Shown piece after piece: positions 1 to 64,000 of a stretch of DNA of 64,000 nt. Made by a program: the position numbers and the translations under genes. The stretch lies in the NCBI RefSeq assembly GCF_013377535.1, contig NZ_JABCJE010000002.1, forward strand, positions 620,001 through 684,000, read 5' to 3'. The stretch comes from Donghicola mangrovi (lineage in GTDB: Bacteria; Pseudomonadota; Alphaproteobacteria; Rhodobacterales; Rhodobacteraceae). Within the stretch, counting starts at the first letter, position 1. Each line of letters opens with the position of its first letter. A model generated the notes under the pieces. It did no database searches, was not told where the DNA came from, and saw only the letters and a list, made by a program, of their open reading frames with translations.

Positions 1-1161
1 AGCGCCGCGGCGGGCCGCGTGTCGGTGAACCTTGATTCATGGGCCATGCCTCGCGGTCTGCTGGCCGATTTGGTCCAAGCCGCCGACGGCGCCGACATGG
101 TGCTGGCCGAAGGCTCCATGGGTCTGTTCGATGGCGTCGCATCCCCCGGCGAAACTGGCACCGGCGCCAGCGCCGACATGGCCGCCCTGATGGGCTGGCC
201 CGTGGTGCTGGTGATCGACGTGTCCGGCCAAGCGCAATCCGCTGCCGCCGTCGCCGCAGGCTTCGCCGCCATGCGCCCTGACGTGCATCTGGCGGGCGTG
301 GTTCTGAACCGCGTCGCCTCGCCCCGTCACGAAGCCCTCGTTCGCGTCGGCATGCAACAGGTCGGCATCCCCGTCCTTGGAGCGCTGCCCCGCATGAAAG
401 AGATCGAGATGCCCGAGCGGCACCTTGGCCTCGTCCAAGCCGAAGAGCACAGCGAACTCACCCGCATCCTCGACGCCGCCGCGGCCTTTGTGGCCGAGCA
501 TGTGGACCTGAACGCCCTGCGCGCCGCCGCCGCCCAAACCACGCCCCCCGCGATCGACCCGAACCCCTGTCCGCCCCCCGGCCAGCGGATCGCCTTGGCG
601 CGCGACGCGGCCTTCAGCTTCGTCTATCCGCACCAGCTGAACGCTTGGCGCAAAGCGGGGGCCGAGATCCTGCCATTCAGCCCCTTGAATGATGAGGCCC
701 CCGACGACACAGCCGATGTCGCATGGCTGCCCGGCGGCTACCCCGAGCTGCACGCGGGCAAGATCGCCGCGGCGACAACCTTCCGCAACGGACTGAAATC
801 ATTTGCGGAAACGCGCCCCATCCATGGTGAGTGTGGCGGCTACATGGCCATGGGCACCGCCCTGATCGACAAGGCAGGCGAGCGTCACGAAATGGCCGGT
901 CTCCTCGGCCTCGTGACCAGCTATGAAAAGCGCAAGATGCATCTGGGCTACCGTCTGGCCGACCTGACTGCCCCAATGCCCGGCTATTCCGCCGCCGCCC
1001 GCCTACGCGGCCACGAGTTCCACTATTCCACCATTCTCGACCAGCCCGACGCGCCCTTGGCCCGCGTCACCGATGCCAACGGCGCCGAAGTGCCCGAAAC
1101 CGGCTCGATTCGCGGCAACGCGACCGGCACCTTCTTTCACCTGATTTCGGAGGCCACATGA
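1..1161 (+). CDS. cobB: cobyrinic acid a,c-diamide synthase, C-terminal part (5' end outside window)
   Basis: The reading frame is open from base 1 and codes in register before the first in-frame GTG at 19, so the gene is cut by the window edge and its P-loop ATP-binding start is missing. The visible part has the middle of the dethiobiotin-synthase-like ATPase domain followed by a class I glutamine amidotransferase-like domain. The nucleophile Cys lies in HGECGGYM (Cys codon 832-834), and GHEFHYS lies near the C-terminus. The enzyme amidates the a and c side chains of (hydrogeno)byrinic acid with glutamine and ATP in aerobic cobalamin synthesis. It overlaps cobA by ATGA, so the two are probably translationally coupled. 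Confidence 0.93.
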   Translation, partial: SAAAGRVSVNLDSWAMPRGLLADLVQAADGADMVLAEGSMGLFDGVASPGETGTGASADMAALMGWPVVLVIDVSGQAQSAAAVAAGFAAMRPDVHLAGVVLNRVASPRHEALVRVGMQQVGIPVLGALPRMKEIEMPERHLGLVQAEEHSELTRILDAAAAFVAEHVDLNALRAAAAQTTPPAIDPNPCPPPGQRIALARDAAFSFVYPHQLNAWRKAGAEILPFSPLNDEAPDDTADVAWLPGGYPELHAGKIAAATTFRNGLKSFAETRPIHGECGGYMAMGTALIDKAGERHEMAGLLGLVTSYEKRKMHLGYRLADLTAPMPGYSAAARLRGHEFHYSTILDQPDAPLARVTDANGAEVPETGSIRGNATGTFFHLISEAT

Positions 1162-1874
1162 CCGGCTTTGTTTACTTTGTGTCTTCTGGCCCCGGCGATC
1201 CGGAACTCCTGACGCTCAAGGCCGCCCGCCTGATCAAAGAGGCCGACGCGATCCTCTACGACGACCTCGGCGCAGCGCCGATCCTCGACGACCTGAAACC
1301 CGAGGCCGAACTCGTCGGCGTCGGCAAACGCGCAGGCCGCCCGAGCCCGAAACAGGAACACGTCAGCCAACTCTTGGTCGATTACGCCGCCCAAGGGCTG
1401 AAAGTCGTCCGCCTGAAATCCGGCGACAGCGGCATCTATGGCCGTCTGGAAGAGGAAATCACCGCCCTCCGCGCCGCCGGTATCCCCTATGAAATCGTCC
1501 CCGGCGTCACCACCGCTTCGGCCGCGGCCGCCTGCGCGGGCATCCCGCTGACCCGCCGCCAAACCGCCCGCCGCCTGCAATTCGTCACAGGCCACGACGT
1601 CACCGGCGCGCTACCCGAGCAGTTGAACCTCGCCGCCCTCGCCGATCCGACCTGCACCACGGCGGTCTACATGGGCAAGCGCACCTTCTCGAAGATGGTG
1701 GACCGTCTGGTTAGCGCAGGCATGCCCCCCGAGACCCCCGCGATGCTGTGCGAAGGGGTGTCGAAACCCGAACAACAGTTCACCCGCAGCACGATCCGCG
1801 AACTGGCCGACAGCCTCGAAGGGGCAGACAGCACCCAGCCCGCGCTGATCCTCTATGGTCCTTTGGCGGACTGA
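1158..1874 (+). CDS. cobA: uroporphyrinogen-III C-methyltransferase (SUMT)
   Basis: The 238-residue protein has the tetrapyrrole methylase fold. The N-terminal glycine-rich SGPGDPELLTLKA motif starts near residue 10, and the SAM-site motif PYEIVPGVTTASAAAA lies mid-protein, followed by GIPLTRR. It methylates uroporphyrinogen III at C2 and C7 to precorrin-2, the branch point to cobalamin and siroheme. The length fits stand-alone CobA; the N-terminal dehydrogenase/ferrochelatase part of CysG is absent. The ATG overlaps the cobB stop and a GGAGG lies just upstream at 1149-1153. Confidence 0.93.
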   Translation: MTGFVYFVSSGPGDPELLTLKAARLIKEADAILYDDLGAAPILDDLKPEAELVGVGKRAGRPSPKQEHVSQLLVDYAAQGLKVVRLKSGDSGIYGRLEEEITALRAAGIPYEIVPGVTTASAAAACAGIPLTRRQTARRLQFVTGHDVTGALPEQLNLAALADPTCTTAVYMGKRTFSKMVDRLVSAGMPPETPAMLCEGVSKPEQQFTRSTIRELADSLEGADSTQPALILYGPLAD

Positions 1875-1877
1875 CCG

Positions 1878-2630
1878 ATGTACCACCTGAAACTCGTCGG
1901 CATCGGCACAGGCAACCCCAAGCACCTGACGCTCCAAGCGATCGACGCTCTAAACAGCGTCGACGCGATTCTGATCCCGACCAAGGGCGCGGGCAAAGAT
2001 GATCTGGCGGGCCTGCGCCACGAAATCTGCACCCGAATCCTGACAACCCAGCCCAAAATCGCCGACTTCGCCCTGCCCATCCGCGACGAAGCCACCAGCG
2101 ATTACGGGCAAAAGGTCAACGACTGGCACGACGCCATAGCCGAGATCTGGCTGCAAACCATGCAGGCGACCCTGCCGCAGGGCGGCACTGTCGGCTTCCT
2201 CGTCTGGGGCGACCCCTCGCTCTATGATTCGACCCTGCGCATCGCGGACCGTCTGACCAAAACCACCGAAATCACGGTCGAGGTTATCCCCGGCATCACC
2301 TCGATCCAGACCCTGACCGCGGGCCACGCCATCCCGCTCAATGAAATCAACGGCCCCGTGACCATCACCACCGGCCGCCAGATTCGCGACAACGGCTTCC
2401 CAGCAGGATCAGACACAGCCGTCGTCATGCTGGATGGCGCCTGCTCGTTCCAGCACCTCGATCCCACGGGCATCCACATCTACTGGACCGCCTATGCGGG
2501 GATGGAGAACGAAATCCGCCGCGCAGGCCCCCTCGCTGACGTCCAACAAGACATCATAGACACCCGCGCCGCCGCCCGCGCCGCCCACGGCTGGTGCATG
2601 GACATCTACCTCCTGCGTAGAACCGCATGA
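1878..2630 (+). CDS. cobF: precorrin-6A synthase (deacetylating)
   Basis: The 250-residue tetrapyrrole methylase starts with KLVGIGTGNPKHLTLQAI. It carries the family's VIPGITSIQTLTAGHAIPLN stretch and LVWGDPSLYDS. In the aerobic pathway CobF methylates C1 and removes the C1 acetyl group of precorrin-5 to give precorrin-6A. It starts 3 nt after the cobA stop and overlaps the next gene by 4 nt, so it belongs to the same operon. CobF marks the oxygen-dependent (cob) route rather than the anaerobic cbi route. Confidence 0.92.
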   Translation: MYHLKLVGIGTGNPKHLTLQAIDALNSVDAILIPTKGAGKDDLAGLRHEICTRILTTQPKIADFALPIRDEATSDYGQKVNDWHDAIAEIWLQTMQATLPQGGTVGFLVWGDPSLYDSTLRIADRLTKTTEITVEVIPGITSIQTLTAGHAIPLNEINGPVTITTGRQIRDNGFPAGSDTAVVMLDGACSFQHLDPTGIHIYWTAYAGMENEIRRAGPLADVQQDIIDTRAAARAAHGWCMDIYLLRRTA

Positions 2631-3031
2631 CCCCCGCGCTGGTCCCTGAACTATCGGTCACGGACTGGCGCGCCACCCAATCCGTCCTGCACACCCTCGG
2701 CTTCACCACCAAATACGAGCGCCCCGACGAAGGCTTCGCCTACCTCACCCGCGAGGGCGCTGACCTCATGATCGACCAGATCGGCACGGGCCGCGATTTC
2801 GACAGTAACCTGACCCCGCCCCTCGGCCGTGGCCTGAACCTGCAAATCCGCGTCACCGACGCGCAATCGCTCTACGCCGCCGCTCAATCCGCCAACCTGC
2901 CCATCCCCCTCCCGCTCGAGGACAAATGGTACCGCACCCCCGCGGGCCAAGAGGGCAACCGCCAGTTCATCGCGGCCCTCCCCGACGGCTACCTCCTACG
3001 CTTTTACCAAGACCTCGGCACCAAACCCTGA
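2627..3031 (+). CDS. VOC-family protein (bleomycin-resistance/glyoxalase-like fold)
   Basis: The 134-residue protein looks like a single vicinal-oxygen-chelate domain pair: LSVTDWRATQSVLHTLGFTTKYE at the start and FIAALPDGYLLRFYQDLG at the end. This is the layout of bleomycin-resistance-type binding proteins. The canonical metal ligands are not evident, so binding or sequestration is as likely as catalysis. It overlaps the cobF stop by ATGA and is probably co-transcribed with the cobalamin genes. Nothing in the sequence ties it to corrinoid chemistry, and its ligand is unknown. Confidence 0.75.
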   Translation: MTPALVPELSVTDWRATQSVLHTLGFTTKYERPDEGFAYLTREGADLMIDQIGTGRDFDSNLTPPLGRGLNLQIRVTDAQSLYAAAQSANLPIPLPLEDKWYRTPAGQEGNRQFIAALPDGYLLRFYQDLGTKP

Positions 3032-3091
3032 CTTCATCTTGGCAAAAATACCCACCGCACCAACGCCCGCCAAACGCCCCACAAACAAATA

Positions 3092-3113
3092 AGGGCGCCC
3101 CGCAGGACGCCCT
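3092..3113 (-). terminator. intrinsic terminator between convergent genes
   Basis: Read on the minus strand, a 9-bp stem (one G-U pair) with a 3-nt loop is followed by TATTTGTTTG. It lies 24 bases beyond the stop of the FAH-family gene at 3137. Its stem also faces the end of the plus-strand VOC gene, so it may stop traffic in both directions. Confidence 0.7.
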
Positions 3114-3136
3114 CACCCAGTCCGAAACCGGAACTC

Positions 3137-3982
3137 TTATTCGCAGGCAACCGCCACTTGGCTCTGCTCACCCAGCTTCTCGATGCGCAGGGTCATGGTG
3201 TCCCCCGCCTTCAGGAAACGCTGGGGCTTCATGCCCATCCCCACACCCGAAGGCGTACCGGTCGCAATGATGTCACCGGGCTGCAGCTTCATGAACTGGC
3301 TCATATAGGCCACGATCTGTTTCACGGTGAAGATCATGTCGTCGGTGCTCGAGTTCTGAACCGTCTCGCCGTTCAGATCCAGCGACAGCGCAAGCGTCTG
3401 CGGATCACCCACCTCATCGGCGGTCACCAGCCAAGGACCGGTCGGGCCAAAAGTCGGGGCCGATTTGCCCTTCATCCAGGTGCCGCCACGCTCGATCTGG
3501 AATTCACGCTCAGACATGTCGTTGATCACGCAGTAACCCGCCACGTGGTCCAGCGCCTCGTCCTCGGAGATATAGCTTGCCTCGCGGCCAATCACGACAC
3601 CCAGCTCGACCTCCCAGTCGGACTTCACCGAGCCCTTGGGAATCACCACGTCATCGAACGGACCCGACAGCGCGGAGGTCGCTTTGTTAAAGATGATCGG
3701 CTCTTTGGGGGGCTCGGCACCGGTTTCGGCGGCGTGCTTGGCATAGTTCAGACCGATGCAGAAGAAGTTCGGCACAGACGCCAGACAGGACCCGATGCGG
3801 CCCGGCTCTGCCACCACCGGCAGGCTGTTCACGTCAATCGCGCGGATCGCGTCAATCGCCTCGATCGAGACGCCCTGACCCGCGAAATCGGCGCACTTGC
3901 CCGACAGGTCACGCACATTGCCGTCGGCGTCCAGAATGCCGGGCTTTTCCTGACCCACGGGGCCAAAACGCAACAATTTCAT
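3137..3982 (-). CDS. fumarylacetoacetate hydrolase (FAH)-family protein, likely diketo-acid hydrolase
   Basis: The 281-residue FAH-fold protein has the family metal-site pattern WEVELGVVIG (two Glu) and VINDMSERE (Asp), and ends with TGTPSGVGMG. I chose the ATG at 3982 because GGAGGAG precedes it by 6 nt; the open frame continues upstream but overlaps the GntR gene. Relatives include ureidoglycolate lyase, acylpyruvases and 2,4-diketo-3-deoxy-L-fuconate hydrolase. The last is favoured here because an SDR like 2-keto-3-deoxy-L-fuconate dehydrogenase lies at 11232 in the same regulated region. It would cleave a 2,4-diketo-3-deoxy acid to pyruvate plus a hydroxy acid. It follows the GntR regulator gene and is co-transcribed with it. 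Confidence 0.82.
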   Translation of the reverse strand: MKLLRFGPVGQEKPGILDADGNVRDLSGKCADFAGQGVSIEAIDAIRAIDVNSLPVVAEPGRIGSCLASVPNFFCIGLNYAKHAAETGAEPPKEPIIFNKATSALSGPFDDVVIPKGSVKSDWEVELGVVIGREASYISEDEALDHVAGYCVINDMSEREFQIERGGTWMKGKSAPTFGPTGPWLVTADEVGDPQTLALSLDLNGETVQNSSTDDMIFTVKQIVAYMSQFMKLQPGDIIATGTPSGVGMGMKPQRFLKAGDTMTLRIEKLGEQSQVAVACE

Positions 3983-3998
3983 TGATTTCTCCTCCAAA

Positions 3999-4667
3999 TC
4001 ACTCGGTTGCCAGAGCGGCCTCGGCCTCTTGGGCCAGAACGTTCCGGATATCTCGGTCCAGATGCCCCAGATGCGCCTCGATCGCGGCCAAAGCGGCGGC
4101 GCGATCACGGTTGCGCAGGGCATCCACAATACTTCCGTGCTGCACGATCACCCGCTCGCGGTTGCGGCGGCGGCGCGCGGCCAGATAGCGGGCGCGCCAC
4201 AGACGCTCCAGCAAGGTGCGGTGCAGTTCGGCAATCACATCGTTATGGGACATGCGCGCCAGGGACGCGTGAAACCCCATATCCGTCTCGAACATGTCGA
4301 GGGGATCGGCGGTCTCGAAGTTCTTGTCCATGTAGTCCAGCGTCGCCGCCAGCGCGTCGATCTCGGCCTCGGTGGCGTTCTTACAGGCCAGTTCCGCTGA
4401 CAATTTCTCCAGCGCGATCAGAACCTCGACCTGATCACTGATTTCCTTGATCGAGGGCTGCGCTACGATGGGACTTCGGGCGGGGCGCAGGATCACCAGC
4501 CCCTCTTGTGCCAGAATGCGGATCGCCTCGCGCATGGGGGTGCGGCTGACCCCCATCTCGGCGGCATTGTCCCGCTCTTTAATAGAGGTACCAGGGGGCA
4601 GTTTCCCCCTTAGGATATCGCGTCGCAGCTGGCGCGCGATCTGTTCTGGCAAAGTCTCTTCCGGCAT
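3999..4667 (-). CDS. GntR-family transcriptional regulator, FCD (FadR/UxuR-type)
   Basis: The 222-residue protein has an N-terminal winged helix (about residues 5-65, ending with the typical EGLVILRPARSPIV). An FCD ligand domain (about 75-205) follows, with DMGFHASLARMSHN carrying Asp/His metal-site residues. Its gene diverges from the TRAP-led operon at 4895. Two TGGTATACCA palindromes lie between them, which makes this protein the best candidate for reading that operator. UxuR/ExuR of E. coli, also GntR/FCD proteins, bind a closely similar palindrome in response to hexuronate compounds. By analogy it would be a repressor released by a sugar acid; the ligand is not predictable from sequence. 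Confidence 0.9.
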   Translation of the reverse strand: MPEETLPEQIARQLRRDILRGKLPPGTSIKERDNAAEMGVSRTPMREAIRILAQEGLVILRPARSPIVAQPSIKEISDQVEVLIALEKLSAELACKNATEAEIDALAATLDYMDKNFETADPLDMFETDMGFHASLARMSHNDVIAELHRTLLERLWRARYLAARRRRNRERVIVQHGSIVDALRNRDRAAALAAIEAHLGHLDRDIRNVLAQEAEAALATE

Positions 4668-4749
4668 CCCTAGGCTAAAACCCGTTACTTATCAGTGTAT
4701 TACGTGACCCATCCCTTGGGCTGTAACCACATTAGATCATTTTTTTGAA

Positions 4750-4763
4750 TTTGGTATACCAAA
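4750..4763. promoter_or_regulatory. TGGTATACCA operator 1 (14-bp perfect palindrome)
   Basis: TTTGGTATACCAAA is perfectly palindromic and lies between the divergent GntR gene (start 4667) and TRAP gene (start 4895). It matches the E. coli UxuR/ExuR-type consensus core. It is one of six copies of the 10-bp core in this window. Confidence 0.82.
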
Positions 4764-4786
4764 AATCGTTGATTGTGAAGAACGCT

Positions 4787-4816
4787 TTGAGTAGCGTCGA
4801 TTCAGGATGGTATACC
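4787..4816 (+). promoter_or_regulatory. candidate promoter of the TRAP operon overlapping operator 2
   Basis: A TTGAGT hexamer (4787-4792) is followed after 18 bp by TATACC (4811-4816). TATACC is itself the centre of the second palindrome. A repressor on the palindrome would therefore cover the -10 region. The assignment rests on spacing only and no start site is known. Confidence 0.4.
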
Positions 4817-4820
4817 ATCC
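4805..4820. promoter_or_regulatory. TGGTATACCA operator 2 (16-bp perfect palindrome)
   Basis: GGATGGTATACCATCC is a perfect palindrome whose centre lies 56 bp from that of operator 1. Paired sites at this spacing could allow cooperative or looped binding by the divergently encoded GntR protein. Confidence 0.82.
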
Positions 4821-4826
4821 ATTCGC

Positions 4827-4846
4827 TGATCGGGTGGAGCCGATCA
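4827..4846 (+). promoter_or_regulatory. leader hairpin, loop GTGGAG
   Basis: A 7-bp perfect stem (TGATCGG/CCGATCA) with a six-base loop GTGGAG lies between operator 2 and the TRAP gene start. It belongs to a recurring class of sense-strand hairpins with GGAG in the loop (see findings). Confidence 0.55.
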
Positions 4847-4857
4847 AACGAAAGCAA

Positions 4858-4877
4858 GGCGGCTAGAGGAGGCCGCC
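4858..4877 (+). promoter_or_regulatory. leader hairpin, loop TAGAGGAG, just before the ribosome-binding site
   Basis: A perfect 6-bp GC stem (GGCGGC/GCCGCC) has an 8-base loop containing GAGGAG. It ends two bases before the AGGGAGGA ribosome-binding site of the TRAP binding-protein gene. It may set a ribosome standby site or a pairing target. Confidence 0.55.
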
Positions 4878-4894
4878 CAGGGAGGACAATGACT

Positions 4895-5914
4895 ATGAAA
4901 CTCAGCAAGCTTCTTGCCACTGCTGCTCTGACCGCTATTGCCGCGTCGGCAGCCATGGCTGAACCCATTACCCTGCGTATCCAGACCCACTATGCAACCG
5001 AGCACCCCTCGGGCAAGCTGGCCGCGCAATTCGTTGATGACGTCCAGACCATGTCGGACGGCAGCATCACCATTGAAATGTTCTACTCGTCGTCGGTCGT
5101 TGCCACCACCGAGACCTGGGACGCAGCCGTCAACGGCATTCTGGACTGCGACATGACCGGCGGTGCCTACCAGACCGGCAAGAACCCCGCGTTCCAGTTC
5201 GTGGGCGACATCATGGGCGGCTACGACACCCCCTACCAGCAGCTGTCGTGGCTGTATTACGGCGGCGGCTATGAAGCAGCCCAGTCGCTGTACAACGAAT
5301 ACGGCATGCAGCTCGTTGGCTGGTGGATCTATGGTCAGGAATCGCTGTCCTCGTCCAAGCCGATCGCAGGCCCCGAAGACCTGAAGGGCTGGAAGTTCCG
5401 TTCGCCTCCGGGTCTGGAAACCGAAATCTTCACCGAGATGGGCGCAACCCCGATCGTGATGGACTTCACCGAGATCTTCACCGCGCTGGAAACCGGCATC
5501 ATCGACGGTGCGGACGCATCGGGTCTGGCCAACAACGTTGGTCTGGGTCTGTATGACATCGTCAAGCACGCCAACTACCCCGGCTTCCACTCGATGCCGT
5601 CGGACCACCTGGCCTGTAACAAGGACGTTTGGGACAGCATGACCCCCGGTCAGCAGCGCATCATGGACACCGCGATGCAGAAACTGTCGCTGCACACCGC
5701 CATCTCGAACGAGAAGAAGAACGCAGAAGCCGCAGCAGAGCTGAAGGCCAAAGGCGTGACCCTGTACGACTGGTCGGAAGAAGACCGCGCCAACTTCCGT
5801 GCCGCAGCACAGAAGGCATGGGACGGTTGGGCAGCCAAGACCCCCGAGGCAGCTGCGCTGGTCGAAAGCCACCGCAAGTACCTGGGCGAGCTTGGCCTGA
5901 TTTCCGCTCAGTAA
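4895..5914 (+). CDS. dctP: TRAP transporter substrate-binding protein (DctP family)
   Basis: The 339-residue precursor has a Sec signal peptide (KLSKLLATAALTAIAASAAMA, cut about residue 22) and then a DctP fold. The hinge region carries the carboxylate-binding Arg in GWKFRSP and the conserved TALETGIIDGAD. It should capture an organic or sugar acid in the periplasm for the DctQM permease encoded next. An in-frame ATG lies at 4889, but GGAGG at 4881-4885 is better spaced (9 nt) for 4895. The enzymes encoded downstream suggest an aldonate or uronate ligand, which is an inference. The gene leads the operon behind two TGGTATACCA operators. Confidence 0.92.
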   Translation: MKLSKLLATAALTAIAASAAMAEPITLRIQTHYATEHPSGKLAAQFVDDVQTMSDGSITIEMFYSSSVVATTETWDAAVNGILDCDMTGGAYQTGKNPAFQFVGDIMGGYDTPYQQLSWLYYGGGYEAAQSLYNEYGMQLVGWWIYGQESLSSSKPIAGPEDLKGWKFRSPPGLETEIFTEMGATPIVMDFTEIFTALETGIIDGADASGLANNVGLGLYDIVKHANYPGFHSMPSDHLACNKDVWDSMTPGQQRIMDTAMQKLSLHTAISNEKKNAEAAAELKAKGVTLYDWSEEDRANFRAAAQKAWDGWAAKTPEAAALVESHRKYLGELGLISAQ

Positions 5915-5947
5915 CTCACTTAACGTGACACCATAGCCTGACAGTCG

Positions 5948-5979
5948 GGCGGGCCAGTTCCATATGGCCCGCCTTTTTT
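5948..5979 (+). terminator. attenuating terminator between dctP and dctQ
   Basis: A 9-bp perfect stem (GGCGGGCCA/TGGCCCGCC, 8-nt loop) is followed by seven T residues. It lies inside the operon, 33 nt after the dctP stop. Partial termination here would give more binding protein than permease. Confidence 0.85.
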
Positions 5980-6026
5980 AAACCCATGCTCTGCCAGAGC
6001 GGGATTCAGGCAAGGAGATTTCAACT

Positions 6027-6833
6027 ATGGAGAACCAGAGCGTTTGGCTCGGGCGTCTCAGAGCGCCGGTGCGCATGGGCATGATCGGCTTTACGATCCT
6101 GACCCTGATCATCTTTGCGGTTCTGATCGTCGGCCAGTTTGTTTCTGCCGAACCCATCGGCATGTACGAGATGATCCGCCCCGCAGGGCGTCCTCTTGCA
6201 CAGGCGATGCTGTTCTCGCTGTCGGGGGCCCTTCTGTTTGCCTCGCTGTTCCTGTCGGATACAGTGGGCGCGATCGAAACCCGTCCCAGCGGCTTTTTCG
6301 ATTACATTTCGCTGGTCGCTTCGCGCCTTGCCATGGTCTCGATTACCTTCTGCGTGATCGTGATGTTCTACGAGGTCATCTCGCGCTACGCGTTCAACCG
6401 CCCCACCCTGTGGGCGAACGAGCTGTCGCTGTGGATCGCGTCGTTCATCTTCCTGCTGGCGGGCCTTTATGCGATGCAGCAGCGCAGCCACATCCGCATC
6501 TACGTGATCTATGACATGTTCCCCCGCTGGATGCAGAAGGTCGCGGACGTGATTTCGGTCGCGCTGATCGTGGGCTTCACCTTTGCGCTGGTCTGGGGCG
6601 GCTTTGCCGACGCATGGACCCGTATGATGCGCATGGAAACCTTTGGCACAGCGTGGGATCCGGCCATTCCGGGCACCGTCAAACCCGCCATTCTGATCAT
6701 CATTGTCCTTGTGACCATTCAGGCCGTCTCGAACTTGATCGCCGACTGGAACAAGGCCCCCGAACACCACGGCCACGACGATATCGACGAGCACGAAATC
6801 GAAACCCTGCGTCGTTCGCTGGAGGATAAATAA
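6027..6833 (+). CDS. dctQ: TRAP transporter small permease (DctQ), long form
   Basis: The 268-residue membrane protein carries the DctQ domain in its C-terminal two thirds, including SRYAFNRPTLWANELSLWIA and the following helices. At least two extra hydrophobic segments precede it (about residues 17-40 and 62-80), where typical DctQ proteins (about 160-190 aa) have none. The C-terminal tail is acidic and His-rich (EHHGHDDIDEHE). With DctM it forms the membrane part of the transporter. AGGAG lies 9 nt before the ATG. Confidence 0.88.
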   Translation: MENQSVWLGRLRAPVRMGMIGFTILTLIIFAVLIVGQFVSAEPIGMYEMIRPAGRPLAQAMLFSLSGALLFASLFLSDTVGAIETRPSGFFDYISLVASRLAMVSITFCVIVMFYEVISRYAFNRPTLWANELSLWIASFIFLLAGLYAMQQRSHIRIYVIYDMFPRWMQKVADVISVALIVGFTFALVWGGFADAWTRMMRMETFGTAWDPAIPGTVKPAILIIIVLVTIQAVSNLIADWNKAPEHHGHDDIDEHEIETLRRSLEDK

Positions 6834-6836
6834 GTT

Positions 6837-8432
6837 ATGGTTGATATCGGTACACTCAGCCTGATCCTGCTTCTGGGCATGTTTGCCCTGCTGGCGATCG
6901 GTATGCCGCTGGGGTTCGCGTCCGCCTTCCTTGCGGTCATGACGCTGGTCATGAAGTTCGACGTGGACATCCTCTTCAAAACCTTTGGCAAAGGGCCGTT
7001 CTCGGTTCTTGGTCAGGCGGTCTATCGCCAGATGACGAACTACGTTCTGATCTCGGTGCCGCTGTTCATCTTTATGGCCGCGCTATTGGAACGATCCGGC
7101 ATCGCCAAGGACATGTACTCGGCCCTGAACCAGCTTCTGTCGCGCACCCGTGGCGGTATCGCTCTGGTGACCTCGCTGATGGCGGTGATCATGGCGGCCA
7201 TGTCCGGCATCATCGGCGGAGAAGTCGTTCTCTTGGGTCTGATCGCCCTGCCCCAGATGCTGCGTCTGGGCTATAACCAGAACCTCGCCATCGGCACCAT
7301 CTGTGCGTCCGGCAGCCTTGGCACCATGATCCCGCCGTCGATCGTTCTGATCTTCTACGGTCTGGTCACAGAAACCTCGATCAAGGCGCTCTTCACCGCG
7401 TCCTTCCTGCCCGGTTTCATGCTGGCGTCGTTCTTCATGATCTACATCGTGTTCCGCACCCTGAAGAACCCGGAAATGGCCCCCCTGCCGCCCGAAGATC
7501 CCAACGATCCCAAGGGCAAGGAAAAAGGCCTGATGTTCCTGGGCTTCTTGGCTCGCCTCTCGATCTGGCTGGTCGGCGTGCTGATCCTGCGCAACCTGTT
7601 CTTCACCGTCACCGGCGACAACAAAGTGGTCGAGAACGTAGAGCCCATCTTCCTTGGCATGGTGTCTGACCTGCCCTACCTGATCGGCGCCTTCGTGCTG
7701 TCCTTTGTGGTGGTCTTCTTCATCGTCGGCCGTGAACGTACCGCCGCCGGTTGGGAAATGTCCAAAGGTCTGGTGGCTCCGATCATCGTGATCGGCGTGG
7801 TTCTGGGCTCGATCTATGGCGGTATCACCGGCATCACCGAAGCAGCAGGCATGGGCGTTGTGGCCGTGTTCACCATCAGCCTTCTGCGCGGCGAGATGAC
7901 CTTTGACATCGTCTGGGACAGCCTGATGCGCACCCTGAAATCGACCGGCACCATCATCTGGGTGACCATCGGTGCAGCGGCGCTGGCGGCGGCCTACACT
8001 CTGGCCGGTGGCCCGACCTATGTGGCGAACCTGATCGTGGGCTCTGACCTGCCGACCATGGGCGTGATCTTTGTGATGATGTTCATCTTCCTGATCATGG
8101 GGATGTTCATGGACTGGGTTGGCATCGTTCTTCTGATCATGCCGGTGTTCCTGCCCATCGTTCTGCGCCTGCCCGTCGAGGAACTCGGTTTCGTCGGCAG
8201 CCTGCCCTCGCAGTACGTCGCGGTCTGGTTCGGTGTGGTGTTCTGTATGAACATGCAGGTCAGCTTCCTGTCGCCGCCCTTTGGCCCCGCGGCCTTCTAC
8301 CTGAAGTCTGTGGCACCTGCCCACATCTCGCTGACGGATATCTTCAAGGGCTTCCTTCCCTTTATCGCGATCCAGCTGCTTGCGCTGTCGGTCCTCCTAA
8401 TATGGCCCCCGATCGTGACTCTGTTCCTCTGA
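6837..8432 (+). CDS. dctM: TRAP transporter large permease (DctM), long form
   Basis: The 531-residue polytopic protein starts with the hydrophobic LILLLGMFALLAIGMPLGFASAF. It has the family motifs MSGIIGGEVVLLGLIALPQM and GSLGTMIPPSI and ends in hydrophobic helices. It is about 100 residues longer than the usual DctM (about 430). The extra length sits after residue 200 as a polar linker (PEDPNDPKGKEKG) with additional helices to about residue 310. It forms the ion-coupled translocation pathway with DctQ. It starts 3 nt after dctQ. Confidence 0.92.
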   Translation: MVDIGTLSLILLLGMFALLAIGMPLGFASAFLAVMTLVMKFDVDILFKTFGKGPFSVLGQAVYRQMTNYVLISVPLFIFMAALLERSGIAKDMYSALNQLLSRTRGGIALVTSLMAVIMAAMSGIIGGEVVLLGLIALPQMLRLGYNQNLAIGTICASGSLGTMIPPSIVLIFYGLVTETSIKALFTASFLPGFMLASFFMIYIVFRTLKNPEMAPLPPEDPNDPKGKEKGLMFLGFLARLSIWLVGVLILRNLFFTVTGDNKVVENVEPIFLGMVSDLPYLIGAFVLSFVVVFFIVGRERTAAGWEMSKGLVAPIIVIGVVLGSIYGGITGITEAAGMGVVAVFTISLLRGEMTFDIVWDSLMRTLKSTGTIIWVTIGAAALAAAYTLAGGPTYVANLIVGSDLPTMGVIFVMMFIFLIMGMFMDWVGIVLLIMPVFLPIVLRLPVEELGFVGSLPSQYVAVWFGVVFCMNMQVSFLSPPFGPAAFYLKSVAPAHISLTDIFKGFLPFIAIQLLALSVLLIWPPIVTLFL

Positions 8433-8454
8433 GGTAGGAAACCTTGATGCCCGG

Positions 8455-8480
8455 CCGGGGCGGACATGCTGCCGCCCCGG
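8455..8480 (+). other. GC-rich stem-loop after dctM
   Basis: A perfect 9-bp stem (CCGGGGCGG/CCGCCCCGG, 8-nt loop) lies 22 nt beyond the dctM stop and 178 nt before the next start. No T-run follows, so a stabilising 3' structure or a processing point fits better than an intrinsic terminator. The rest of the 225-bp gap contains a direct repeat CCATACGT at 8583-8590 and 8594-8601. Confidence 0.5.
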
Positions 8481-8657
8481 TCCCTACGTTGGTTAACAAG
8501 CCACACCTGAATTCCCGCCCGTCCCGGCCGATTGGCTGCCACGGGCCCCCAAGGCACCACCGGCCCCGCGTCAGTACGCCAGCCATACGTGCCCCATACG
8601 TTCGCCAGACCCAGATTTTCGCGCCGATTTGGCGCTCCGAGGATCAAGGAATTAACC

Positions 8658-10148
8658 ATGAAAACCGTCCGCCTATCTGATGCAGACAACGTTGTGACCG
8701 CCAAATCGCCCCTAGAGATCGGCGAAGAAGGCGCGACCCAGATCATTCCCCGCGGCCACAAAATGGCGACCACCGACATCGCCAAAGGCGCCCCCGTACT
8801 GAAGTATGCGCAGCTGATCGGCTATGCCGCCTGCGACATCAAAGCGGGCGAACATGTGCACGTTCATAACCTCGAATTCCGCAACGTGGATATGGAATAC
8901 GAGTTCTCGACCAACCTGCGCCCCGCCCCCGAGGCGACCACCCAAGACACCTTCATGGGCTACCGCCGCGCCACGGGCCGCGTTGGCACCCGCAACTATA
9001 TTGCGGTGCTGACCTCGGTGAACTGCTCGGCCACGGCGGCCCGCATGATCGCGCAGCATTTCACCCCCGAGCGGCTGGCGGATTACCCCAATATCGACGG
9101 CGTTGTCGCCTTTGTGCACGGCACCGGCTGCGCCATGGGCGGCGACGGCACGGGGTTCGAACTGCTCCAGCGAACCCTCTGGGGATACGCAAGAAATCCG
9201 AACGTGGGCGGCGTGCTGATGGCGGGTCTCGGCTGCGAGATGATGCAGATCGACTGGCTGATCGAGGCCTACGGCCTGACCCCCGGCCCCCTCTTCGCGA
9301 CCATGAACATTCAGGACGTCGGCGGCCTGCGCAAAACGGTTGAGCTTGGCATCGAAAAGATCACTGCCATGCTGCCCGTCGTAAACGAAGCGCAGCGTAC
9401 CGAGTGCCCCGCCTCGGAACTGATGGTCGCCCTGCAATGTGGCGGCTCGGACGCATGGTCGGGCATCACCGCCAACCCCGCCGTCGGTTACGCCTGTGAC
9501 CTTCTGGTGGCTCAGGGCGGCACCGGCGTTCTGGCCGAAACCCCCGAGATTTACGGCGCCGAGCACCTGCTGACCGCCCGCTGTGTGGACCGCAAGGTCG
9601 GCGACAAACTGATCGACCTGATCCACTGGTGGGAAGATTACACCGCCCGCAACGGCGGCTCGATGGACAACAACCCGAGCCCTGGCAACAAAAAAGGCGG
9701 GTTAACCACCATCCTCGAAAAGTCTTTGGGCGCCGCAGCCAAGGGCGGCACCACCCCCCTGACCGGCGTCTACAAGTACGCAGAGCCCGTCACCGCCAAG
9801 GGTTTCACCTTTATGGACAGCCCCGGTTATGACCCTGCGTCCGTCACCGGCCAAATCGCAAGTGGTTGTAATCTGGTGTGTTTCACCACAGGCCGCGGAT
9901 CGGCGTTCGGCGCTAAACCCAGCCCGTCGATGAAGGTCGCCACCAACACCGAGATGTACAACCGCCTCCACGAGGACATGGACGTCAACGCTGGAACAAT
10001 CATCTCCGACGGCAAAACCGTCGAGGAAGTCGGCCGCGAGATCTATGAAATGTGGCTGCGCATGGCCTCGGGCGAAAAGACGAAATCGGAACTCATGGGC
10101 CTTGGCGACTACGAGTTCGTCCCATGGCAGGTTGGCGCGGTAATGTAA
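8658..10148 (+). CDS. UxaA-family sugar-acid dehydratase (altronate dehydratase-like)
   Basis: The 496-residue protein has the full UxaA layout. An N-terminal SAF-like domain (about residues 1-100, with GHKMATTDIAKGAPVLKYAQLIG) is joined to the large catalytic domain (GYRRATGRVGTRNYI, NCSATAA, CGGSDAWSGITANPA, NNPSPGNKKGG). The length matches E. coli altronate dehydratase, which makes 2-keto-3-deoxygluconate from D-altronate. Related enzymes act on galactarate and sulfolactate, so the acid substrate is open. I chose the ATG at 8658 because the protein aligns from MKTVRLSD; a longer open frame starts at 8532. The stop overlaps the next ATG (TAATG). Confidence 0.85.
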   Translation: MKTVRLSDADNVVTAKSPLEIGEEGATQIIPRGHKMATTDIAKGAPVLKYAQLIGYAACDIKAGEHVHVHNLEFRNVDMEYEFSTNLRPAPEATTQDTFMGYRRATGRVGTRNYIAVLTSVNCSATAARMIAQHFTPERLADYPNIDGVVAFVHGTGCAMGGDGTGFELLQRTLWGYARNPNVGGVLMAGLGCEMMQIDWLIEAYGLTPGPLFATMNIQDVGGLRKTVELGIEKITAMLPVVNEAQRTECPASELMVALQCGGSDAWSGITANPAVGYACDLLVAQGGTGVLAETPEIYGAEHLLTARCVDRKVGDKLIDLIHWWEDYTARNGGSMDNNPSPGNKKGGLTTILEKSLGAAAKGGTTPLTGVYKYAEPVTAKGFTFMDSPGYDPASVTGQIASGCNLVCFTTGRGSAFGAKPSPSMKVATNTEMYNRLHEDMDVNAGTIISDGKTVEEVGREIYEMWLRMASGEKTKSELMGLGDYEFVPWQVGAVM

Positions 10149-11203
10149 TGGCTCGTTTACCGGTTTGCGTCATTGGTGGAGGCTCGATCGGCATGCGTCA
10201 TGCCGAAGTCGCCACCAAGTCCGAATTAACCAAACTGATCTGCGTGGTAGAGCCCCACGCCCCCCGCCGCGCCGAACTGATCCAGATGGGCGTTAACGCT
10301 GTTGCCAGCATCGAGGACGCCCCCGACGAAACCCGCGCCGCGATTTCCGCAACGCCCACGCAGCTGCACCACACCAGCGCGCTGCAAATTCTGGATCAGG
10401 GTTGGGCGGGGATCATTGAAAAGCCCCTGACCGCCACCGTTGGCGAGGGGTTGTCTCTGATCGCCGAGGCGCGGGATAAGCCCTTGTTTTGCGGTCATCA
10501 TCGGCGCTGTCACCCCTTTAGCATTGCCGCCCGACAGATAATCGGGCAGCTTGGGGATCTGGTCGGCGTGCAGGCCCTGTGGTCGCTGCGCAAACACGAC
10601 ACCTATTACGACACCGAATGGCGCACCCTACCCGGCGCGGGGGTGCTAATGACGAACGTCAGCCACGAACTTGACCTGCTGCGCTTTCTGGTAGGGGACA
10701 TGACCGAGGTCTCTGCGTTAACCTCGAACGCCCGCCGCGGCATGGTGATCGAGGATACCGCCGCCCTTTCCCTGCGCTTTGCCAATGGCGCGCTGGGGTC
10801 GGTGCTGATGTCGGACGCGGGCGCCTCCCCTTGGGCGTTCGAGGCCGCGACCGGCGAAAACCCCGCCATCGCCCGCTCGGGCGAGGATTACCTGCGCATC
10901 ATCGGCACAATGGGCGCGCTGGCTTTCCCGTCGCTGACCCAATGGTCGCGCGGCGACGACGGAGAGATCGAGTGGTCCAAACCGATGCGCCGCCACTTCA
11001 TCCAGCCCGCCGCCCCGATTGACCCGCTGCAAGCCCAGATCGAACGCTTCGCGAACGTGGTCGGCGGCGCAGAGGACGACATTCTGTGCACGCTGGCCGA
11101 TGGCCACGCCGCGCTAGAGCTGACCCTTGCCGCAGTCCTGTCGGGGCGCGATGGCCGCCCCGTGCGGCGCGGCGAGGTTCCCCATGATTTCCGCGGGGTC
11201 TAA
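10148..11203 (+). CDS. Gfo/Idh/MocA-family oxidoreductase
   Basis: The 351-residue protein has an N-terminal Rossmann domain (VCVIGGGSIGMRHAEV, residues 6-20). The family EKP motif (GIIEKPLTATV, about residue 98) and a C-terminal alpha/beta domain for sugar-like substrates follow. It would oxidise or reduce a sugar, sugar acid or inositol-type compound with NAD(P). The ATG shares a base with the uxaA-like stop, so translation is coupled. In this operon it probably feeds or bypasses the UxaA-type dehydratase, but the substrate cannot be assigned. Confidence 0.85.
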   Translation: MARLPVCVIGGGSIGMRHAEVATKSELTKLICVVEPHAPRRAELIQMGVNAVASIEDAPDETRAAISATPTQLHHTSALQILDQGWAGIIEKPLTATVGEGLSLIAEARDKPLFCGHHRRCHPFSIAARQIIGQLGDLVGVQALWSLRKHDTYYDTEWRTLPGAGVLMTNVSHELDLLRFLVGDMTEVSALTSNARRGMVIEDTAALSLRFANGALGSVLMSDAGASPWAFEAATGENPAIARSGEDYLRIIGTMGALAFPSLTQWSRGDDGEIEWSKPMRRHFIQPAAPIDPLQAQIERFANVVGGAEDDILCTLADGHAALELTLAAVLSGRDGRPVRRGEVPHDFRGV

Positions 11204-11231
11204 CCCTGCTAACCTATTGGAGTTATTGAAG

Positions 11232-11957
11232 ATGAGGCTAAAGGGAAAACGCGCCTTTGTCACCGCAGCCGGTCAGGGGATCGGGCGCGCAATTGCCGAA
11301 CACTATGCCCGCGAGGGGGCGCACGTCATCGCGACCGACCTGAAGGCCGACCTGCTGGAGGGGCTGGATGTGGCGCAAACCATGACGCTGGACGTGACTG
11401 ACAAAGCCGCCATGACGCAGGCCATTCAGGACGCCGCGCCGGACATCCTGGTGAACTGCGCGGGCTACGTCCACGGGGGCACCATCCTCGAGGCCAAGGA
11501 CGAAGAGTTTGACTTTGCCTTTACCCTGAACGTGCGGTCCCAGTTCCATTCGATGCAGGCCGCCCTGCCCGGCATGATCGAACGTGGCGGCGGGTCCATC
11601 GTGAACATCGCGTCGGTCGCCAGCTCGATCGTGGCGGCGCCGAACCGCTGCATCTATGGCGCATCCAAGGCCGCCGTGATTGGCCTGACCAAATCGGTCG
11701 CGCTGGATTTCGTAAAACAAGGCATCCGCGTCAACTGCATCTGCCCCGGAACTGTGGACAGCCCGTCCCTGCACGACCGCCTGCGCGCCATGGGCAACTA
11801 CGACGAGGCCCGCAAAGCCTTTGAGGCGCGTCAACCCATGGGCCGCATCGGTACCGCAGACGAGATCGCCCATCTGGCGGTCTATCTGGGCTCGGACGAG
11901 AGCGCCTTTACCACTGGACAGGCCCACGTCATCGACGGCGGTTGGGCGGTCGGCTAA
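11232..11957 (+). CDS. SDR-family dehydrogenase, 2-keto-3-deoxy-fuconate dehydrogenase/DHRS6-like
   Basis: The 241-residue classical SDR has TAAGQGIG at residues 11-18 for NAD(H) binding, the catalytic Ser in NIASVASS and the YGASK Tyr/Lys pair, and ends with GQAHVIDGGWAVG. It resembles the subgroup of 2-keto-3-deoxy-L-fuconate dehydrogenase and human DHRS6/BDH2. That activity makes 2,4-diketo-3-deoxy acids, which an FAH-type hydrolase (compare 3137-3982) can split. I chose the ATG at 11232; TTGGAG lies 8 nt before it. Confidence 0.85.
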   Translation: MRLKGKRAFVTAAGQGIGRAIAEHYAREGAHVIATDLKADLLEGLDVAQTMTLDVTDKAAMTQAIQDAAPDILVNCAGYVHGGTILEAKDEEFDFAFTLNVRSQFHSMQAALPGMIERGGGSIVNIASVASSIVAAPNRCIYGASKAAVIGLTKSVALDFVKQGIRVNCICPGTVDSPSLHDRLRAMGNYDEARKAFEARQPMGRIGTADEIAHLAVYLGSDESAFTTGQAHVIDGGWAVG

Positions 11958-11968
11958 GGAGCACGCCC

Positions 11969-12871
11969 GTGGGCACCTCCAGCCCCAGAGAGGAACGGAC
12001 AGGCGCAGGGCTGATGCTCATGTGTCTGGCCGTTACGCTGTTTACCTGCATCGACACCTCGGCCAAGTGGCTTTTGCTGTTTGGCCTGCCGACCTTGCAG
12101 GTCGTCTTCACCCGCTATCTGGGGCATTTCCTGCTGGCTTTGGCCGTCTATCTGCCGACCGAAGGGCGATCCGCAATGGTCTCGAATGCGCCTTTAAAAC
12201 AGGCGCTTAGGTCGGGATTTCTGCTGGGCTCTACCGTCATGAATTTCATGGCGCTGCGGCATCTGCCCATCACCATCACCACGACCATCTTCTTTGCCGG
12301 TCCAATCGTGACCAGCATTCTGGCCATCCCGATCTTGGGCGAAAAGGTCGGCCTGCGCCGCCTGATCGCGATTTGTTTCGGCTTTAGCGGGGTGCTGGTG
12401 GTCGTGCAGCCGTGGGGGACCGAGTTCCACCCGTCGATCTTCTTCAGCCTCGCGGGGCTGATGTGTGCGTCGCTGTATTTCATCATGACGCGGCTTCTGG
12501 CGGGGGTCGAGGCGAACTCCACCCAACAGATCTGGGGCAGCGGGACCGCGGTCCTGTGTTTACTGCCGTTTTCCTTGCAGGAATGGGTCTGGCCCGACAC
12601 CACCCAATCGTGGATCGTCTTTTGCCTGATCGGAGCGTTCGGGTTCAGCGGCCACGCCATCGCCACGCTGGCCCACCGCTGGGCCGATGCGTCCCTCTTG
12701 GCCCCCGTGGTCTATATTCAGGTGTTTCTGGCCTCGCTGGCCGGCGTTCTGGTGTTCGACACTTGGCCCACGATCTGGACGCTGGTTGGGGGCGCGATCA
12801 TCATCGCCTCGGGTCTCTATATCTGGCAGCGAGAACGCTCCATTAACCGCCGCACAACCGACCGGACATAA
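11969..12871 (+). CDS. DMT-superfamily (EamA) transporter
   Basis: The 300-residue protein has about ten hydrophobic segments in two EamA repeats; the repeat signatures LSVIGV-like and ILGEKVGLRRLIAICFGFSGV are visible. It probably exports or imports a small metabolite. The start is the GTG at 11969, preceded by AAGGAG with a 7-nt gap; it lies 11 nt after the SDR stop. It is the last gene of the TRAP-led operon. The direction of transport and substrate are unknown. Confidence 0.82.
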   Translation: MGTSSPREERTGAGLMLMCLAVTLFTCIDTSAKWLLLFGLPTLQVVFTRYLGHFLLALAVYLPTEGRSAMVSNAPLKQALRSGFLLGSTVMNFMALRHLPITITTTIFFAGPIVTSILAIPILGEKVGLRRLIAICFGFSGVLVVVQPWGTEFHPSIFFSLAGLMCASLYFIMTRLLAGVEANSTQQIWGSGTAVLCLLPFSLQEWVWPDTTQSWIVFCLIGAFGFSGHAIATLAHRWADASLLAPVVYIQVFLASLAGVLVFDTWPTIWTLVGGAIIIASGLYIWQRERSINRRTTDRT

Positions 12872-12876
12872 AAAGA

Positions 12877-12900
12877 CCGCCGACCCATAAGGGCCGGCGG
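12877..12900 (-). terminator. terminator hairpin between convergent operons
   Basis: CCGCCGACCC and GGGCCGGCGG form a 10-bp stem with one mismatch on the plus strand (G-U on the minus-strand RNA). On the minus strand it is followed by TCTTTTTATG, a good U-tract for the SDR gene ending at 12952. It can also act as a weaker stop for the DMT gene. Confidence 0.7.
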
Positions 12901-12951
12901 TAAGTCCGGGTTTACACCCAACAGGAAGCAACCAATTTGGTTAAGATCGGG

Positions 12952-13689
12952 TTAACCGCGCCCGATAAACGGCATATTTGTCGCCATGACGGTCATGAAC
13001 TGCACGTTCGCCTCGAGCGGCAGGTTCGCCATGTACAGCAAAGAGCTGGCCACGTGCGCCACGTCCATCACAGGCTCGACCGCAATGGACCCGTCTGCTT
13101 GGGGCACGCCCTTGGTCATCGCGGCGGCCATGTCGGTCAGGGCGTTCCCGATGTCGATCTGCCCACACGCGATGTTAAAGGGCCGACCGTCCAGCGAGAT
13201 GCTGCGCGTCAGGCCGGTGATCGCGTGCTTGGACGCGGTATAGGGTGCAGAGCCCCAGCGCGGTACATGGGCACTGATCGAGCCGTTGTTGATGATGCGC
13301 CCGCCCATGGGGTCCTGCGCCTTCATCCGGGCAAAGGCCGCGCGGGCACAGATGAAGCTGCCCGTCACGTTGATATCGATCAGGTTGCGCCATGCGGACA
13401 CGTCCACCTGATCAATCGTGTTCCCCAGCAGCGCCACACCGGCGTTGTTGAACAGAGCGTCGATGCGGCCCCATTCGGCCATCGCCTTGTCAAAGGCCGC
13501 GTCGACTTCGGCCTCGTTGGTCACGTCGCAGGGCAGCGCCAGCGCGTTCTCGTGGCTATCGGCCATCTCGGCGACAGTTTCGGCGGTGCGGCCGACGATG
13601 CCGACCTTCCACCCGTTATCCAGCATATGCTGCGCGCAAGCCTTGCCGATCCCGCGCGCCGCACCGGTGATGATGATTGTCTTTGCCAT
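12952..13689 (-). CDS. SDR-family NAD(P)-dependent oxidoreductase
   Basis: The 245-residue SDR has TGAARGIG at residues 8-15, FNNAG, an SISAH serine and the YTASKHAI catalytic Tyr/Lys. Its start (13689) has a strong GGGAGGGGAGG. It follows the IlvD/Edd-type dehydratase gene by 21 nt, so both are expressed from the operator-bearing region at 15566-15600. A role in oxidising an aldose or hydroxy acid upstream of the dehydratase is plausible but not shown by the sequence. Confidence 0.85.
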   Translation of the reverse strand: MAKTIIITGAARGIGKACAQHMLDNGWKVGIVGRTAETVAEMADSHENALALPCDVTNEAEVDAAFDKAMAEWGRIDALFNNAGVALLGNTIDQVDVSAWRNLIDINVTGSFICARAAFARMKAQDPMGGRIINNGSISAHVPRWGSAPYTASKHAITGLTRSISLDGRPFNIACGQIDIGNALTDMAAAMTKGVPQADGSIAVEPVMDVAHVASSLLYMANLPLEANVQFMTVMATNMPFIGRG

Positions 13690-13710
13690 TGGGCCTCCCC
13701 TCCCTTTGGG

Positions 13711-15492
13711 TCAGTGATTGTCGCGCGGCAGGTCTTGGCAGACCTTGTGATACGCGGTCGCCAATTCCAGACAGCCGCCCTTGTCGAGTTGCCCGACATG
13801 GGTGCGGTAGATTTCCTGCCAAGGGGTCTGGTGCTTGATCTCGGGCGGGGTCCAGTCGGCTTTGCGCTGGGCCCATTCTTCGTCCGGAACCAAGGCGTTC
13901 ATGGTCGAGGCATTGAGGTCCAGACGCACCATGTCGCCCGTCCGCAAATAGGCCAGACCGCCACCGACAACCGACTCGGGCGAGGCGTTCAGGATCGACG
14001 GGCTTTCCGAGGTGCCGGACTGACGGCCATCACCCACGGTCGGCAGGTGGTTGATCCCTTGCTTCAGCAGAGCATCCGGCGGCTGCATGTTCACCACCTC
14101 GGCACTGCCGGGATAGCCCACGCAGCCCACGCCGCGAATGAACAGGATACACTTTTCGTCGATATTCAGAGACGGGTCGTTGATCCGGTCGTGATAATCC
14201 TCGGGACCTTCGAAAACGATGGCACGGGCCTCGTGCACGCCCTCTTCGCCCGGACGGGACAGGAAGCGTTTCTGGAAGTCCGGCGAAATCACCGAGGTCT
14301 TCATTAGCGCGCTGTCAAAGAGGTTCCCCGACAGCACCTTGAAGCCCGCGTTCTTGCGCAGGGGTGCATCGTAGGTGGTGATCACGTCGTCGTCTTCGGT
14401 GCCAAAGCCGGTCAGGTTCTCGCCCATGGTCTTGCCGGTGGCGGTCATGCAGCCTTCGTGGATGTGACCGGCCTTTTGCAGTTCGGCCATGACCGCAGGA
14501 ACACCGCCCGCACGGAAGAAACTTTCGCCAAGGTACTTGCCCGCAGGTTGCATGTTCACCATCAGCGGGATTTCGAAACCAACGGTCTCCCAATCCTTGA
14601 CGTCCAGCTCGACGCCTGCATGGCGCGCGATGGCCTGCAGGTGCGGCGGAGCGTTGGTGGATCCGCCAATCGCAGCGTTCACTTTGATCGCGTTTTCAAA
14701 GGCTTCACGGGTCAGGATGTCAGAGGGTTTCAGATCCTCGTAGACCATTTCCACGATCCGCTTGCCGGTCTGATAGGCCATCTCCATCCGCTCGCGGAAG
14801 GGCGCAGGGATCGCCGAGTTGCCGGTCAGAGACATGCCCAAAGCCTCGGCCATCGCGTTCATGGTCGACGCGGTGCCCATTGTGTTGCAGTGCCCCAGAG
14901 AGGGCGCGGACGAACACACACGGCTGATGAATTCTTCGTAGTCGATCTCGCCTTCGGAGAGCAGACGGCGGCTTTCCCAGACGATGGTGCCAGAGCCTGC
15001 GCGCTTGCCCTTCCACCAGCCGTCCAGCATGGGGCCGCCGTTCAGGGCAATCGCGGGCAGATCGGCCGTGGCCGCGCCCATCAGCATCGCAGGGGTGGTT
15101 TTATCGCAACCCGTGGTGATCACGACGCCATCCAGCGGGTAGCCATGCAGAACCTCGACCAGCCCCAGATAGGACAGGTTGCGGTCCAAGGCCGCCGTGG
15201 GGCGCTTGCCGGTTTCCTGAATGGGGTGCACGGGGAATTCCATGGGAACGCCGCCCGCTGCGCGAATGCCCGCCTTGATCCGGTCCATCAGGAACACGTG
15301 GATCTTGTTGCAGGGCGCGATGTCCGAACCGGTGTTCGCGATGCCGATGATCGGCTTTTCGCCCTGCAATTCCTCGCGGGTGTATTCCTGGTTCAGATAG
15401 CGCTCTAGATACAGCGCGGTCATTCCCGGATTGTTGGGATTGTCGAACCACTCTTGCGAGCGGAACCGCTTGTTCGCGCGGGTGTTGGACAT
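13711..15492 (-). CDS. IlvD/Edd-family aldonate dehydratase (pentonate dehydratase-like)
   Basis: The 593-residue protein belongs to the IlvD/Edd family. The likely Fe-S cysteines lie in TTGCDKTTPA, SLGHCNTMGTAST and GCMTATG. The sequence and length match sugar-acid dehydratases such as D-xylonate and L-arabonate dehydratase rather than IlvD itself, as does the GGPMLDGWWKGKRAGSGT stretch. It would dehydrate a pentonate (or related aldonate) to a 2-keto-3-deoxy acid, the substrate of the enzymes encoded at 21374 and 23671. The ATG at 15492 is preceded by GGGAGGAAACC. Two TGGTATACCA sites lie just upstream. Confidence 0.87.
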   Translation of the reverse strand: MSNTRANKRFRSQEWFDNPNNPGMTALYLERYLNQEYTREELQGEKPIIGIANTGSDIAPCNKIHVFLMDRIKAGIRAAGGVPMEFPVHPIQETGKRPTAALDRNLSYLGLVEVLHGYPLDGVVITTGCDKTTPAMLMGAATADLPAIALNGGPMLDGWWKGKRAGSGTIVWESRRLLSEGEIDYEEFISRVCSSAPSLGHCNTMGTASTMNAMAEALGMSLTGNSAIPAPFRERMEMAYQTGKRIVEMVYEDLKPSDILTREAFENAIKVNAAIGGSTNAPPHLQAIARHAGVELDVKDWETVGFEIPLMVNMQPAGKYLGESFFRAGGVPAVMAELQKAGHIHEGCMTATGKTMGENLTGFGTEDDDVITTYDAPLRKNAGFKVLSGNLFDSALMKTSVISPDFQKRFLSRPGEEGVHEARAIVFEGPEDYHDRINDPSLNIDEKCILFIRGVGCVGYPGSAEVVNMQPPDALLKQGINHLPTVGDGRQSGTSESPSILNASPESVVGGGLAYLRTGDMVRLDLNASTMNALVPDEEWAQRKADWTPPEIKHQTPWQEIYRTHVGQLDKGGCLELATAYHKVCQDLPRDNH

Positions 15493-15565
15493 GGTTTCCT
15501 CCCAGAAAAAATCGGTGGCGTGGCGAATCTTGTTGCTCGCTGCCGGTCCTTCTACAAAACTCAAA

Positions 15566-15575
15566 TGGTATACCA
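15566..15575. promoter_or_regulatory. TGGTATACCA operator 3
   Basis: A 10-bp palindrome core lies between the divergent dehydratase gene (start 15492, minus) and the secreted-protein gene (start 15640, plus). Its centre is 25 bp from that of operator 4. Confidence 0.78.
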
Positions 15576-15590
15576 GACGCAAGATGATTT

Positions 15591-15600
15591 TGGTATACCA
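15591..15600. promoter_or_regulatory. TGGTATACCA operator 4
   Basis: This is the second palindrome core in the same divergent region. The pair can serve both flanking operons. Confidence 0.78.
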
Positions 15601-15605
15601 GATTC

Positions 15606-15625
15606 GACGGCTGGGGAGAGCCGTC
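15606..15625 (+). promoter_or_regulatory. leader hairpin, loop GGGGAG
   Basis: A perfect 7-bp stem (GACGGCT/AGCCGTC) with the loop GGGGAG lies between operator 4 and the ribosome-binding site GGGGAGG (15627-15633). It has the same order of parts as in the TRAP leader: operator, hairpin, ribosome-binding site. Confidence 0.55.
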
Positions 15626-15639
15626 TGGGGAGGACACTA

Positions 15640-16116
15640 ATGAAACGTGACATTGGCGCGATCGCAGCCCTGTGTCTGGCGCTATGGGCCCTGCCTGCTG
15701 GCGCGGAAATTTCTATCGAAGCCGTGGATGCCTGCATCGCCAAGGCCGCCGAGGACGGGACCAACCCGAACCTCTGCGTGGATCAGGCCCACACCGACTG
15801 CGGCACCATCGCCGAGGATATGCACACCGTGGCCACCCTGTGCTTTACCGAAGCGCAGGGCGTCTGGGGCAATGCGATTGCCACCAAACTGGCCGAGGTT
15901 CAGGCCAAAACCGACGAGAATATCGGCGCCGTCGCCGCGATCGAGACCAAGTATGACGTGCTGTCGGCCTTGGTCCAATGCGACCGGATGGAGGAACTGT
16001 CCCGCCTGACCCAGAGCACCGCCGATCTGGTCCAGCGCCAAAAGGCAGGCTGCCAGTCCACTGCATCCGGTCTGGCCTATGTCCGTCTGGTCTGGCGGGC
16101 GCGGTCGCTGAAATGA
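15640..16116 (+). CDS. secreted protein of unknown function
   Basis: The 158-residue protein has a clear signal peptide (MKRDIGAIAALCLALWALPAGA, cut about residue 22). The mature part is small, alpha-helical and cysteine-bearing (Cys in DACIAK, LCVDQAHTDC, TLCFTE, VQCDRM and AGCQST). The Cys spacing and the AQGVWGNAI stretch recall LprI/DUF1311-type periplasmic proteins, but I do not regard that as established. It leads an operon with azlC (ATGA overlap), azlD and an RraA-like gene. It sits directly behind the TGGTATACCA pair, so it should be induced with sugar-acid catabolism. Confidence 0.7.
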   Translation: MKRDIGAIAALCLALWALPAGAEISIEAVDACIAKAAEDGTNPNLCVDQAHTDCGTIAEDMHTVATLCFTEAQGVWGNAIATKLAEVQAKTDENIGAVAAIETKYDVLSALVQCDRMEELSRLTQSTADLVQRQKAGCQSTASGLAYVRLVWRARSLK

Positions 16117-16835
16117 CCGACCTGACCGCGCGAAAGGCTTTCTGGCGCGGCTATCTGGACTGCGCGCCCTTTACCCTGATCGTCATCCCCTACTCGACCC
16201 TTTTCGGGGTTGTGGCGCGTGATGCGGGGCTGGACTTGTTCCAGACTATGACCATGACGGTTCTGGTGATTGCCGGGGCCGCGCAGTTCACGGCGCTGGC
16301 GCTGCTTCAGGACAACGCGCCGGTGTTCATCGCCCTGCTAACCGCGCTGGCCGTGAACCTGCGGATGGCGATGTATTCGGCCGCACTGGTGCCCCATGTG
16401 GGCCACGCACGGCTGGGGGTGCGGGCGCTGATGGCCTATCTCATGGTGGATCAGGCCTTTGCGGTGTGCGTAAAAACCTACGAAGAGCGCCCCGACATGT
16501 CCCCCGCCGCCAAGGTCGCCTACTATTTCGGATGCATGATGCTGATCTGCCCGTTCTGGTACGCCTTTACCTTTGTGGGGGCCTATGTGGGCAAAGCGAT
16601 CCCCGCCGAACTGTCCCTCGATTTCGCGCTGCCCATCTGTTTCATCGCCCTGACAGGGCCGCTCTTGCGGTCGGTGCCGCACTATGTGGCGGCGCTGGTG
16701 TCGGGGGTCAGCATTCTGGTGTTCCACTGGGTGCCGTGGAACCTGGGGATCATGGTGGCCGCAATCCTTGCCATGATCAGCGGAGCCCAGACCGAGCTTT
16801 ACCTGCGCCGCCGCGCGGCCAAGGGGGCAGCATGA
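16113..16835 (+). CDS. azlC: AzlC-family permease (branched-chain amino-acid exporter type)
   Basis: The 240-residue membrane protein has the AzlC signatures: FWRGYLDCAPFTLIVIPYSTLFGVVARDAGL at the start, the GAAQFTALALL helix, and NLRMAMYSAALVPH. With AzlD it forms a two-part exporter known for branched-chain amino-acid analogues. Its start overlaps the stop of the secreted-protein gene. Its place in a sugar-acid regulon suggests a different or additional substrate, which is inference. Confidence 0.88.
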   Translation: MTDLTARKAFWRGYLDCAPFTLIVIPYSTLFGVVARDAGLDLFQTMTMTVLVIAGAAQFTALALLQDNAPVFIALLTALAVNLRMAMYSAALVPHVGHARLGVRALMAYLMVDQAFAVCVKTYEERPDMSPAAKVAYYFGCMMLICPFWYAFTFVGAYVGKAIPAELSLDFALPICFIALTGPLLRSVPHYVAALVSGVSILVFHWVPWNLGIMVAAILAMISGAQTELYLRRRAAKGAA

Positions 16836-17152
16836 TTTCCGATCTGGATTTCTGGGTTCTGACCATCGCGCTGGGGATCGGGACATTCCTGATCCGCTTC
16901 TCCTTTTTGGGGATATTCGGCGGGCGACAGATGCCCGACTGGGCCCTGTTGCACCTGCGCTATGTAGGGGTCGCGGTTTTTCCGGCGATCTTTACGCCTC
17001 TGGTGGTCTGGCCCCCGGCGACGGACGGCCAGATCGACCCCATCCGCCTGACCGCTGCCCTTGCCGCCCTGCTGGTAGGGTTGCGGGTCAACGTCATCTT
17101 TTCCATCATTGCAGGCATGGCGACCTTCTATGTCCTGCGCTTCGTCTTCTGA
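16832..17152 (+). CDS. azlD: AzlD-family small membrane protein
   Basis: The 106-residue protein has about four hydrophobic helices and the family stretch FLIRFSFLGIFGGRQMP near its start. It is the partner of AzlC and overlaps its stop by ATGA. The start is within the azlC end; a longer frame upstream (from 16466) is only the out-of-frame shadow of azlC. Confidence 0.87.
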   Translation: MISDLDFWVLTIALGIGTFLIRFSFLGIFGGRQMPDWALLHLRYVGVAVFPAIFTPLVVWPPATDGQIDPIRLTAALAALLVGLRVNVIFSIIAGMATFYVLRFVF

Positions 17153-17169
17153 CAGAAAGGCCTTTTGAC

Positions 17170-17865
17170 ATGATCGAAGAACCGCCCATCCTGCGTATCC
17201 GCCGCAGCTTTCCCCGCCCCACGGCCGCACAGATCGACGCCTTTCGCGGCGTGCCCACGGGCTTTGTCTGTGATGCGATGAACGGCGCGGGGTCGCTGGA
17301 CACCCGCATCGCGCCCGTCGGGGCTGCCCTGACCAGCGGCCCGATCGTGGGCACCGCTTTGGTCGCCGACAACGGGCCTGCGGAAATTCTGGCCACCATC
17401 GCCGCGCTCGAGTTCATTCAGGCCGGTGACATCGTGGTGGCCGCCCTGCACGGGTACCAAGGCACCTCGGCCAGCGGTGATCTGCTGCTGGGGATGATGA
17501 AGAACGCAGGCGCCGCCGGTTTCGTCACCGACGCCCCCATGCGCGACATCGAAGGCATCGAAGAGGTCGGCCTGCCCGCATGGTGCACCGGCCTGAACCC
17601 GAACTCGCCCTACTCCAAGGGGCCGGGCACCGTGGGCGATGCGGCCGCGGTGGGCGGTCAGCGCGTGGGCAGCGGCGACATCATCGTGGCGGATCGCAAT
17701 GGCGTGGTCGTGGTGCCCTTTGACAAGATCGACGCGACCATCACCGCGCTTCAGGGCGTCAAAGCCGCCGAAGCCGATCTGGAAGCCAAGGTCAAAGGCG
17801 GTCTGGCCAAGCTGTTCGATCTGGACGCCATGGAAGCCGAAGGCAAAATCGCCTATTTCGACTAA
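17170..17865 (+). CDS. RraA-like aldolase/decarboxylase-family protein
   Basis: The 231-residue protein of the RraA/HMG-aldolase family has a VVAALHGYQGTSASGDLL loop and GFVTDAPMRDIEGI. In characterised members the conserved Arg-Asp pair (here MRD) binds substrate and the divalent metal. These enzymes cleave 4-hydroxy-2-oxo acids or decarboxylate oxaloacetate; the RNase E inhibitor role is limited to a subgroup. In this operon, a retro-aldol step on a keto acid from sugar-acid breakdown is likely. AGAAAGG lies 9-15 nt before the ATG. Confidence 0.8.
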   Translation: MIEEPPILRIRRSFPRPTAAQIDAFRGVPTGFVCDAMNGAGSLDTRIAPVGAALTSGPIVGTALVADNGPAEILATIAALEFIQAGDIVVAALHGYQGTSASGDLLLGMMKNAGAAGFVTDAPMRDIEGIEEVGLPAWCTGLNPNSPYSKGPGTVGDAAAVGGQRVGSGDIIVADRNGVVVVPFDKIDATITALQGVKAAEADLEAKVKGGLAKLFDLDAMEAEGKIAYFD

Positions 17866-17870
17866 AGCAT

Positions 17871-17898
17871 ACGGGGGCAGGTTTACCCCTGCCCCCGT
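17871..17898. terminator. strong hairpin between convergent genes
   Basis: A perfect 11-bp stem (ACGGGGGCAGG/CCTGCCCCCGT) with a 6-nt loop separates the RraA-like gene (plus) from the unknown gene (minus, ends 17903). Neither side has a clear T-run, so it may be a non-canonical or Rho-assisted bidirectional terminator. Confidence 0.55.
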
Positions 17899-17902
17899 TC
17901 GA

Positions 17903-18502
17903 TCAAAGTGCGTCCATCATCTGGTCCAGCGCATCAAGCCTTGCGTTCAGCTCGAACAGTCGCTGGGGCGTCAGCCGGAATTCATAGAGCTGCCGGATCT
18001 CGGCAATCCCGTAATCGACGATATCAGGGGTCGCGGCCACCTCGGCTTCGGTCACGGGGCCTTCGACGAATTCCGCCTCGATCCCGATTCCCTCAACCAG
18101 CCAGTACGGTCCCAAACCGCCGCCCCCCATCCGGAACCGCGGTGCGGCTGCAAAATGGGCGGGCACCGGAACGCGCGCAATCAGGCGTGCCTCGGGCATA
18201 TCGTCCAGCGGCATCAGGACTGAATTCAGAACCGGCAGCGCCAGAATGCTGTCGATGGTGGCCAAGGGTTTCGGCGTGATTTTGTCGAACAACCGCACGA
18301 ACTGGCGGATGGCATTGGGGCCGCCCGACAGGTCCTCGTGGGTGCACAGACCAAAGGCGAACCGGCTGTTGCCGAGATCAAAGGCGTAAAGCCCCCCGAT
18401 GGATGATGCTACTTGCGACACGTCAGGTCCCCCTTTGCGGCGATGGCCCGTTACGACCATGCCGCCAGAACCGGAAGGGAACGTCAAGGGCAGGAAGTTC
18501 AT
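17903..18502 (-). CDS. conserved-looking protein of unknown function
   Basis: The 199-residue protein has no signal peptide and no clear membrane segment. Its central part has aliphatic strands (LIARVPVPAHFAAAPRFRMGGGGLGPYWLVEGIGIEAEF is its most characteristic region, about residues 105-145). The C-terminal 45 residues look helical or coiled (LRQL-type heptads ending in LDALDQMMDAL). I do not recognise a family. Its ATG overlaps the stop of the 3-hydroxyisobutyrate-dehydrogenase-like gene (ATGA), so it is translated with that enzyme as the third gene behind operator 5. Confidence 0.65.
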   Translation of the reverse strand: MNFLPLTFPSGSGGMVVTGHRRKGGPDVSQVASSIGGLYAFDLGNSRFAFGLCTHEDLSGGPNAIRQFVRLFDKITPKPLATIDSILALPVLNSVLMPLDDMPEARLIARVPVPAHFAAAPRFRMGGGGLGPYWLVEGIGIEAEFVEGPVTEAEVAATPDIVDYGIAEIRQLYEFRLTPQRLFELNARLDALDQMMDAL

Positions 18503-19422
18503 CCTCTGCCTTTCTGTACCTCTTCTGCCATATCCATGCCGTTCAGTTCAGCGATGATATCCCCCAGCATGGGCACGTAATCGCCGCCACGACCGATTGC
18601 CTCGGCGTGGGTATAGTACTGCTTTATCGCGCCAGCCATGATCCCCACGACGCCTGCTTCGGACGCCATGTTGTTGGCATAGCGCACATCTTTGGCAGCG
18701 TTGGTGATGGTGAAAAGATGGGCATTCTTGTCGCGATCCACGGTGTACTTCATGAAGGTATCAAAGAACCCGTTGCCCAAACGGCTGGTCCCGATGACCT
18801 GCCTCACGGTCTGGGGCGCGATTCCGACCTTGGCCCCCAGCACGGTTGCCTCGGCATAAAGGGCGGCATAGCCCATCGCCATAAAGTTCATCAGCAGCTT
18901 CATCTTGTGCCCCGACCCCGTGGGGCCCGTGCGCGTGATGTTGGCCGCCCAACAGCGGATCACGGGCTCGACCTTGGCAAAGGTCTCGTCATCCGCGCCG
19001 ACCATGGCGTCCAGCGTACCGGCCTCTGCCTCTTTGGGGGTCCGGCCTAAGGGCGCATCCACCAGCGTGCCGCCCTTTTCCGCCAATTCCCGCGCCAGTT
19101 TCATGGTCGAGGTCGGGTCCGCCGTAGACGTTTCGATCACGATCAGGCCGGGGCGTGCGCCCGCCAGAATGCCGTCCTCCGCGCGGAACATCGCCTCGAC
19201 CTGTGGCGAATTGGACAGGCAGATGTGGATGATATCGCAGTTCTCTGCCATCTCTTTGGCCGAGGTCACCTCTACCGCGCCCATCCCCTTCAGGCTTTCG
19301 ACGGGCTGGCGGTTGCGGTTGCCCTTGATGTAGAGCGTGTAGCCCTTTTGCACGATGTTCTTGGCCATCCCGTGACCCATGAACCCCACGCCGATGAACC
19401 CGATTACCGGTTTGTCACTCAT
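18499..19422 (-). CDS. beta-hydroxyacid dehydrogenase (3-hydroxyisobutyrate/tartronate-semialdehyde reductase family)
   Basis: The 307-residue protein has the N-terminal dinucleotide motif GFIGVGFMGHGMAKN, the substrate-site DAPLGRTPKEAEAGTL (usually DAPVSGG-type) and the catalytic Lys in GSGHKMKLLMN. The family oxidises 3-hydroxy acids or reduces tartronate semialdehyde. The atypical APLGR substrate loop suggests a specialised substrate. GGGGAGGAAGAG precedes the start. It lies 29 nt after idnO and is translationally coupled to the unknown gene that follows. Confidence 0.85.
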   Translation of the reverse strand: MSDKPVIGFIGVGFMGHGMAKNIVQKGYTLYIKGNRNRQPVESLKGMGAVEVTSAKEMAENCDIIHICLSNSPQVEAMFRAEDGILAGARPGLIVIETSTADPTSTMKLARELAEKGGTLVDAPLGRTPKEAEAGTLDAMVGADDETFAKVEPVIRCWAANITRTGPTGSGHKMKLLMNFMAMGYAALYAEATVLGAKVGIAPQTVRQVIGTSRLGNGFFDTFMKYTVDRDKNAHLFTITNAAKDVRYANNMASEAGVVGIMAGAIKQYYTHAEAIGRGGDYVPMLGDIIAELNGMDMAEEVQKGRG

Positions 19423-19451
19423 GTCTCTTCCTCCCCAGAAAGACGTTTGAA

Positions 19452-20210
19452 TTACAGGCTTGCGGTGATGCCTCCGTCCACGAACAGCGTGTGACCGTTC
19501 ACAAAGCTGGACGCATCAGACGACAGGAAAATACAGGCGCCGACCAGTTCTTCGACCTTGCCCCAACGGCCTGCGGGGGTACGCTTTTCCAGCCAGGCGC
19601 TGAACTCGGGATCAGCAACAAGGGCGGCGTTGAGCGGCGTGTCGAAATAGCCCGGCGCGATGGCGTTGCAGTTTAGGCCGTGCTTGGCCCAGTCGGTCGC
19701 CATGCCCTTGGTCAGGTTGGTGACTGCGCCCTTGGACGCGGTATAGGGGGCGATTCCCGGACGGGCCAGCATCGACTGGACCGACGCGATGTTGATGATC
19801 TTGCCCGTGCCGCGCTTGATCATGTGGCGGGCCACGGCCTGCCCCACATAGAACGCGGAATTCACGTTGGTCCGCATCAGGCGGTCGAAGGCATCGACGG
19901 GAAACTCTTCTAGCGGCGTGCGGTGCTGCATCCCCGCGTTGTTCACCAGAATGTCGATCCCGCGGCCCATCTCATAGGCGTCAACGGCGGCGGCCACCCC
20001 TTTGGCATCGGTGGCATCGAACACCAGCGTGTCCACAGAGGCTCCGGTTTCGCGCAGCGCCTTGGCGGCCTCTTCCAGACGTTCGGGGTTGCGCGCGTTC
20101 AGCACGATCCGCGCCCCCGCCTGCGCCAGACCATGCGCCAAGGCATAGCCGATCCCCATGGACGAGCCGGTGATCAGGGCCGTCCGCCCGCTCAGATTGA
20201 ACAGTTCCAT
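19452..20210 (-). CDS. idnO: gluconate 5-dehydrogenase (5-keto-D-gluconate reductase), SDR family
   Basis: The 252-residue SDR starts with FNLSGRTALITGSSMGIG (cofactor loop residues 14-21) and has NNAGMQHRTPLEEF, the IINIASVQSM serine and YTASKGAV. This matches the Ga5DH/IdnO subgroup, which interconverts 5-keto-D-gluconate and D-gluconate. It is divergent from idnD with a TGGTATACCA site between them, so both steps from L-idonate to D-gluconate are controlled together. The ATG at 20210 has GGGAGGAATT. Confidence 0.85.
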   Translation of the reverse strand: MELFNLSGRTALITGSSMGIGYALAHGLAQAGARIVLNARNPERLEEAAKALRETGASVDTLVFDATDAKGVAAAVDAYEMGRGIDILVNNAGMQHRTPLEEFPVDAFDRLMRTNVNSAFYVGQAVARHMIKRGTGKIINIASVQSMLARPGIAPYTASKGAVTNLTKGMATDWAKHGLNCNAIAPGYFDTPLNAALVADPEFSAWLEKRTPAGRWGKVEELVGACIFLSSDASSFVNGHTLFVDGGITASL

Positions 20211-20269
20211 AATTCCTCCCTCGGTCGGGAAATGGGTGGTTGACAAACCCACCGTTCCCGCATTTTTTG

Positions 20270-20285
20270 AAATGGTATACCATTT
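20270..20285. promoter_or_regulatory. TGGTATACCA operator 5 (16-bp perfect palindrome)
   Basis: AAATGGTATACCATTT lies in the 118-bp region between the divergent idnO and idnD genes. It is the only copy here and could control both directions. Confidence 0.83.
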
Positions 20286-20305
20286 TGGCGGCGATGCAAC
20301 CGCCT

Positions 20306-20330
20306 ACGGTTCGGGGAGGAGACCAACCGT
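20306..20330 (+). promoter_or_regulatory. ribosome-binding-site hairpin of idnD
   Basis: ACGGTT (20306-20311) pairs perfectly with AACCGT (20325-20330). The ribosome-binding site GGGGAGGAG lies in the 13-nt loop, and the first two bases of the GTG start codon fall in the stem. A short stem GGCGG/CCGCC (20287-20304) precedes it. Folding could modulate initiation on the GTG. Confidence 0.4.
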
Positions 20331-21363
20331 GAAAGCGATTTTTGCCCATGGCGCAAAGGACCTGCGCCTGTCCGATTGTGCTGTCGATCCGGTCGGCCCC
20401 ACGGATGTCCGCATCCGCATGGAGCGCGGCGGGATCTGCGGGTCGGACCTGCACTACTTCAACCACGGCGGCTTTGGCACCGTGCGCCTGAAGGAACCGA
20501 TGGTTCTGGGCCACGAGGTTGCAGGCCGCGTGGCCGAGGTTGGCGCCGAGGTGACCAACGTCAAGGTCGGTGATCTGGTGGCGGTGTCCCCGTCCCGCCC
20601 CTGCGGCGGCTGTGTGGAATGCCACCGCGGCCTGCCGAACGAATGCCTGAACATGCGGTTCTACGGATCGGCCATGCCCTTTCCCCATATTCAGGGCGCA
20701 TTCCGTCAGGACATCACCGTCATGGCCAGCCAGTGCCACGTCGCCAATGACCTGACCGCCGGAGAGGCCGCCATGGCCGAGCCCTTGTCCGTCGCCCTGC
20801 ATGCGGTGCGCCGCGCGGGTCAGATGATGGGCGCGCGGGTTCTGGTCACGGGCTGCGGCCCCATTGGGTTGCTGGCGATCCTTGCTGCCCGCCGTGCCGG
20901 CGCGGCCGAGATTATAGCCACCGACATTTCCGACAACTCGCTGGCGATGGCCGCCAAGGTTGGCGCGGATGTCACCCAGAACACCATGACCAACCCCGAT
21001 GCGCTAGCCCCCTTTGCCGTGGGCAAGGGCACCGTGGATGTGCTGTTCGAATGCTCTGGCGCGGCCCCTGCCTTGGCCGGTGCGATCCCTGCCCTGCGCC
21101 CCCGCGGTGTGATCGTGCAGCTTGGCCTGTCCGGCGACATGTCCCTGCCGATGATGCAGATCACCGCCAAGGAATTGGAACTGCGCGGGTCCTTCCGCTT
21201 TCACGAGGAATTCGCTGTGGCCGTCAAACTGATGGGCGCTGGCCTGATCGACGTGAAGCCGCTGATCACCCACGAATTTGCCTTCGATGACTTCCTGACT
21301 GCCTTCGAGACCGCCAATGATCGCACGCAGGCGATCAAGGTGCAGCTGGCCTTTGACGCCTGA
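20329..21363 (+). CDS. idnD: L-idonate 5-dehydrogenase, zinc-type
   Basis: The 344-residue zinc-dependent medium-chain dehydrogenase has the catalytic zinc residues in GGICGSDLHYF and GHEVAG and the structural zinc cysteines in CGGCVECHRGLPNEC. The Rossmann motif is VTGCGPIGLLA. Length and sequence fit IdnD, which oxidises L-idonate to 5-keto-D-gluconate with NAD(P). The start is GTG at 20329, 7 nt after GGGGAGGAG; the open frame extends upstream through the operator without a better start. It leads a five-gene plus-strand operon. Confidence 0.87.
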   Translation: MKAIFAHGAKDLRLSDCAVDPVGPTDVRIRMERGGICGSDLHYFNHGGFGTVRLKEPMVLGHEVAGRVAEVGAEVTNVKVGDLVAVSPSRPCGGCVECHRGLPNECLNMRFYGSAMPFPHIQGAFRQDITVMASQCHVANDLTAGEAAMAEPLSVALHAVRRAGQMMGARVLVTGCGPIGLLAILAARRAGAAEIIATDISDNSLAMAAKVGADVTQNTMTNPDALAPFAVGKGTVDVLFECSGAAPALAGAIPALRPRGVIVQLGLSGDMSLPMMQITAKELELRGSFRFHEEFAVAVKLMGAGLIDVKPLITHEFAFDDFLTAFETANDRTQAIKVQLAFDA

Positions 21364-21373
21364 GGATATCCCC

Positions 21374-22288
21374 ATGACCAAACCCTATACCGGTATCTGG
21401 CCCGTCGCCCCGACGCCCTTCAACCCCGATGGCTCCCTTGATCTGGAGGGCATGAAGCGCGTTCTGGACTGCATGATCGACCAAGGCGTGGACGGCATCT
21501 GTATCCTCGCCAACTTCTCGGAGCAGTTCCTGATTTCCGACGCCGAGCGCGAAACCCTAACCCGTCTTTGTCTGGAACACGTCGCGGGCCGCGTACCGGT
21601 GATCGTGACCATCAGCCATTATGCCACCCCGATCGTGGTGGAACGCGCCCAATTTGCCAAAGACCTAGGCGCGTCGATCGTGATGATGATGCCCCCCTAC
21701 CACGGTGCCCTGCTGAAAGGCACCGCCGATCAGACCTTTGAACAGTTCCGCGCGGTGGGTGAGGTCGGCATCCCAATCATGCTGCAAGATGCCCCTCTGT
21801 CCGGAGTCGATCTGCCCGTCCCCCTCTTGGTCAAGATGGCCCAAGAGATCGAGATGCTGAAGCTGTTCAAGATCGAATGCCCACAGGCCGCGATGAAACT
21901 CCGCGTGCTGATCGAGCAAGGCGGCGATGCCATCGAAGGTCCCTTTGACGGCGAAGAAGCGATCACTCTGCTGGCGGACTTGGACGCAGGCTGTACCGGC
22001 ACCATGACCAGCGCGATGATCCCCGATCTGATCGGGCCGATTGTGCGCTTCTTCCTGCAAGGGAACCGTCAGGCGGCCATCGACGGCTATGCCCACGTCC
22101 TGCCCGCGATTAACCACGAGAACCGCCAGTGCGGCTTCCGCTCGGCCAAGGCCGCGATGATGGAAGGCGGCGTGATCAAGTCCGATTTCTGCCGCCACCC
22201 CATCGCGCCCCTGCACCCCGCGACCCGCGCGATGTTGATGGAGCTACTGCGCCCCCTTGATCCCGTTGTTCTGCGCTGGGGCAAGTAA
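21374..22288 (+). CDS. DHDPS/NAL-family lyase, likely L-2-keto-3-deoxyarabonate dehydratase
   Basis: The 304-residue TIM-barrel protein of the dihydrodipicolinate synthase family has its Schiff-base Lys at residue 166 (KLFKIECP). The start GIWPVAPTPFNPDGSLD and the extended C-terminal part resemble the L-2-keto-3-deoxypentonate dehydratases of non-phosphorylative arabinose pathways more than DapA. That activity gives 2-oxoglutarate semialdehyde. It begins 10 nt after idnD and is joined to the next gene by TAATG. No semialdehyde dehydrogenase lies in the window. Confidence 0.78.
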   Translation: MTKPYTGIWPVAPTPFNPDGSLDLEGMKRVLDCMIDQGVDGICILANFSEQFLISDAERETLTRLCLEHVAGRVPVIVTISHYATPIVVERAQFAKDLGASIVMMMPPYHGALLKGTADQTFEQFRAVGEVGIPIMLQDAPLSGVDLPVPLLVKMAQEIEMLKLFKIECPQAAMKLRVLIEQGGDAIEGPFDGEEAITLLADLDAGCTGTMTSAMIPDLIGPIVRFFLQGNRQAAIDGYAHVLPAINHENRQCGFRSAKAAMMEGGVIKSDFCRHPIAPLHPATRAMLMELLRPLDPVVLRWGK

Positions 22289-23661
22289 TGATCGACGCCG
22301 CCCTATCCGAACTGAAGGCCCTGCTGGGGGACCGTCTGGTCACCACGCAGGCCGACCGCGACCTGCACGGCCAGAACGAAACCTGGTATCCCCTGACCCC
22401 GCCCGACGCCGTCGCCTATCCCGAGACCACGCAAGAGGTCTCGGACATCCTGAAAATCTGCCACGCCCATGATTGCCCCGTGGTGGCCTATGGCGCGGCG
22501 AGTTCTCTCGAAGGGCAGCATCTGGCGACCCGTGGCGGCATCAGCCTTGATATGAACCGGATGAACCGGGTTCTTCAGGTGAATGCCGAGGATCTGAATT
22601 GCGTCGTCCAGCCCGGCATCACCCGTATTGCCCTGAACGAGGAACTGCGCGCCACTGGCCTGTTCTTTCCCGTGGACCCCGGTGCGAATGCCAGCATCGG
22701 CGGTATGACGGCCACCCGCGCAAGCGGCACCACCGCCGTCCGCTATGGCACCATGCGCGAAAATATTCTGGCGCTCGAGGCTGTGATGGCCGACGGCACC
22801 ATTGTCCGCACCGGCACGCAGGCGCGCAAGTCCAGCACCGGCTATGACCTGACCCACTTGCTGGTCGGCTCCGAAGGGACACTGGGGATCATCACAGAAC
22901 TGACCGTCAAACTCCAAGGCATCCCCGAGGCGATCAGCGCCGCCACCTGCCGCTTTCCCACCATCGAGGATGCAGTCAATTGCGTGATCCTGACCATCCA
23001 GACCGGCATCCCCATGGCGCGGATCGAGCTGGTGGACGAGATGATGGTGCGCGGGTTCAACAACTATGCGGACGCGGGTCTGCCCGAAGTCCCGCACCTG
23101 TTCCTTGAATTCCACGGATCGGAAAACGGCGTGGCCGAGCAGGCCGAGATGTTCGGCGCCATCGCCGAGGATTTCGGTGTTGAAGCCTATCAAACCGCCA
23201 CCAAGACCGAGGATCGCAACGCCCTCTGGGCGATGCGTCACAAGTCGCATTATGCCTCGGCCTCATTGGGGAAAACAGGCCACCTGATGCCCACCGACGT
23301 GTGCGTGCCGATCAGCAAACTGGCCGAAGCGGTCGTGCAGGCCCAGAATGATGCGAAGCGGCTGGGGCTGACCTCGACCATCGTGGGGCATGTGGGGGAC
23401 GGCAATTTCCATTCCGGCCTCGCGATTGACCCCACCGACCCCGACCAGATGAAAGCCGCTGAAGAGTTCACCGATGCGCTGGCCAAGACCGCCCTGCGTC
23501 TTGGCGGCACGGTCAGCGGCGAGCATGGCATCGGCCTTGGCAAGATGAAGTACATGACCGCCGAACACGGGGCCGCCGTGGCGCTGATGCGCTCGATCAA
23601 GGCCGCGTTTGATCCGAAAAACATCCTCAATCCGGGCAAAATGCTGCCCCCCGCCGAATAA
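22288..23661 (+). CDS. FAD-linked 2-hydroxyacid dehydrogenase (GlcD/D-lactate dehydrogenase family)
   Basis: The 457-residue protein has an N-terminal PCMH-type FAD domain with VVAYGAASSLEGQH and the VDPGANASIGGMTATRASGT pyrophosphate loop. The C-terminal FAD-oxidase domain has GHVGDGNFH and ends with SGEHGIGLGK. These enzymes oxidise D-2-hydroxy acids (D-lactate, glycolate, D-2-hydroxyglutarate) and pass electrons to the respiratory chain or ETF. In this operon, D-lactate from a diketo-acid split or another D-2-hydroxy acid are candidates. The ATG shares a base with the preceding stop. Confidence 0.85.
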   Translation: MIDAALSELKALLGDRLVTTQADRDLHGQNETWYPLTPPDAVAYPETTQEVSDILKICHAHDCPVVAYGAASSLEGQHLATRGGISLDMNRMNRVLQVNAEDLNCVVQPGITRIALNEELRATGLFFPVDPGANASIGGMTATRASGTTAVRYGTMRENILALEAVMADGTIVRTGTQARKSSTGYDLTHLLVGSEGTLGIITELTVKLQGIPEAISAATCRFPTIEDAVNCVILTIQTGIPMARIELVDEMMVRGFNNYADAGLPEVPHLFLEFHGSENGVAEQAEMFGAIAEDFGVEAYQTATKTEDRNALWAMRHKSHYASASLGKTGHLMPTDVCVPISKLAEAVVQAQNDAKRLGLTSTIVGHVGDGNFHSGLAIDPTDPDQMKAAEEFTDALAKTALRLGGTVSGEHGIGLGKMKYMTAEHGAAVALMRSIKAAFDPKNILNPGKMLPPAE

Positions 23662-23670
23662 GGAGCCCCC

Positions 23671-24822
23671 ATGCTGCCGTTCGAGAATACCGATCCGAAT
23701 GCCACCTTGGTGGGCCGCGTCTGGCGCCCCGAGGTTGGCCCTTGCCTGATCACCCTGCGCGGGGACGAGGTGATCGACATCACCTCCAAAACCGCGCCGA
23801 CCATGCGCGACCTCTTGGAACTGGACGACCCCGCCGCCTATGTGCGCGAAGCCACGGGCGAAAGCCTTGGGTCGCTGACCGACCTTGCGCACCTGAGCAC
23901 CGAAGGCACCGGCGAGGATGTCATGCACTTCCTTGCCCCCTGTGATCTGCAAGCGGTCAAGGCCTGCGGCGTGACCTTTGCCGAGTCCATGGTCGAGCGC
24001 GTGATCGAGGAACAAGCCGCCGGTGACGCCGACCGCGCCGAAGAAATCCGCGCCAAGGTCAAGGACAAGATCGGCGACAGCCTGTCCGGCATCATCCCCG
24101 GCAGCGACAAGGCGATGGAGGTCAAGAAGGTCCTGATCGCCGAGGGCCTCTGGTCCCAGTATCTGGAGGTTGGCATTGGCCCCGACGCCGAGGTGTTCTC
24201 CAAGGCCCAACCCATGAGTGCCATGGGTTTCGGTGCATCCGTCGGCCTGCACCCCGTCAGCAACTGGAACAACCCCGAGCCCGAGATCGTGCTGGCCGTG
24301 AACAGCCGCGGGCAGATCGTCGGCGCGACCCTTGGCAACGACGTGAACCTGCGCGACGTCGAGGGGCGCAGCGCCCTCTTGCTCGGCAAGGCCAAAGACA
24401 ACAACGCCAGCTGTGCCATTGGCCCGTTCGTTCGTCTGTTCGATGACAGTTACGGGATGGAACAGGTCGAAACTGCCGAGCTGACCCTGAAGGTCACAGG
24501 CGAGGATGGATTTGTTCTGGATGGTCATTCCTCGATGACCAAAATCAGCCGCCACCCCGCCGATCTGGCGGCGCAAACCTGCGGGCGGCATCACCAATAT
24601 CCCGACGGGTTCTTCCTGTTTCTCGGAACGCTCTTTGCCCCCATTCAGGACCGCGACAACCCCGGTCAGGGCTTTACCCACAAGGTTGGCGACGTGGTCA
24701 GCATCTCGGAACCCCATCTGGGAGAGTTGCGGAACACCGTTCGCCTGTCCACCGAATGCCCCGAATGGACCTTTGGCACCGCCGCGCTGATGCGCAATCT
24801 GGCGGGCCGCGGGCTGCTGTAA
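23671..24822 (+). CDS. FAH-family protein, likely 2-keto-3-deoxy-pentonate (xylonate) dehydratase
   Basis: The 383-residue protein has an FAH-like catalytic domain with CGVTFAESMVER, NPEPEIVLAVNSRGQIVG (Glu pair) and GNDVNLRDVEGRS (Asp), and ends with PEWTFGTAALMRNLA. The long form resembles XylX of the Caulobacter Weimberg pathway and archaeal keto-deoxy-arabinonate dehydratases, which make 2-oxoglutarate semialdehyde. It sits in the same operon as a DHDPS-type enzyme predicted for the same reaction type, so the two may handle different stereoisomers. AAGGAG precedes the ATG. Confidence 0.78.
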   Translation: MLPFENTDPNATLVGRVWRPEVGPCLITLRGDEVIDITSKTAPTMRDLLELDDPAAYVREATGESLGSLTDLAHLSTEGTGEDVMHFLAPCDLQAVKACGVTFAESMVERVIEEQAAGDADRAEEIRAKVKDKIGDSLSGIIPGSDKAMEVKKVLIAEGLWSQYLEVGIGPDAEVFSKAQPMSAMGFGASVGLHPVSNWNNPEPEIVLAVNSRGQIVGATLGNDVNLRDVEGRSALLLGKAKDNNASCAIGPFVRLFDDSYGMEQVETAELTLKVTGEDGFVLDGHSSMTKISRHPADLAAQTCGRHHQYPDGFFLFLGTLFAPIQDRDNPGQGFTHKVGDVVSISEPHLGELRNTVRLSTECPEWTFGTAALMRNLAGRGLL

Positions 24823-24844
24823 TTTTCTCTGGGAGGAGATTTTG

Positions 24845-25810
24845 ATGAAAGTACTTATTATCGGAGGCGGTGGCCTCGTCGGTCAGAAACTGGCCAAATC
24901 GCTGGCCGCCCGCGGGGAACTGCGCGGCCAGAGCATCGACAGCCTCGTGCTGGCCGATGTGGTGGACCCCGCGCAGATCGAGGCGCCCTTTGCTGTCGAA
25001 ACCGTCACCTGCGACATCGCCGATCCGGCTAGCGTTGGTTCTGTGATCGATGAAGAGACAGACGTGATCTACCTACTGGCTGCCATCGTCTCGGGCCAAG
25101 CCGAAGAAGACATGGATCTGGGCTACAAGATCAACATGATGGGCACGATGAACGTGCTGGAGCGCTGCCGCGAACTGGGCACCAAGCCGGTCGTGGTCTT
25201 CACTTCGTCCATCGCCGTTTATGGCGGCGAGGTCGCGGACCCCATCATCGACGACAGCTTCCTGAACCCCCAGACCAGCTATGGCGCGCAAAAGGCCATC
25301 GGCGAGCTGCTGCTGAACGACTACAGCCGCAAGGGCATCGTGGACGGGCGCGGCTTCCGCCTACCAACCATCTCGGTCCGTCCGGGCAAACCGAACCGCG
25401 CGGCCAGCAGCTTTATGTCGTCGATCATTCGCGAACCCCTGAACGGCCAAGAGGCAGTGTGCCCTGTCGATCCCAGCTTCGCGCACTTCTACCTGAGCCC
25501 GCGCAAATGCATCGAAAACCTCATCAAGGGCGCTGAAATCCCCGAAGAGGATTTGGGCCAGAACCGCTGCATGATGATGCCGGGCCGGACTTGGACCATC
25601 GGAGAGATTGTCGAGGCGCTACGCAATGTCTGCGGGCCTGAGCCCGAGAAGCTGATCCGTTGGGAGGAGCAGCCCGACATCCTCGCGATCGTCAAAGGCT
25701 GGCGGTATGACATCCAGCCGTCCAAGGCGCTAAAACTGGGCCTGACTGCGGATGAGAGTTTCGAGGAGAACATCCGCTACTACCTCGAAGACGACAAACC
25801 CAACGCCTGA
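24845..25810 (+). CDS. denD: D-erythronate dehydrogenase-like, NAD-dependent epimerase/dehydratase family
   Basis: The 321-residue extended SDR has the nucleotide loop IIGGGGLVGQ (residues 5-14) and the catalytic Tyr/Lys in SYGAQKAIGELLL. The SSIAVYGG stretch and GFRLPTISVRPGKPN fit DenD, which oxidises D-erythronate to 2-oxo-D-erythronate. The products of otnI, otnK and otnC encoded at 28894-31564 complete that pathway to dihydroxyacetone phosphate. I chose the ATG at 24845, with GGGAGGAG 7 nt upstream; a TTG codon precedes it in frame. Confidence 0.83.
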   Translation: MKVLIIGGGGLVGQKLAKSLAARGELRGQSIDSLVLADVVDPAQIEAPFAVETVTCDIADPASVGSVIDEETDVIYLLAAIVSGQAEEDMDLGYKINMMGTMNVLERCRELGTKPVVVFTSSIAVYGGEVADPIIDDSFLNPQTSYGAQKAIGELLLNDYSRKGIVDGRGFRLPTISVRPGKPNRAASSFMSSIIREPLNGQEAVCPVDPSFAHFYLSPRKCIENLIKGAEIPEEDLGQNRCMMMPGRTWTIGEIVEALRNVCGPEPEKLIRWEEQPDILAIVKGWRYDIQPSKALKLGLTADESFEENIRYYLEDDKPNA

Positions 25811-25816
25811 AACAAA

Positions 25817-25842
25817 AAGGCCCGCCAGAACCGGCGGGCCTT
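25817..25842. terminator. bidirectional intrinsic terminator
   Basis: A perfect 10-bp stem (AAGGCCCGCC/GGCGGGCCTT, 6-nt loop) lies between the convergent denD and HpaI-type aldolase genes. TTCTTCTTT follows on the plus strand and TTTTTGTTTC on the minus strand, so it can end both transcripts. Confidence 0.88.
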
Positions 25843-25863
25843 CTTCTTTGGATGCGGGGGGCG

Positions 25864-26637
25864 TTACTTGAACGCCTCGACCGCCTTTTTCAGTTGCTCC
25901 CGCGCGACGCGCTGCAGGGCCACCATATCCACATCCACCGCCGTAAAGACGCTGCCCGCCTGAACCGCCATCGCATTCAGTTCGGGGTCGGTCGACAGGA
26001 AGCCAGCAGGTTTGCCGCAAGCACGGATGCGTTTGATGGCGTCCACGATGGCCGCTTTGACATCCTCGTGCCGTGCGTTCCCCGCATGACCGAGCGAGGC
26101 CGACAGGTCCGCAGGCCCGATGAACACCCCGTCCACGCCGGGCGTGTTCACAATCGCCTCAAGGTTATCGAGCCCCTTCTGGGTTTCGATCTGGACGAGC
26201 AGGCAAATCTCGTCCCGCGCGTTGGTGAAATAGCCCGGCACGGTGCCGAACCTGTTCGCCCGGGTCGAGCCGCCCATCCCGCGAAACCCGCGGGGAGCAT
26301 AGTCCACAGCCTCGGCCGCATAGGCGGCCTCTTCGGCGGTCTGGACATAGGGGATCAGCAGGTTCTGCGCACCAATGTCCAACAGGCGCTTGATCTCGGC
26401 CCCGTTCAGCTCGGTCGGGCGAACCATGGGTGCGGTACCATAGGCCGACATCGCCTGCAGCATGTTCAGGATGCTAACCACGTCATTCGGCGTGTGCTCG
26501 CAATCCAAGAGCATCCAGTCATAGCCGACATTGGCCAGCATCTCGGTCGCGGCATTGTCGCGGATGGTGGACCAGAGGCCGATCTGCTGCTGACCGGCCA
26601 TGATCGCGCGTTTGAACGGGTTGGCGATCTGCTCCAT
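25864..26637 (-). CDS. HpcH/HpaI-family class II aldolase
   Basis: The 257-residue TIM-barrel protein has MLLDCEHTPND, the substrate Arg in APMVRPTE and the metal Glu in VQIETQKGLDN, followed by GVFIGPADLSASLGH. The family performs reversible pyruvate-dependent aldol cleavage, for example of 2-keto-3-deoxyglucarate or 4-hydroxy-2-oxoheptanedioate. It would yield pyruvate plus an aldehyde from a 2-keto-3-deoxy or 4-hydroxy-2-oxo acid. It shares one base with the dehydrogenase gene before it and is the last gene of the three-gene minus-strand operon. Confidence 0.86.
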   Translation of the reverse strand: MEQIANPFKRAIMAGQQQIGLWSTIRDNAATEMLANVGYDWMLLDCEHTPNDVVSILNMLQAMSAYGTAPMVRPTELNGAEIKRLLDIGAQNLLIPYVQTAEEAAYAAEAVDYAPRGFRGMGGSTRANRFGTVPGYFTNARDEICLLVQIETQKGLDNLEAIVNTPGVDGVFIGPADLSASLGHAGNARHEDVKAAIVDAIKRIRACGKPAGFLSTDPELNAMAVQAGSVFTAVDVDMVALQRVAREQLKKAVEAFK

Positions 26638-27581
26638 CAGTTCACCGGCGTGACGAGCGCATCGCCGTTAAAGAACGCGGTGACGTTGGACAGCTGAACC
26701 TCTGCCATAGCGCGGCGGGTTTCGTGGGTGCCGGAGCCTTGGTGCGGCTGCAGGACCACGTTGGTCAGCTCGTAGAAGCGTTCGTTAATGTGCGGCTCGT
26801 TGATGAACACATCAAGGCCCGCGCCCGCAATCGCGCCGCTTTCCAGCGCGTCCAGCATCGCCTCTTCATCGATGGTGGTGCCGCGGCTGATGTTGATGAT
26901 CACACCGTTCGGGCCAAGTGCGTTGATAACCTCGCGGCTGACGTAGCCTTCGGTTTCCTTGCCGCCGACCAGAGCCACAACGAACCAGTCCACAGCTTCG
27001 GCCAGGCTCTTGGCGTCGGCGTGATAGGTCCAGCCGGGGGTCTGTTTTTCACTGCGCGAGTGGTAGTGGATGTCCATCTTGAACGCCGCCAGACGGTCGG
27101 CGATTTCTCGGCCGATCCGGCCCATGCCGCAGATACCGACGGTGCCGCCAGTCATCTTGCGGTTCAAAGGCAGGCTGCCGCCGCCAGCCCAACGGCCGGA
27201 GCGGGTCAGGTTATCACCCTCGATCATGTTGCGGGTCTGGGTCAGCATCAGAGCCACCGCCAGATCCGCCACGTCATCGTTCAGAACATCGGGGGTGTTG
27301 GTGACTTTGATCCCGCGCTCGCTGGCCGCAACCACGTCAATCGCGTCATAGCCCACGCCGAAGTTCGCGATCAGGCCAAGGTTCGACAGCGGGTCCATCG
27401 CCGCGCCGCCAAAGGGGGCGTGACCCTTGAACACCACAGCGGTGATGCCATCGCGCACAGCCGCATCCAGCGCCGCGATATCAGCGGGGGTCGCGGCATA
27501 GGTGTTGGGGTAATTTGCGTCGAACCGCGCGCGCTCTTCCTCGTTGAAGGCACCACAGACAAGCAGTTTTACATCGGACAT
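26637..27581 (-). CDS. D-2-hydroxyacid dehydrogenase (glyoxylate/hydroxypyruvate reductase-like)
   Basis: The 314-residue D-isomer 2-hydroxyacid dehydrogenase has GICGMGRIGREIADRL for NAD(P). The catalytic triad is visible: Arg in ISRGTTID, Glu in FINEP and His in LQPHQGSGT. Members reduce glyoxylate or hydroxypyruvate. In this operon it could reduce the aldehyde/keto product of the aldolase or balance the aminotransferase. AAGGAAATG precedes the start, 21 nt after the aminotransferase stop. Confidence 0.87.
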   Translation of the reverse strand: MSDVKLLVCGAFNEEERARFDANYPNTYAATPADIAALDAAVRDGITAVVFKGHAPFGGAAMDPLSNLGLIANFGVGYDAIDVVAASERGIKVTNTPDVLNDDVADLAVALMLTQTRNMIEGDNLTRSGRWAGGGSLPLNRKMTGGTVGICGMGRIGREIADRLAAFKMDIHYHSRSEKQTPGWTYHADAKSLAEAVDWFVVALVGGKETEGYVSREVINALGPNGVIINISRGTTIDEEAMLDALESGAIAGAGLDVFINEPHINERFYELTNVVLQPHQGSGTHETRRAMAEVQLSNVTAFFNGDALVTPVN

Positions 27582-27602
27582 TTCACATTTCCTTTCCGTG
27601 GT

Positions 27603-28772
27603 TTAGAGCAATTTCCTGATGCGACTGATCGCTTCAAGAATATTCTCGGTCGAGTTCGCGTAGGAGAAGCGCAGATACCCTTCGCCCCACGCGCCAAAGG
27701 ACGTCCCGGCAACGGTCGCAACCCCCGCCTCGTCCAGAAATTTATCCTGCGCCTGTTTCGAGGTCAGGCCGGTCCCCTCGATATTCGGGAAGGCATAGAA
27801 GGCCCCCGCGGCATCGGCGCAGCGTACACCGGGCAGGTCGTTCAGGGCGTCCACGATCACTTGGCGGCGGGCGTCGAACTGGGCCACCATGGCGGTCACG
27901 CAGTCCTGCGGTCCGGCCAAAGCGGCGAGCCCCGCGAACTGGGTCGGCGCGTTCACGCAGGAGTGGTCGTTGATGCAGAGGCGCGTCACGTGGTCCACCG
28001 CCGCATCAGGCCAAACCGCGTAGCCAAGGCGCCAGCCGGTCATGGCATAGGTCTTGGACCAGCCATCCAGCATGATCAGGCGGTCGCGGATTTCGGGGTA
28101 TTGCAGCAGGCTGACGTGTTCCCGCCCGCCATAGAGCATGTTGCTGTAAATCTCGTCCGACATCAGGGCCACGTGGGGGTGATCCATCAGGCCCGCCACC
28201 AGCTTGTCGATTTCCTCTTTCGGCGTGACACCGCCCGTGGGGTTCGCAGGGCTGTTGATGATGATCAGGCGGGTGCGTTCGGTGATCTGGGACAGAACCT
28301 GTTCGGCGCTGAAGGCAAAACCGTTCTTTTCCTCCAAGGCAATCGGCACGGGCGTCGCGCCGCTGTACTTGATTACGGATTCATAGATCGGAAAGCCCGG
28401 ATTGGGGTACATGATCTCGGCGCCCGGTTGGCCGAACATCATCACCGCAAAGAACATCGTCGGCTTGCCACCCGGCACGACGACCACGTTGTCAGGATTC
28501 ACTTCAACCCCGTGACGGCGGTTCAGGTCGGCGGCAACAGCCTCGCGCAGCACCGGCAGACCGTTCGCGGGCGTGTAGCCGTGGTGGCCATCGCGGATCG
28601 CCTTGATCGCGGCTTCGGAGATATGCTCGGGCGTTTTGAAGTCCGGCTGCCCGATCCCGAGGTTGATGATATCTTTGCCCTGCTGCGCCAGAGCCTGCGC
28701 CCGCGCCAGCACCACAAAGGCGGACTCGGTTCCCAGACGCGACAGACTGTCGGCGAAAATCATGCCTGACAT
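27603..28772 (-). CDS. class I/II PLP-dependent aminotransferase (AspC-like)
   Basis: The 389-residue aminotransferase has LGIGQPDFKTPEHI near residue 38, NSPANPTGG, SDEIYSNM and the PLP Lys in DGWSKTYAMTGWRLGY. The general fold is that of aspartate/aromatic aminotransferases; the amino donor and acceptor cannot be set from sequence. GGGGAGGGACC lies directly before the ATG at 28772; an in-frame ATG at 28763 is less well placed. Operator 6 and a GGAG-loop hairpin lie upstream, so it heads the operon. Confidence 0.85.
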   Translation of the reverse strand: MSGMIFADSLSRLGTESAFVVLARAQALAQQGKDIINLGIGQPDFKTPEHISEAAIKAIRDGHHGYTPANGLPVLREAVAADLNRRHGVEVNPDNVVVVPGGKPTMFFAVMMFGQPGAEIMYPNPGFPIYESVIKYSGATPVPIALEEKNGFAFSAEQVLSQITERTRLIIINSPANPTGGVTPKEEIDKLVAGLMDHPHVALMSDEIYSNMLYGGREHVSLLQYPEIRDRLIMLDGWSKTYAMTGWRLGYAVWPDAAVDHVTRLCINDHSCVNAPTQFAGLAALAGPQDCVTAMVAQFDARRQVIVDALNDLPGVRCADAAGAFYAFPNIEGTGLTSKQAQDKFLDEAGVATVAGTSFGAWGEGYLRFSYANSTENILEAISRIRKLL

Positions 28773-28801
28773 GGTCCCTCCCCATAGGCTGATTAAAGTG
28801 C

Positions 28802-28828
28802 CGGAGCGGGCCCCTCCTTCCCGCTCCG
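28802..28828 (-). promoter_or_regulatory. leader hairpin, loop AAGGAGGGG
   Basis: On the sense (minus) strand a perfect 9-bp stem (CGGAGCGGG/CCCGCTCCG) carries the loop AAGGAGGGG. It sits between operator 6 and the aminotransferase start, 29 nt before the ATG. The order operator, hairpin, ribosome-binding site is the same as in the leaders at 4805 and 15591. Confidence 0.6.
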
Positions 28829-28842
28829 ACTGGGTTTGGAAA

Positions 28843-28856
28843 TTTGGTATACCAAA
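28843..28856. promoter_or_regulatory. TGGTATACCA operator 6 (14-bp perfect palindrome)
   Basis: TTTGGTATACCAAA lies upstream of the aminotransferase operon and 38 bp past the end of otnI. It has the same 14 bases as operator 1. Confidence 0.82.
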
Positions 28857-28893
28857 ATTTCCAACCTGAAAAGCCCCGAGTTTCGGGAAATTC

Positions 28894-29655
28894 TCAGAGG
28901 TACTTTTTCAGCCAGCCCAAGGTTTGATCCGTGGGTTTGCCCGGCTTGTATTCAGCCCCGATGGGCGCGGAATATTCAAGATCGGCAATCAGTTGCAGAA
29001 CATAGCTATAGTCCAGCTCGCCATGATCGGGTTGCGCTCGGTCGGGGACCGAGGCGATCTGGATGTGCCCGATCTTGGGCAGCAGGTCGCGCAGGGTGTT
29101 GCTCAGATCGCCCTGCATCAACTGCATATGATAGCAGTCGAACATGATCTTGATGTTGGGTTCGTCCACCATGTCGATGATCCGCTGCGCCTCGGCGGTC
29201 GAGGTCAGGAAGTACCCCGGCACGTCATAGGTGTTCAGAGGCTCGATCAGGATGGTGATGCCAAAGGGCGCTGCCCGTTCGCAGGCATAGCGCAGGTTCT
29301 GTACAAAGGCTTTGGCGGCCTCTGCCCCCTTGGACTTGCCAGCCATGACGTGGATGCATTTAGTGCCGGTGGCGTTGGCATAGGCGACGGCCTGGTCGAT
29401 GGCAGCGCGCCCCTCGTCCATACGGTCGGGCAATGCACACAGGCCGAAATCGCCCTCATCCAGATCGCCCGGATGGGTGTTCAGCCCCAGCATGGTCATG
29501 CCGGTTTCCTTGAGCGCCTCGCGCACCTTTTTGGCGGGGGTGTCATAGGGCCAGTGGCATTCCACATCCGAAAATCCGGCCTGTTTCGCGGCGCGGATGG
29601 CGTCGGGCAATTCCAGTTCCCGCCAGAGGAACCCGAGGTTGGCAGAGAATTTCAT
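28894..29655 (-). CDS. otnI: 2-oxo-tetronate isomerase / hydroxypyruvate isomerase-like
   Basis: The 253-residue TIM barrel of the hydroxypyruvate isomerase family has FSANLGFLWRELELPDAI at the start. The metal/acid residues lie in ILIEPLNTYDVPGYF, KIMFDCYHMQ, HIQIASVPDR and IGAEYKP. In the acid-sugar pathway OtnI converts 2-oxo-tetronate to 3-oxo-tetronate. I chose the ATG at 29655, which shares a base with the otnC stop (TGATG); a GTG at 29664 is possible. It is the last gene of the ltnD-otnK-otnC-otnI operon. Confidence 0.88.
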   Translation of the reverse strand: MKFSANLGFLWRELELPDAIRAAKQAGFSDVECHWPYDTPAKKVREALKETGMTMLGLNTHPGDLDEGDFGLCALPDRMDEGRAAIDQAVAYANATGTKCIHVMAGKSKGAEAAKAFVQNLRYACERAAPFGITILIEPLNTYDVPGYFLTSTAEAQRIIDMVDEPNIKIMFDCYHMQLMQGDLSNTLRDLLPKIGHIQIASVPDRAQPDHGELDYSYVLQLIADLEYSAPIGAEYKPGKPTDQTLGWLKKYL

Positions 29656-30302
29656 CAGTCCCACTCCACATCATATTTGGTGACGATCTGCTGGACCATG
29701 TCGGGGCTCAGCATCTTGGCATCATAGCCGCGCATCAGGATGGCCAGACGCGCGGTGTCCTCGAGTTCTTCGATGGCGTTGCAGGCGGATTCTACGTCCT
29801 TGGCGGCCACAACAGGGCCGTGATTGGCGAGCATGACCGCGCTGCGTTTACCCGCCAGCCCGCGCACCGCATCGCCCATCGCTGGATCTCCGGGGATGAA
29901 GAACGGCAGAAGCTTGACCTTGCCCAGTTTCATGATCGCATAGGGCGTCAGGGGCGGCAGGAAGTTATCCTCGTCCACCTCGGGCATCAGGGACCACGCG
30001 ACCGAGTGGCAGGAGTGCAGGTGCACCACCGCGCCGGTCTTGTTCCGCGTCTCGTAGAAGGCCGAATGTAGGGGCATCTCCTTGGTCGGTTTGTCGCCAC
30101 TGATCAGAGTGCCATTTGCGTCAAACCGCGACAGCCGCGCCGGATCAAGACGCCCGAAACTGGTCCCAGTGGGCGACACCAAGAGCCCGCCATCGGGCGT
30201 GCGGGCCGAGATATTGCCGGTCGAGCCCCCTGTCAGACCGCGGTCGAACAGGGATTTCGCCAGCATGCACATCTCTTCGCGCAGCTTGGTTTCTTCGGTC
30301 AT
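29655..30302 (-). CDS. otnC: 3-oxo-tetronate 4-phosphate decarboxylase (class II aldolase fold)
   Basis: The 215-residue protein of the class II aldolase/adducin family has GGSTGNISARTPDGGLLVSPTGTSFG. The zinc His pair lies in VVHLHSCHS and a third His in MLANHGPVV. In operons with the DUF1537 kinase it decarboxylates 3-oxo-tetronate 4-phosphate to dihydroxyacetone phosphate. It overlaps the kinase stop by ATGA. The upstream open frame to 30410 lies inside otnK and was not used. Confidence 0.88.
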   Translation of the reverse strand: MTEETKLREEMCMLAKSLFDRGLTGGSTGNISARTPDGGLLVSPTGTSFGRLDPARLSRFDANGTLISGDKPTKEMPLHSAFYETRNKTGAVVHLHSCHSVAWSLMPEVDEDNFLPPLTPYAIMKLGKVKLLPFFIPGDPAMGDAVRGLAGKRSAVMLANHGPVVAAKDVESACNAIEELEDTARLAILMRGYDAKMLSPDMVQQIVTKYDVEWD

Positions 30303-31564
30303 TGATCCTCCAGCACCTTTAGCGCGTCGGCAAAGAAGCCCTCTTTGCCAAAGTTGCCGGATTTCAGGGTCAAAGCAATCTTTTCCCCGTCGCTTTCCGC
30401 ATAGGTCCACGGCACGCCGGGCGCGATTTCCTGCCCGATGTCCAGACGTGTGACCCCCAGAGCCTGTGTGACCGCGCCACTGGTTTCACCACCCGCCACG
30501 ACGAACCGACGGGCACCGGCGCTAAAGGCCGCTTGGGCCAGTTCAGCCAGCGCGTTTTCGATCATCTCGCCCACTTCGGCGACGCCAAAGGCCTCTTGCG
30601 CCTTGCGGACGGTGTCAGGCTCGGCAGTAGCGTAGAACAAGGGGGCTTGGCTCAGGTTCTGCTTGGCCAGCCATGCCAACGCAGGGCCGATCCCGCGCTT
30701 GTCCAGATCAAAGGCATCAAGGCGATAGCTGGGGGCATTCACGCTGTATTCGCAGACCTGCGCGCGGGTCATGGCTGAACAGCTGCCCGACAGAACGATG
30801 GTCTTGTTCGGAAGATCGGGACGCACGGCGCGTTCGGCATCGGCGGCCAGTACCCCATCGCGGACGTATAGCGCGGGCAAAGGCATCGCCACTGCGCTGC
30901 CGCCGGTCATCAGGGGCATGTCGCGGCAGGCCTCGGCGATCGTGTACAGATCCTCGTCCGCCACAGCGTCGATGACCACATGGGCCACACCTTGGTCCTG
31001 AAGTTCGGCCAAACGGGCGCGCAGGGCTTCGGTCCCGCGGGCCACAGCCAGACGGTTCGCCAAGCCCACCTGCCCCGTCACCTGCGGCGCAAGCAGACGC
31101 ATCAGGTTGCTGTCGCGCATGGGGGTCAGGGGGTGATCCTTCATCGGGCTTTCCGCCAGCGGCAGCTCCCCGACAAAGAGGTTCCCCATGAAAATCGCCC
31201 GCCCGTTTTCGGGGAAGGCAGGGCAATACATGGTCTGCGATGCGCCAAGGTCATCCATCAGCGCCTCGGCAACGGGGCCAATGTTGCCCTCGGCCGTACT
31301 GTCGAAGGTCGAGCAATATTTCCAGAAGAACCGCTGCGCCCCTGCCCGTTTCAGCCAGCCCAGAGCCAAACGGCACTGCGCCACGGCCTCGTCCACGGGC
31401 GCGGTGCGGCATTTCAGGGCAATGACTTCGAAAGGGGCCGTGTCGGTGGGCTCTTCTTCGGGGATGCCCATGCGCAGGGACACGCGGACGCCTGAACGGG
31501 CCAAAAGGCCCGCCAGATCGGTTGCACCGGTAAAATCGTCGGCAATACAGCCAAGTACGGTCAT
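30299..31564 (-). CDS. otnK: 3-oxo-tetronate 4-kinase (four-carbon acid sugar kinase, former DUF1537)
   Basis: The 421-residue kinase has the N-terminal substrate domain with CIADDFTGATDLAGLL and KYCSTFDSTAEGNIG. The C-terminal nucleotide domain has VLSGSCSAMTRAQ and VVAGGETSGAVTQALG. These are the hallmarks of the four-carbon acid sugar kinase family. It phosphorylates 3-oxo-tetronate at C4 before decarboxylation by OtnC. The ATG at 31564 starts 2 nt after the ltnD stop; a longer frame runs into ltnD and is not used. Confidence 0.93.
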   Translation of the reverse strand: MTVLGCIADDFTGATDLAGLLARSGVRVSLRMGIPEEEPTDTAPFEVIALKCRTAPVDEAVAQCRLALGWLKRAGAQRFFWKYCSTFDSTAEGNIGPVAEALMDDLGASQTMYCPAFPENGRAIFMGNLFVGELPLAESPMKDHPLTPMRDSNLMRLLAPQVTGQVGLANRLAVARGTEALRARLAELQDQGVAHVVIDAVADEDLYTIAEACRDMPLMTGGSAVAMPLPALYVRDGVLAADAERAVRPDLPNKTIVLSGSCSAMTRAQVCEYSVNAPSYRLDAFDLDKRGIGPALAWLAKQNLSQAPLFYATAEPDTVRKAQEAFGVAEVGEMIENALAELAQAAFSAGARRFVVAGGETSGAVTQALGVTRLDIGQEIAPGVPWTYAESDGEKIALTLKSGNFGKEGFFADALKVLEDQ

Positions 31565-31566
31565 GG

Positions 31567-32469
31567 TTACTCCTGTCCAGGTAATGTCAGGCCCGCCATT
31601 GCGGCATAGACCTTGGCGATGGCAGCGTCGTCTTCGGCCCCCAGCCCCATGCCTTGGGCGGCCAGATACATCTGCAGCGCCGCGCCCGAAATCGGCGCGC
31701 TGAATTTCGCGCTGCGGGCGATGTCCTGCACGATACCAAGGTCCTTGGGCCAGATGTTGACCTGACTTTTGGGGGAATAGTCGTTGTCGATGATGTGGGG
31801 CGTGCGGTTTTCCAGCGCCCAAGAAGTGCCCGCGGATTTGGTGATCACCTCGTAGAAGCGCTTGGGATCAACGCCTTGGGTCATGCCAAAGGTCAGTGCC
31901 TCGGCCATGGTGGCGATGTGGACGCCAACGAGTAGCTGGTTCACCGCCTTCATCGCGCTGCCAGCACCGGCGCTGTCGCCCATTTCAAAAACGTCGCTGG
32001 CCATGCCATCGAGGGCGGGTTTCAACGCGGTAAAGGTTTCTGCCGTGCCCGATGCCAGCACCGACAGAGCCCCATCCGCCGCACGGATCGGACCGCCAGA
32101 AATCGGAGCGTCCAGATAGAGCACGCCGTTTTCGGCGCACTGGGCCTCCATCCGGCGGGCGAAATCGGGGGCGACGGTGGCACAGCTCATGACAGCAGCG
32201 CCTTTGCGCAGCATGGGAACCGCGCCGCCATCGCCAAACAGAACCGCTTCGGTCTGGGCTGCGTTCAGGACCACGGTGACAACCGCATCCAGATCGCCTG
32301 CCACGTCGGCCAGCGCCCCCTCGGCCCCGCCAGCCTCGCGGAATTTCTGCGCCTGTGCGGGGTTGATGTCAAAACCATAGACGGTCAGCCCGGCTCGCAG
32401 CAGCGAACTGGCCACCCCGTAGCCCATCGACCCCAAGCCAATCACGGCCACCTTGTAATCTGCGCCCAT
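31567..32469 (-). CDS. ltnD: L-threonate 2-dehydrogenase
   Basis: The 300-residue beta-hydroxyacid dehydrogenase has AVIGLGSMGYGVASSL at the N-terminus, DAPISGGPIRAADGAL and the catalytic Lys in GAGSAMKAVNQLL. The Gln at the end of that motif, in place of the usual Asn, is typical of LtnD-type enzymes. It oxidises L-threonate to 2-oxo-L-threonate for OtnI/OtnK/OtnC. I chose the ATG at 32469 because GAGGAGGGG precedes it by 3-7 nt; the frame is open to 32490. It heads the operon, divergent from the LacI-type regulator. Confidence 0.9.
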   Translation of the reverse strand: MGADYKVAVIGLGSMGYGVASSLLRAGLTVYGFDINPAQAQKFREAGGAEGALADVAGDLDAVVTVVLNAAQTEAVLFGDGGAVPMLRKGAAVMSCATVAPDFARRMEAQCAENGVLYLDAPISGGPIRAADGALSVLASGTAETFTALKPALDGMASDVFEMGDSAGAGSAMKAVNQLLVGVHIATMAEALTFGMTQGVDPKRFYEVITKSAGTSWALENRTPHIIDNDYSPKSQVNIWPKDLGIVQDIARSAKFSAPISGAALQMYLAAQGMGLGAEDDAAIAKVYAAMAGLTLPGQE

Positions 32470-32524
32470 CTGCCCCTCCTCTGAACCCAATGGCGTGCGG
32501 ATACCGTGGCGCCCTCCCAGACTC

Positions 32525-32538
32525 CGTTACCGGTACCG
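32525..32538. promoter_or_regulatory. GntR(LacI)-type operator candidate
   Basis: CGTTACCGGTACCG is palindromic with one mismatched pair. It matches 11 of the central 12 bases (GTTACCGGTAAC) of the operator read by E. coli GntR/IdnR-type LacI-family regulators. It lies between divergent ltnD and the LacI-family gene. Confidence 0.6.
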
Positions 32539-32628
32539 AATTGTGGTATGGGTAGACCCCAAGAAGGGGTGCGTCAAGCCTGCATCCCGTGTAGAACACT
32601 TCAAATCGTCACCCTGAGAGGGAACAGG

Positions 32629-33651
32629 ATGCAAAGCAAAGTCACTTTGGCCGATGTCGCCGCCGCTGCAGGGGTCAGCAAAATGACCGCCTCTCGGGCG
32701 ATGCGCGGTGCGCGGGATGTGTCGCCGAAGACGGTGGAACGCATCCAGCGGATCGCGGCCGAGCTTGGCTATATGGCGAACCACGTGGCGGCCAGTCTGG
32801 CGAACAACCGCTCGGACCTGATCGGAGTGGTGGTCCCGTCCCTGTCCAACATCGTGTTCTCCGAGGTGATGTCCGGGATCGAGGACGCGATTACCGGAAG
32901 CGGGCTGCAACCCTTTTTCGGGGTCACGGGGTATGATCCCGACCGCGAATACCGGATCGTGCGGCAGATGCTGTCATGGCAACCGGCGGGGATGATCGTG
33001 ACCGGCTTGGATCAGGACGAGCTGACCACGCAGATGCTGCGGGCGGCCCCTCTGCCCATCGTGCAGATCATGGATACGGACGGCGATCCGGTGGACATGT
33101 GCGTCGGCTTTTCCCAACGCGAGGCGGGCGCGGGCATGGCACGGATGCTGCTTGAGGCAGGGCGCAAGCGTTTCGCCTATGTGGGCTGCGGGCTGGACCG
33201 TGACACCCGTGGGGCCAAACGGCGCGCAGGATATCTGGAGACTTTGGCCACCCAAGGCATCACCGATGTGCCCGAGCGGATCGTGGGCGGGCTGTCCAGC
33301 GTGGCCGCAGGCAAGGCGATGACTGCCGAAATCCTGACCGCCCATCCCGATCTGGACGCCATCTACTATTCCAACGATGACGTTGCGATGGGCGGTCTGT
33401 TCCACTGCATGGAGGCAGGCATCCCCATCCCCGACCGCCTGACCATCGCCGGTTTCAACGGGGTCGATATTTCCGCCAGCCTGCCCGCCCCGATGGCCAC
33501 AACCCGCACCGCGCGCCGCGAAATCGGTGCTGCGGCCGCCGCCGCGATCCTCAATCGTCAGGGCCGTGGAACCAAATCGCCCCTCCCCGCGTTGCAGACC
33601 CTCGAAGTGCACCACGTTCTGGACGCACGGATTTCTGTCACAACGAGTTGA
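32629..33651 (+). CDS. LacI-family transcriptional regulator (GntR/IdnR-like gluconate type)
   Basis: The 340-residue regulator has the helix-turn-helix VTLADVAAAAGVSKMTASRAM at residues 4-24 and the hinge AASLANNRS. A periplasmic-binding-type sensor domain follows, with GVVVPSLSNIVFSEVMSGIED and FNGVDISASL. The ligand-domain wording resembles E. coli GntR, which senses gluconate. The operator candidate at 32525-32538 also matches that family. It diverges from the ltnD operon and probably controls it, itself, or both. GAGAGGGAACAGG precedes the ATG. Confidence 0.87.
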   Translation: MQSKVTLADVAAAAGVSKMTASRAMRGARDVSPKTVERIQRIAAELGYMANHVAASLANNRSDLIGVVVPSLSNIVFSEVMSGIEDAITGSGLQPFFGVTGYDPDREYRIVRQMLSWQPAGMIVTGLDQDELTTQMLRAAPLPIVQIMDTDGDPVDMCVGFSQREAGAGMARMLLEAGRKRFAYVGCGLDRDTRGAKRRAGYLETLATQGITDVPERIVGGLSSVAAGKAMTAEILTAHPDLDAIYYSNDDVAMGGLFHCMEAGIPIPDRLTIAGFNGVDISASLPAPMATTRTARREIGAAAAAAILNRQGRGTKSPLPALQTLEVHHVLDARISVTTS

Positions 33652-33723
33652 TCTGCCTTAGTTCATCCTTTCCATCTGTCATCCGCGTATAACTATGCAA
33701 AGATACCTTCAGGTGTATGTGTC

Positions 33724-34851
33724 ATGAGAGTGAGCCCCTTAATGGAGCAAGTCCCCGCGCCTGCCGACCTTCTGGCAGATCCGCATCAGGAAATCGAAGC
33801 GCTGAAGCGCCGTATCGCCGAGCTTGAGGCCGAGACGGCGGAGCAGAGCCTGCGCCTTCGGACCAAACGTCTGAAGCTACAGGAATTCGAGGCGATGGTG
33901 GAAACGGCGCCCGTCGGTATTCTGGTGGCCGATGCCAGCGGTCAGATCACCTTTGGCAATCATCTGGTCGAAGAGATGCTGCGCCATCCCATCCACTTCT
34001 CGGAAAAGGTGGCAGACTACCACGCGTGGACGGCGTTTGATCAGCACGGACACCCCATCGATCCCGAGAAATACCCCCTTGCCCGCGTTCTGGAAGGCGA
34101 GGATTATTCCGAGATGGACGTGCATTACCAGCGCGGCGACGGTACGAAATTCTGGATGCGCATTATCGGGCGCCCCGTCAAAGACACCGAAGGGCACCGC
34201 ATCGGCGCCGCCGTGGCCCTGATCGACATCGACGCCGAGCGCAAGCTGCAGGACACCCAGCGCATCCTGATCCGCGAATTGAACCACCGTGTGAAGAACG
34301 CCTTTAGTGTGGTGAAGTCGATCGTGAACCAATCCCTGCGTTACTCCACCGTCGAGGATGGCGTGCGGCGCACGCTGGACAACCGACTGGACGCCTATGC
34401 CGCCGCCCACGGGCGCCTGATGGACACCAAATGGCAGTCCGGCGATTTCCGCGATGTCGTGGCCGATATCGTTGATCGCGTGGCCCCGGGCCGTGTGCAC
34501 TATGATGGCCAGGCGTTTCAGGTGTGCAGCGGTCAGGCTCTGGCTTTTTCCATGGCCTTTTACGAACTGGCAACCAATGCTGTGAAATATGGGTCCCTAA
34601 GTGTGCCGGGGGGCCGCGTCGATTTGAAATGGGAAATTGATGACACAGAAGACACACCTTCATTTTCTGTAAGGTGGCAGGAACTCGGGGGCCCGCTGGT
34701 CGTTAGGTCTGAGAGAAAAGGGTTTGGCTCGTTCATCACGAACCGCGCCATCGCCCTCGAGACTGGAGGCAGTGTGGAAATGGATTATGCGGAAACCGGA
34801 GTCATCTGGACCTGCTCGATGCCGATCGAGGAGCTACCCGAAGATGAGTGA
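33724..34851 (+). CDS. PAS-containing sensor histidine kinase, HWE family
   Basis: The 375-residue cytoplasmic protein has an N-terminal coiled coil (about residues 20-60), a PAS domain (about 65-180) and an HWE kinase module. That module has the phospho-acceptor His in RELNHRVKNAFSVVKS, the N-box FYELATNAVKYGSLS, the diagnostic WQE (RWQELGGP) and a GFGSFI G-box. No membrane segment or LOV cysteine motif is seen, so the signal is probably internal. An alternative ATG lies at 33742. It overlaps the response regulator gene by 8 nt, which pairs the two functionally. Confidence 0.9.
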   Translation: MRVSPLMEQVPAPADLLADPHQEIEALKRRIAELEAETAEQSLRLRTKRLKLQEFEAMVETAPVGILVADASGQITFGNHLVEEMLRHPIHFSEKVADYHAWTAFDQHGHPIDPEKYPLARVLEGEDYSEMDVHYQRGDGTKFWMRIIGRPVKDTEGHRIGAAVALIDIDAERKLQDTQRILIRELNHRVKNAFSVVKSIVNQSLRYSTVEDGVRRTLDNRLDAYAAAHGRLMDTKWQSGDFRDVVADIVDRVAPGRVHYDGQAFQVCSGQALAFSMAFYELATNAVKYGSLSVPGGRVDLKWEIDDTEDTPSFSVRWQELGGPLVVRSERKGFGSFITNRAIALETGGSVEMDYAETGVIWTCSMPIEELPEDE

Positions 34852-35203
34852 AGCAATGCCCAGAGTGCTGATTGTCGAGGACGAAGTGATCGTTGCCCTT
34901 GACCTGTCCGAAGTCATCGAAGAACGCGGCTACGAAGTGGTTGGCCCCTGCTCGCGCCTGAAACAGGCCGAACATGCCGCGCGCGAAGCCCAGATTGATG
35001 CAGCCTTTCTGGATGTGAATTTGGGCTACGGCGCGACCACCGAAGGCGTGGCCCGTATCCTGCGCGAACGGAATATCCCGTTTGCCTTTATCACCGCCGA
35101 TGCGCCCGATGGGGTGGAATTTCGCCGCACGGGCGAGCCGTTGATCCGCAAGCCCGCCTCGCACGCGGCCCTGATCAACTGTCTGGAAAAGTGGTGCGCC
35201 TGA
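34844..35203 (+). CDS. single-domain response regulator
   Basis: The 119-residue receiver domain has the acidic pair in VLIVEDEVIVALD, the phospho-Asp in AAFLDVNLGYG, a Thr in AFITADAP and the Lys in LIRKPASHA. There is no output domain, so it must act by protein contact or as a phosphate sink for the HWE kinase encoded just upstream. It ends 9 bp from the convergent cbiO-like gene. Confidence 0.9.
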   Translation: MSEAMPRVLIVEDEVIVALDLSEVIEERGYEVVGPCSRLKQAEHAAREAQIDAAFLDVNLGYGATTEGVARILRERNIPFAFITADAPDGVEFRRTGEPLIRKPASHAALINCLEKWCA

Positions 35204-35212
35204 GCGCGCCAC

Positions 35213-35863
35213 CTATTCCCGAACCAGTTTTCCGTTTTCCAGCACCAGCGTTTCGGGGGCCAGGGACTGCCGGAACGCCGGATCGTGACTGATCAGAACC
35301 ATCGCCTGAGGCAGGCTCTGCAAGACCTCTAGCAGTCGGATTTCGTTTTCTTTGTCCAGCGCGTTGGTGGGTTCGTCCAGCAGCAGCACCTCTGGCTCCA
35401 TCGCCAGAACGGTGGCCAGGGTCACCATCCGCTTTTCCCCGCCCGACAGTTTGTGGGTCACCCGATCACGCAGATGGCCAATCCCGATCCGCGCCAGAAC
35501 CGTGTCCACGATGTCCAGAGCCTCGGCCTTGGATTTACCAAGGTTCAAGGGGCCGAACGCTACATCCTCGGCCACGGTAGGGCAAAAGAGCTGATCGTCG
35601 GGGTCCTGAAATAGCAGACCCATCCGGCAGCGCACGTCGTAGAAATCGGCCTCTTTGCGGCGGGGCTGGCCAAAGGCGATGACCTCGCCCTTTTGGGGCC
35701 GGAGCAGGCCCACCATCATCCGCATCAACGTCGACTTTCCCGCCCCGTTCGGCCCGATGACCGACACGCGCTGACCGGCACTCAGAGTCAGATCAGCCCC
35801 CGACAGCACCGGCGCATGGCCCGGATAGGCAAAGTGGATGTCCCGCAGTTCAAGCAGCGCCAT
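35213..35863 (-). CDS. cbiO: cobalt/nickel ECF transporter ATP-binding protein
   Basis: The 216-residue ABC ATPase has Walker A GPNGAGKST, the Q-loop FQDPDDQLFCPTV typical of energy-coupling-factor ATPases, signature LSGGEKR, Walker B VLLLDEPTNALD and the H-loop ISHDP. It powers metal uptake with the T component CbiQ and S component CbiM. The ATG at 35863 lies inside the end of cbiQ (14-nt overlap), with GGAGG before it. It is the last gene of the riboswitch-led operon. Confidence 0.92.
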   Translation of the reverse strand: MALLELRDIHFAYPGHAPVLSGADLTLSAGQRVSVIGPNGAGKSTLMRMMVGLLRPQKGEVIAFGQPRRKEADFYDVRCRMGLLFQDPDDQLFCPTVAEDVAFGPLNLGKSKAEALDIVDTVLARIGIGHLRDRVTHKLSGGEKRMVTLATVLAMEPEVLLLDEPTNALDKENEIRLLEVLQSLPQAMVLISHDPAFRQSLAPETLVLENGKLVRE

Positions 35864-36632
35864 ACACGGCCTCCAACCCGACCAGCGCGGCACAAACACC
35901 GATCACAACCAGTGCAAAAACCACATCGCGGGGGCTGAGGCGGAACTCCTCAAGCAGGATGATACGTCCCTGAAAGCCACGGCATTTCATGGCCACCAGA
36001 ATGCGCTCGGACCGCTCTAGTGCGCGTACCAGCATCATGCCCACCAGATAGCCGTAGCTGCGATAGGTGTGCCACGTGCTGCGCGGGCGGAAGCCCCGCA
36101 CCTTCATCGAGGTCCGCAGGCGCGCGTATTCATCGCGCAGAACCTCGATATAGCGGATGGTGAACATCATCAGATGCACCAGCGATTCGGGGCATTTCAG
36201 GGCGTGGAGCGCGTGGCCCAAGGTCACAGGCTCTAGCGAGCCGACCAGCACCATCAGCGCCAGCACTACAGCGTTTGCGGTCAGGGCGATTTCCACCGCT
36301 TGCCACAGGCCCTGCCAGCTGGCAGTCAGACCCCAGAGGGTAAACATCGCATCCCCGGGGACCGAGAACGGCAGCATCACCAGCATTGCCACGATGAAAC
36401 CGTCCACCGCCACCATGCGGCGCAGGGTCCGGCCTGCGGGCATCGGCGACAGGGCCAGCAGGGTCAGGCTGGCCACCATCGCCCCCGTCAGCGCGTGCAG
36501 GCTGCTAAGCGACACAACGACCACCGCATAAAGCACCGCAAGCAGGATGCGGGCACGAGGGTCAATCTCGTCCACCAGCCCGCGTAGGGTGGCGCTGCGT
36601 TCGGTCAGGTGATCGCCGGTCAGTAGGGTCAT
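35850..36632 (-). CDS. cbiQ: cobalt/nickel ECF transporter transmembrane (T) component
   Basis: The 260-residue protein has about six hydrophobic helices. Its cytoplasmic coupling region carries the Ala-Arg-Gly-type motifs of EcfT proteins (SMKVRGFRPRS and AMKCRGFQGR). It links the ATPase to the substrate-binding CbiM. It starts inside the stop of the preceding gene (ATGA). Confidence 0.9.
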   Translation of the reverse strand: MTLLTGDHLTERSATLRGLVDEIDPRARILLAVLYAVVVVSLSSLHALTGAMVASLTLLALSPMPAGRTLRRMVAVDGFIVAMLVMLPFSVPGDAMFTLWGLTASWQGLWQAVEIALTANAVVLALMVLVGSLEPVTLGHALHALKCPESLVHLMMFTIRYIEVLRDEYARLRTSMKVRGFRPRSTWHTYRSYGYLVGMMLVRALERSERILVAMKCRGFQGRIILLEEFRLSPRDVVFALVVIGVCAALVGLEAVYGAA

Positions 36633-37228
36633 TGCGCCCCCTTTCCAGCGTCCTGCAACCGGCGGCGCGCGGCGATATAGAACACCAGCCCGAACAGGCC
36701 GATGATATAGCCAATGCCCCCCAGAATGGTCTGCAGGTCGTTCTTTTCACGGTAAGCGGCGATCTCGCGGCGGAGGGGACGCAGCTCGTCCCGCAACATG
36801 TCGGCGACTTCGGCAACCTGAACGGGGGTCAAGCCGCCAGCCACAACGGGTGCATCGGTGGCTGCCTGCGAAACAGGCGCCTCGGTCGCGGTGACCGTGT
36901 GGCCCATCACGCGGGCGACATCCTCAAGGCTCATCTCGGCGGTGGCCACATGCCCTGCCCCGAGGTCCGAGCGGAATTCTAGCGCGGTTTCCTCGGTCGG
37001 GGTGTAGGTGAAGAAGCCATCGGCATCCGTGGTGGTTTCACCGATCTTGGAGCCATCGGGACGCAGCACATTGACCACCACGTTCTTGGCCATGTCCCCG
37101 TTGGAAAAGCCGATCTCGCCTTCGATCTGGGTGCCCGAGGGGAACACAGCGGCGATGATCTTGTGGGCCGAGGCCGCGATCGGGGTCAGGGCCAGAGCGG
37201 CCGTCAGGGTCAGGGAAAGGCGGTTCAT
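36629..37228 (-). CDS. NikL/CbiL-type accessory component of the metal ECF transporter
   Basis: The 199-residue protein has a signal peptide (MNRLSLTLTAALALTPIAASA), then AHKIIAAVF with a likely exposed N-terminal Ala-His after cleavage. A small beta-domain (DGSKIGETTTDADGFFTYTP) and a single C-terminal helix (GGIGYIIGLFGLVFYIAARRR) follow. This is the layout of the L component that replaces CbiN/NikN in KMLQO transporters. It is membrane-anchored on the periplasmic side and overlaps both neighbours by 4 nt. Confidence 0.83.
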   Translation of the reverse strand: MNRLSLTLTAALALTPIAASAHKIIAAVFPSGTQIEGEIGFSNGDMAKNVVVNVLRPDGSKIGETTTDADGFFTYTPTEETALEFRSDLGAGHVATAEMSLEDVARVMGHTVTATEAPVSQAATDAPVVAGGLTPVQVAEVADMLRDELRPLRREIAAYREKNDLQTILGGIGYIIGLFGLVFYIAARRRLQDAGKGAQ

Positions 37229-37842
37229 GACTGCACCTCCCGCAGGGAATGGAAGAGTTCCGGCTTGACCTTGCGCGCCAGATAAACGGCGGCGGCGGTC
37301 AGTAGGCCCTCGATGATGATCACGGGGATATGGGCCACGAACACCAGCTTGGCCGCTGGAATAAAGGCATCACCGGACAGCATCAGGCAGGCCGCAACCG
37401 CCACGGTGGTCAGACCGCTGGCAAAGGCTCCGCCCACGCCGCCCCACACTGCGCCCTGCACAGGGGTGCCACGGGTGATCAGACGGCTGAACAACAGACC
37501 CGCCAGCACCGCAGGACCCGCGATATTCACTGCGTTCACCCCCAGCACCGTCAGCCCGCCAAAGCCGAAGAACACCGCTTGTAGCACCAGTCCGACGAAC
37601 AGCGCCGGAAAGGCCGCCCACCCCAGAACCAGCCCCGCCAATCCGTTCAGGATCAGGTGGACCGAGGACGGCCCCAGCGGCACATGGATCAAAGACGCGA
37701 CAAAGAAGCTGGCCGACAGAACGCCCGCCGCGGGAATTTTTTCCAGCGGCAGTTGGCGCAGACCCATAGCGATCCCGCCCGCGGCCAAAACCGCGCCGCC
37801 GATCACCACCGGTCCTGTCAGGGCACCATCAACAATATGCAT
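37225..37842 (-). CDS. cbiM: cobalt/nickel ECF transporter substrate-binding membrane protein
   Basis: The 205-residue membrane protein begins MHIVDGALTG. The N-terminal Met-His-Ile-x-Asp-Gly is the metal-binding start of CbiM/NikM proteins, so the ATG at 37842 must be exact. AAGGAG lies 7 nt upstream. Six to seven hydrophobic segments follow, with the family HVPLGPSSVHLILNGLAGL stretch. It binds Co or Ni directly; the riboswitch upstream points to cobalt. Confidence 0.92.
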   Translation of the reverse strand: MHIVDGALTGPVVIGGAVLAAGGIAMGLRQLPLEKIPAAGVLSASFFVASLIHVPLGPSSVHLILNGLAGLVLGWAAFPALFVGLVLQAVFFGFGGLTVLGVNAVNIAGPAVLAGLLFSRLITRGTPVQGAVWGGVGGAFASGLTTVAVAACLMLSGDAFIPAAKLVFVAHIPVIIIEGLLTAAAVYLARKVKPELFHSLREVQS

Positions 37843-37854
37843 GGGCCGCTCTCC

Positions 37855-38640
37855 TTAGTTCAGGTCCCAGGCGCGGACCCAGATGACCGCATCCTGTGAC
37901 AGAGGTTTGCCCTCGAATTCTTTGTCCGGCCCGATGTCCAACGCGGCAAAGCCCCAATAGCCCGCCTTCGGCACACCGAAGTCGAAATACCCCTCGTCGT
38001 CCGAGATCACCACAATCGCCCCGCCGGGCAAGGGTTTGGCCGTGGGGGCCAGCGCACCTTCGCCCGCCAGATCGGGCTCTGCTGCCATGAATTCGACCTC
38101 GATCTCGGCTCCTGCGACAGGTTCGCCCGCCGCCATCACCCGTCCGCGAAAGGTCGAGCCCGCGATGATGTTATAGGGTTTGGTCAAGGGCAGGATCTCG
38201 GTGCGCAGGTTTTGCGGCTGATCCCAGTCGGTCGGCAGGCCGCTGCGGTTCAGGTAGGCCTTCGTGATCTGCTGGATGAACTTGTCCTCGGACTCCTCGT
38301 AATAGGGCTGAGGGACGGTCACCAGCACATAGTCGCCCGACCGTTTGACCGGCACAGAGCCCATGTAAGCACCCGCGCTATTCTCGCTGCTGCGGAACAC
38401 GGTAGGGGTCAGAGAGGGTTTCAGATCGGTCTTTTCCCCGCGGTGCACCACGTAGAATTCCAAGGGCTCGGCCAGTTCCATCACGGTGCCGTCGCTCATC
38501 GGGTGCCAGAAGGCCAGTTTGACCGGCACATCGCCGGGACGTTCGATAATGGTGTCTTTGGTGTAACTTAGCAGGAAATGCGCCCCTGCCACCTTGGGCA
38601 GAAGCAAAGCTGCGGCGGTGGCCAGCAGTAGGTGTTTCAA
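37855..38640 (-). CDS. NikK-like periplasmic component of the metal transporter (DUF4198 type)
   Basis: The 261-residue protein has a signal peptide (KHLLLATAAALLLPKVAGA) followed by AHFLLSYTKD. Beta-rich repeats follow, with EVEFMAAEPDLAG and VISDDEGYFDFGVPKAGYWGF, as in DUF4198/NikK proteins. No ATG fits: I chose TTG at 38640, 8 nt after GAGG; GTG at 38646 is the alternative. It is the first gene after the cobalamin riboswitch and likely feeds metal to CbiM in the periplasm. Confidence 0.82.
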   Translation of the reverse strand: MKHLLLATAAALLLPKVAGAHFLLSYTKDTIIERPGDVPVKLAFWHPMSDGTVMELAEPLEFYVVHRGEKTDLKPSLTPTVFRSSENSAGAYMGSVPVKRSGDYVLVTVPQPYYEESEDKFIQQITKAYLNRSGLPTDWDQPQNLRTEILPLTKPYNIIAGSTFRGRVMAAGEPVAGAEIEVEFMAAEPDLAGEGALAPTAKPLPGGAIVVISDDEGYFDFGVPKAGYWGFAALDIGPDKEFEGKPLSQDAVIWVRAWDLN

Positions 38641-39063
38641 GGTCACGTCCTCATACAGACAGGCGGGAAATCCCGCATTCGGAATGAGACGAAAGGGAAC
38701 AATCGGCACGGGTGGATTTATGGCCCAACCACGCCAGACGCGCACCCCGGCGTCCGGTTGCAAAGCGCATCTCTGCGCCTGTGTCCGGCAGGTCTCCTGA
38801 CTCGCGGGTCGTTGCGCTGGCTGGCCTTCCCGAACCTGTGGTCCAGTGGCTGTCTCAGCTGCGCTCGCCGCTCACAGTTGCGGGGGCAGTCACGGATTTG
38901 GTCCCTGATGGGTACGCCGCACCGTGTTCCCTTTTGCTTCCGTCTGGCACCTTGGGGCCGTCGCGGAACCGATCACATTTCGGGTTTGCCCCATCCGCCA
39001 GCCCCCGTCAATCGCTGTTCGCGCAAGGGGGACTAGCAAAAGGTATGGTCGTGCGACTTCGCC
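38641..39063. other. 423-bp stretch without a protein gene: riboswitch and leader
   Basis: Besides the cobalamin riboswitch (38781-38955, minus strand), the segment holds about 140 nt of leader between the riboswitch and the TTG start of the K component. About 108 nt lie between the riboswitch and the acyl-CoA dehydrogenase stop, where the promoter of the metal operon should be. No other convincing feature was seen. Confidence 0.6.
38781..38955 (-). promoter_or_regulatory. cobalamin (B12) riboswitch
   Basis: On the minus strand the conserved parts appear in order: GGTGCC (38951-38946), AAATCC then the core ACTGCCCCCGCAACTGT (38890-38874), AGCCA, and the B12 box GTCAGGAGACCTGCC (38801-38787). 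This is the standard cobalamin aptamer. It lies in the leader of the metal-transporter operon, so uptake is expected to be shut when adenosylcobalamin or a related corrinoid is plentiful. That supports cobalt rather than nickel as the cargo. Confidence 0.93.
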
Positions 39064-40611
39064 TCAGATCGCGACAGGCAGAGGGCGGCGCTGCACGCGG
39101 GCGTTCAGTCGCTGCATCTCTTCGTCGCCGACGCGGGCGATCTTGGCCCAGATGGCGCGGAACATCAGTTCGCCGGTCAAGCGGCCGAAATCATAGGCCA
39201 GATCTGCGGGGGTGGCGCTGGTCTGAACGTCGCTGCGCAGGGTCCGCCACTGGTCGCGCAGGGCCAGCACGCCGGCGTCATCGGTCAGCTCGCCAATCAG
39301 TGCGTCGAACCCGTCCGCCGCGCCGGGCATTTTAAGCCCGCGGGTCGCGATGGTCAGATCATGAATTCCGTTCGCCCCCTCGTAGATCGAGGTGATGCGG
39401 GCATCGCGCCATGTCTGGGACACACGGTATTCGGTCAGGTAACCATACCCCCCCAGCACCTGCATCCCCAGATCGGCACTGCGAATGCCCGCCTCGGTGC
39501 AGAAGACCTTGCACACGGGGGTCAGGAAATCGACCAAGGCGGGGCGCTGCCCGAGGTCCATCTCGACCATGGTGATGTGGGTCATCGCCCGCGCCCCAAC
39601 GGCCAAGGCGCGCTGTTCGTCCAGCATCCGGCGCACATCGGCGTGGTCGGACAGAACGGCGGGGCTGCCATCGGGTTTGCGCCCTTGGGTGCGCTCCGCG
39701 GCATAGGCCGAGGCGACCTGATAAGCGCGGCTGGCATGGGCAACCCCCTGAAGGGACACGTCGATCCGCGCGTGGTTCATCATGGTGAACATCGCCATCA
39801 GACCCTGCCCCTCGGCTCCCAATAGTTCCGCCCGCGCGCCATCGAACGCCATCTGGCAGGTCGGCGAGGCATGAAGACCCAACTTTTCCTCGATGCGCGT
39901 GACGGTGATGTCGTTGCGCGCGCCTTCATTGTCGGACAGGCACAGGAACAGGGACAGGCCCTTGACCCCGTCCTCCATCGCGCCGGTACGGGCCAGCACC
40001 AGATGGAAGATGCCTTCGCTCATGTCCTGATCACCGCCCGAGATAAAGATCTTCTCGCCGGTGATTTTCCATTGGCCGTCTTCCTGCACGGCTTTGGTAC
40101 GAACGCGGCTCAGGTCACTGCCTGCGCCCGGTTCGGTCAGACACATGGTGGCCAGCCAGCGCCCCTCGGCCAGAGGGGGGATATAGGCGGCTTTCTGATC
40201 CTCGGTGCCAAAGCGCATGAGGGTGGACACAGCGCCGGGGACCAGATTGCACACCATTTGCAGCGCGTGGTTCGCGCCGCTGAAAATCTCGGACACACAG
40301 GCGGCGGTGACGTGATCGGCCTGCATCCCGCCGAATTCCTCTGGCACCGTCAGCCCCTGCCAGCCACCTTCGGCCAGTTGGGTGAACGCATCGCCAAAGC
40401 CGTCGGGCATCCGCACACGGCCATTTTCCAGACGGCAGCCTTGGGCGTCGCCCGGTTCATCCAAGGGGGCGATCACACCCTCGGCGAAGCTTGCGAAATG
40501 GGTGATGATCCCCTCGGCCAGTTCGTCATCCCAGTCGGGCAGACGGGCCACATCGGCAACGTGGCGCAGGCTGAACAGGATATCGTCAACGGGGGCGGCA
40601 AAGGGGATCAT
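39064..40611 (-). CDS. acyl-CoA dehydrogenase
   Basis: The 515-residue flavoprotein has an N-terminal extension like that of long ACADs. Its FAD motif is MCLTEPGAGSDLSRVRT, followed by GEKIFISGGDQDMSEG, LGGYGYLTEY and the catalytic-base region ITSIYEGANGIHDLT. As the last gene of the hydroxycinnamate cluster it may desaturate a dihydrocinnamoyl-CoA-type substrate to feed the hydratase; this is inference. I chose the ATG at 40611 (AGGAG 8 nt upstream); the frame also allows a TTG at 40614. Confidence 0.87.
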   Translation of the reverse strand: MIPFAAPVDDILFSLRHVADVARLPDWDDELAEGIITHFASFAEGVIAPLDEPGDAQGCRLENGRVRMPDGFGDAFTQLAEGGWQGLTVPEEFGGMQADHVTAACVSEIFSGANHALQMVCNLVPGAVSTLMRFGTEDQKAAYIPPLAEGRWLATMCLTEPGAGSDLSRVRTKAVQEDGQWKITGEKIFISGGDQDMSEGIFHLVLARTGAMEDGVKGLSLFLCLSDNEGARNDITVTRIEEKLGLHASPTCQMAFDGARAELLGAEGQGLMAMFTMMNHARIDVSLQGVAHASRAYQVASAYAAERTQGRKPDGSPAVLSDHADVRRMLDEQRALAVGARAMTHITMVEMDLGQRPALVDFLTPVCKVFCTEAGIRSADLGMQVLGGYGYLTEYRVSQTWRDARITSIYEGANGIHDLTIATRGLKMPGAADGFDALIGELTDDAGVLALRDQWRTLRSDVQTSATPADLAYDFGRLTGELMFRAIWAKIARVGDEEMQRLNARVQRRPLPVAI

Positions 40612-40626
40612 CAATCTTGCTCCTGA

Positions 40627-42276
40627 TTACTGACAGGTAAAGCTGGAGGCCGACTTGGGGTCGGTTCCGGTATAGTGGGCGGTTTGCGGCGCGGGGCACA
40701 GGACAGTCTCTTCGCCCTTCAGGGTCTCGGGGACTTCTTCGTTGCCGTCGCGGGCGCGTGCGGGGATGGCTTCGGGGGCGGTGCCGTTTTCAACCCAGTC
40801 CACCAGCGCGGTGAACAGATCGAAATCCTCAGCGCCCGGGCCGCCAGAGCAGTGGCTCATGGCCGGAACGGGGTAGAAACGGGCGAAGTCTGCCGCCTTG
40901 CCACCGTTGTTCGCGTCCAGTTTGCCGTACCAGTTCGCGGTGTCATTGACCGAGAAGACCGCATCGCTGACCCCGTGGAACACCAGCATCTTGCCACCCG
41001 CATCGCGGAACTGCGCCAGTTCGGGGTTGTCCGAACCCGGAGGGGTCATGACCTCCATCGCGCTTTCGGGGAACTCGGCGGTGGTGGCATAGATGTCCCC
41101 TGCCCGCGCCTTCAGGTCAAAGCCCATCAGGAACTGTTCCAGCGCCTCGGGCGAGCCTTCGACATCGGTGGGGGGCGTGGTGAACACCTGCGCCAGCGAG
41201 CCAGAGCCCATCACGCCGATGATCGGACGGTTGCCCCACGGCGGGATCGGGCTTTCCAGTTTCCAGAAGCGCCAGTTGCCGCCCTCGATCCCCGTATCCC
41301 ACGGCCAATCAGAGTAGAGCTGTTCGCCATTCGCGCCCTTGGGGCCGGCGTGAATGTTTTGCAGAACGGTGACTTGGGCCTCGGTCAGACACGCGCTGTT
41401 CTGGCCTTCGGCGCATTGCAGGGTGGTCACGTCGAACGCGTCCTGACAGGCGGCGGAGTTCTGAACCAGACCGTCCTCCAGACCGTCCAGTGCGTCACAC
41501 GCCGCGCGGACGCCGTTGCCAACCAGCTTCAGGTCATCGGGCGTAAACGCAGTTTTCAGCGCGCCATTGATCGACATGAAGTTCTGCACATCATGGGCGT
41601 GTTGCAGCGCGGCCTTGGGCAGGTTGAACCCCGGCGCACCGATCAGCAACCCGTCAAACGCCTCGGGCATCCGAGAGGCCGCGACCATCGCGTGACGCCC
41701 ACCGTTCGAGCACCCCACGCCATAAGCGTGGTCGATATCCGCGCCATAGAAGGCCTGCACCGCCTGACGCGCCACCGGGTCCAGTGTTGCCACGGCCTTG
41801 TAGCCGTACATCTGGCGCGCCTCGAAATCGAAGCCGAAGTTTGCGCCGCCAGCCAGTCCCTTATCGGGGTTCGCTTTGCCATCATGGCCCGCGTCCGAGG
41901 ACACCACCGCATAGCCGCGCGCCAAGGGCGTGTCGCTGCCAGTGCCGGACTTCAGACCACCGGTTGCGGCTTTGACTTCACCATCGTTGCCGCCATTGAA
42001 CTGGTGCACGTAGTCACCGTTCCAGTCCTCGGGCAGGTTCAGCTCGAACGACAGCGCATAGGGCTTGCCGTCCATGCCCGTGCGCTCCGCCATCACGCCG
42101 CGCACGCGGCAAGCGTTCACGGGGCTTTCCTCGCCCGCGGGGACAGCGGCCACCTCGGTCAGGCGCACGCCGCTCAGGCCCAAGGCCTCGGCGGTTAGGC
42201 CATCGCAGGCCATCGGGGCGGCAATTGCCCCGGTCGAGACCAGCGAAGTGGTCAGACCCAGAAGTACTTTCTTCAT
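40627..42276 (-). CDS. tannase/feruloyl esterase-family secreted hydrolase
   Basis: The 549-residue precursor has a signal peptide (MKKVLLGLTTSLVSTGAIAA) and the alpha/beta-hydrolase fold of the tannase family. The nucleophile Ser lies in GVGCSNGGRHAM, flanked by VVSSDAGHDG, and the acid/His are near GKMLVFHGVSDAVF and PAMSHCSGGPGA. Such enzymes release ferulate, p-coumarate or gallate from esters. In the periplasm it would provide free hydroxycinnamates to the TRAP system. GGAGGAAACGCG precedes the ATG. Confidence 0.85.
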   Translation of the reverse strand: MKKVLLGLTTSLVSTGAIAAPMACDGLTAEALGLSGVRLTEVAAVPAGEESPVNACRVRGVMAERTGMDGKPYALSFELNLPEDWNGDYVHQFNGGNDGEVKAATGGLKSGTGSDTPLARGYAVVSSDAGHDGKANPDKGLAGGANFGFDFEARQMYGYKAVATLDPVARQAVQAFYGADIDHAYGVGCSNGGRHAMVAASRMPEAFDGLLIGAPGFNLPKAALQHAHDVQNFMSINGALKTAFTPDDLKLVGNGVRAACDALDGLEDGLVQNSAACQDAFDVTTLQCAEGQNSACLTEAQVTVLQNIHAGPKGANGEQLYSDWPWDTGIEGGNWRFWKLESPIPPWGNRPIIGVMGSGSLAQVFTTPPTDVEGSPEALEQFLMGFDLKARAGDIYATTAEFPESAMEVMTPPGSDNPELAQFRDAGGKMLVFHGVSDAVFSVNDTANWYGKLDANNGGKAADFARFYPVPAMSHCSGGPGAEDFDLFTALVDWVENGTAPEAIPARARDGNEEVPETLKGEETVLCPAPQTAHYTGTDPKSASSFTCQ

Positions 42277-42304
42277 ATCGCGTTTCCTCCAATAAACTCC
42301 TGTT

Positions 42305-42332
42305 CGCAGCAGGGCTCCTCTTCCCCGCTGCG
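42305..42332 (-). promoter_or_regulatory. leader hairpin before the esterase gene, loop AAGAGGAG
   Basis: On the sense strand a 10-bp stem (one G-U) carries the loop AAGAGGAG, 28 nt before the esterase ATG. A 12-bp palindrome CCCCTATAGGGG (42346-42357) precedes it directly after the amidohydrolase stop. Confidence 0.55.
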
Positions 42333-42364
42333 GTCAGGCACACATCCCCTATAGGGGAGTTTCG

Positions 42365-43237
42365 TCAGGACACGCCGAGCAGGCGCATCGCGTTTTCTTT
42401 CAGGATCAGCGGACGAACCTCGTCCTTGAAGTTCTGCTTGTCGAAGGCATCCAGCCACTTCTCCGGTGCGATCATCGGCCAATCCGACCCGAACAGCATC
42501 TTCTTCTTCAGAAGCGTGTTCGAATAGCGGATCAGGATCTCGGGGAAGTACTTCGGCGACCAGCCAGACAGGTCGATGTAAACGTTTGGCTTGTGGGTCG
42601 CGACCGACAGCGCCTCTTCCTGCCAAGGAAAGGACGGGTGCGCCAGAATGATCGGCATATCGGGGAAATCCACGGCCAGATCGTCGATATACATCGGGTT
42701 GGAATACTTCAGCCGCATCCCGTTGCCGCCCTTCATGCCGCTGCCAACGCCGGTCTGGCCGGTGTGGAACAGGGCGGGCTTGCCGGTTTCCGCGATCGCC
42801 TCATAGAGGTCATAGGCCATCCGGTCGTTGGGATAGAACCCCTGCATGGTCGGGTGGAATTTGAAGCCCTGCACGCCGTAGTTCGCCACCAGATCGCGGG
42901 CCTCGCGGGCCCCCAGCTTGCCCTTGTGGGGGTCGATGCTGGCAAACGGAATCAGGATGTCGTCTTCTTTGGCGCAAGCCTCGGCGACCTCGTAGTTGCT
43001 GTAGCGGCGGTAGCCGGTCTCGCGTTCGGCATCCACGGGAAAGATCACCGCTGCGATATTCTTCTCGCGGTAGTGGGCTGCGGTTTCGGGAATGGTCGGC
43101 GGGTGGCTCCACGGGGCGCCAAAGTATTTGGCCATGGCGCTTTGCAGATCATCGTAACCGTCATCGGCGTGACAGCCGCAGCTTTCCTCGGCGTGGGTGT
43201 GGAAATCGATCGCGCGGACTTTGGAGAAATCTACCAT
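42365..43237 (-). CDS. amidohydrolase-2-family protein, likely aryl-beta-ketoacyl-CoA hydrolase
   Basis: The 290-residue metal-dependent TIM barrel has the HxH motif in AIDFHTHAEESCGCHADDG, His in FKFHPTM, ALFHTGQ and LAHPSF, and the Asp in LFGSDWPM. In actinobacterial p-hydroxycinnamate clusters a related amidohydrolase (CouO/PhdC type) splits the beta-ketoacyl-CoA to the benzoate and acetyl-CoA, replacing a thiolase. The neighbouring ligase, hydratase and dehydrogenase genes support the same role. Other family members are decarboxylases, so activity needs a test. It starts 9 nt after the ligase stop. Confidence 0.8.
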   Translation of the reverse strand: MVDFSKVRAIDFHTHAEESCGCHADDGYDDLQSAMAKYFGAPWSHPPTIPETAAHYREKNIAAVIFPVDAERETGYRRYSNYEVAEACAKEDDILIPFASIDPHKGKLGAREARDLVANYGVQGFKFHPTMQGFYPNDRMAYDLYEAIAETGKPALFHTGQTGVGSGMKGGNGMRLKYSNPMYIDDLAVDFPDMPIILAHPSFPWQEEALSVATHKPNVYIDLSGWSPKYFPEILIRYSNTLLKKKMLFGSDWPMIAPEKWLDAFDKQNFKDEVRPLILKENAMRLLGVS

Positions 43238-43246
43238 TGTGTCACC

Positions 43247-45061
43247 TCACACCCGGATCAGCGCCGGGTCTTCGTTATCGTAGAGCCGCTCGAGCAGGTC
43301 GGCGCGGCGGGTAATGATCTTGCGGACGTTCAGGCTGCCCTTGTCCGTAATCTCGTGGTCTTTGACCGAGGGCGGTTCGGACAGGATAATGGCACGGCTG
43401 ATCCGCTTTGCCGAGCCAGTGGCATTGTGGGCCATGTCGCGCAGGCGCTCTTCGAGTTCCGCCTGTAGGATCGGGTCGATGACCGCCCCTTCGGAGGTGT
43501 TGTCGCCATGAACATGGTCGGGACGCGGGAAGATGAACAGGCCGATCTGGTCGCGGTCATGACCGCAGATCACAACGTCCTGCACCAGACCGCGCAGACC
43601 TTCCAACGCCTCAAGACGCAGTTTGCCCGCCTGAACCCAAGTGCCGGTCAGCAGTTTGAAATCCTCGGACACGCGGCCATCAAAGGTCAGGCCCCGCTCG
43701 GCATCATCGTTGTTCACGAAACGCACGGCGTCGCCGGTGATCAGGAAGCCTTCTTCGTCAAAGGCTTCGGCGGACTTCTTCTCGTCGCCCCAGTAGCCGG
43801 TCATCACATTCGGGCCTTTGACGCGCAGCTCGCAGCGCATCTCGTCGTCGGGCATCAGTTTGACGACCGTTTCAGGCAGAGGCACACCGATCACGCCAGA
43901 GCGACCGATGGGTTCGTGAACCATGATCGTCGCGGGGGCGGTTTCGGTCATGCCCCAGCTGGAAATCATCAGCGGCAGGCGGCCACGGACTTCCATCGCC
44001 ATCTCTTCGAGACGGGTCCAGACGTCTTGGGGCAGCGAGGCACCGGCATAGAAGATCAGGTCCAGATCGCGGAAATACGCTTGGCGCAGCTCCAGATTGG
44101 TTTCCATCTCGTGGACCAGCATCGCGAACCCGACGGGCACGTTGAAAGACAGCGTGCCGGGCTTGTCGATGATGTTCTGGACGGTGTGCTTGAAGCCCGA
44201 CTTGGTGGGCTTGCCGTTGTCCACATACAGGCTGCCGCCGTTCGCCAGCATCATATACGCGTTGTGCGAGCCGCCGAACACGTGGTTCCAAGGCAGCCAG
44301 TCGGTGATGCTGGGGGCCTTTTCCTTGAGGAAGGGCATGACCGAGGCCATCTGCGCCTGGTTCGCACACATCATGCGCTGGGTGGTCAGCACGCCCTTGG
44401 GGTCCGAAGACGAGCCAGAGGTGAACAAGATTTTCGCCAGCGTATCGGGGCCAACGGCTGCATGCACCGCGTCCAGATCAACGCTGTCATCACCCGCCAG
44501 AAGATCGGCAAAGGGGGTCACGGCGACAGGTGCGCCTTCGGTGGCAGAGGCCACGATTTCCACGTCCGCCAGTTCGGGACGCTTCAGCGCCTCAGCGTAG
44601 CGGCCCGCGTCATCGACGAAGGCCATCGCAGGTTTGACCTTGTTCAGGACATAGACCAGACGAGCGTGCGCCTCGGGGATGAGCGAATACTGCTCGGCCA
44701 GCGGCACGGTCGGAACGCCGGCCCACTGCGCCCCCAAGGACAGCAGCGCGTGGTCCACACCGTTGCCCGACATGATCACGATGGGGGTCTCTTGGCCCAG
44801 ACCGCGCGCGGCCAGCGAAGAGGCAATCGCTTTGACCTGATCCAGCAGCGCGGCGTAAGTGATTTCGCGCCAGCCGTCCCCTGCCCGCTCGGCGATGTAG
44901 ACCTGATCGGGGGTCTCGGCGGCCCACTTTTCGATCCAGACGCCGGTGTGATCGACGATGGGATCGCAGGCCACGTTAGAGCGCATTTCGATAATGCTGT
45001 CGCGACGCTCGAGCCGGACAGAGTGCGGGACCATGGTCAGTCCCGTAATCTCGTTTTTCAT
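43247..45061 (-). CDS. fcs: feruloyl-CoA synthetase (hydroxycinnamate-CoA ligase)
   Basis: The 604-residue adenylate-forming ligase has the ATP loop LFTSGSSSDPKGVL, then SSWGMTETAPA, FLITGDAVRF and the Fcs-specific FKLLTGTWVQAGKLRLEAL. The C-terminal catalytic Lys region (DKGSLNVRKI) is present. It activates ferulate, p-coumarate or caffeate to the CoA thioester in the cytoplasm. GGAGGGGGAATT precedes the ATG. The gene lies between the MarR regulator and amidohydrolase genes in one operon. Confidence 0.88.
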   Translation of the reverse strand: MKNEITGLTMVPHSVRLERRDSIIEMRSNVACDPIVDHTGVWIEKWAAETPDQVYIAERAGDGWREITYAALLDQVKAIASSLAARGLGQETPIVIMSGNGVDHALLSLGAQWAGVPTVPLAEQYSLIPEAHARLVYVLNKVKPAMAFVDDAGRYAEALKRPELADVEIVASATEGAPVAVTPFADLLAGDDSVDLDAVHAAVGPDTLAKILFTSGSSSDPKGVLTTQRMMCANQAQMASVMPFLKEKAPSITDWLPWNHVFGGSHNAYMMLANGGSLYVDNGKPTKSGFKHTVQNIIDKPGTLSFNVPVGFAMLVHEMETNLELRQAYFRDLDLIFYAGASLPQDVWTRLEEMAMEVRGRLPLMISSWGMTETAPATIMVHEPIGRSGVIGVPLPETVVKLMPDDEMRCELRVKGPNVMTGYWGDEKKSAEAFDEEGFLITGDAVRFVNNDDAERGLTFDGRVSEDFKLLTGTWVQAGKLRLEALEGLRGLVQDVVICGHDRDQIGLFIFPRPDHVHGDNTSEGAVIDPILQAELEERLRDMAHNATGSAKRISRAIILSEPPSVKDHEITDKGSLNVRKIITRRADLLERLYDNEDPALIRV

Positions 45062-45087
45062 AATTCCCCCTCCGGGCCCTCCCGCCC

Positions 45088-45567
45088 TTAGTCGGATGAT
45101 CCAGCGGTGCCAATGCGCCGCAACATATCGTAAAGAGCGGTCTGCTCTTCTTCGCTCAGGGCGGACAGCAGCGCGCGTTCATGCGCCTGGACTGCTGCCT
45201 CGGCCTTTTTCCATAATTTCTGCCCTGCCAATGTCGCCCGCAGGGCATAAGAGCGGCGGTCCCCTTCGACGCGGTTGCGCCCGATGAGATCCGCATTTTC
45301 CAGCTCGTCCACGATCACCACCGTCCCCGAGCGTTCGATGCGCAGCGCCTGCGCCAGCTGGGTCTGGGTGATGTCGGGATTTTCGTTGATGACGGCGAGC
45401 GCCGAGAACGTCGCAACCCGCAGGCCAAGGGGTTCGATGGTACGGATCATGTCCTCGCGGATCAGCAGATAGTTCTGCTTCATGCTGTACCCGATGAACT
45501 GCCGCAGACTACGGTCCGAAGGGATCGCCTCTGCCACTGCCTGTTTGCGCGCAACTCTCGCCATCAT
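45088..45567 (-). CDS. MarR-family transcriptional regulator
   Basis: The 159-residue MarR protein has the winged-helix region TQTQLAQALRIERSGTVVIVDELENADLIGRNRVEGDRRSYAL (about residues 65-110) flanked by dimer helices. MarR repressors of hydroxycinnamate genes (CouR/FerC type) respond to the CoA thioester. Its position directly before fcs suggests the same control. Two adjacent ATGs (45567, 45564) follow AGGAG; the first is used here. Confidence 0.87.
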   Translation of the reverse strand: MMARVARKQAVAEAIPSDRSLRQFIGYSMKQNYLLIREDMIRTIEPLGLRVATFSALAVINENPDITQTQLAQALRIERSGTVVIVDELENADLIGRNRVEGDRRSYALRATLAGQKLWKKAEAAVQAHERALLSALSEEEQTALYDMLRRIGTAGSSD

Positions 45568-45580
45568 CGTTCTCCTTGTC

Positions 45581-46903
45581 TTAACCGGCCACCACACCGA
45601 CCAGCCAGTAGCTGAGCACGGGGAAGCTGACCAGTAGAGCGATCCGGCAGAACTCGGCGCAGATAAAGGGCGTCGTTCCACGGAAGATCTGACTGGTGGG
45701 GATGTCCTTGGCCATCGCAGAGATGACGAACAGGTTCATACCCACGGGCGGTGTGATCAGGCCCATCTCGACGACCACCAGCGTGATGATCCCGAACCAC
45801 ATGGCCTGCTGTTCCGGCATCAGTCCGAAATCCAGCGCCATCACGGTCGGAAAGAACACCGGCACGGTCAAGAGGATCATCGACAAGCTGTCCATGACGC
45901 AGCCCATGATCAGATAGAACACAATCATCCCCAGCATCACAGTCATCGGCGCGATATCCGCATTGCGGAAGAAATCGGCCACTTCGGCAGGCATCTGGCT
46001 TAGGGCGAGTGCCACGTTGAAGATGTCCGCGCCGAACACGATCGCAAAGATCATCGCGGTCGAGCCTGCGGTGTCGATCAGACAGTCCATCAACTCGCTG
46101 AACTTGAGCCCCGCTTTGAACAGACCCACCGCCAGCGTCATCACCACACCCACCGAGGCGCCCTCGGCCGGAGTGAAGAAGCCGCCATAGATGCCCCCCA
46201 GAACCACCACGAAGATCGCAATCACGTGCCAGATGTCCTTGAGAGACCGCAGGCGGGTTGCCAAATCGGCTTTCTCGTGGGTCGGGCCTTCTTCGGGATA
46301 CAGGCGCACATACACCATGATCGCGATAAAGAACCCGCAGACCGCCAGAATGCCCGGAATGGTCGCCGCTAGGAACAGTTTGACGATGTTCTGCTCGGTC
46401 AGAAGCGCGTAGATGATCAGAACCACCGACGGCGGGATCAGAATACCCAAGGTGCCCCCAGCCGCCAGCGACCCCGAGGACAGCGCCCCCGAATAGCCGT
46501 GCTTGCGCATTTCCGGCAGAGCGACCTTGGCCATGGTCGAGGCTGTCGCCAGCGACGAGCCAGAGATCGAGCCGAACATCGCACAGCCCGCCACAGCCGC
46601 CATCGCCAGACCGCCGCGCTTGTGACCGATCCAGGCGTTTGACGCTTGGAAGATCGCGCCCGAAATCCCGGTGCGGGTGGCCAGATGGCCCATCAGGATG
46701 AACAGCGGCACGATGGCCAGTTCATAGGACATGAACTTGTCCACCCAAGCGGTGTTGAAATACGCCATCAAGGCATAGGGACTGGCCAGAAACGAATAGC
46801 CCACCGCCCCCACAACGCCCATCGCCAGCGCAATCGGCATCCGGATAAAGATCGCCAACAGCAGGACGACGACCATGATCGTTGCAATAAGTGTCGGGTC
46901 CAT
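45581..46903 (-). CDS. dctM: TRAP transporter large permease (DctM)
   Basis: The 440-residue polytopic protein has the normal DctM length and motifs: FGSISGSSLATASTMAKVALPEM, LAAGGTLGILIPPSVVLIIY, GFFTPAEGASVGV and the final EMGLITPPVGMNLF. With the two genes before it, it forms a complete TRAP system. Genomic context suggests a hydroxycinnamate or related aromatic acid as substrate. Its ATG shares a base with the dctQ stop. Confidence 0.92.
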   Translation of the reverse strand: MDPTLIATIMVVVLLLAIFIRMPIALAMGVVGAVGYSFLASPYALMAYFNTAWVDKFMSYELAIVPLFILMGHLATRTGISGAIFQASNAWIGHKRGGLAMAAVAGCAMFGSISGSSLATASTMAKVALPEMRKHGYSGALSSGSLAAGGTLGILIPPSVVLIIYALLTEQNIVKLFLAATIPGILAVCGFFIAIMVYVRLYPEEGPTHEKADLATRLRSLKDIWHVIAIFVVVLGGIYGGFFTPAEGASVGVVMTLAVGLFKAGLKFSELMDCLIDTAGSTAMIFAIVFGADIFNVALALSQMPAEVADFFRNADIAPMTVMLGMIVFYLIMGCVMDSLSMILLTVPVFFPTVMALDFGLMPEQQAMWFGIITLVVVEMGLITPPVGMNLFVISAMAKDIPTSQIFRGTTPFICAEFCRIALLVSFPVLSYWLVGVVAG

Positions 46904-47448
46904 TACGCGCTCTCCATTCCGCGCAGCGAGGTGAAGATCATCGGCAGGCTCATGGCCAGCGCGACAACCGCGGACAGCGCAGTACCAAAGACCGCAGGCA
47001 CATAGGCCCACCAGATCGGTGCACGCAGCAGCATGGATTTGTCACCATAGCCGCGGATTTCCTCTAGGCCGATCGACAGACGCCAGCACAAGAGCGCCCA
47101 CACCACGGCAAAGATCAGCGTCCAGATCCCGTCCAGACGGCGCTGCGCCCGAAAGGGCATCCAAGCCGTGAACAGGTCCACCATCACATGGCCTTTGTTC
47201 AATTGGCAGAGCGGCAGGAAAAGCGACGCACAGGCGGCGCAGACCAGTTCCACCAGTTCGAAGTCTCCGCGGACACCGCCAAGACCAAGGTTCCGAAGAA
47301 CAACCGAGACCGTCACAAGGATCGCCGCGCCAAAGATCACCAGCCCGCCGAAACCGGCAGAGACAACGCAGATCGGTCGCAGGATCTTGAACAGGGGGCC
47401 GTTCACCCCCTGCCAGTCATTGTGTTCGCTTTCCAGCCGCTCGGCCAT
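46903..47448 (-). CDS. dctQ: TRAP transporter small permease (DctQ)
   Basis: The 181-residue protein has four hydrophobic helices and the DctQ stretch ELVELVCAACASLFLPLCQLNKGHVMVDL. This is the usual short form, unlike the long DctQ at 6027. It starts 1 nt after the dctP stop and is translationally coupled to dctM. Confidence 0.88.
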   Translation of the reverse strand: MAERLESEHNDWQGVNGPLFKILRPICVVSAGFGGLVIFGAAILVTVSVVLRNLGLGGVRGDFELVELVCAACASLFLPLCQLNKGHVMVDLFTAWMPFRAQRRLDGIWTLIFAVVWALLCWRLSIGLEEIRGYGDKSMLLRAPIWWAYVPAVFGTALSAVVALAMSLPMIFTSLRGMESA

Positions 47449-47449
47449 A

Positions 47450-48487
47450 TCAGGCGTCCAGCAGCTCGTTGGCGCGGGCCAGAATGGCGGCGCCGTCCAG
47501 ACCACGATCGTTCAGCTTTTGCACCCAAGCGTCGTGGATCGGCATTGCCAGTTCCTGCCATTCGGCGATGGTCTCGGCGGGGATTTCCGCGATGGTGTTG
47601 CCCTGCTTTTCAACGACCGATTTGCCAAAGGCCTCGAATTCGTCGAACTGCTTGCCGATGCGCTGGGACAGAGCCATGCCCGAGTGATCGTCGATCACTT
47701 TTTTCACGTCATCCGACATGCCGTCATAGGCGCGCTGGTTCATGATCAGAGCAAAGGTGTTGCAGTAGAGGCCACGTGCGCCCGCCGCCGGAGCCGAGGT
47801 AAAGCTGGTCAGTTCCTGCAGTTTGAACGCAGGCACAACCTCGTAGGGCAGACAGCAGCCGTCGATCACGCCGTTCGACAGACCAACAACCATCTCGGTG
47901 ACGGGGAAGAAGACAACCTCGGCCCCCAGTTTGGTCAGCATCTCGCCGGTGGCCTGGTTGGGCGCGCGCAGCTTCAGACCTTTCAGGTCAGCGGTGCTGG
48001 TGACGGGGGCGTTGCGGGTGTGCAGTTTGCCGCCATCGTGGGTGTGGAAGGCCAGCGTTTTCATGCCGCTGTATTCACCTTCGCCGAACTCGTCCATCAG
48101 GGTCTGCATCGCAACCGAGGTCTTCTCGGCGTTGGTCACCATGAAGGGCAGCGCCATGGTTTCCGCTACGGGGAAACGATCGGGGGTGTAAACAGGCAGG
48201 GTCCATGCGATGTCGCAGATGCCCTGACGGGTCTGGTCTGCCAGCTGCGGCGGCTTGCCACCCAGCTGCATCGAGGGGAACATCTGCACGTCGATCGCGC
48301 CGTTCGACGCTTCTTTCAGCTCTGCCGCCCAAGGTTCAAAGAATTTGGTCTGCATGGGCGCGACGCCGGGCAGGAAGTGGTGCAGACGCAGGGTAACTTC
48401 GGCTGCGTTCGCGCGTTTCATCAGTGCGGGGGTCGCCAGTGCGGCACCCATGGCTGCCATCATGCTGCGGCGGGTAAAGGTCGTCAT
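47450..48487 (-). CDS. dctP: TRAP transporter substrate-binding protein (DctP)
   Basis: The 345-residue precursor has a twin-arginine-like signal (TFTRRSMMAAMGAALATPALM), so it may be exported folded by Tat. The DctP fold follows, with LKGLKLRAPNQATGEMLTKLG (binding Arg) and GLSNGVIDGCCLPYE. Two adjacent Cys (GVIDGCC) near the ligand site are unusual. It starts at 48487 with GGGAGG upstream. It is predicted to bind an aromatic acid from the cluster context. Confidence 0.9.
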   Translation of the reverse strand: MTTFTRRSMMAAMGAALATPALMKRANAAEVTLRLHHFLPGVAPMQTKFFEPWAAELKEASNGAIDVQMFPSMQLGGKPPQLADQTRQGICDIAWTLPVYTPDRFPVAETMALPFMVTNAEKTSVAMQTLMDEFGEGEYSGMKTLAFHTHDGGKLHTRNAPVTSTADLKGLKLRAPNQATGEMLTKLGAEVVFFPVTEMVVGLSNGVIDGCCLPYEVVPAFKLQELTSFTSAPAAGARGLYCNTFALIMNQRAYDGMSDDVKKVIDDHSGMALSQRIGKQFDEFEAFGKSVVEKQGNTIAEIPAETIAEWQELAMPIHDAWVQKLNDRGLDGAAILARANELLDA

Positions 48488-48532
48488 TCTCAGGGCCTCC
48501 CTATCGTCCTGTGGGTCGAATGAAATCTGTGT

Positions 48533-48559
48533 GTCCGCCCCCTCCTCTTTGGGGCGGAC
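48533..48559 (-). promoter_or_regulatory. leader hairpin before dctP, loop AAAGAGGAG
   Basis: On the sense strand a perfect 9-bp GC stem (GTCCGCCCC/GGGGCGGAC) has the loop AAAGAGGAG. It lies between the crotonase stop and dctP start. No U-run follows, so it is not a normal terminator; it may act in processing, stability or translation. Confidence 0.6.
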
Positions 48560-48572
48560 GAATGGCATACGC

Positions 48573-49346
48573 CTAGCGGAAAACCGGCGGGCGTTTCTCG
48601 AGGAAGGCCTTCAGGCCCTCTTCGGCGTCTGCGCTGGTCTGGGACACAGCCGCGCAAAGGCTTTCGGTGAACAGGCCATCCGCTTTGGACATATCGCCGA
48701 TGCGGCTGATGGCGTTGATCATCATATAGTTAGACAGGCTTGCGTTTTTCGCGATCTTCGCGGCCAGCTTACGGGCCAGCGGCATCGCTTCGCCTTCGGC
48801 CACGGAATAGTGGGTCAGACCCAGCATCAGGCCTTCTTCGGCGTTGTACTTGCGGCCCGTCAGCATCATCTCGCACATGCGGTCGGCCCCAAGGATACGG
48901 CCCACGCGCACAGTCGCGCCGCCGCCCACAAAGATGCCGCGCATCCCTTCGGGCAGCTGGAAGATGGTGCTGGGTTCGGCGATGCGCACATGGGTGCTGG
49001 TCGCCATTTCCAGACCGCCACCGATCACCGCGCCGTACATCGCCGAGATCACGGGCAGACCGCTGAACTGGATCAGGTCCATCACGCGGTGCCAGTTGCG
49101 GCTGTGGCGCATGGTGCCTTCGGCGTTGCGGGCCACGTGCTCGGACAGATCGAGGCCCGAGCAATAGTGCCCTTCGGTCCCGGTCAGGATCACCACACGC
49201 ACCTCTTCGGGCGGGTTCGAGAAGAACGCGTCGATCGCGTCCAGCAGCTCGTCGCACATAGCGTTGCGCTTGCCGGGGCGGTTCATGGTCAGGGTCGCGA
49301 CAGGACCGTCGATTTCAACCAGCAGATAATCGGTGCTCTGGGACAT
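48573..49346 (-). CDS. enoyl-CoA hydratase/isomerase (crotonase) family protein
   Basis: The 257-residue crotonase has TMNRPGKRNAMCDELL, the oxyanion stretch GHYCSGLDLSEHV, the first Glu in YGAVIGGGLEMATS and LPEGMRGIFVGGGATVRV with the second acidic position. It probably hydrates the hydroxycinnamoyl-CoA double bond. It lacks the N-terminal pattern of feruloyl-CoA hydratase-lyase (Ech), so a plain hydratase fits better, matching the SDR and amidohydrolase. It lies 15 nt after the SDR stop. Confidence 0.85.
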   Translation of the reverse strand: MSQSTDYLLVEIDGPVATLTMNRPGKRNAMCDELLDAIDAFFSNPPEEVRVVILTGTEGHYCSGLDLSEHVARNAEGTMRHSRNWHRVMDLIQFSGLPVISAMYGAVIGGGLEMATSTHVRIAEPSTIFQLPEGMRGIFVGGGATVRVGRILGADRMCEMMLTGRKYNAEEGLMLGLTHYSVAEGEAMPLARKLAAKIAKNASLSNYMMINAISRIGDMSKADGLFTESLCAAVSQTSADAEEGLKAFLEKRPPVFR

Positions 49347-49361
49347 CGGAATTCTTTCTTC

Positions 49362-50129
49362 TTATTTCGCGGGCATACGGGCGGCGGCATCCAAGCGGAT
49401 GACCGTGCCGTTCAGCATGGGGTTTTCGACGATCTGCTGCGCAAGGCGCGCGTATTCGTCGGGCATCCCCATCCGGCTGGGGAACGGGATGCTCTTGCAA
49501 ATTTCGGCGCGGACGTCGTCGGGCAGACCGGCGCTCATTGCGGTCTCGAAAAGGCCCGGCGCAATCGCCATCACACGGATGCCAAAGCGCGCCAGTTCAC
49601 GGGCCGCCGGAAGGGTCATCGAGGCCACGCCGCCTTTGGACGCCGAATAGGCCGCCTGACCGATCTGGCCGTCCTCGAACGCAACGGAGGCGGTGTTGAT
49701 GATCACGCCGCGCGAACCATCGCTGTCCAGCGGCTCGGATTTGGCCATTTCGCGGGCGGCGACGTTCAGCACGGTGTAGGTACCAAGCAGGTTGACCTGA
49801 AGGGTCTTGGCAAAGCTGTCCACGGTCAGGGCGCCATCGCGCGGCAGAATGCGGGTCGCGGTGCCGATCCCTGCGCAGCTAACCACAACCGCGGGCGCCG
49901 CACCCAATGCCTCTGCCGCTTTGGCAAAGGCTGCCTCGACTTGTTCAACGTTCGAGACATCCGCAGCAATACCCACGCCGCCAATGTCGGACGCGACGGC
50001 ATCGGCGCGTTCTTGGGACAGGTCCACAACTGCGACCTTGCCTCCCGCTGCTGCCAAACGGCGCGCGGTTGCTTCGCCCAAACCGCTGCCACCGCCTGTG
50101 ACCAGCACAACCTTGTCCTGAAGATCCAT
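49362..50129 (-). CDS. SDR-family 3-hydroxyacyl-CoA dehydrogenase type (HSD17B10-like)
   Basis: The 255-residue SDR has VTGGGSGLGEATARRL (cofactor loop about residues 10-18), INTASVAFEDG and the YSASKGGV Tyr/Lys pair, followed by RVMAIAPGLFETAM. This is the type II 3-hydroxyacyl-CoA dehydrogenase subgroup. It would oxidise the aryl-beta-hydroxypropionyl-CoA made by the crotonase to the beta-keto thioester. GGGGGAGGACGAT precedes the ATG. It is the first enzyme gene of the operon after the 363-bp control region. Confidence 0.86.
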   Translation of the reverse strand: MDLQDKVVLVTGGGSGLGEATARRLAAAGGKVAVVDLSQERADAVASDIGGVGIAADVSNVEQVEAAFAKAAEALGAAPAVVVSCAGIGTATRILPRDGALTVDSFAKTLQVNLLGTYTVLNVAAREMAKSEPLDSDGSRGVIINTASVAFEDGQIGQAAYSASKGGVASMTLPAARELARFGIRVMAIAPGLFETAMSAGLPDDVRAEICKSIPFPSRMGMPDEYARLAQQIVENPMLNGTVIRLDAAARMPAK

Positions 50130-50492
50130 ATCGTCCTCCCCCTCTTGGTCGAACTGTGCGATTGAAAAACTGTTCTGTCAATGAACATTTATTTCCTTAA
50201 CGCAATTTCGGTATCCGCACCTGATCGTGGCCTGCCAGCGGCTGAAACGGCCCAAAGACTCTGGTTGGCAAAGAGGTCCCCCTGCGGCGAAAGCTGCCCC
50301 AGAAAAGATGCACTGAAAATAGAGGAACAGAGCAAGCACTGGTAGATTTCGTGCATTCATCGCGCACCACCAATGAGGCGGATAGGCGAGAAAATCGGAC
50401 AACCATCTGTTTTGAAATGGCTTCTCGGCGCACCACGGAGAAAGCCCCCGATGCACGGTTTCCTCCACCTGCCATATCCCCACAGGCCGGAC
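50130..50492. other. 363-bp control region upstream of the hydroxycinnamate enzyme operon
   Basis: An inverted repeat TGTTC-N7-GAACA (50171-50187) lies 42-58 bp before the SDR start and overlaps a TTGACA hexamer on the minus strand, so it may be the operator for the MarR or AraC regulator. A 60-codon minus-strand frame (50178-50360) would start with a signal-peptide-like stretch but lacks a ribosome-binding site, so it is not called as a gene. Base composition is visibly less GC-rich than in the flanking genes. Confidence 0.5.
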
Positions 50493-51341
50493 TTACGCCT
50501 CTGGCGCGAACCGCGCTTTGTAGGCGACAGGGGTCATCCCCTCTTTGGCCTTGAACCGTTTCGAGAAATAAGAGGGGTCGGAAAAGCCCAGACGGTAGCC
50601 CACTTCGGCCACTTGCAGGCGGGTGAAGGCCAGCAAACGGCGTGCTTCGGCCATGATCGCGGTCTCGATATAAGAGGACGCGCCCTGCCCCGTGGCCGCC
50701 CTGCACAGCCGACTCAGATGGCCCGTCGTGACCGACAAAGCATCTGCGTAATCACGTGCGCTCCAGCCTTCGGCCATATGTTGGGCGATCAGCGCATCCA
50801 GCCGTTTGAGCCGGTCATCAGCCCCTTCGCTCAGGTCAACGGGGCTGTGCTCTGCCACCAAGGACAGCATGGCCTGCGCCGTGGACACCAAACTTTGTGC
50901 CCTGAACCCGCCCCGTTCCGCAAAGAGACGCGCCAGAACCGTGGTCAGCGCGCCCAACGCCTCGGTCGTGGCGCCAAGAAACGGACGGGACAGCGCCTTG
51001 GTGATCTGCCCCCCTTCGCCCGCCAGCCCCAGAAACACGCTGGTCGGAAAGGAAATCACCACCCCGTGCGAGCCTTTGGCAAAAACGAACCCGTGCACCA
51101 CATGGGGCGGCAGGAACAGGAAATGCCCGCTGGTCAACCGCTGAGACGCGCCGTCCACCGACACCTCGGCCGAGCCTGCGCCCATCACAAATAGCTGCGC
51201 CATCTGGTCATGCCGGTGGGGGGTGATCGTCCAGCCATGCTGCGCGGCGCGGTCGAAGAACTGCTCGCAATGGACCACATCGGGGAACACAGTGGTCTCG
51301 CCGAACAGGTTAAAGGACGGGATGGGGTGTGGGGTGCTCAT
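50493..51341 (-). CDS. AraC-family transcriptional regulator (PobR/HpaA-like)
   Basis: The 282-residue protein has an N-terminal cupin sensor (TPHRHDQMAQLFVMGAGS, then LPPHVVHGFVF). The C-terminal double helix-turn-helix has WSARDYADALSVTTGHLSRLCRAATG and VAEVGYRLGFSDPSYFSKRFKAKEGMTP. It resembles regulators of 4-hydroxybenzoate or hydroxyphenylacetate use. Product control by the benzoate released from side-chain cleavage would fit. I used the ATG at 51341 because the domain begins there; ATG at 51422 is possible, and neither has a strong ribosome-binding site. Confidence 0.85.
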   Translation of the reverse strand: MSTPHPIPSFNLFGETTVFPDVVHCEQFFDRAAQHGWTITPHRHDQMAQLFVMGAGSAEVSVDGASQRLTSGHFLFLPPHVVHGFVFAKGSHGVVISFPTSVFLGLAGEGGQITKALSRPFLGATTEALGALTTVLARLFAERGGFRAQSLVSTAQAMLSLVAEHSPVDLSEGADDRLKRLDALIAQHMAEGWSARDYADALSVTTGHLSRLCRAATGQGASSYIETAIMAEARRLLAFTRLQVAEVGYRLGFSDPSYFSKRFKAKEGMTPVAYKARFAPEA

Positions 51342-51434
51342 GCCCGAAAGGTGCCAGAGCACTGGCCGCGGGTCCACCTCCGATTCACCCAGCGGGACGA
51401 TTGGACCGTGCATATGCAGCATGAGCGTGGTTTC

Positions 51435-51500
51435 TTCGAAATACTGACGTATATTTCGAAACTTCTTCGAAAACACACGCGATCCTTGCGAAAATTCGAA
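51435..51500. promoter_or_regulatory. cluster of four TTCGAA palindromes before ald
   Basis: TTCGAA occurs at 51435, 51455, 51466 and 51495, all between the divergent AraC gene and ald. Spaced short palindromes of this kind are compatible with a multimeric regulator such as an Lrp/AsnC-family AldR, but no such gene is in the window. Confidence 0.5.
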
Positions 51501-51557
51501 ACACCTGCGCGACAATCGGGCGCATCATCTGTGGCAACACGCCATTTGGAGGATACA

Positions 51558-52676
51558 ATGCGTATCGGTTGCCCGAAAGAGATCAAGAACCACGAATATC
51601 GCGTCGGCCTGACCCCCGAAAGCGCGGCAGAGCTGGTTGCCCATGGTCACACCGTCACCATCGAGACCGGCGCCGGCGAAGGCATCGGCGCCACCGATGA
51701 CGCCTACCGCGCAGCCGGTGCGGCGATTGCCTCGGTCGACGAGGTGTTCGAGACCGCCGACATCGTGGTAAAAGTCAAAGAACCCCAAGAGGTTGAGCGC
51801 AAACGTTTGCGTGCGGACCAGACCCTATATACCTATCTGCACCTTGCCCCCGATGCGCCCCAGACCAATGATCTGATCGCATCCGGCGCGACCTGCATTG
51901 CCTATGAAACCGTGACCTCGCCCCGTGGCGGTCTGCCCCTACTGAAGCCCATGAGCCAAGTTGCCGGCCGTATGTCGGTGCAGGCCGGTGCCTCGGCGCT
52001 GGAAAAGGCCCATGGCGGACGCGGCGTTCTGCTGGGTGGCGTTCCGGGCGTGGCTCCGGGCAAAATCGTGATCATCGGCGGCGGCGTTGTGGGCCGTAAC
52101 GCAGCGCAAATGGCGGTTGGCCTTGGCGCGGATGTTACCATTCTGGACCGCTCGAACGACGTTCTGGAAAGCATCGACCAGCAGTTCGGTGGCGCGGTGA
52201 AAACCGTGTATTCCAGCCAGAGCCTGCTGGAAGCGGCTGTGAAAGACGCGGATCTGGTCATCGGTGCGGTGCTGATCCCCGGTGCTGCGGCCCCCAAACT
52301 GGTCACCCGCGAGATGCTGAAAACCATGCAGCCCGGCGCGGTGCTGGTGGACGTCGCGATCGACCAGGGCGGCTGCTTCGAGACCTCTCGTGCGACCACC
52401 CACGCCGACCCGATCTACATCGAAGAGGGCATCGTCCACTACTGCGTCGCCAACATGCCCGGCGCGGTTGCCCGCACCTCGACCTATGCGCTGAACAACG
52501 CCACCCTGCCCCACCTGCTGAAGCTGGCGGACCTGGGTGTAGCCGAGGCCCTGCGCCGCGACGAGCACCTGCTGAACGGCCTGAACGTGGCCAAGGGCGT
52601 CATCACCTGCGAGCCTGTCTCGGTCGCGCAGAACCTGCCCTACACCCCTGCCGCCGAAATTCTGGCGCAGCTCTGA
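51558..52676 (+). CDS. ald: alanine dehydrogenase
   Basis: The 372-residue protein has the Ald start [20 protein letters not shown], catalytic Lys in VVKVKEP and His in YLHLAPD. Its Rossmann loop is [12 protein letters not shown], followed by [18 protein letters not shown]. It converts L-alanine to pyruvate and ammonia with NAD and acts in the cytoplasm. Length equals the family norm. TTGGAGGA lies 7 nt before the ATG. It is transcribed alone, with its own terminator. Confidence 0.95.
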
Positions 52677-52774
52677 TCCAAAGCGCGGCTCCCTTGCGGG
52701 GGCCGGTCTACTGGCCGCCTGATCCGGCAATCGGTCCTCCCCTCTTGTCCGGACCGAATCGGGCGTTCCCACAG

Positions 52775-52813
52775 GGGCTGTGCTGCATATGCGGCACGGC
52801 CCTTGTCTTTTGT
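52775..52813 (+). terminator. intrinsic terminator of ald
   Basis: A long stem (GGGC-T-GTGC-T-GCA paired with TGC-G-GCAC-G-GCCC, with G-U pairs) around CATATG is followed by TTGTCTTTTG. It lies about 100 nt after the ald stop. Confidence 0.72.
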
Positions 52814-52880
52814 CCCGCGCGGTCTGGCCAAAGCGCCGTCGGTTGTGTCAGCTAGAGGCGCAGCAAATGGGGGCACATCC

Positions 52881-53642
52881 ATGATCCAGAGCATCCGCAA
52901 CCTTTACGAAGGCGACAGCCCCACGGCGCACAGGTTCCGCTATGGGCTACTGGCGTTCGACATCGTGACCATCGGCTTTGTGGTGGTGACGTCGTTCTTT
53001 GCCCGCGCCCCGTGGGTCGAGTGGGTGGATGGCGTGTTCGGTGCCTTGATCCTGATGGATTTTCTGGTGCGGATGGGGCTGGAAAAGCAAAAGCTGAAAT
53101 CCCTGACGCGGCTGGCCACATGGGCCGATATCGCTGCGGTTCTGTCGTTTCTGGCGCCCATCGCGGGCGAAGGTGTCGGCTTCCTGAGGGTTCTGCGCAC
53201 CCTGCGATTGCTGCACACCTATCAGACGCTGGCGCGGCTGCGGCAGGACTTCAGCTACTTCCGCAAGAACGAGGACGTGATCATGTCCGCCCTGAACCTC
53301 GGGGTGTTTCTGTTCATCATGACCGGCCTGATCTATGCGACCCAATACGGGATTAACCCCGAAATCCGGAACTATGTAGACGCGCTGTATTTCACCGTGA
53401 CGACCCTGACGACCACCGGTTTCGGGGACATCACGCTCAGCGGCCCTTGGGGGCGGCTCTTGTCTGTGGGGGTGATGATCTTTGGCGTGACGCTGTTCTT
53501 GCGCCTGCTACAGGTGTTGTTCCGCCCCTCCAAGGTGCGTCAGGAATGTCAGGTCTGCGGGCTGATCCTGCATGACGCGGACGCGGTCCATTGCAAGCAT
53601 TGCGGCACCGTCATCCACATCCACACCGAGGGCTCTCTCTAA
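52881..53642 (+). CDS. voltage-gated-type potassium channel with C-terminal zinc ribbon
   Basis: The 253-residue membrane protein has four hydrophobic segments. The fourth is an Arg-bearing, voltage-sensor-like helix (FLRVLRTLRLLHTYQTLARLR). A pore helix and the K-selectivity filter TTLTTTGFGDIT follow, then S6. The last 35 residues contain two CxxC pairs (CQVC and CKHC) spaced like a zinc ribbon, an uncommon soluble tail for such channels. The ATG at 52881 follows GGGGG. Its stop overlaps the antiparallel stop of the SulP gene. Confidence 0.87.
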   Translation: MIQSIRNLYEGDSPTAHRFRYGLLAFDIVTIGFVVVTSFFARAPWVEWVDGVFGALILMDFLVRMGLEKQKLKSLTRLATWADIAAVLSFLAPIAGEGVGFLRVLRTLRLLHTYQTLARLRQDFSYFRKNEDVIMSALNLGVFLFIMTGLIYATQYGINPEIRNYVDALYFTVTTLTTTGFGDITLSGPWGRLLSVGVMIFGVTLFLRLLQVLFRPSKVRQECQVCGLILHDADAVHCKHCGTVIHIHTEGSL

Positions 53643-54901
53643 CGGCTGCGTTCGGACCAGTCGGCGTCGGGCAGCCCCTTTTTACGGGCGCGCAGGGCAA
53701 GCCCCAGCGCAACGCCCACCCCGATGGCAACCGTCAGATCGGCGATCACCGTCAGGACCAGCGTCAGGATCAGCAAAAATCGGTCGGACGGGGATTGGGC
53801 CCAGTGGTGCTTCCATTTGTGGGGCTCGCTCATGTTCCATGCGGTCAGGATCAGCAGACCGGCCAGCGCGGGCATCGCCATCTGGCCCGCAATCGGCGCG
53901 GCCACCAGCATCACCAGCACAATCACCGCCGCATGGACCATCCCCGCCACGGGGGTCCGCCCGCCTGCGCGAATGTTGGTGGCGGTGCGCGCAATGGCCC
54001 CTGTCGCAGGCAGCCCCCCGAACAGGGCCGAGCCGATATTCGCGGCCCCTTGGGCGATGAGTTCGGCATTGGGCTTGTGATGGCCGCCAGTCATCCGGTC
54101 TGCCACCATCGCCGACAGCAGGGATTCCACCCCCGCCAGAAACGCAATCACAAGGGCCGAAGGGATCAACTCCCTGATCCGCGCAAAGCTGACCTCGGGC
54201 AGGTGCGGCATCGGCAAAGTCCGCGGCAAATCCCCGAACCGCGAGATAATCGTGTCCACCTGCAGCCCCAACGCCAGCGACAGCGCCGAAGTCACCGCCA
54301 TCGCCACAATCAACCCCGGATAGCGGGGAAAGGCGCGGCGCAGCACCGTGATCAGCGCAATCGTTGCCAGCCCGATCCCCAGCGCCGCCCCGTTAAATGT
54401 GCCCCGCGCGGACCAGAGCGCCTCGATCTTGGCAAAGAACTCGGCGGGCATGTGCGCAATGTCGGCCCCCATTAGATCCTTGAGCTGGCTTGTGGCGATG
54501 ATCACCGCGATCCCGATGGTGAAACCGTCGATCACCGGCTCTGGCACCAATGAAATCAGGCGGCCCGCGCGGAAATAGCCCGCCACCAGCAGGATCATCC
54601 CCGCCATCAGGGTCGCGATCACCAGCCCGTCATAGCCATGGGCCGCGATCACTCCGTAGACCACCACGATGAACGCCCCCGTCGGCCCGCCGATCTGCAC
54701 GCGGCTGCCCCCAAGGAACGAGATCAGAAAGCCCCCGACCACCGCCGTCACCAGCCCCGTCGCCGGATCGGCGCCCGAGGCAATCGCAATCGCAAGGCTC
54801 AGCGGCAGGGCGACCATTGCCACGGTGATCCCCGCCAAGAGGTCGGCCAAAAACAGCTTCAGGTCATAAATTCGCAAGGTAGAAAACAGTTCGGGCGTCA
54901 T
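53639..54901 (-). CDS. SulP-family anion transporter lacking a STAS domain
   Basis: The 420-residue protein has 10-12 membrane segments and the SulP core: LLAGITVAMVALPLSLAIAIASG, the GGSRVQIGGPTGAF signature, LAGVESLLSAMVADRMTG and GLPATGAIARTATNIRAGG. It ends 20 residues after the last helix, so the usual cytoplasmic STAS domain is missing. The substrate could be sulfate, bicarbonate or another anion. I chose the ATG at 54901 (AGGTGG upstream); a GTG at 54940 adds 13 residues but has no ribosome-binding site. Confidence 0.86.
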   Translation of the reverse strand: MTPELFSTLRIYDLKLFLADLLAGITVAMVALPLSLAIAIASGADPATGLVTAVVGGFLISFLGGSRVQIGGPTGAFIVVVYGVIAAHGYDGLVIATLMAGMILLVAGYFRAGRLISLVPEPVIDGFTIGIAVIIATSQLKDLMGADIAHMPAEFFAKIEALWSARGTFNGAALGIGLATIALITVLRRAFPRYPGLIVAMAVTSALSLALGLQVDTIISRFGDLPRTLPMPHLPEVSFARIRELIPSALVIAFLAGVESLLSAMVADRMTGGHHKPNAELIAQGAANIGSALFGGLPATGAIARTATNIRAGGRTPVAGMVHAAVIVLVMLVAAPIAGQMAMPALAGLLILTAWNMSEPHKWKHHWAQSPSDRFLLILTLVLTVIADLTVAIGVGVALGLALRARKKGLPDADWSERSR

Positions 54902-55276
54902 CGGGGCCACCTGTGCAATGCGTTTAACCCAGCCAATCACTTGGGCCCGAGTCCTGCAACGCGGTCATTTGACGGGGTGCTGCAATTGCCGCGCCAGACG
55001 GCACTAAGCGGGAATTTTCCGCGCTTGCACCCGCGCAATGAGAATCCGCATGACAGCCCCCTTGGAAACAGATATTTTCCAGTCTGTTTGGCGCGGCTCT
55101 GCCAGCCGCTACGCCATCTGACATGAGGTATCCAGCCGGCCCCGACCGGCGCCCTGCCCGCCTTCGGCCCCACCGGACGGGACAGCGCAATCCAGAATAG
55201 ACGCCGCCTGCGTCGCTTCTTTCCCTCTTTCGCTTTTGACAATCCGACTTTTCCGAAACCGCGCTGGAGTGCGTGT
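54902..55276. other. 375-bp intergenic region between divergent transporter genes
   Basis: The region separates the SulP gene (minus) from the SLC13 gene (plus) and must hold both promoters. A small stem GCCGG/CCGGC (55135-55150) is the only structure I could mark. Open frames across it have no ribosome-binding site and look like chance frames. Nothing else convincing was seen. Confidence 0.5.
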
Positions 55277-57055
55277 ATGTTTTTCGACCTGGGATCTTTC
55301 GCCCCTGTTGCCTCGATCCTGCTGATTGCAGGTGTGTTTATCGTCTTTCTGCTAGAGCTTTTCTCGGCCGAGGTTGTGGCCCTGTGCGGTGCGGCCATCG
55401 CGCTGTTTCTGGGGATCGTCAGCACCGACGACCTGCTCAAGGCGGTGGGCAACCCCGCCCCCATTACCATCGGTGCCATGTTCGTGCTGTCTGCGGCGCT
55501 GATCCGCACGGGCGTTCTGGATGCCCTTGCCGCCCACCTGATCAAAGGGGTCGGCCGCCATCCCATCCTGACCATTTCAACCTTTTTCGGGGTGGCGGCG
55601 GCGGCGTCAGCGTTCATGAACAACACGCCTGTGGTCATGGTGCTGATCCCTGTGGTTTTTGGGCTGGCCCGCGCGATGGGTACCAATGCCTCGCGCTATT
55701 TGATCCCTCTGTCTTATGTGGTGATCCTTGGGGGGACGTGTACGCTGATTGGGACCTCGACCAACCTCTTGGTGGACGGGGTCGCGCGGGACTTGGGCAT
55801 CGCGCCCTTTAGCCTGTTCGAGATCGCACCCTTGGGGATCGCTTTGGCCGTGGTGTGCGGGCTGTTTCTGGCGATTGCCGCCCCGCGCCTGCTGCCCGAC
55901 CGCGCCGCCCTGAGCGACCAGTCCGCCCTGCGGGACCGCAAATCGTGGACGGTCGAGCTGTTTGTGCCCCTTGAAAGCCCCTTGATCGGCAAACGGATCG
56001 CGGATGTCGCCGCCTTTCGCCGTGGGTCGGGCCGTGTGATCGACCTGATCCGAGAGGACGTGTCCCTGCGCCACCGCTTTGCCGAAGAAACCCTGGAGGC
56101 CGGCGATCGCGTGGTCCTGCGCACCTCGGAGGAAGAGGTCATGGCTCTGCGTGAAAACCGGTCTGTCAGTCTGGAGCTGTCGGGCGCCGAGTGGGTCCAG
56201 AGCCGCCAGAACACGGTGATCGAGGCCTTGGTCGGCAGTGCCAAAGGGATGGTTAGCGAACTGGGCTGGCGTCGGCGGCACGGGGTCTACCCGATTGCGA
56301 TGCATCGGCGCGGCAGTTCGGTCGATCTGCGGGAGACAGGCCTGCGCCTGCTGCCCGGTGACACGGTTCTGCTGGACGGCCCCCGCGATGATATCGAACG
56401 CCTAGCCCGCGAAGAGAACCTGACCCTGCTGGCCCCCTTGGCCACCCGCGCCTATCGCCGGAATAAGGCCCCGATTGCCATTCTGGTGATGATCGCCGTG
56501 GTGCTGGGGGCCGCGCTGGAACTGGCACCCATCCTGCCCCTGTCGGTGATCGGGGTCGCCATCGTGCTGGCCACACGCTGCGTGGACCCCGACGAAGGGG
56601 TCGGCTCTATCGACGGGCGGTTGCTGCTACTTGTGGTGTCGATGCTGGTGCTGGGGAATGCCCTTGACCGCAGCGGCGCGATGGAGCGGATCGTCAGCCT
56701 GCTGACCCCGATCTTGTCGGACCTGAACCCCTTGGTGACGCTGGCGGTGATCTATGCGGCGACCTCGATCCTGACCGAGATCGTGACCAACAACGCGGTG
56801 GCTGTGGTCATGACCCCCATCGCGGCGGGGGTCGCGGCGCAACTGGGGCTGGACCCGCGTCCCTTTGTGGTGGCGGTGATGTTCGGGGCCTCGGCCAGCT
56901 TTGCCACGCCGATCGGGTACCAGACCAACATGATGGTCTATTCGGCGGGGGGCTACCGGTTTGCGGACTTCTTGCGGATCGGCCTGCCGATGAACGTGCT
57001 GGCGGGGATCTTGACCGTGCTGCTAACCCCGCTGATCTGGCCGTTCCACCCCTGA
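55277..57055 (+). CDS. SLC13/DASS-family permease with two internal TrkA-C domains
   Basis: The 592-residue protein has two membrane halves, with the paired signatures FMNNTPVVMVLIPVV and GTSTNLLVDG in the first and TEIVTNNAVAVVMTPIA and TPIGYQTNMMVY in the second. Between them (about residues 215-395) lie two TrkA-C/RCK-C modules (LESPLIGKRIADV and LRLLPGDTVLLDGPRDDIERL). Such proteins move sulfate, dicarboxylates or similar anions with sodium. GGAG lies 8 nt before the ATG. It stands alone, with a terminator shared with the convergent formate/nitrite channel gene. Confidence 0.88.
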   Translation: MFFDLGSFAPVASILLIAGVFIVFLLELFSAEVVALCGAAIALFLGIVSTDDLLKAVGNPAPITIGAMFVLSAALIRTGVLDALAAHLIKGVGRHPILTISTFFGVAAAASAFMNNTPVVMVLIPVVFGLARAMGTNASRYLIPLSYVVILGGTCTLIGTSTNLLVDGVARDLGIAPFSLFEIAPLGIALAVVCGLFLAIAAPRLLPDRAALSDQSALRDRKSWTVELFVPLESPLIGKRIADVAAFRRGSGRVIDLIREDVSLRHRFAEETLEAGDRVVLRTSEEEVMALRENRSVSLELSGAEWVQSRQNTVIEALVGSAKGMVSELGWRRRHGVYPIAMHRRGSSVDLRETGLRLLPGDTVLLDGPRDDIERLAREENLTLLAPLATRAYRRNKAPIAILVMIAVVLGAALELAPILPLSVIGVAIVLATRCVDPDEGVGSIDGRLLLLVVSMLVLGNALDRSGAMERIVSLLTPILSDLNPLVTLAVIYAATSILTEIVTNNAVAVVMTPIAAGVAAQLGLDPRPFVVAVMFGASASFATPIGYQTNMMVYSAGGYRFADFLRIGLPMNVLAGILTVLLTPLIWPFHP

Positions 57056-57064
57056 CCCACCCAT

Positions 57065-57090
57065 AAAAAAGGCCCCGCCGAAGCGGGGCC
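57065..57090 (-). terminator. intrinsic terminator of the formate/nitrite channel gene
   Basis: An 8-bp GC stem (GGCCCCGC/GCGGGGCC) with loop of four bases is followed on the minus strand by TTTTTT. It also lies 15 nt past the plus-strand SLC13 gene and can stop that transcript. Confidence 0.82.
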
Positions 57091-57115
57091 AAGGTCTTCC
57101 AAGGTGAAGGAAATC

Positions 57116-57967
57116 TTATTCGGCGGGCATGTGCGCGCTGTCGTCGTTGCGTGCAACACTTGCGTTGCGCTTGGGCGACTCTTTGAAGTGGGTCATGTAG
57201 AGCATGCCGCCAACAAAGGTCAGACCGCCAACCAGGTTACCCAGAACAACGGGGATCTCGTTGTAGATGAAGTAGTCTGCCCAGGTGAACTGACCGCCCA
57301 GAATGATGCCCGAGGGGAACAGGAACATGTTCACGATCGAGTGCTCGAAGCCCAGGTAGAAGAACACCAGGATCGGCATCCACATCGCCATGATCTTGCC
57401 CGAGACGCTGTTCGACATCATCGCAGCAACAACACCGGTCGACACCATCCAGTTGCACATCACAGCGCGGACGAAGACGGTCAGCAGACCTGCGCTACCG
57501 GCAGCCGCGTAGCCCAGAGTACGGGCTTCACCGATTTTGCCGATTTTCGCGCCGATCGCGTTGGGTTCCTGGCTAAAGCCCATGGTGAAGATGATCGCCA
57601 TCATGATCGCAGTGGTCATGGCGCCAGCGAAGTTACCGGTGAACACCAGACCCCAGTTACGCAGAACGCCGCCCCAGGTGCAGCCCGGACGCTTGGCGAT
57701 TACGGCCAGCGGGGCCAGAGTGAACACGCCGGTCAGCAGGTCGAAACCCATCAGGTACAGCATACAGAAGCCAACGGGGAACAGCAGTGCGCCAACCAGT
57801 GGCTGGCCGGTGTTCACGGTGATGCTGATTGCGAAAGCCGCCGCCAGAGCCAGAATAGCACCTGCCATAAATGCGCGGATCAGGGTGTCCTTGGTGGACA
57901 TAAAGATCTTGGATTCGCCCGCATCGACCATCTTGGCCGCGAATTCTTTGGGTTGGATATAAGACAA
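57116..57967 (-). CDS. formate/nitrite transporter (FocA/NirC family)
   Basis: The 283-residue protein has six hydrophobic segments and the FNT signatures PVGFCMLYLMGFDLLTG, NWGLVFTGNFAGA and LGFEHSIVNMFLFP. It is a pentameric channel for formate, nitrite or similar small anions in the inner membrane. No ATG fits the conserved start; TTG at 57967 is used because SYIQPKEFAAKMVDAGE aligns from there and AAAGGG lies 7 nt upstream. It stands alone between two terminators and a long intergenic region. Confidence 0.9.
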   Translation of the reverse strand: MSYIQPKEFAAKMVDAGESKIFMSTKDTLIRAFMAGAILALAAAFAISITVNTGQPLVGALLFPVGFCMLYLMGFDLLTGVFTLAPLAVIAKRPGCTWGGVLRNWGLVFTGNFAGAMTTAIMMAIIFTMGFSQEPNAIGAKIGKIGEARTLGYAAAGSAGLLTVFVRAVMCNWMVSTGVVAAMMSNSVSGKIMAMWMPILVFFYLGFEHSIVNMFLFPSGIILGGQFTWADYFIYNEIPVVLGNLVGGLTFVGGMLYMTHFKESPKRNASVARNDDSAHMPAE

Positions 57968-58431
57968 CTTGAAGCCCTTTCAGAAGGTACCGGCGCAGGG
58001 GCCAGTTGTGACTTGGGAAAGTGTTAAGTGCCGCCCCGAAGGGCAGAATTTCAGTCCACAGCGCGAGCGCTCGACCAGACGGACGACATCCGCATTCATT
58101 AAGATCGGGAGGAAAGACTGAACGCGTGCCCTTGGAGGAGGCGTCCGGCATCATTGCCAGAACGTTATCGTCTATCGGTGCGCCGCGCCGTTGCGGCTGT
58201 GGAAGGGTCAAAACCCTATGCCACCATGGCTAGAGCCACCTCTGACGTGTTTCAAGAACCGCGCTCTCGTTTGTGTGACCTTAAGTGACATTTTTTTGGG
58301 ATTTCGCTGCATCTGCACAGAAAATGTGCATCCGTTCTGGGCAAAGACTGCCTTCCGAAGAAAACCTAAGGGGATTTTGCCGGTTTGACAGAGATCAGAG
58401 CGTTCTGCGGCGGCCCCCCTAGGCTGAGGCC
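57968..58431. other. 464-bp intergenic region between the FNT channel and ABC exporter genes
   Basis: This divergent region is richer in A and T in its right half than the genes around it. TTGAC-N4-ATCAG (58385-58398) resembles an FNR/Crp-type site in eight of ten core positions, 33 bp before the ABC ATPase start; the match is suggestive only. Two short plus-strand frames (58021-58233 and 58191-58388) have no ribosome-binding site or protein-like composition and are not called. Confidence 0.45.
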
Positions 58432-59157
58432 ATGGAACAGACGCGCGATACCGACCTGCCCGCCTTTGACGTTCGGGGGCTGACCCGCACCTACGGGACA
58501 GGCCACACCGCCGTGCACGCCTTGCGTGGAGTGGATCTGCGAATCGCGCGGGGCGAGATTGTCGTCCTGCTTGGGCCATCGGGCAGCGGGAAATCGACCC
58601 TGTTGAACATCTTGGGAGGGCTGGACCGGCCCACCTCGGGGGAGGCGCTGTTCAACGGCCAAAGCCTGAGCCAGATGAATGACCGCGCGCTCACGACCTA
58701 CAGGCGAGCGCATGTGGGGTTCGTGTTCCAGTTCTATAACCTGATGGCCAGCCTGACCGCGCGCGAGAATGTCGAACTGGTGACCGAGATCGCCGCCCAC
58801 CCCATGACGCCGGAAGAGGCCTTGGCGCTGGTGGGCCTGTCGGATCGGATGGATCACTTCCCCTCGCAGCTCTCGGGGGGCGAACAGCAGCGCGTCGCTA
58901 TCGCCCGCGCCATCGCCAAACAGCCCGAAGTTCTGTTCTGCGACGAACCCACGGGCGCGTTGGACAGCGCCACAGGCCGCAGTGTTCTGGCCGTGCTGGA
59001 TGATGTGAACCGCCGCCTTGGGACGACCGTGCTGATCGTCACCCACGCCGCCGCCACAGCTGCGATGGCCGACACGGTGATCCGCTTTGCGGACGGTCAG
59101 ATCCGGGAAATCACCCGCAACCCCACCCGCACCCCGCCCGAAGGGATCGAGTGGTGA
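58432..59157 (+). CDS. ABC transporter ATP-binding protein (MacB/LolD-type)
   Basis: The 241-residue ATPase has Walker [10 protein letters not shown], the Q-loop [14 protein letters not shown], signature LSGGEQQR, Walker [13 protein letters not shown] and a His in VTHAAAT. The sequence around the Q-loop is that of the MacB/LolD/FtsE class, which work with FtsX-domain permeases by mechanotransmission. The permease and adaptor are encoded next. Its stop is overlapped by the permease start (GTGA). Confidence 0.92.
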
Positions 59158-61517
59158 GGGCGCTTGGAGCCAAACTCCGCCGCGATCTGTGGCGGATGAA
59201 GGGTCAGGCGCTGGCCATCGGCGCGGTGATTGCCGTGGGCGTGGCGATGCAGATCATGATGACCGGCCTGCACCTGTCCCTGTCCGAAACCCGAGACGCC
59301 TATTACGAACGCTACCGGCTGGCGGATGTCTTTGCCTCGGCCACGCGAGTGCCGAATGCGGTGACCTCTGATCTGGCGGGGATCGACGGGGTTTCGCGGA
59401 TCGAGCCCCGCATCACCGGCTCTGCCCGCATTGATCCCGCGGACGGGGGGCTTCCCATTGCGGCGATGACGATCTCTTTGCCCGATGGCCGCGCCCCTGC
59501 GGTGAATGACCTGCTGATCACCAGTGGCCGCAAACCCGATCCGAACCGCAACACCGAGGTTGTGGTGCTAGAGGCCTTTGCCATCGCGCGCGGTCTGACC
59601 GTGGGCGACCCGCTGGTGGCAACCCTGAACGGCACGCGGATGACCCTGCGCATCGTCGGCACGGCAACCTCCCCCGAGTTTTTGTACGTTACGCCCCCCG
59701 GTGAATTCGTGCCCGATGATGGCCGTTACGCGGTGCTGTGGATGCCCCGCGCCGCGCTCGAGGCCGCCTATGACCTGCGCGGTGGGTTCAATCAGGCGCT
59801 GCTGACCCTGTCCCGCGATGCCAAGACCGAGGCCGTTCTGGATGCCGTAGACCGCGTGCTGGACCCCTATGGCGGGACCGGCGCCTATGCCCGCGGCGAT
59901 CACATGTCCAACCGCTTTATCACCGAGGAAATCAACGGTCTTACCATGTCCTCGGCGGTGGTGCCGCCGGTGTTTCTGGCCGTGGCGGCGTTCCTTCTGT
60001 ACATCGTGATCAGCCGTCTGGTGCAGGCAGAGCGCGAAGAGATCGGGCTGCTCAAGGCCTTTGGCTATCGCAATCACGAGGTCGGCCTGCACTATCTGGA
60101 GATGGCTCTGGCGATTTCCCTAGGCGGGGCGCTGGCGGGCTGTGCGTTGGGGGTGGTGTCGGGCCGCGCGATGATCCCCCTATATACCACCTACTACAAG
60201 TTCCCGTTCCTGCTGTTCCGTCTGGATGCGGCGTCCTTTCTGATCGGGCTGGCGGGCAGTGTCACTGTATCCTCGGTCGGGGTGCTGTGGGTCATGCGGC
60301 GGATCATCGCCCTGACCCCGTCCGAGGCGATGCGCCCCCCGACCCCGCCCGATTACAGTCGAGCAGGCGGTGTGGGCCGTGCCTTGGCCCAGTGGCTGGA
60401 CCAACCCAGCCGCATGGTCCTGCGCCGGATCACCCGCCAACCGGCCCGCATGGCAGGCGCGGTCATCGGTATTGCAGCGGGCATGTCCCTGAGCCTTGGG
60501 ATGCTGACCATATTCGAGGGGTTCAACACCGCCCTCGACCGCAGCTTTGGCCAGATTGACCGGTCCGATGCGACGGTTAGCCTGATCTATCCGGCCTCGG
60601 ATTCTATCCTGCTGGAATTGGGGCGGATCGACGGAGTGCAACAGGCCGAACCCGTGCGCCAAGTCGCTGTCGTCTTCCGCAACGGCCGCGCCACCCATCG
60701 CGGAGCCATCACGGGGCTGGCGGCGGGCAGCGACCTGTATCGCGCGCTCGATGGGGATGGGCACCCCCTGACCCTGCCCGAACGCGGGATCGTGCTGTCG
60801 TCTTCGCTCGCGCAGGTTCTGGGGCTGCAAACCGGCGACACCATCACCCTAGAAATCCGAGAGGCCGCCCGCCCCACAGTCTCCGCCCCCGTCGTGGCCA
60901 TTGCGGACAGCCTGATGGGCACCCCCGCCTATATGCGGATCGAGGCGCTGAACCAGTTGTTGGGCCAGCGAAACCGCATTGCGGGCGCCTATCTGCAAAT
61001 CGACCCAAGCCAAGAGGCCGCCGTGCGCCAGCGCCTGTCCAATTTCCCGATGATCGCCGGTGTCAGCCTGTCCAAGGACGCCCAACAGGCCTTTGCCCGC
61101 ATGATGGATCAAGGGGCGGGTTCGGTGCGCTATGTAATGGGCTTTATGGCGTTCGTGATTACCTTCGGGATCATCTACAACACCGCCCGCGTGGCGCAGG
61201 CCGAACGGGCCCGCGAACTGGCAAGCCTGCGGGTGATCGGGTTCTACCGGTCCGAGACGGCCTTTGTCCTGCTGGGGGAACTGGGGGTTGTGGTGCTGAT
61301 CGCCCTGCCGCTGGGGCTGGCCTTGGGGCGCTGGATGGCCCACGGGATTGCCGCCGGATTTTCGACCGAGATTTATCAGGTGCCCGTGGTGGCCGCCCCC
61401 CATTCCATGGGGATTGCGACGTGTGTGGTGCTGGGGGCCGCCGTGGCCTCGGGCTGGCTGGTGAAACGCGATATGGATCGGGCCGACATCATTCTGGCCC
61501 TCAAAACAAGGGAGTGA
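59154..61517 (+). CDS. ABC transporter permease with two FtsX domains
   Basis: The 787-residue protein has an N-terminal helix (about residues 18-38) and a periplasmic MacB-core-like domain. An FtsX triple-helix block lies at about 255-380, then a second long periplasmic region and a second FtsX block near the C-terminus. GTG codons at 59151 and 59154 are both possible; the second gives the classic 4-nt overlap and a better distance from AAGGGA. With the HlyD-like adaptor it would form a DevBCA/MacAB-like exporter for a lipid, peptide or small molecule. Confidence 0.87.
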
Positions 61518-61523
61518 CCGCTC

Positions 61524-62732
61524 ATGGCCTTGCATCGAAAACTTTCGCGCCGGTTTCTGGTGGTCGGGGCGGTTCTGGTGGTCGGGGCCGGTCTGGTGGC
61601 GGCGTTTCGTCCCCAACCCGTGCAGGTGGATATCGGTCACGCCACCCGCGGGGACATTCAGGTGATGATCGAGGATGAGGGCACCACCCGCGTGCGCGAG
61701 GTTTATGTGGTCTCTACCCCCGTGACGGGGCAGCTTTTGCGGGTGAACGTCCACCCCGGCGATCAGGTCACGGGCGGCGAAACGCAGGTCGCCGGTATGC
61801 GCCCCACCGCCCCCGAAGCGTTAAACATCCGCACCCGTGAACAAGCCCTTGCCGCCGTGGATGCGGCCAAAGCCGCCCTACGCGTGGCCGAGGCGAACCT
61901 GACCTCTGCCATCGCGGCCCAAGACTATGCGGTGACCGAACTGGAACGCACCCAGCGCCTGTCCGAAGCCGGCATCGCCAGCCGCGCAGCGTTGGACAAG
62001 GCCCAAGCGGACGCCCGCAGCGCCAACGCCGCCCGTGACACCGCCGAGGCGACCATCGCCGTCCGTCAGGCCGATTTGGCCGATGCAAATGCCTTGCTGA
62101 TCGGGTTCGGGGTGCCTGCGGATGACAGCAACGACATTCCCCTGATCTCGCCTGCGGACGGGGTGATCCTGCGCATCCTGCAAGAAAGCGAAACCACCCT
62201 GACCGCAGGCACCCCCGTGCTGGAGATCGGCGACATCGTGAATGATCTGGAGGTCGAGGTGGAGCTGGTGTCCTCGGACGCGGTGCAGGTGCATGTGGGC
62301 GATCCGGTGGTGCTGTCCGGTTGGGGCGGCCCCGAGGCGCTGACCGGCCAAGTGGCGCGGATCGATCCCTATGCGGTCACGACTTATTCCGCCTTGGGGG
62401 TCGAGGAACAGCGGGTCAGCGTTGTGGTCGATCTGGTCAGTCCCGCCAGCGCGCGGACAGGCTTGGGCCACGGGTTCCGACTGAAGGCGGGGATCATCAT
62501 TGATCAGGCTTCAGACGTGGTTCGGGTGCCATCGAGCGCCCTGTTCCTGCAGGACGGACAGCGGGCGGTGTTTACTATGGCGGACGGGCGCGCGGTGCTA
62601 ACGCCGGTCAGCATCGGGCGCAGTGATGGCCTGCTGACCGAGATCACCGAAGGGCTGGCCGAAGGGGACGCAGTGCTGCTTTATCCTGCGGCGGGACTGA
62701 CGGACGGCACCCTGATCGCCGCGCGGAACTAG
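61524..62732 (+). CDS. HlyD/RND-type periplasmic adaptor protein
   Basis: The 402-residue protein has an N-terminal membrane anchor (FLVVGAVLVVGAGLVAAF). A split lipoyl domain follows (VVSTPVTGQLLRVNVHPGDQV and LISPADGVILRILQESE) around a coiled-coil hairpin (about residues 105-190, Ala-rich). Beta-barrel and membrane-proximal domains end the protein. It should link the exporter to an outer-membrane channel. It starts 6 nt after the permease stop and ends 4 nt into the antiparallel modC end. Confidence 0.9.
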   Translation: MALHRKLSRRFLVVGAVLVVGAGLVAAFRPQPVQVDIGHATRGDIQVMIEDEGTTRVREVYVVSTPVTGQLLRVNVHPGDQVTGGETQVAGMRPTAPEALNIRTREQALAAVDAAKAALRVAEANLTSAIAAQDYAVTELERTQRLSEAGIASRAALDKAQADARSANAARDTAEATIAVRQADLADANALLIGFGVPADDSNDIPLISPADGVILRILQESETTLTAGTPVLEIGDIVNDLEVEVELVSSDAVQVHVGDPVVLSGWGGPEALTGQVARIDPYAVTTYSALGVEEQRVSVVVDLVSPASARTGLGHGFRLKAGIIIDQASDVVRVPSSALFLQDGQRAVFTMADGRAVLTPVSIGRSDGLLTEITEGLAEGDAVLLYPAAGLTDGTLIAARN

Positions 62733-63814
62733 CGGACCGCGCCGATGTGGTCGCGCGCCACGGACATGGATTTGAGCACCATAAAGGCTTGCTGACCAAC
62801 CTCGAGGCCCAATGACGCCGCCGCGCGGCGGGTGATGCGGGCGAACACTTCGTCCCCGCCGATGGACAGATGCACGATCACACCCGGCCCCTCGCCCGCG
62901 ACGATGCGAATAATGGAGGCGGGCAGGATGTTCTGGGCCGACAGCCCTTCGGGGCGGGAACGGGCCAGAATAACCTCGTGCGCCATGATGCGGACCCGCA
63001 CCACCGCGCCCGTCTCTGCGTTCAGGCGGGGCAGCCAGATCGGGCCGGTCGCCGTTTCCAGATGGGTCAGACCGTCCGCGTCATGGGCCACCACGCGCGC
63101 GGGCAAGGTCGCCGCCAGTTCCCGCAGGCCCATCGCGCGCAAGGCGGCAGGGTCAGACATGACCTCGGCCGTGGGGCCTTGGCGGATGACACTGCCTTTC
63201 TCGATCACCACCAGCCGGTCGGCCAGCGCCTGAGCCTCGGCCATGTCGTGGGTCACGAGGATGACAGGCATCCGTAGATCCGCGCGCAAGGCCATCAGTT
63301 CGCTATGGAGCCGGTCCCGCGTGGCCCGATCCACCGCCGAGAACGGCTCGTCCAGTAGCAAAACCTGCGGCCTGCGGGCCAAGGCGCGGGCCAAGGCCAC
63401 GCGCTGCTGCTGCCCGCCCGACAGTTCCGCCGGTTTGCGGGAGCCAAGCCCATGCAGGTTCACCATATCCAGCAGGCGCTCAGCCTCGGTCCGTTTGTCT
63501 GGAGAACCGGCGGGCATCGCGGCCATCACGTTGCGCGCCGCCGACAGGTGCGGAAACAGGGCATAGTTCTGGAAAACCACGCCGACCTGCCGTTGATGGG
63601 GCGGTAGGTTCACGCCCGTGTTGGTGTCCAGCCAGACCTGCCCCCCAGCCTCGACCCGCGCCTGAGAGGGCGTCCAGAGGCCCGCGATGCTGCGCAGGAT
63701 GGTGGTCTTGCCTGAACCGGAATGCCCGACCAAAGCCAGCACCTCGCCATTCCCGACCTCGAATGCCAAATCCAGTGGGATCAGCCCCGCGCATTTTGCC
63801 GAAAACCGGATCAT
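62729..63814 (-). CDS. modC: molybdate ABC transporter ATP-binding protein
   Basis: The 361-residue protein has an ABC ATPase domain with Walker A GHSGSGKTT, FQNYALFPHLSAARNV, signature LSGGQQQR and Walker B VLLLDEPFSAVD. A C-terminal TOBE/mop-like domain follows from about residue 285 (GLSAQNILPASI and VARITRR-type strands). This layout is that of ModC. It powers molybdate uptake with ModB and ModA. The ATG overlaps the modB stop. Confidence 0.9.
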   Translation of the reverse strand: MIRFSAKCAGLIPLDLAFEVGNGEVLALVGHSGSGKTTILRSIAGLWTPSQARVEAGGQVWLDTNTGVNLPPHQRQVGVVFQNYALFPHLSAARNVMAAMPAGSPDKRTEAERLLDMVNLHGLGSRKPAELSGGQQQRVALARALARRPQVLLLDEPFSAVDRATRDRLHSELMALRADLRMPVILVTHDMAEAQALADRLVVIEKGSVIRQGPTAEVMSDPAALRAMGLRELAATLPARVVAHDADGLTHLETATGPIWLPRLNAETGAVVRVRIMAHEVILARSRPEGLSAQNILPASIIRIVAGEGPGVIVHLSIGGDEVFARITRRAAASLGLEVGQQAFMVLKSMSVARDHIGAVR

Positions 63815-64000
63815 GACAGACGCCGTCCCACCCGCGCGGACAGGGCATAGGTGACCGCGATGGTGAACAGCGAAATCCCCACCAGAACCGCCGACATGGC
63901 GCCCGCACCAGCGTAATCAAAGGCCTGCACGCGGTCGTAAATCGCAATCGCAATGGTCCGCGTTTCGCCGGGGATCGACCCGCCCACCATCAGCACAATC
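63811..64000 (-). CDS. modB: molybdate ABC transporter permease, C-terminal end (cut by window)
   Basis: About 62 C-terminal residues are visible: LMVGGSIPGETRTIAIAIYDRVQAFDYAGAG, then a final helix. This is the conserved end of ModB, just after its EAA loop region. The 5' part lies beyond the right window edge. The stop overlaps the modC start by 4 nt, so modB and modC are in one operon. Confidence 0.88.
   Translation of the reverse strand, partial: IVLMVGGSIPGETRTIAIAIYDRVQAFDYAGAGAMSAVLVGISLFTIAVTYALSARVGRRLS

Follow-up and report, generated by a model that had tools for sequence, protein, structure and literature searches.

The stretch of DNA analysed here, hereafter the window, comprises 64,000 nt of Donghicola mangrovi (assembly GCF_013377535.1, contig NZ_JABCJE010000002.1, forward strand, positions 620,001–684,000). 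It holds six sense-strand hairpins with GGAG or GAGG in the loop, all of which we located where the first-pass annotation had placed them. On the plus strand, H1 (4827–4846; tgatcgg/GTGGAG/ccgatca) and H2 (4858–4877; ggcggc/TAGAGGAG/gccgcc, loop (TA)GAGGAG) lie in the leader of a gene for a TRAP substrate-binding protein, DctP (4889–5914; PF03480, E 1.9e-50), between a palindromic operator, TGGTATACCA, at 4808–4817 (second copy at 4752–4761) and the Shine–Dalgarno (SD) sequence GGGAGGA at 4880–4886. The 4808 operator is probably a site for the divergently encoded regulator at 3999–4667, whose product matches Pfam GntR and FCD. A further plus-strand hairpin (15606–15625; gacggct/GGGGAG/agccgtc) follows TGGTATACCA operators at 15566–15575 and 15591–15600 and precedes an SD GGGAGGA (15628–15634) and a gene for a putative exported protein of 158 aa (15640–16116), for which Pfam and NCBIfam gave no match at the thresholds used. 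On the minus strand, the hairpin at 28800–28830 (gtcggagcggg/AAGGAGGGG/cccgctccggc) stands between an operator at 28845–28854 and the SD GGGGAGGG (28776–28783) of a class I/II aminotransferase gene (27603–28772; PF00155, E 8.4e-68). Two intergenic leader hairpins on the same strand, at 42305–42332 (cgcagcgggg/AAGAGGAG/ccctgctgcg) and 48533–48559 (gtccgcccc/AAAGAGGAG/ggggcggac), precede a tannase/feruloyl esterase gene (40627–42276; PF07519, E 1.9e-112) with the SD GGAGGA (42285–42290), which is not of the GGGAGG type, and another DctP gene (47450–48487; PF03480, E 2.5e-44) with the SD GGGAGG (48496–48501). The order operator, hairpin, ribosome-binding site, previously described for three leaders, thus holds for those with TGGTATACCA at 4808, 15591 and 28845.

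Partition-function folding supports all six hairpins, with stem pairing of 0.94–1.00 and loop openness of 0.90–1.00 in four of them; the values of 0.61 and 0.82 in the other two arise because the script's loop definition included closing bases. Inspection of the sequence found no U-run 3′ of any of the six stems, which rules out intrinsic terminators, as had been argued. An Rfam scan of the window gave no match on the hairpins at the gathering threshold. Separately, a probe with the suhB family returned one sub-threshold match, which was uninformative. GGA within a hairpin loop is the form of a CsrA site, and a CsrA-type GGA-loop protein or another RNA-binding protein might bind these loops. 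We consider this highly improbable: PF02599 has no match in this genome, although it matches in 3 of 14 control genomes, and a CsrA/RsmA site is ruled out on that ground.

We compared leaders of up to 100 nt with dinucleotide shuffles. A GGAG/GAGG loop occurs in 5 of 26 window leaders against a shuffled mean of 0.53, a count reached in none of 200 shuffles, and mirror CTCC/CCTC loops occur in 0/26; the number of hairpins therefore does not equal that in shuffled sequence, an outcome that would have spoken against the original proposal. A scan of the whole window (stem ≥6, loop 5–10) found 19 GGAG/GAGG hairpins, namely the six and 13 others, 11 of which lie within genes or open reading frames and two of which end directly before a start codon. 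Within the window, the signal is confined to leaders. Across 400 kb of the same contig, sense loops occur in 7/237 leaders (shuffled mean 4.5) and antisense loops also in 7/237 (shuffled 3.2), which rules out a general feature of the genome. The description of the hairpins as lying upstream of genes was thus correct as to leaders and too general otherwise, as the loops mark a gene class, TRAP and other carbon-metabolism genes. Among DctP leaders of the same genome, 8/21 carry the loop (shuffled 0.60) and none of the 21 carries a CTCC/CCTC loop; by a strict test the loop is absent from 12/21. It was found in none of six leaders of ABC SBP_bac_5 genes.

To follow the hairpins across species, we used 80 orthologous loci, 79 of which had a sufficient leader (L351 was dropped), together with the window DctP leader. 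The operator is present in 61/80 leaders of DctP 4889–5914 and its orthologues; 60 of these 61 are distinct, and 54 entered the shuffle test. A GGAG/GAGG loop stands at H1 or H2 in 35/61 operator-bearing leaders, on differing stems, and a plain scan of the 60 distinct leaders found the loop in 32, compared to 1.87 in shuffled sequence and 1/60 for the mirror motif. The two positions show 34 and 25 distinct 5-bp arms, respectively. With MAFFT/RNAalifold, unequal loop lengths put the alignment columns out of register and covariation could not be read column by column; hairpin scores against shuffles and arm swapping were used in its place. Best-hairpin scores were 13.1 and 13.7 at the two positions (shuffled 8.2 and 5.4), with 22/54 leaders at H1 and 40/54 at H2 beating their own shuffles at p 0.05. 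Own arms paired at 5.00 of 5 by construction and swapped arms at 2.18 and 2.56, a comparison that is biased because the arms were chosen as hairpins. Counting GGAG, GAGG, AGGA or GGGA in the loop, neither hairpin holds a motif in 26 leaders, H1 in 19, H2 in 10 and both in 6; for GGAG/GAGG alone the counts are 26, 21, 10 and 4. A rule that exactly one of the two holds the motif is not supported (Fisher 0.78).

Within the genus, H2 with GAGGAG is kept in 4/4 genomes examined (L052–L055). H1 shows a compensatory A-T to G-C change in L054 (= L409; ggtcgg/ccgacc), its loop reads GTGGAA in L053, and L055 has no GGAG/GAGG loop there. The hairpin at 48533–48559 is kept in congeners L023–L025, in the last with a wholly different stem and the loop CGGAGGA; L026, an 82%-identical orthologue of DctP 47450–48487 in another genus, has no such hairpin. 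Because stems vary while the loop theme persists in the genome, the genus and the 35 orthologous leaders, these results support the selection on the loop that the annotation had suggested. A general loss of stem and loop from homologous leaders, which would have contradicted it, did not occur, although 26/61 lack the loop.

The same genome encodes small RNAs (sRNAs) of the ar14/CcsR type with CCUCCUCCC loops. Nine CTCCTCCTCCC copies, all predicted to be unpaired, follow a DUF1127 gene in a CcsR-type layout, and standalone two-hairpin copies, each ending in a terminator, are also present. An ar14 (RF02344) match in the array on C63 (L136:579–710, minus strand) scores 62.7 bits against a cut-off of 58.8, whereas the solo copies score 44.5–50 bits, below that cut-off, and the best CcsR1 (RF02791) match reaches 44.9 bits, below its cut-off of 65.3. 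Copies outside the C63 array gave sub-threshold ar14/CcsR1 matches. Folding and pairing-energy computation show that accessible leader loops are complementary to CCUCCUCCC. Mean pairing energies with the sRNA loop were −12.2 kcal/mol for the genome's own DctP loops and −9.3 kcal/mol for the six window loops, and −13.8 kcal/mol for its own DctP SDs compared to −8.7 kcal/mol for generic SDs; a GTGGAG loop can form only four to five pairs, which speaks against an sRNA target.

Loops and SD type are associated. The loop is present in 7/25 leaders with a GGGAGG SD versus 4/238 others, and outside the window in 3/17 versus 3/220, with the tannase gene (40627–42276) having the hairpin and lacking a GGGAGG SD. 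The SD GGGAGGA itself occurs in 15/21 own DctP leaders versus 16/324 genes of the 400-kb stretch. A GGGAGG SD stands in 29/40 DctP leaders from three genomes that lack sRNA motif pairs and likewise in 29/40 from three that have them, indicating that the SD type is independent of the sRNAs.

We then asked where the loops occur. In eight genomes with paired CTCCTCCC copies, strict loops were found in 32/111 DctP leaders, versus 1/91 in seven genomes in which no paired CTCCTCCC copies were found (Fisher 1e-8; per-genome Mann–Whitney 0.004, or 0.012 without the own genus); kinship is handled by the genome-level tests only, and the leaders that prompted the idea are among those counted. The sampled DctP leaders were 21/22 in the own genome (L102 was dropped, no gene being called), 17/17 in G002, 19/23 in G005, 17/27 in G008, 4/14 in G009, 4/20 in G016, 11/12 in G028 and 18/18 in G030 for genomes with the motif, and 12/21 in G004, 16/19 in G007, 12/21 in G011, 19/24 in G017, 11/12 in G018, 10/10 in G020 and 11/12 in G023 for those without motif pairs. 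Genomes were sorted by motif-pair counts, and a lone pair in such a count could have arisen by chance; at 17 of 20 pair loci examined (L141–L160) the motif lies in a hairpin loop. Two motif-rich genomes are poor in loops (G030, 1/18; G008, 1/17). In the seven genomes without strict pairs, the relaxed pattern CTCCTC..CTCCTC is scattered among the matches listed, and its reversed control is useless because it is identical to the pattern itself; G007, with 180 matches, may hold divergent motif copies.

These counts bear on whether the hairpins are plain 5′ or intercistronic stabilisers with incidental loop content. The pufBA intercistronic hairpin is described as such a stabiliser (PMC10253847), the hairpins of many TRAP leaders carry a different loop, and strong hairpins with any loop occur in 39/91 leaders of genomes without motif pairs, compared to 76/111 in motif genomes. 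The excess of loops over shuffled and mirror controls in the distinct orthologous leaders, and strict antisense loops in 0/111 leaders, make this explanation very unlikely. A ribosome-based function deserves more weight. Ribosome standby is a second ribosome contact 5′ of the SD, and an open GGAG loop could bind the 16S anti-SD, hold the 30S subunit near the true SD and raise translation of abundant periplasmic proteins. The own DctP hairpins end 11–45 nt before the start codon, with a single exception at 131, the true SDs are partly folded in predictions, and the own DctP loops pair with the anti-SD at a mean of −10.0 kcal/mol. We nevertheless judge standby or a second SD unlikely. The anti-SD is presumably universal, yet the loops are nearly missing from the seven genomes without motif pairs, in three of which the DctP genes show an SD of the same type, and they are not enriched in this genome's other leaders. 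Moreover, the sRNA loop out-pairs the anti-SD for 31/35 leader loops, a comparison in which the longer pyrimidine loop is favoured by construction and generic SDs lean likewise (128/226).

Thus, of the functions first proposed, namely standby, decoys and targets of sRNAs with CCUCC loops, the sRNA target is best supported, because such RNAs are encoded here and the loops occur where paired motif copies are, a pattern that standby or an extra SD leaves unexplained. On balance, and by a slight margin over even chances, we favour the reading that the hairpins present a second, loop-borne sRNA site beside the SD in leaders of TRAP, carbon-uptake and catabolism genes. Since their tips are complementary to those of a stress-related sRNA family, the small leader hairpins that nutrient-uptake mRNAs of this marine species often bear are probably an extra landing site for sRNA control. 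The purine loops (GAGGAG, GGGAG, GGAGG and alike) would pair with CCUCCUCCC of ar14/CcsR ('cuckoo') RNAs, each sRNA offering two loops and each leader two to three sites, namely one or two hairpin loops and the GGGAGGA-like SD. We infer physical pairing at two sites: one sRNA loop would enter at the open leader loop by loop–loop contact, and another would cover the SD and block translation, such that sRNA-inducing stress would lower nutrient uptake. Alternatively, the leader loop could be a decoy that titrates these RNAs and shields the SD or other mRNAs; complementarity and co-occurrence are identical for decoy and target, and no observation favours the decoy over the target; we regard the decoy as rather improbable.

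More tentatively, the loop-borne sRNA site may be a target-side element that co-evolved with multi-loop sRNAs, a hairpin whose loop mirrors that of the sRNA, allowing kissing entry near the SD and a grip on the mRNA at two points within a roseobacter carbon-uptake regulon. If so, the regulon would comprise TRAP and ABC binding proteins and C1 and pyruvate enzymes in roseobacters, the element would appear and disappear in step with the sRNA genes, and, with turnover of the stems, the loop would sit sometimes in one of the two leader hairpins and sometimes in the other. Alphaproteobacteria widely carry multi-copy sRNAs with anti-SD loops. A loop-presented second site, together with an SD that matches closely, would give a CCUCCUCCC loop a specificity code, readable from sequence, for picking targets among a cell's many SDs. 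TRAP transport is a main carbon-uptake route of marine roseobacters, and this reading would place it under stress-sRNA control.

Known standby sites are single-stranded stretches, unlike the loops in hairpins described here, and a tie to sRNA genes is unexpected for standby. For takP, whose product TakP we take to be a TRAP binding protein, the likeness is that an sRNA, SorY, is reported to affect a metabolite transporter, although SorY differs from the ar14/CcsR sRNA. SorY of Rhodobacter sphaeroides is said to limit malate import via a metabolite transporter (PMC5036791). Among the papers listed by literature searches, none was met that names TRAP leaders with GGAG-loop hairpins as CcsR/cuckoo targets. 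NfeR1, the ar14 RNA of Sinorhizobium meliloti, is described as silencing ntrB, at translation start, and two ABC binding-protein mRNAs via these motifs, ABC-transporter mRNAs being most of its predicted targets and two being confirmed (PMC10746234). As with ar14/NfeR1 (RF02344), a family with a member in this genome, the putative regulator would act in trans and display CCUCCUCCC in the loops of its hairpins; unlike here, the target site described for NfeR1 is the translation initiation region, and the excerpted account describes no loop-presented second site (PMC10746234). CcsR1–4, the cuckoo RNAs of R. sphaeroides, are reported to be co-transcribed with the DUF1127 gene ccaF1 (PMC10253847), and the sRNA array behind a DUF1127 gene in this genome resembles them in layout; matches to CcsR1 (RF02791) here fall below the Rfam cut-off. 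CcsR is reported to act on flhR mRNA and to affect C1 metabolism, glutathione and the pyruvate dehydrogenase complex (PMC8307010, PMC5036791); in parallel, a GGGAGG SD precedes, among others in this genome, the genes for a PQQ methanol/ethanol-type dehydrogenase and for pyruvate dehydrogenase E1 alpha.

Reading the window sequence and scanning it for hairpins confirmed six structures with GGAG or GAGG in the sense-strand loop, as the first-pass annotation had described, at 4827–4846, 4858–4877 and 15606–15625 (plus strand) and at 28802–28828, 42305–42332 and 48533–48559 (minus strand). Folding prediction made all six stems near certain and left the loops open, and no U-run follows any of the hairpins, which are thus not terminators. 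The order operator TGGTATACCA, hairpin(s), Shine–Dalgarno (SD) sequence and start codon was borne out in three leaders (genes 4889, 15640 and 28772); the remaining two, before 42276 and 48487, are same-strand intergenic gaps. Two of the genes behind the hairpins (4889 and 48487) encode DctP proteins (TRAP-transporter substrate-binding proteins); the other three encode a 158-residue protein without a family match (15640), an aminotransferase (28772) and a tannase/feruloyl esterase (42276). Two other minus-strand hairpins hold the SD in the loop directly before ATG, at 3983–4001 (tgattt/GGAGGAG/aaatca, FAA hydrolase) and 46904–46925 (tgcgcg/GAATGGAGAG/cgcgta, DctM permease), where they might control translation. 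A cobalamin riboswitch (38770–38988, minus strand; 108.9 bits, cut-off 31.5) sits just upstream of the minus-strand ORF 37855–38763.

Using a simple ad hoc gene model and a hairpin scan (stem at least 6 bp, loop 5–14 nt, leader at most 100 nt), we found GGAG/GAGG loops in 5/26 window leaders compared to a shuffled mean of 0.53, with none of 200 shuffles that high, and the mirror motif CTCC/CCTC in 0/26 leaders. Across 400 kb of the same contig, such loops occurred in 7/237 leaders in the sense orientation (shuffled 4.5) and 7/237 antisense (shuffled 3.2). When leaders were extended to 200 nt, the counts were 5/30 sense and 2/30 antisense in the window, and 8/254 and 11/254, respectively, outside it. 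Thus, the loops are enriched in the window leaders but, being near background in the 400 kb, are no general genome feature; they are a trait of a gene class.

DctP genes, of which this genome has 22, carried GGAG/GAGG loops in 8/21 leaders (shuffled 0.60; antisense 0), and 9/21 were positive in a stricter test that requires at least five bases of GGGAGGAGG inside the loop. The SD GGGAGGA was present at 15/21 of these genes compared to 16/324 genes of the 400-kb stretch. For leaders of any gene, the loop co-occurred with a GGGAGG SD (7/25 versus 4/238 without that SD; Fisher 8e-6), also outside the window (3/17 versus 3/220; p = 0.005). Among the other genes with this SD are those for ABC binding proteins, of which a ChvE-type member has a hairpin, and for the large subunit of a molybdopterin dehydrogenase of carbon-monoxide/aldehyde type, which has one too (its NCBIfam scores fell short of the cut-off). 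Pyruvate dehydrogenase E1 alpha, SoxX, SoxA and a PQQ dehydrogenase of methanol/ethanol type also belong to this set.

We compared 80 loci orthologous to gene 4889, taken from named records; 61/80 usable leaders, the window included, had the operator, followed by two hairpins, H1 and H2. GGAG/GAGG loops occurred in H1 only in 21 of the 61, H2 only in 10, both in 4, and neither in 26, with CTCC/CCTC loops in 1/61. A plain scan of distinct leaders found the GGAG/GAGG hairpin in 32/60 versus 1.87 shuffled (maximum 5 in 100 rounds) and the mirror motif in 1/60. Best-hairpin scores exceeded shuffled values (H1, 13.06 versus 8.21; H2, 13.71 versus 5.36) and distinct 5-bp arms numbered 34 and 25, respectively, indicating that stems turn over but stay paired. 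Leaders without the GGAG theme had varied loops, such as GCAA, GAAA and CAAA. For the 48487 gene, the hairpin is kept in three congeners; the congener locus L025 has an entirely different stem (ttgtgcgcca/tggcgcacga) around the loop CGGAGGA. The proposed selection on the loop is therefore supported: stems differ yet remain paired and over half of the leaders keep the loop theme, but the 26 leaders noted lack it and the hairpin is absent from L026, a 48487-gene orthologue from another genus.

A candidate partner is encoded in the same genome. Nine copies of CTCCTCCC, spaced 40–53 nt, lie right behind a DUF1127 gene (C63:89362–89734, L136), and pairs occur at C16:6324, C17:202 and C62:106022 (L137–L139), the C16 and C17 copies being identical across the matched stretch. 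Rfam assigns the array to ar14 (62.7 bits, cut-off 58.8); matches of its CcsR1 model to the own-genome copies were all below cut-off. The C16 and C62 copies resemble standalone RNAs, about 85 nt long with ends set by hand, that fold into two hairpins; the loop of each hairpin reads CUCCUCCUCCC, and the second one is a terminator ending in a U-run. Behind a second DUF1127 gene (C1:196633; L140/L077) lies a hairpin whose loop reads CTCCTCCTCCTT; the ar14 match at this locus is weak (33.1 bits).

The paired CTCCTCCC pattern was present in 49/61 genomes of the family, some single matches probably being chance. In a sample covering part of the DctP leaders of 15 genomes, strict loops occurred in 32/111 leaders where the genome has the pattern (8 genomes; shuffled 3.5) and in 1/91 where it does not (7 genomes; shuffled 2.8; Fisher 1e-8), a contrast for which relatedness is a real concern and which counts the leaders that prompted the idea. 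At genome level, the Mann–Whitney p was 0.004, or 0.012 with the own genus removed. The contrast survived parameter changes (e.g., 20/111 versus 2/91 at stem 6, loop up to 10) and was smaller for other motifs (GNRA-like, 8/111 versus 5/91 at those settings). Strong hairpins with any loop were also commoner in pattern genomes (76/111 versus 39/91), within which the loop share ranged from 0/4, 1/18 and 1/17 up to 5/11. Long arrays of units resembling ar14/CcsR RNAs in two compared genomes, with 9 (G030 C47:83411–83902) and 14 (G009 C38:282136–282743) chained motif matches, look as if grown by tandem duplication. By eye, DctP leaders of genome G008 (e.g., L229, L230, L233) have GC-rich inverted repeats with UCAU-like loops replacing GGAG; this genus may use a different loop code.

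Pairing energies were compared between the sRNA motif and the anti-SD, for which we assumed a 16S tail sequence. Own DctP SDs paired at −13.8 kcal/mol with the motif versus −10.0 with the anti-SD (motif better in 20/21), own leader loops at −12.2 versus −10.0 kcal/mol, and generic SDs at −8.7 versus −7.9 kcal/mol (motif better in 128/226); among all loops, 31/35 favored the motif. Our interpretation is thus that the hairpin loop offers a second site. The sRNA would enter by loop–loop contact at the leader hairpin and would also cover the SD, giving a two-point grip on the mRNA; we infer binding from complementarity, and both this double contact and the direction of regulation are likewise putative. 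The chief evidence against this reading is that the GGGAGG SD is as common where no motif pairs were found (29/40) as where they were (29/40), so the kind of SD is unrelated to the sRNAs; in contrast, the loops are all but absent from genomes without motif pairs. To judge from sequence, the leader hairpin works like a target of sRNAs with anti-SD loops, making its genes candidate regulon members.

The leader element was not found in the literature searched, although two central CcsR/cuckoo papers may mention it. The sRNA family itself is already known; what is new is the target-side variant. According to PMC10746234, the ar14 RNA NfeR1 silences mRNAs via CCUCCUCCC motifs at the translation start; mRNAs for ABC transport make up most of its predicted targets, and two of these mRNAs have been confirmed. 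In its arrangement, DUF1127 followed by sRNAs, the own-genome array matches the CIN1 layout of DUF1127 then CcsR-like RNAs, which PMC10253847 describes from Rhodobacter sphaeroides as well as from other Alphaproteobacteria.
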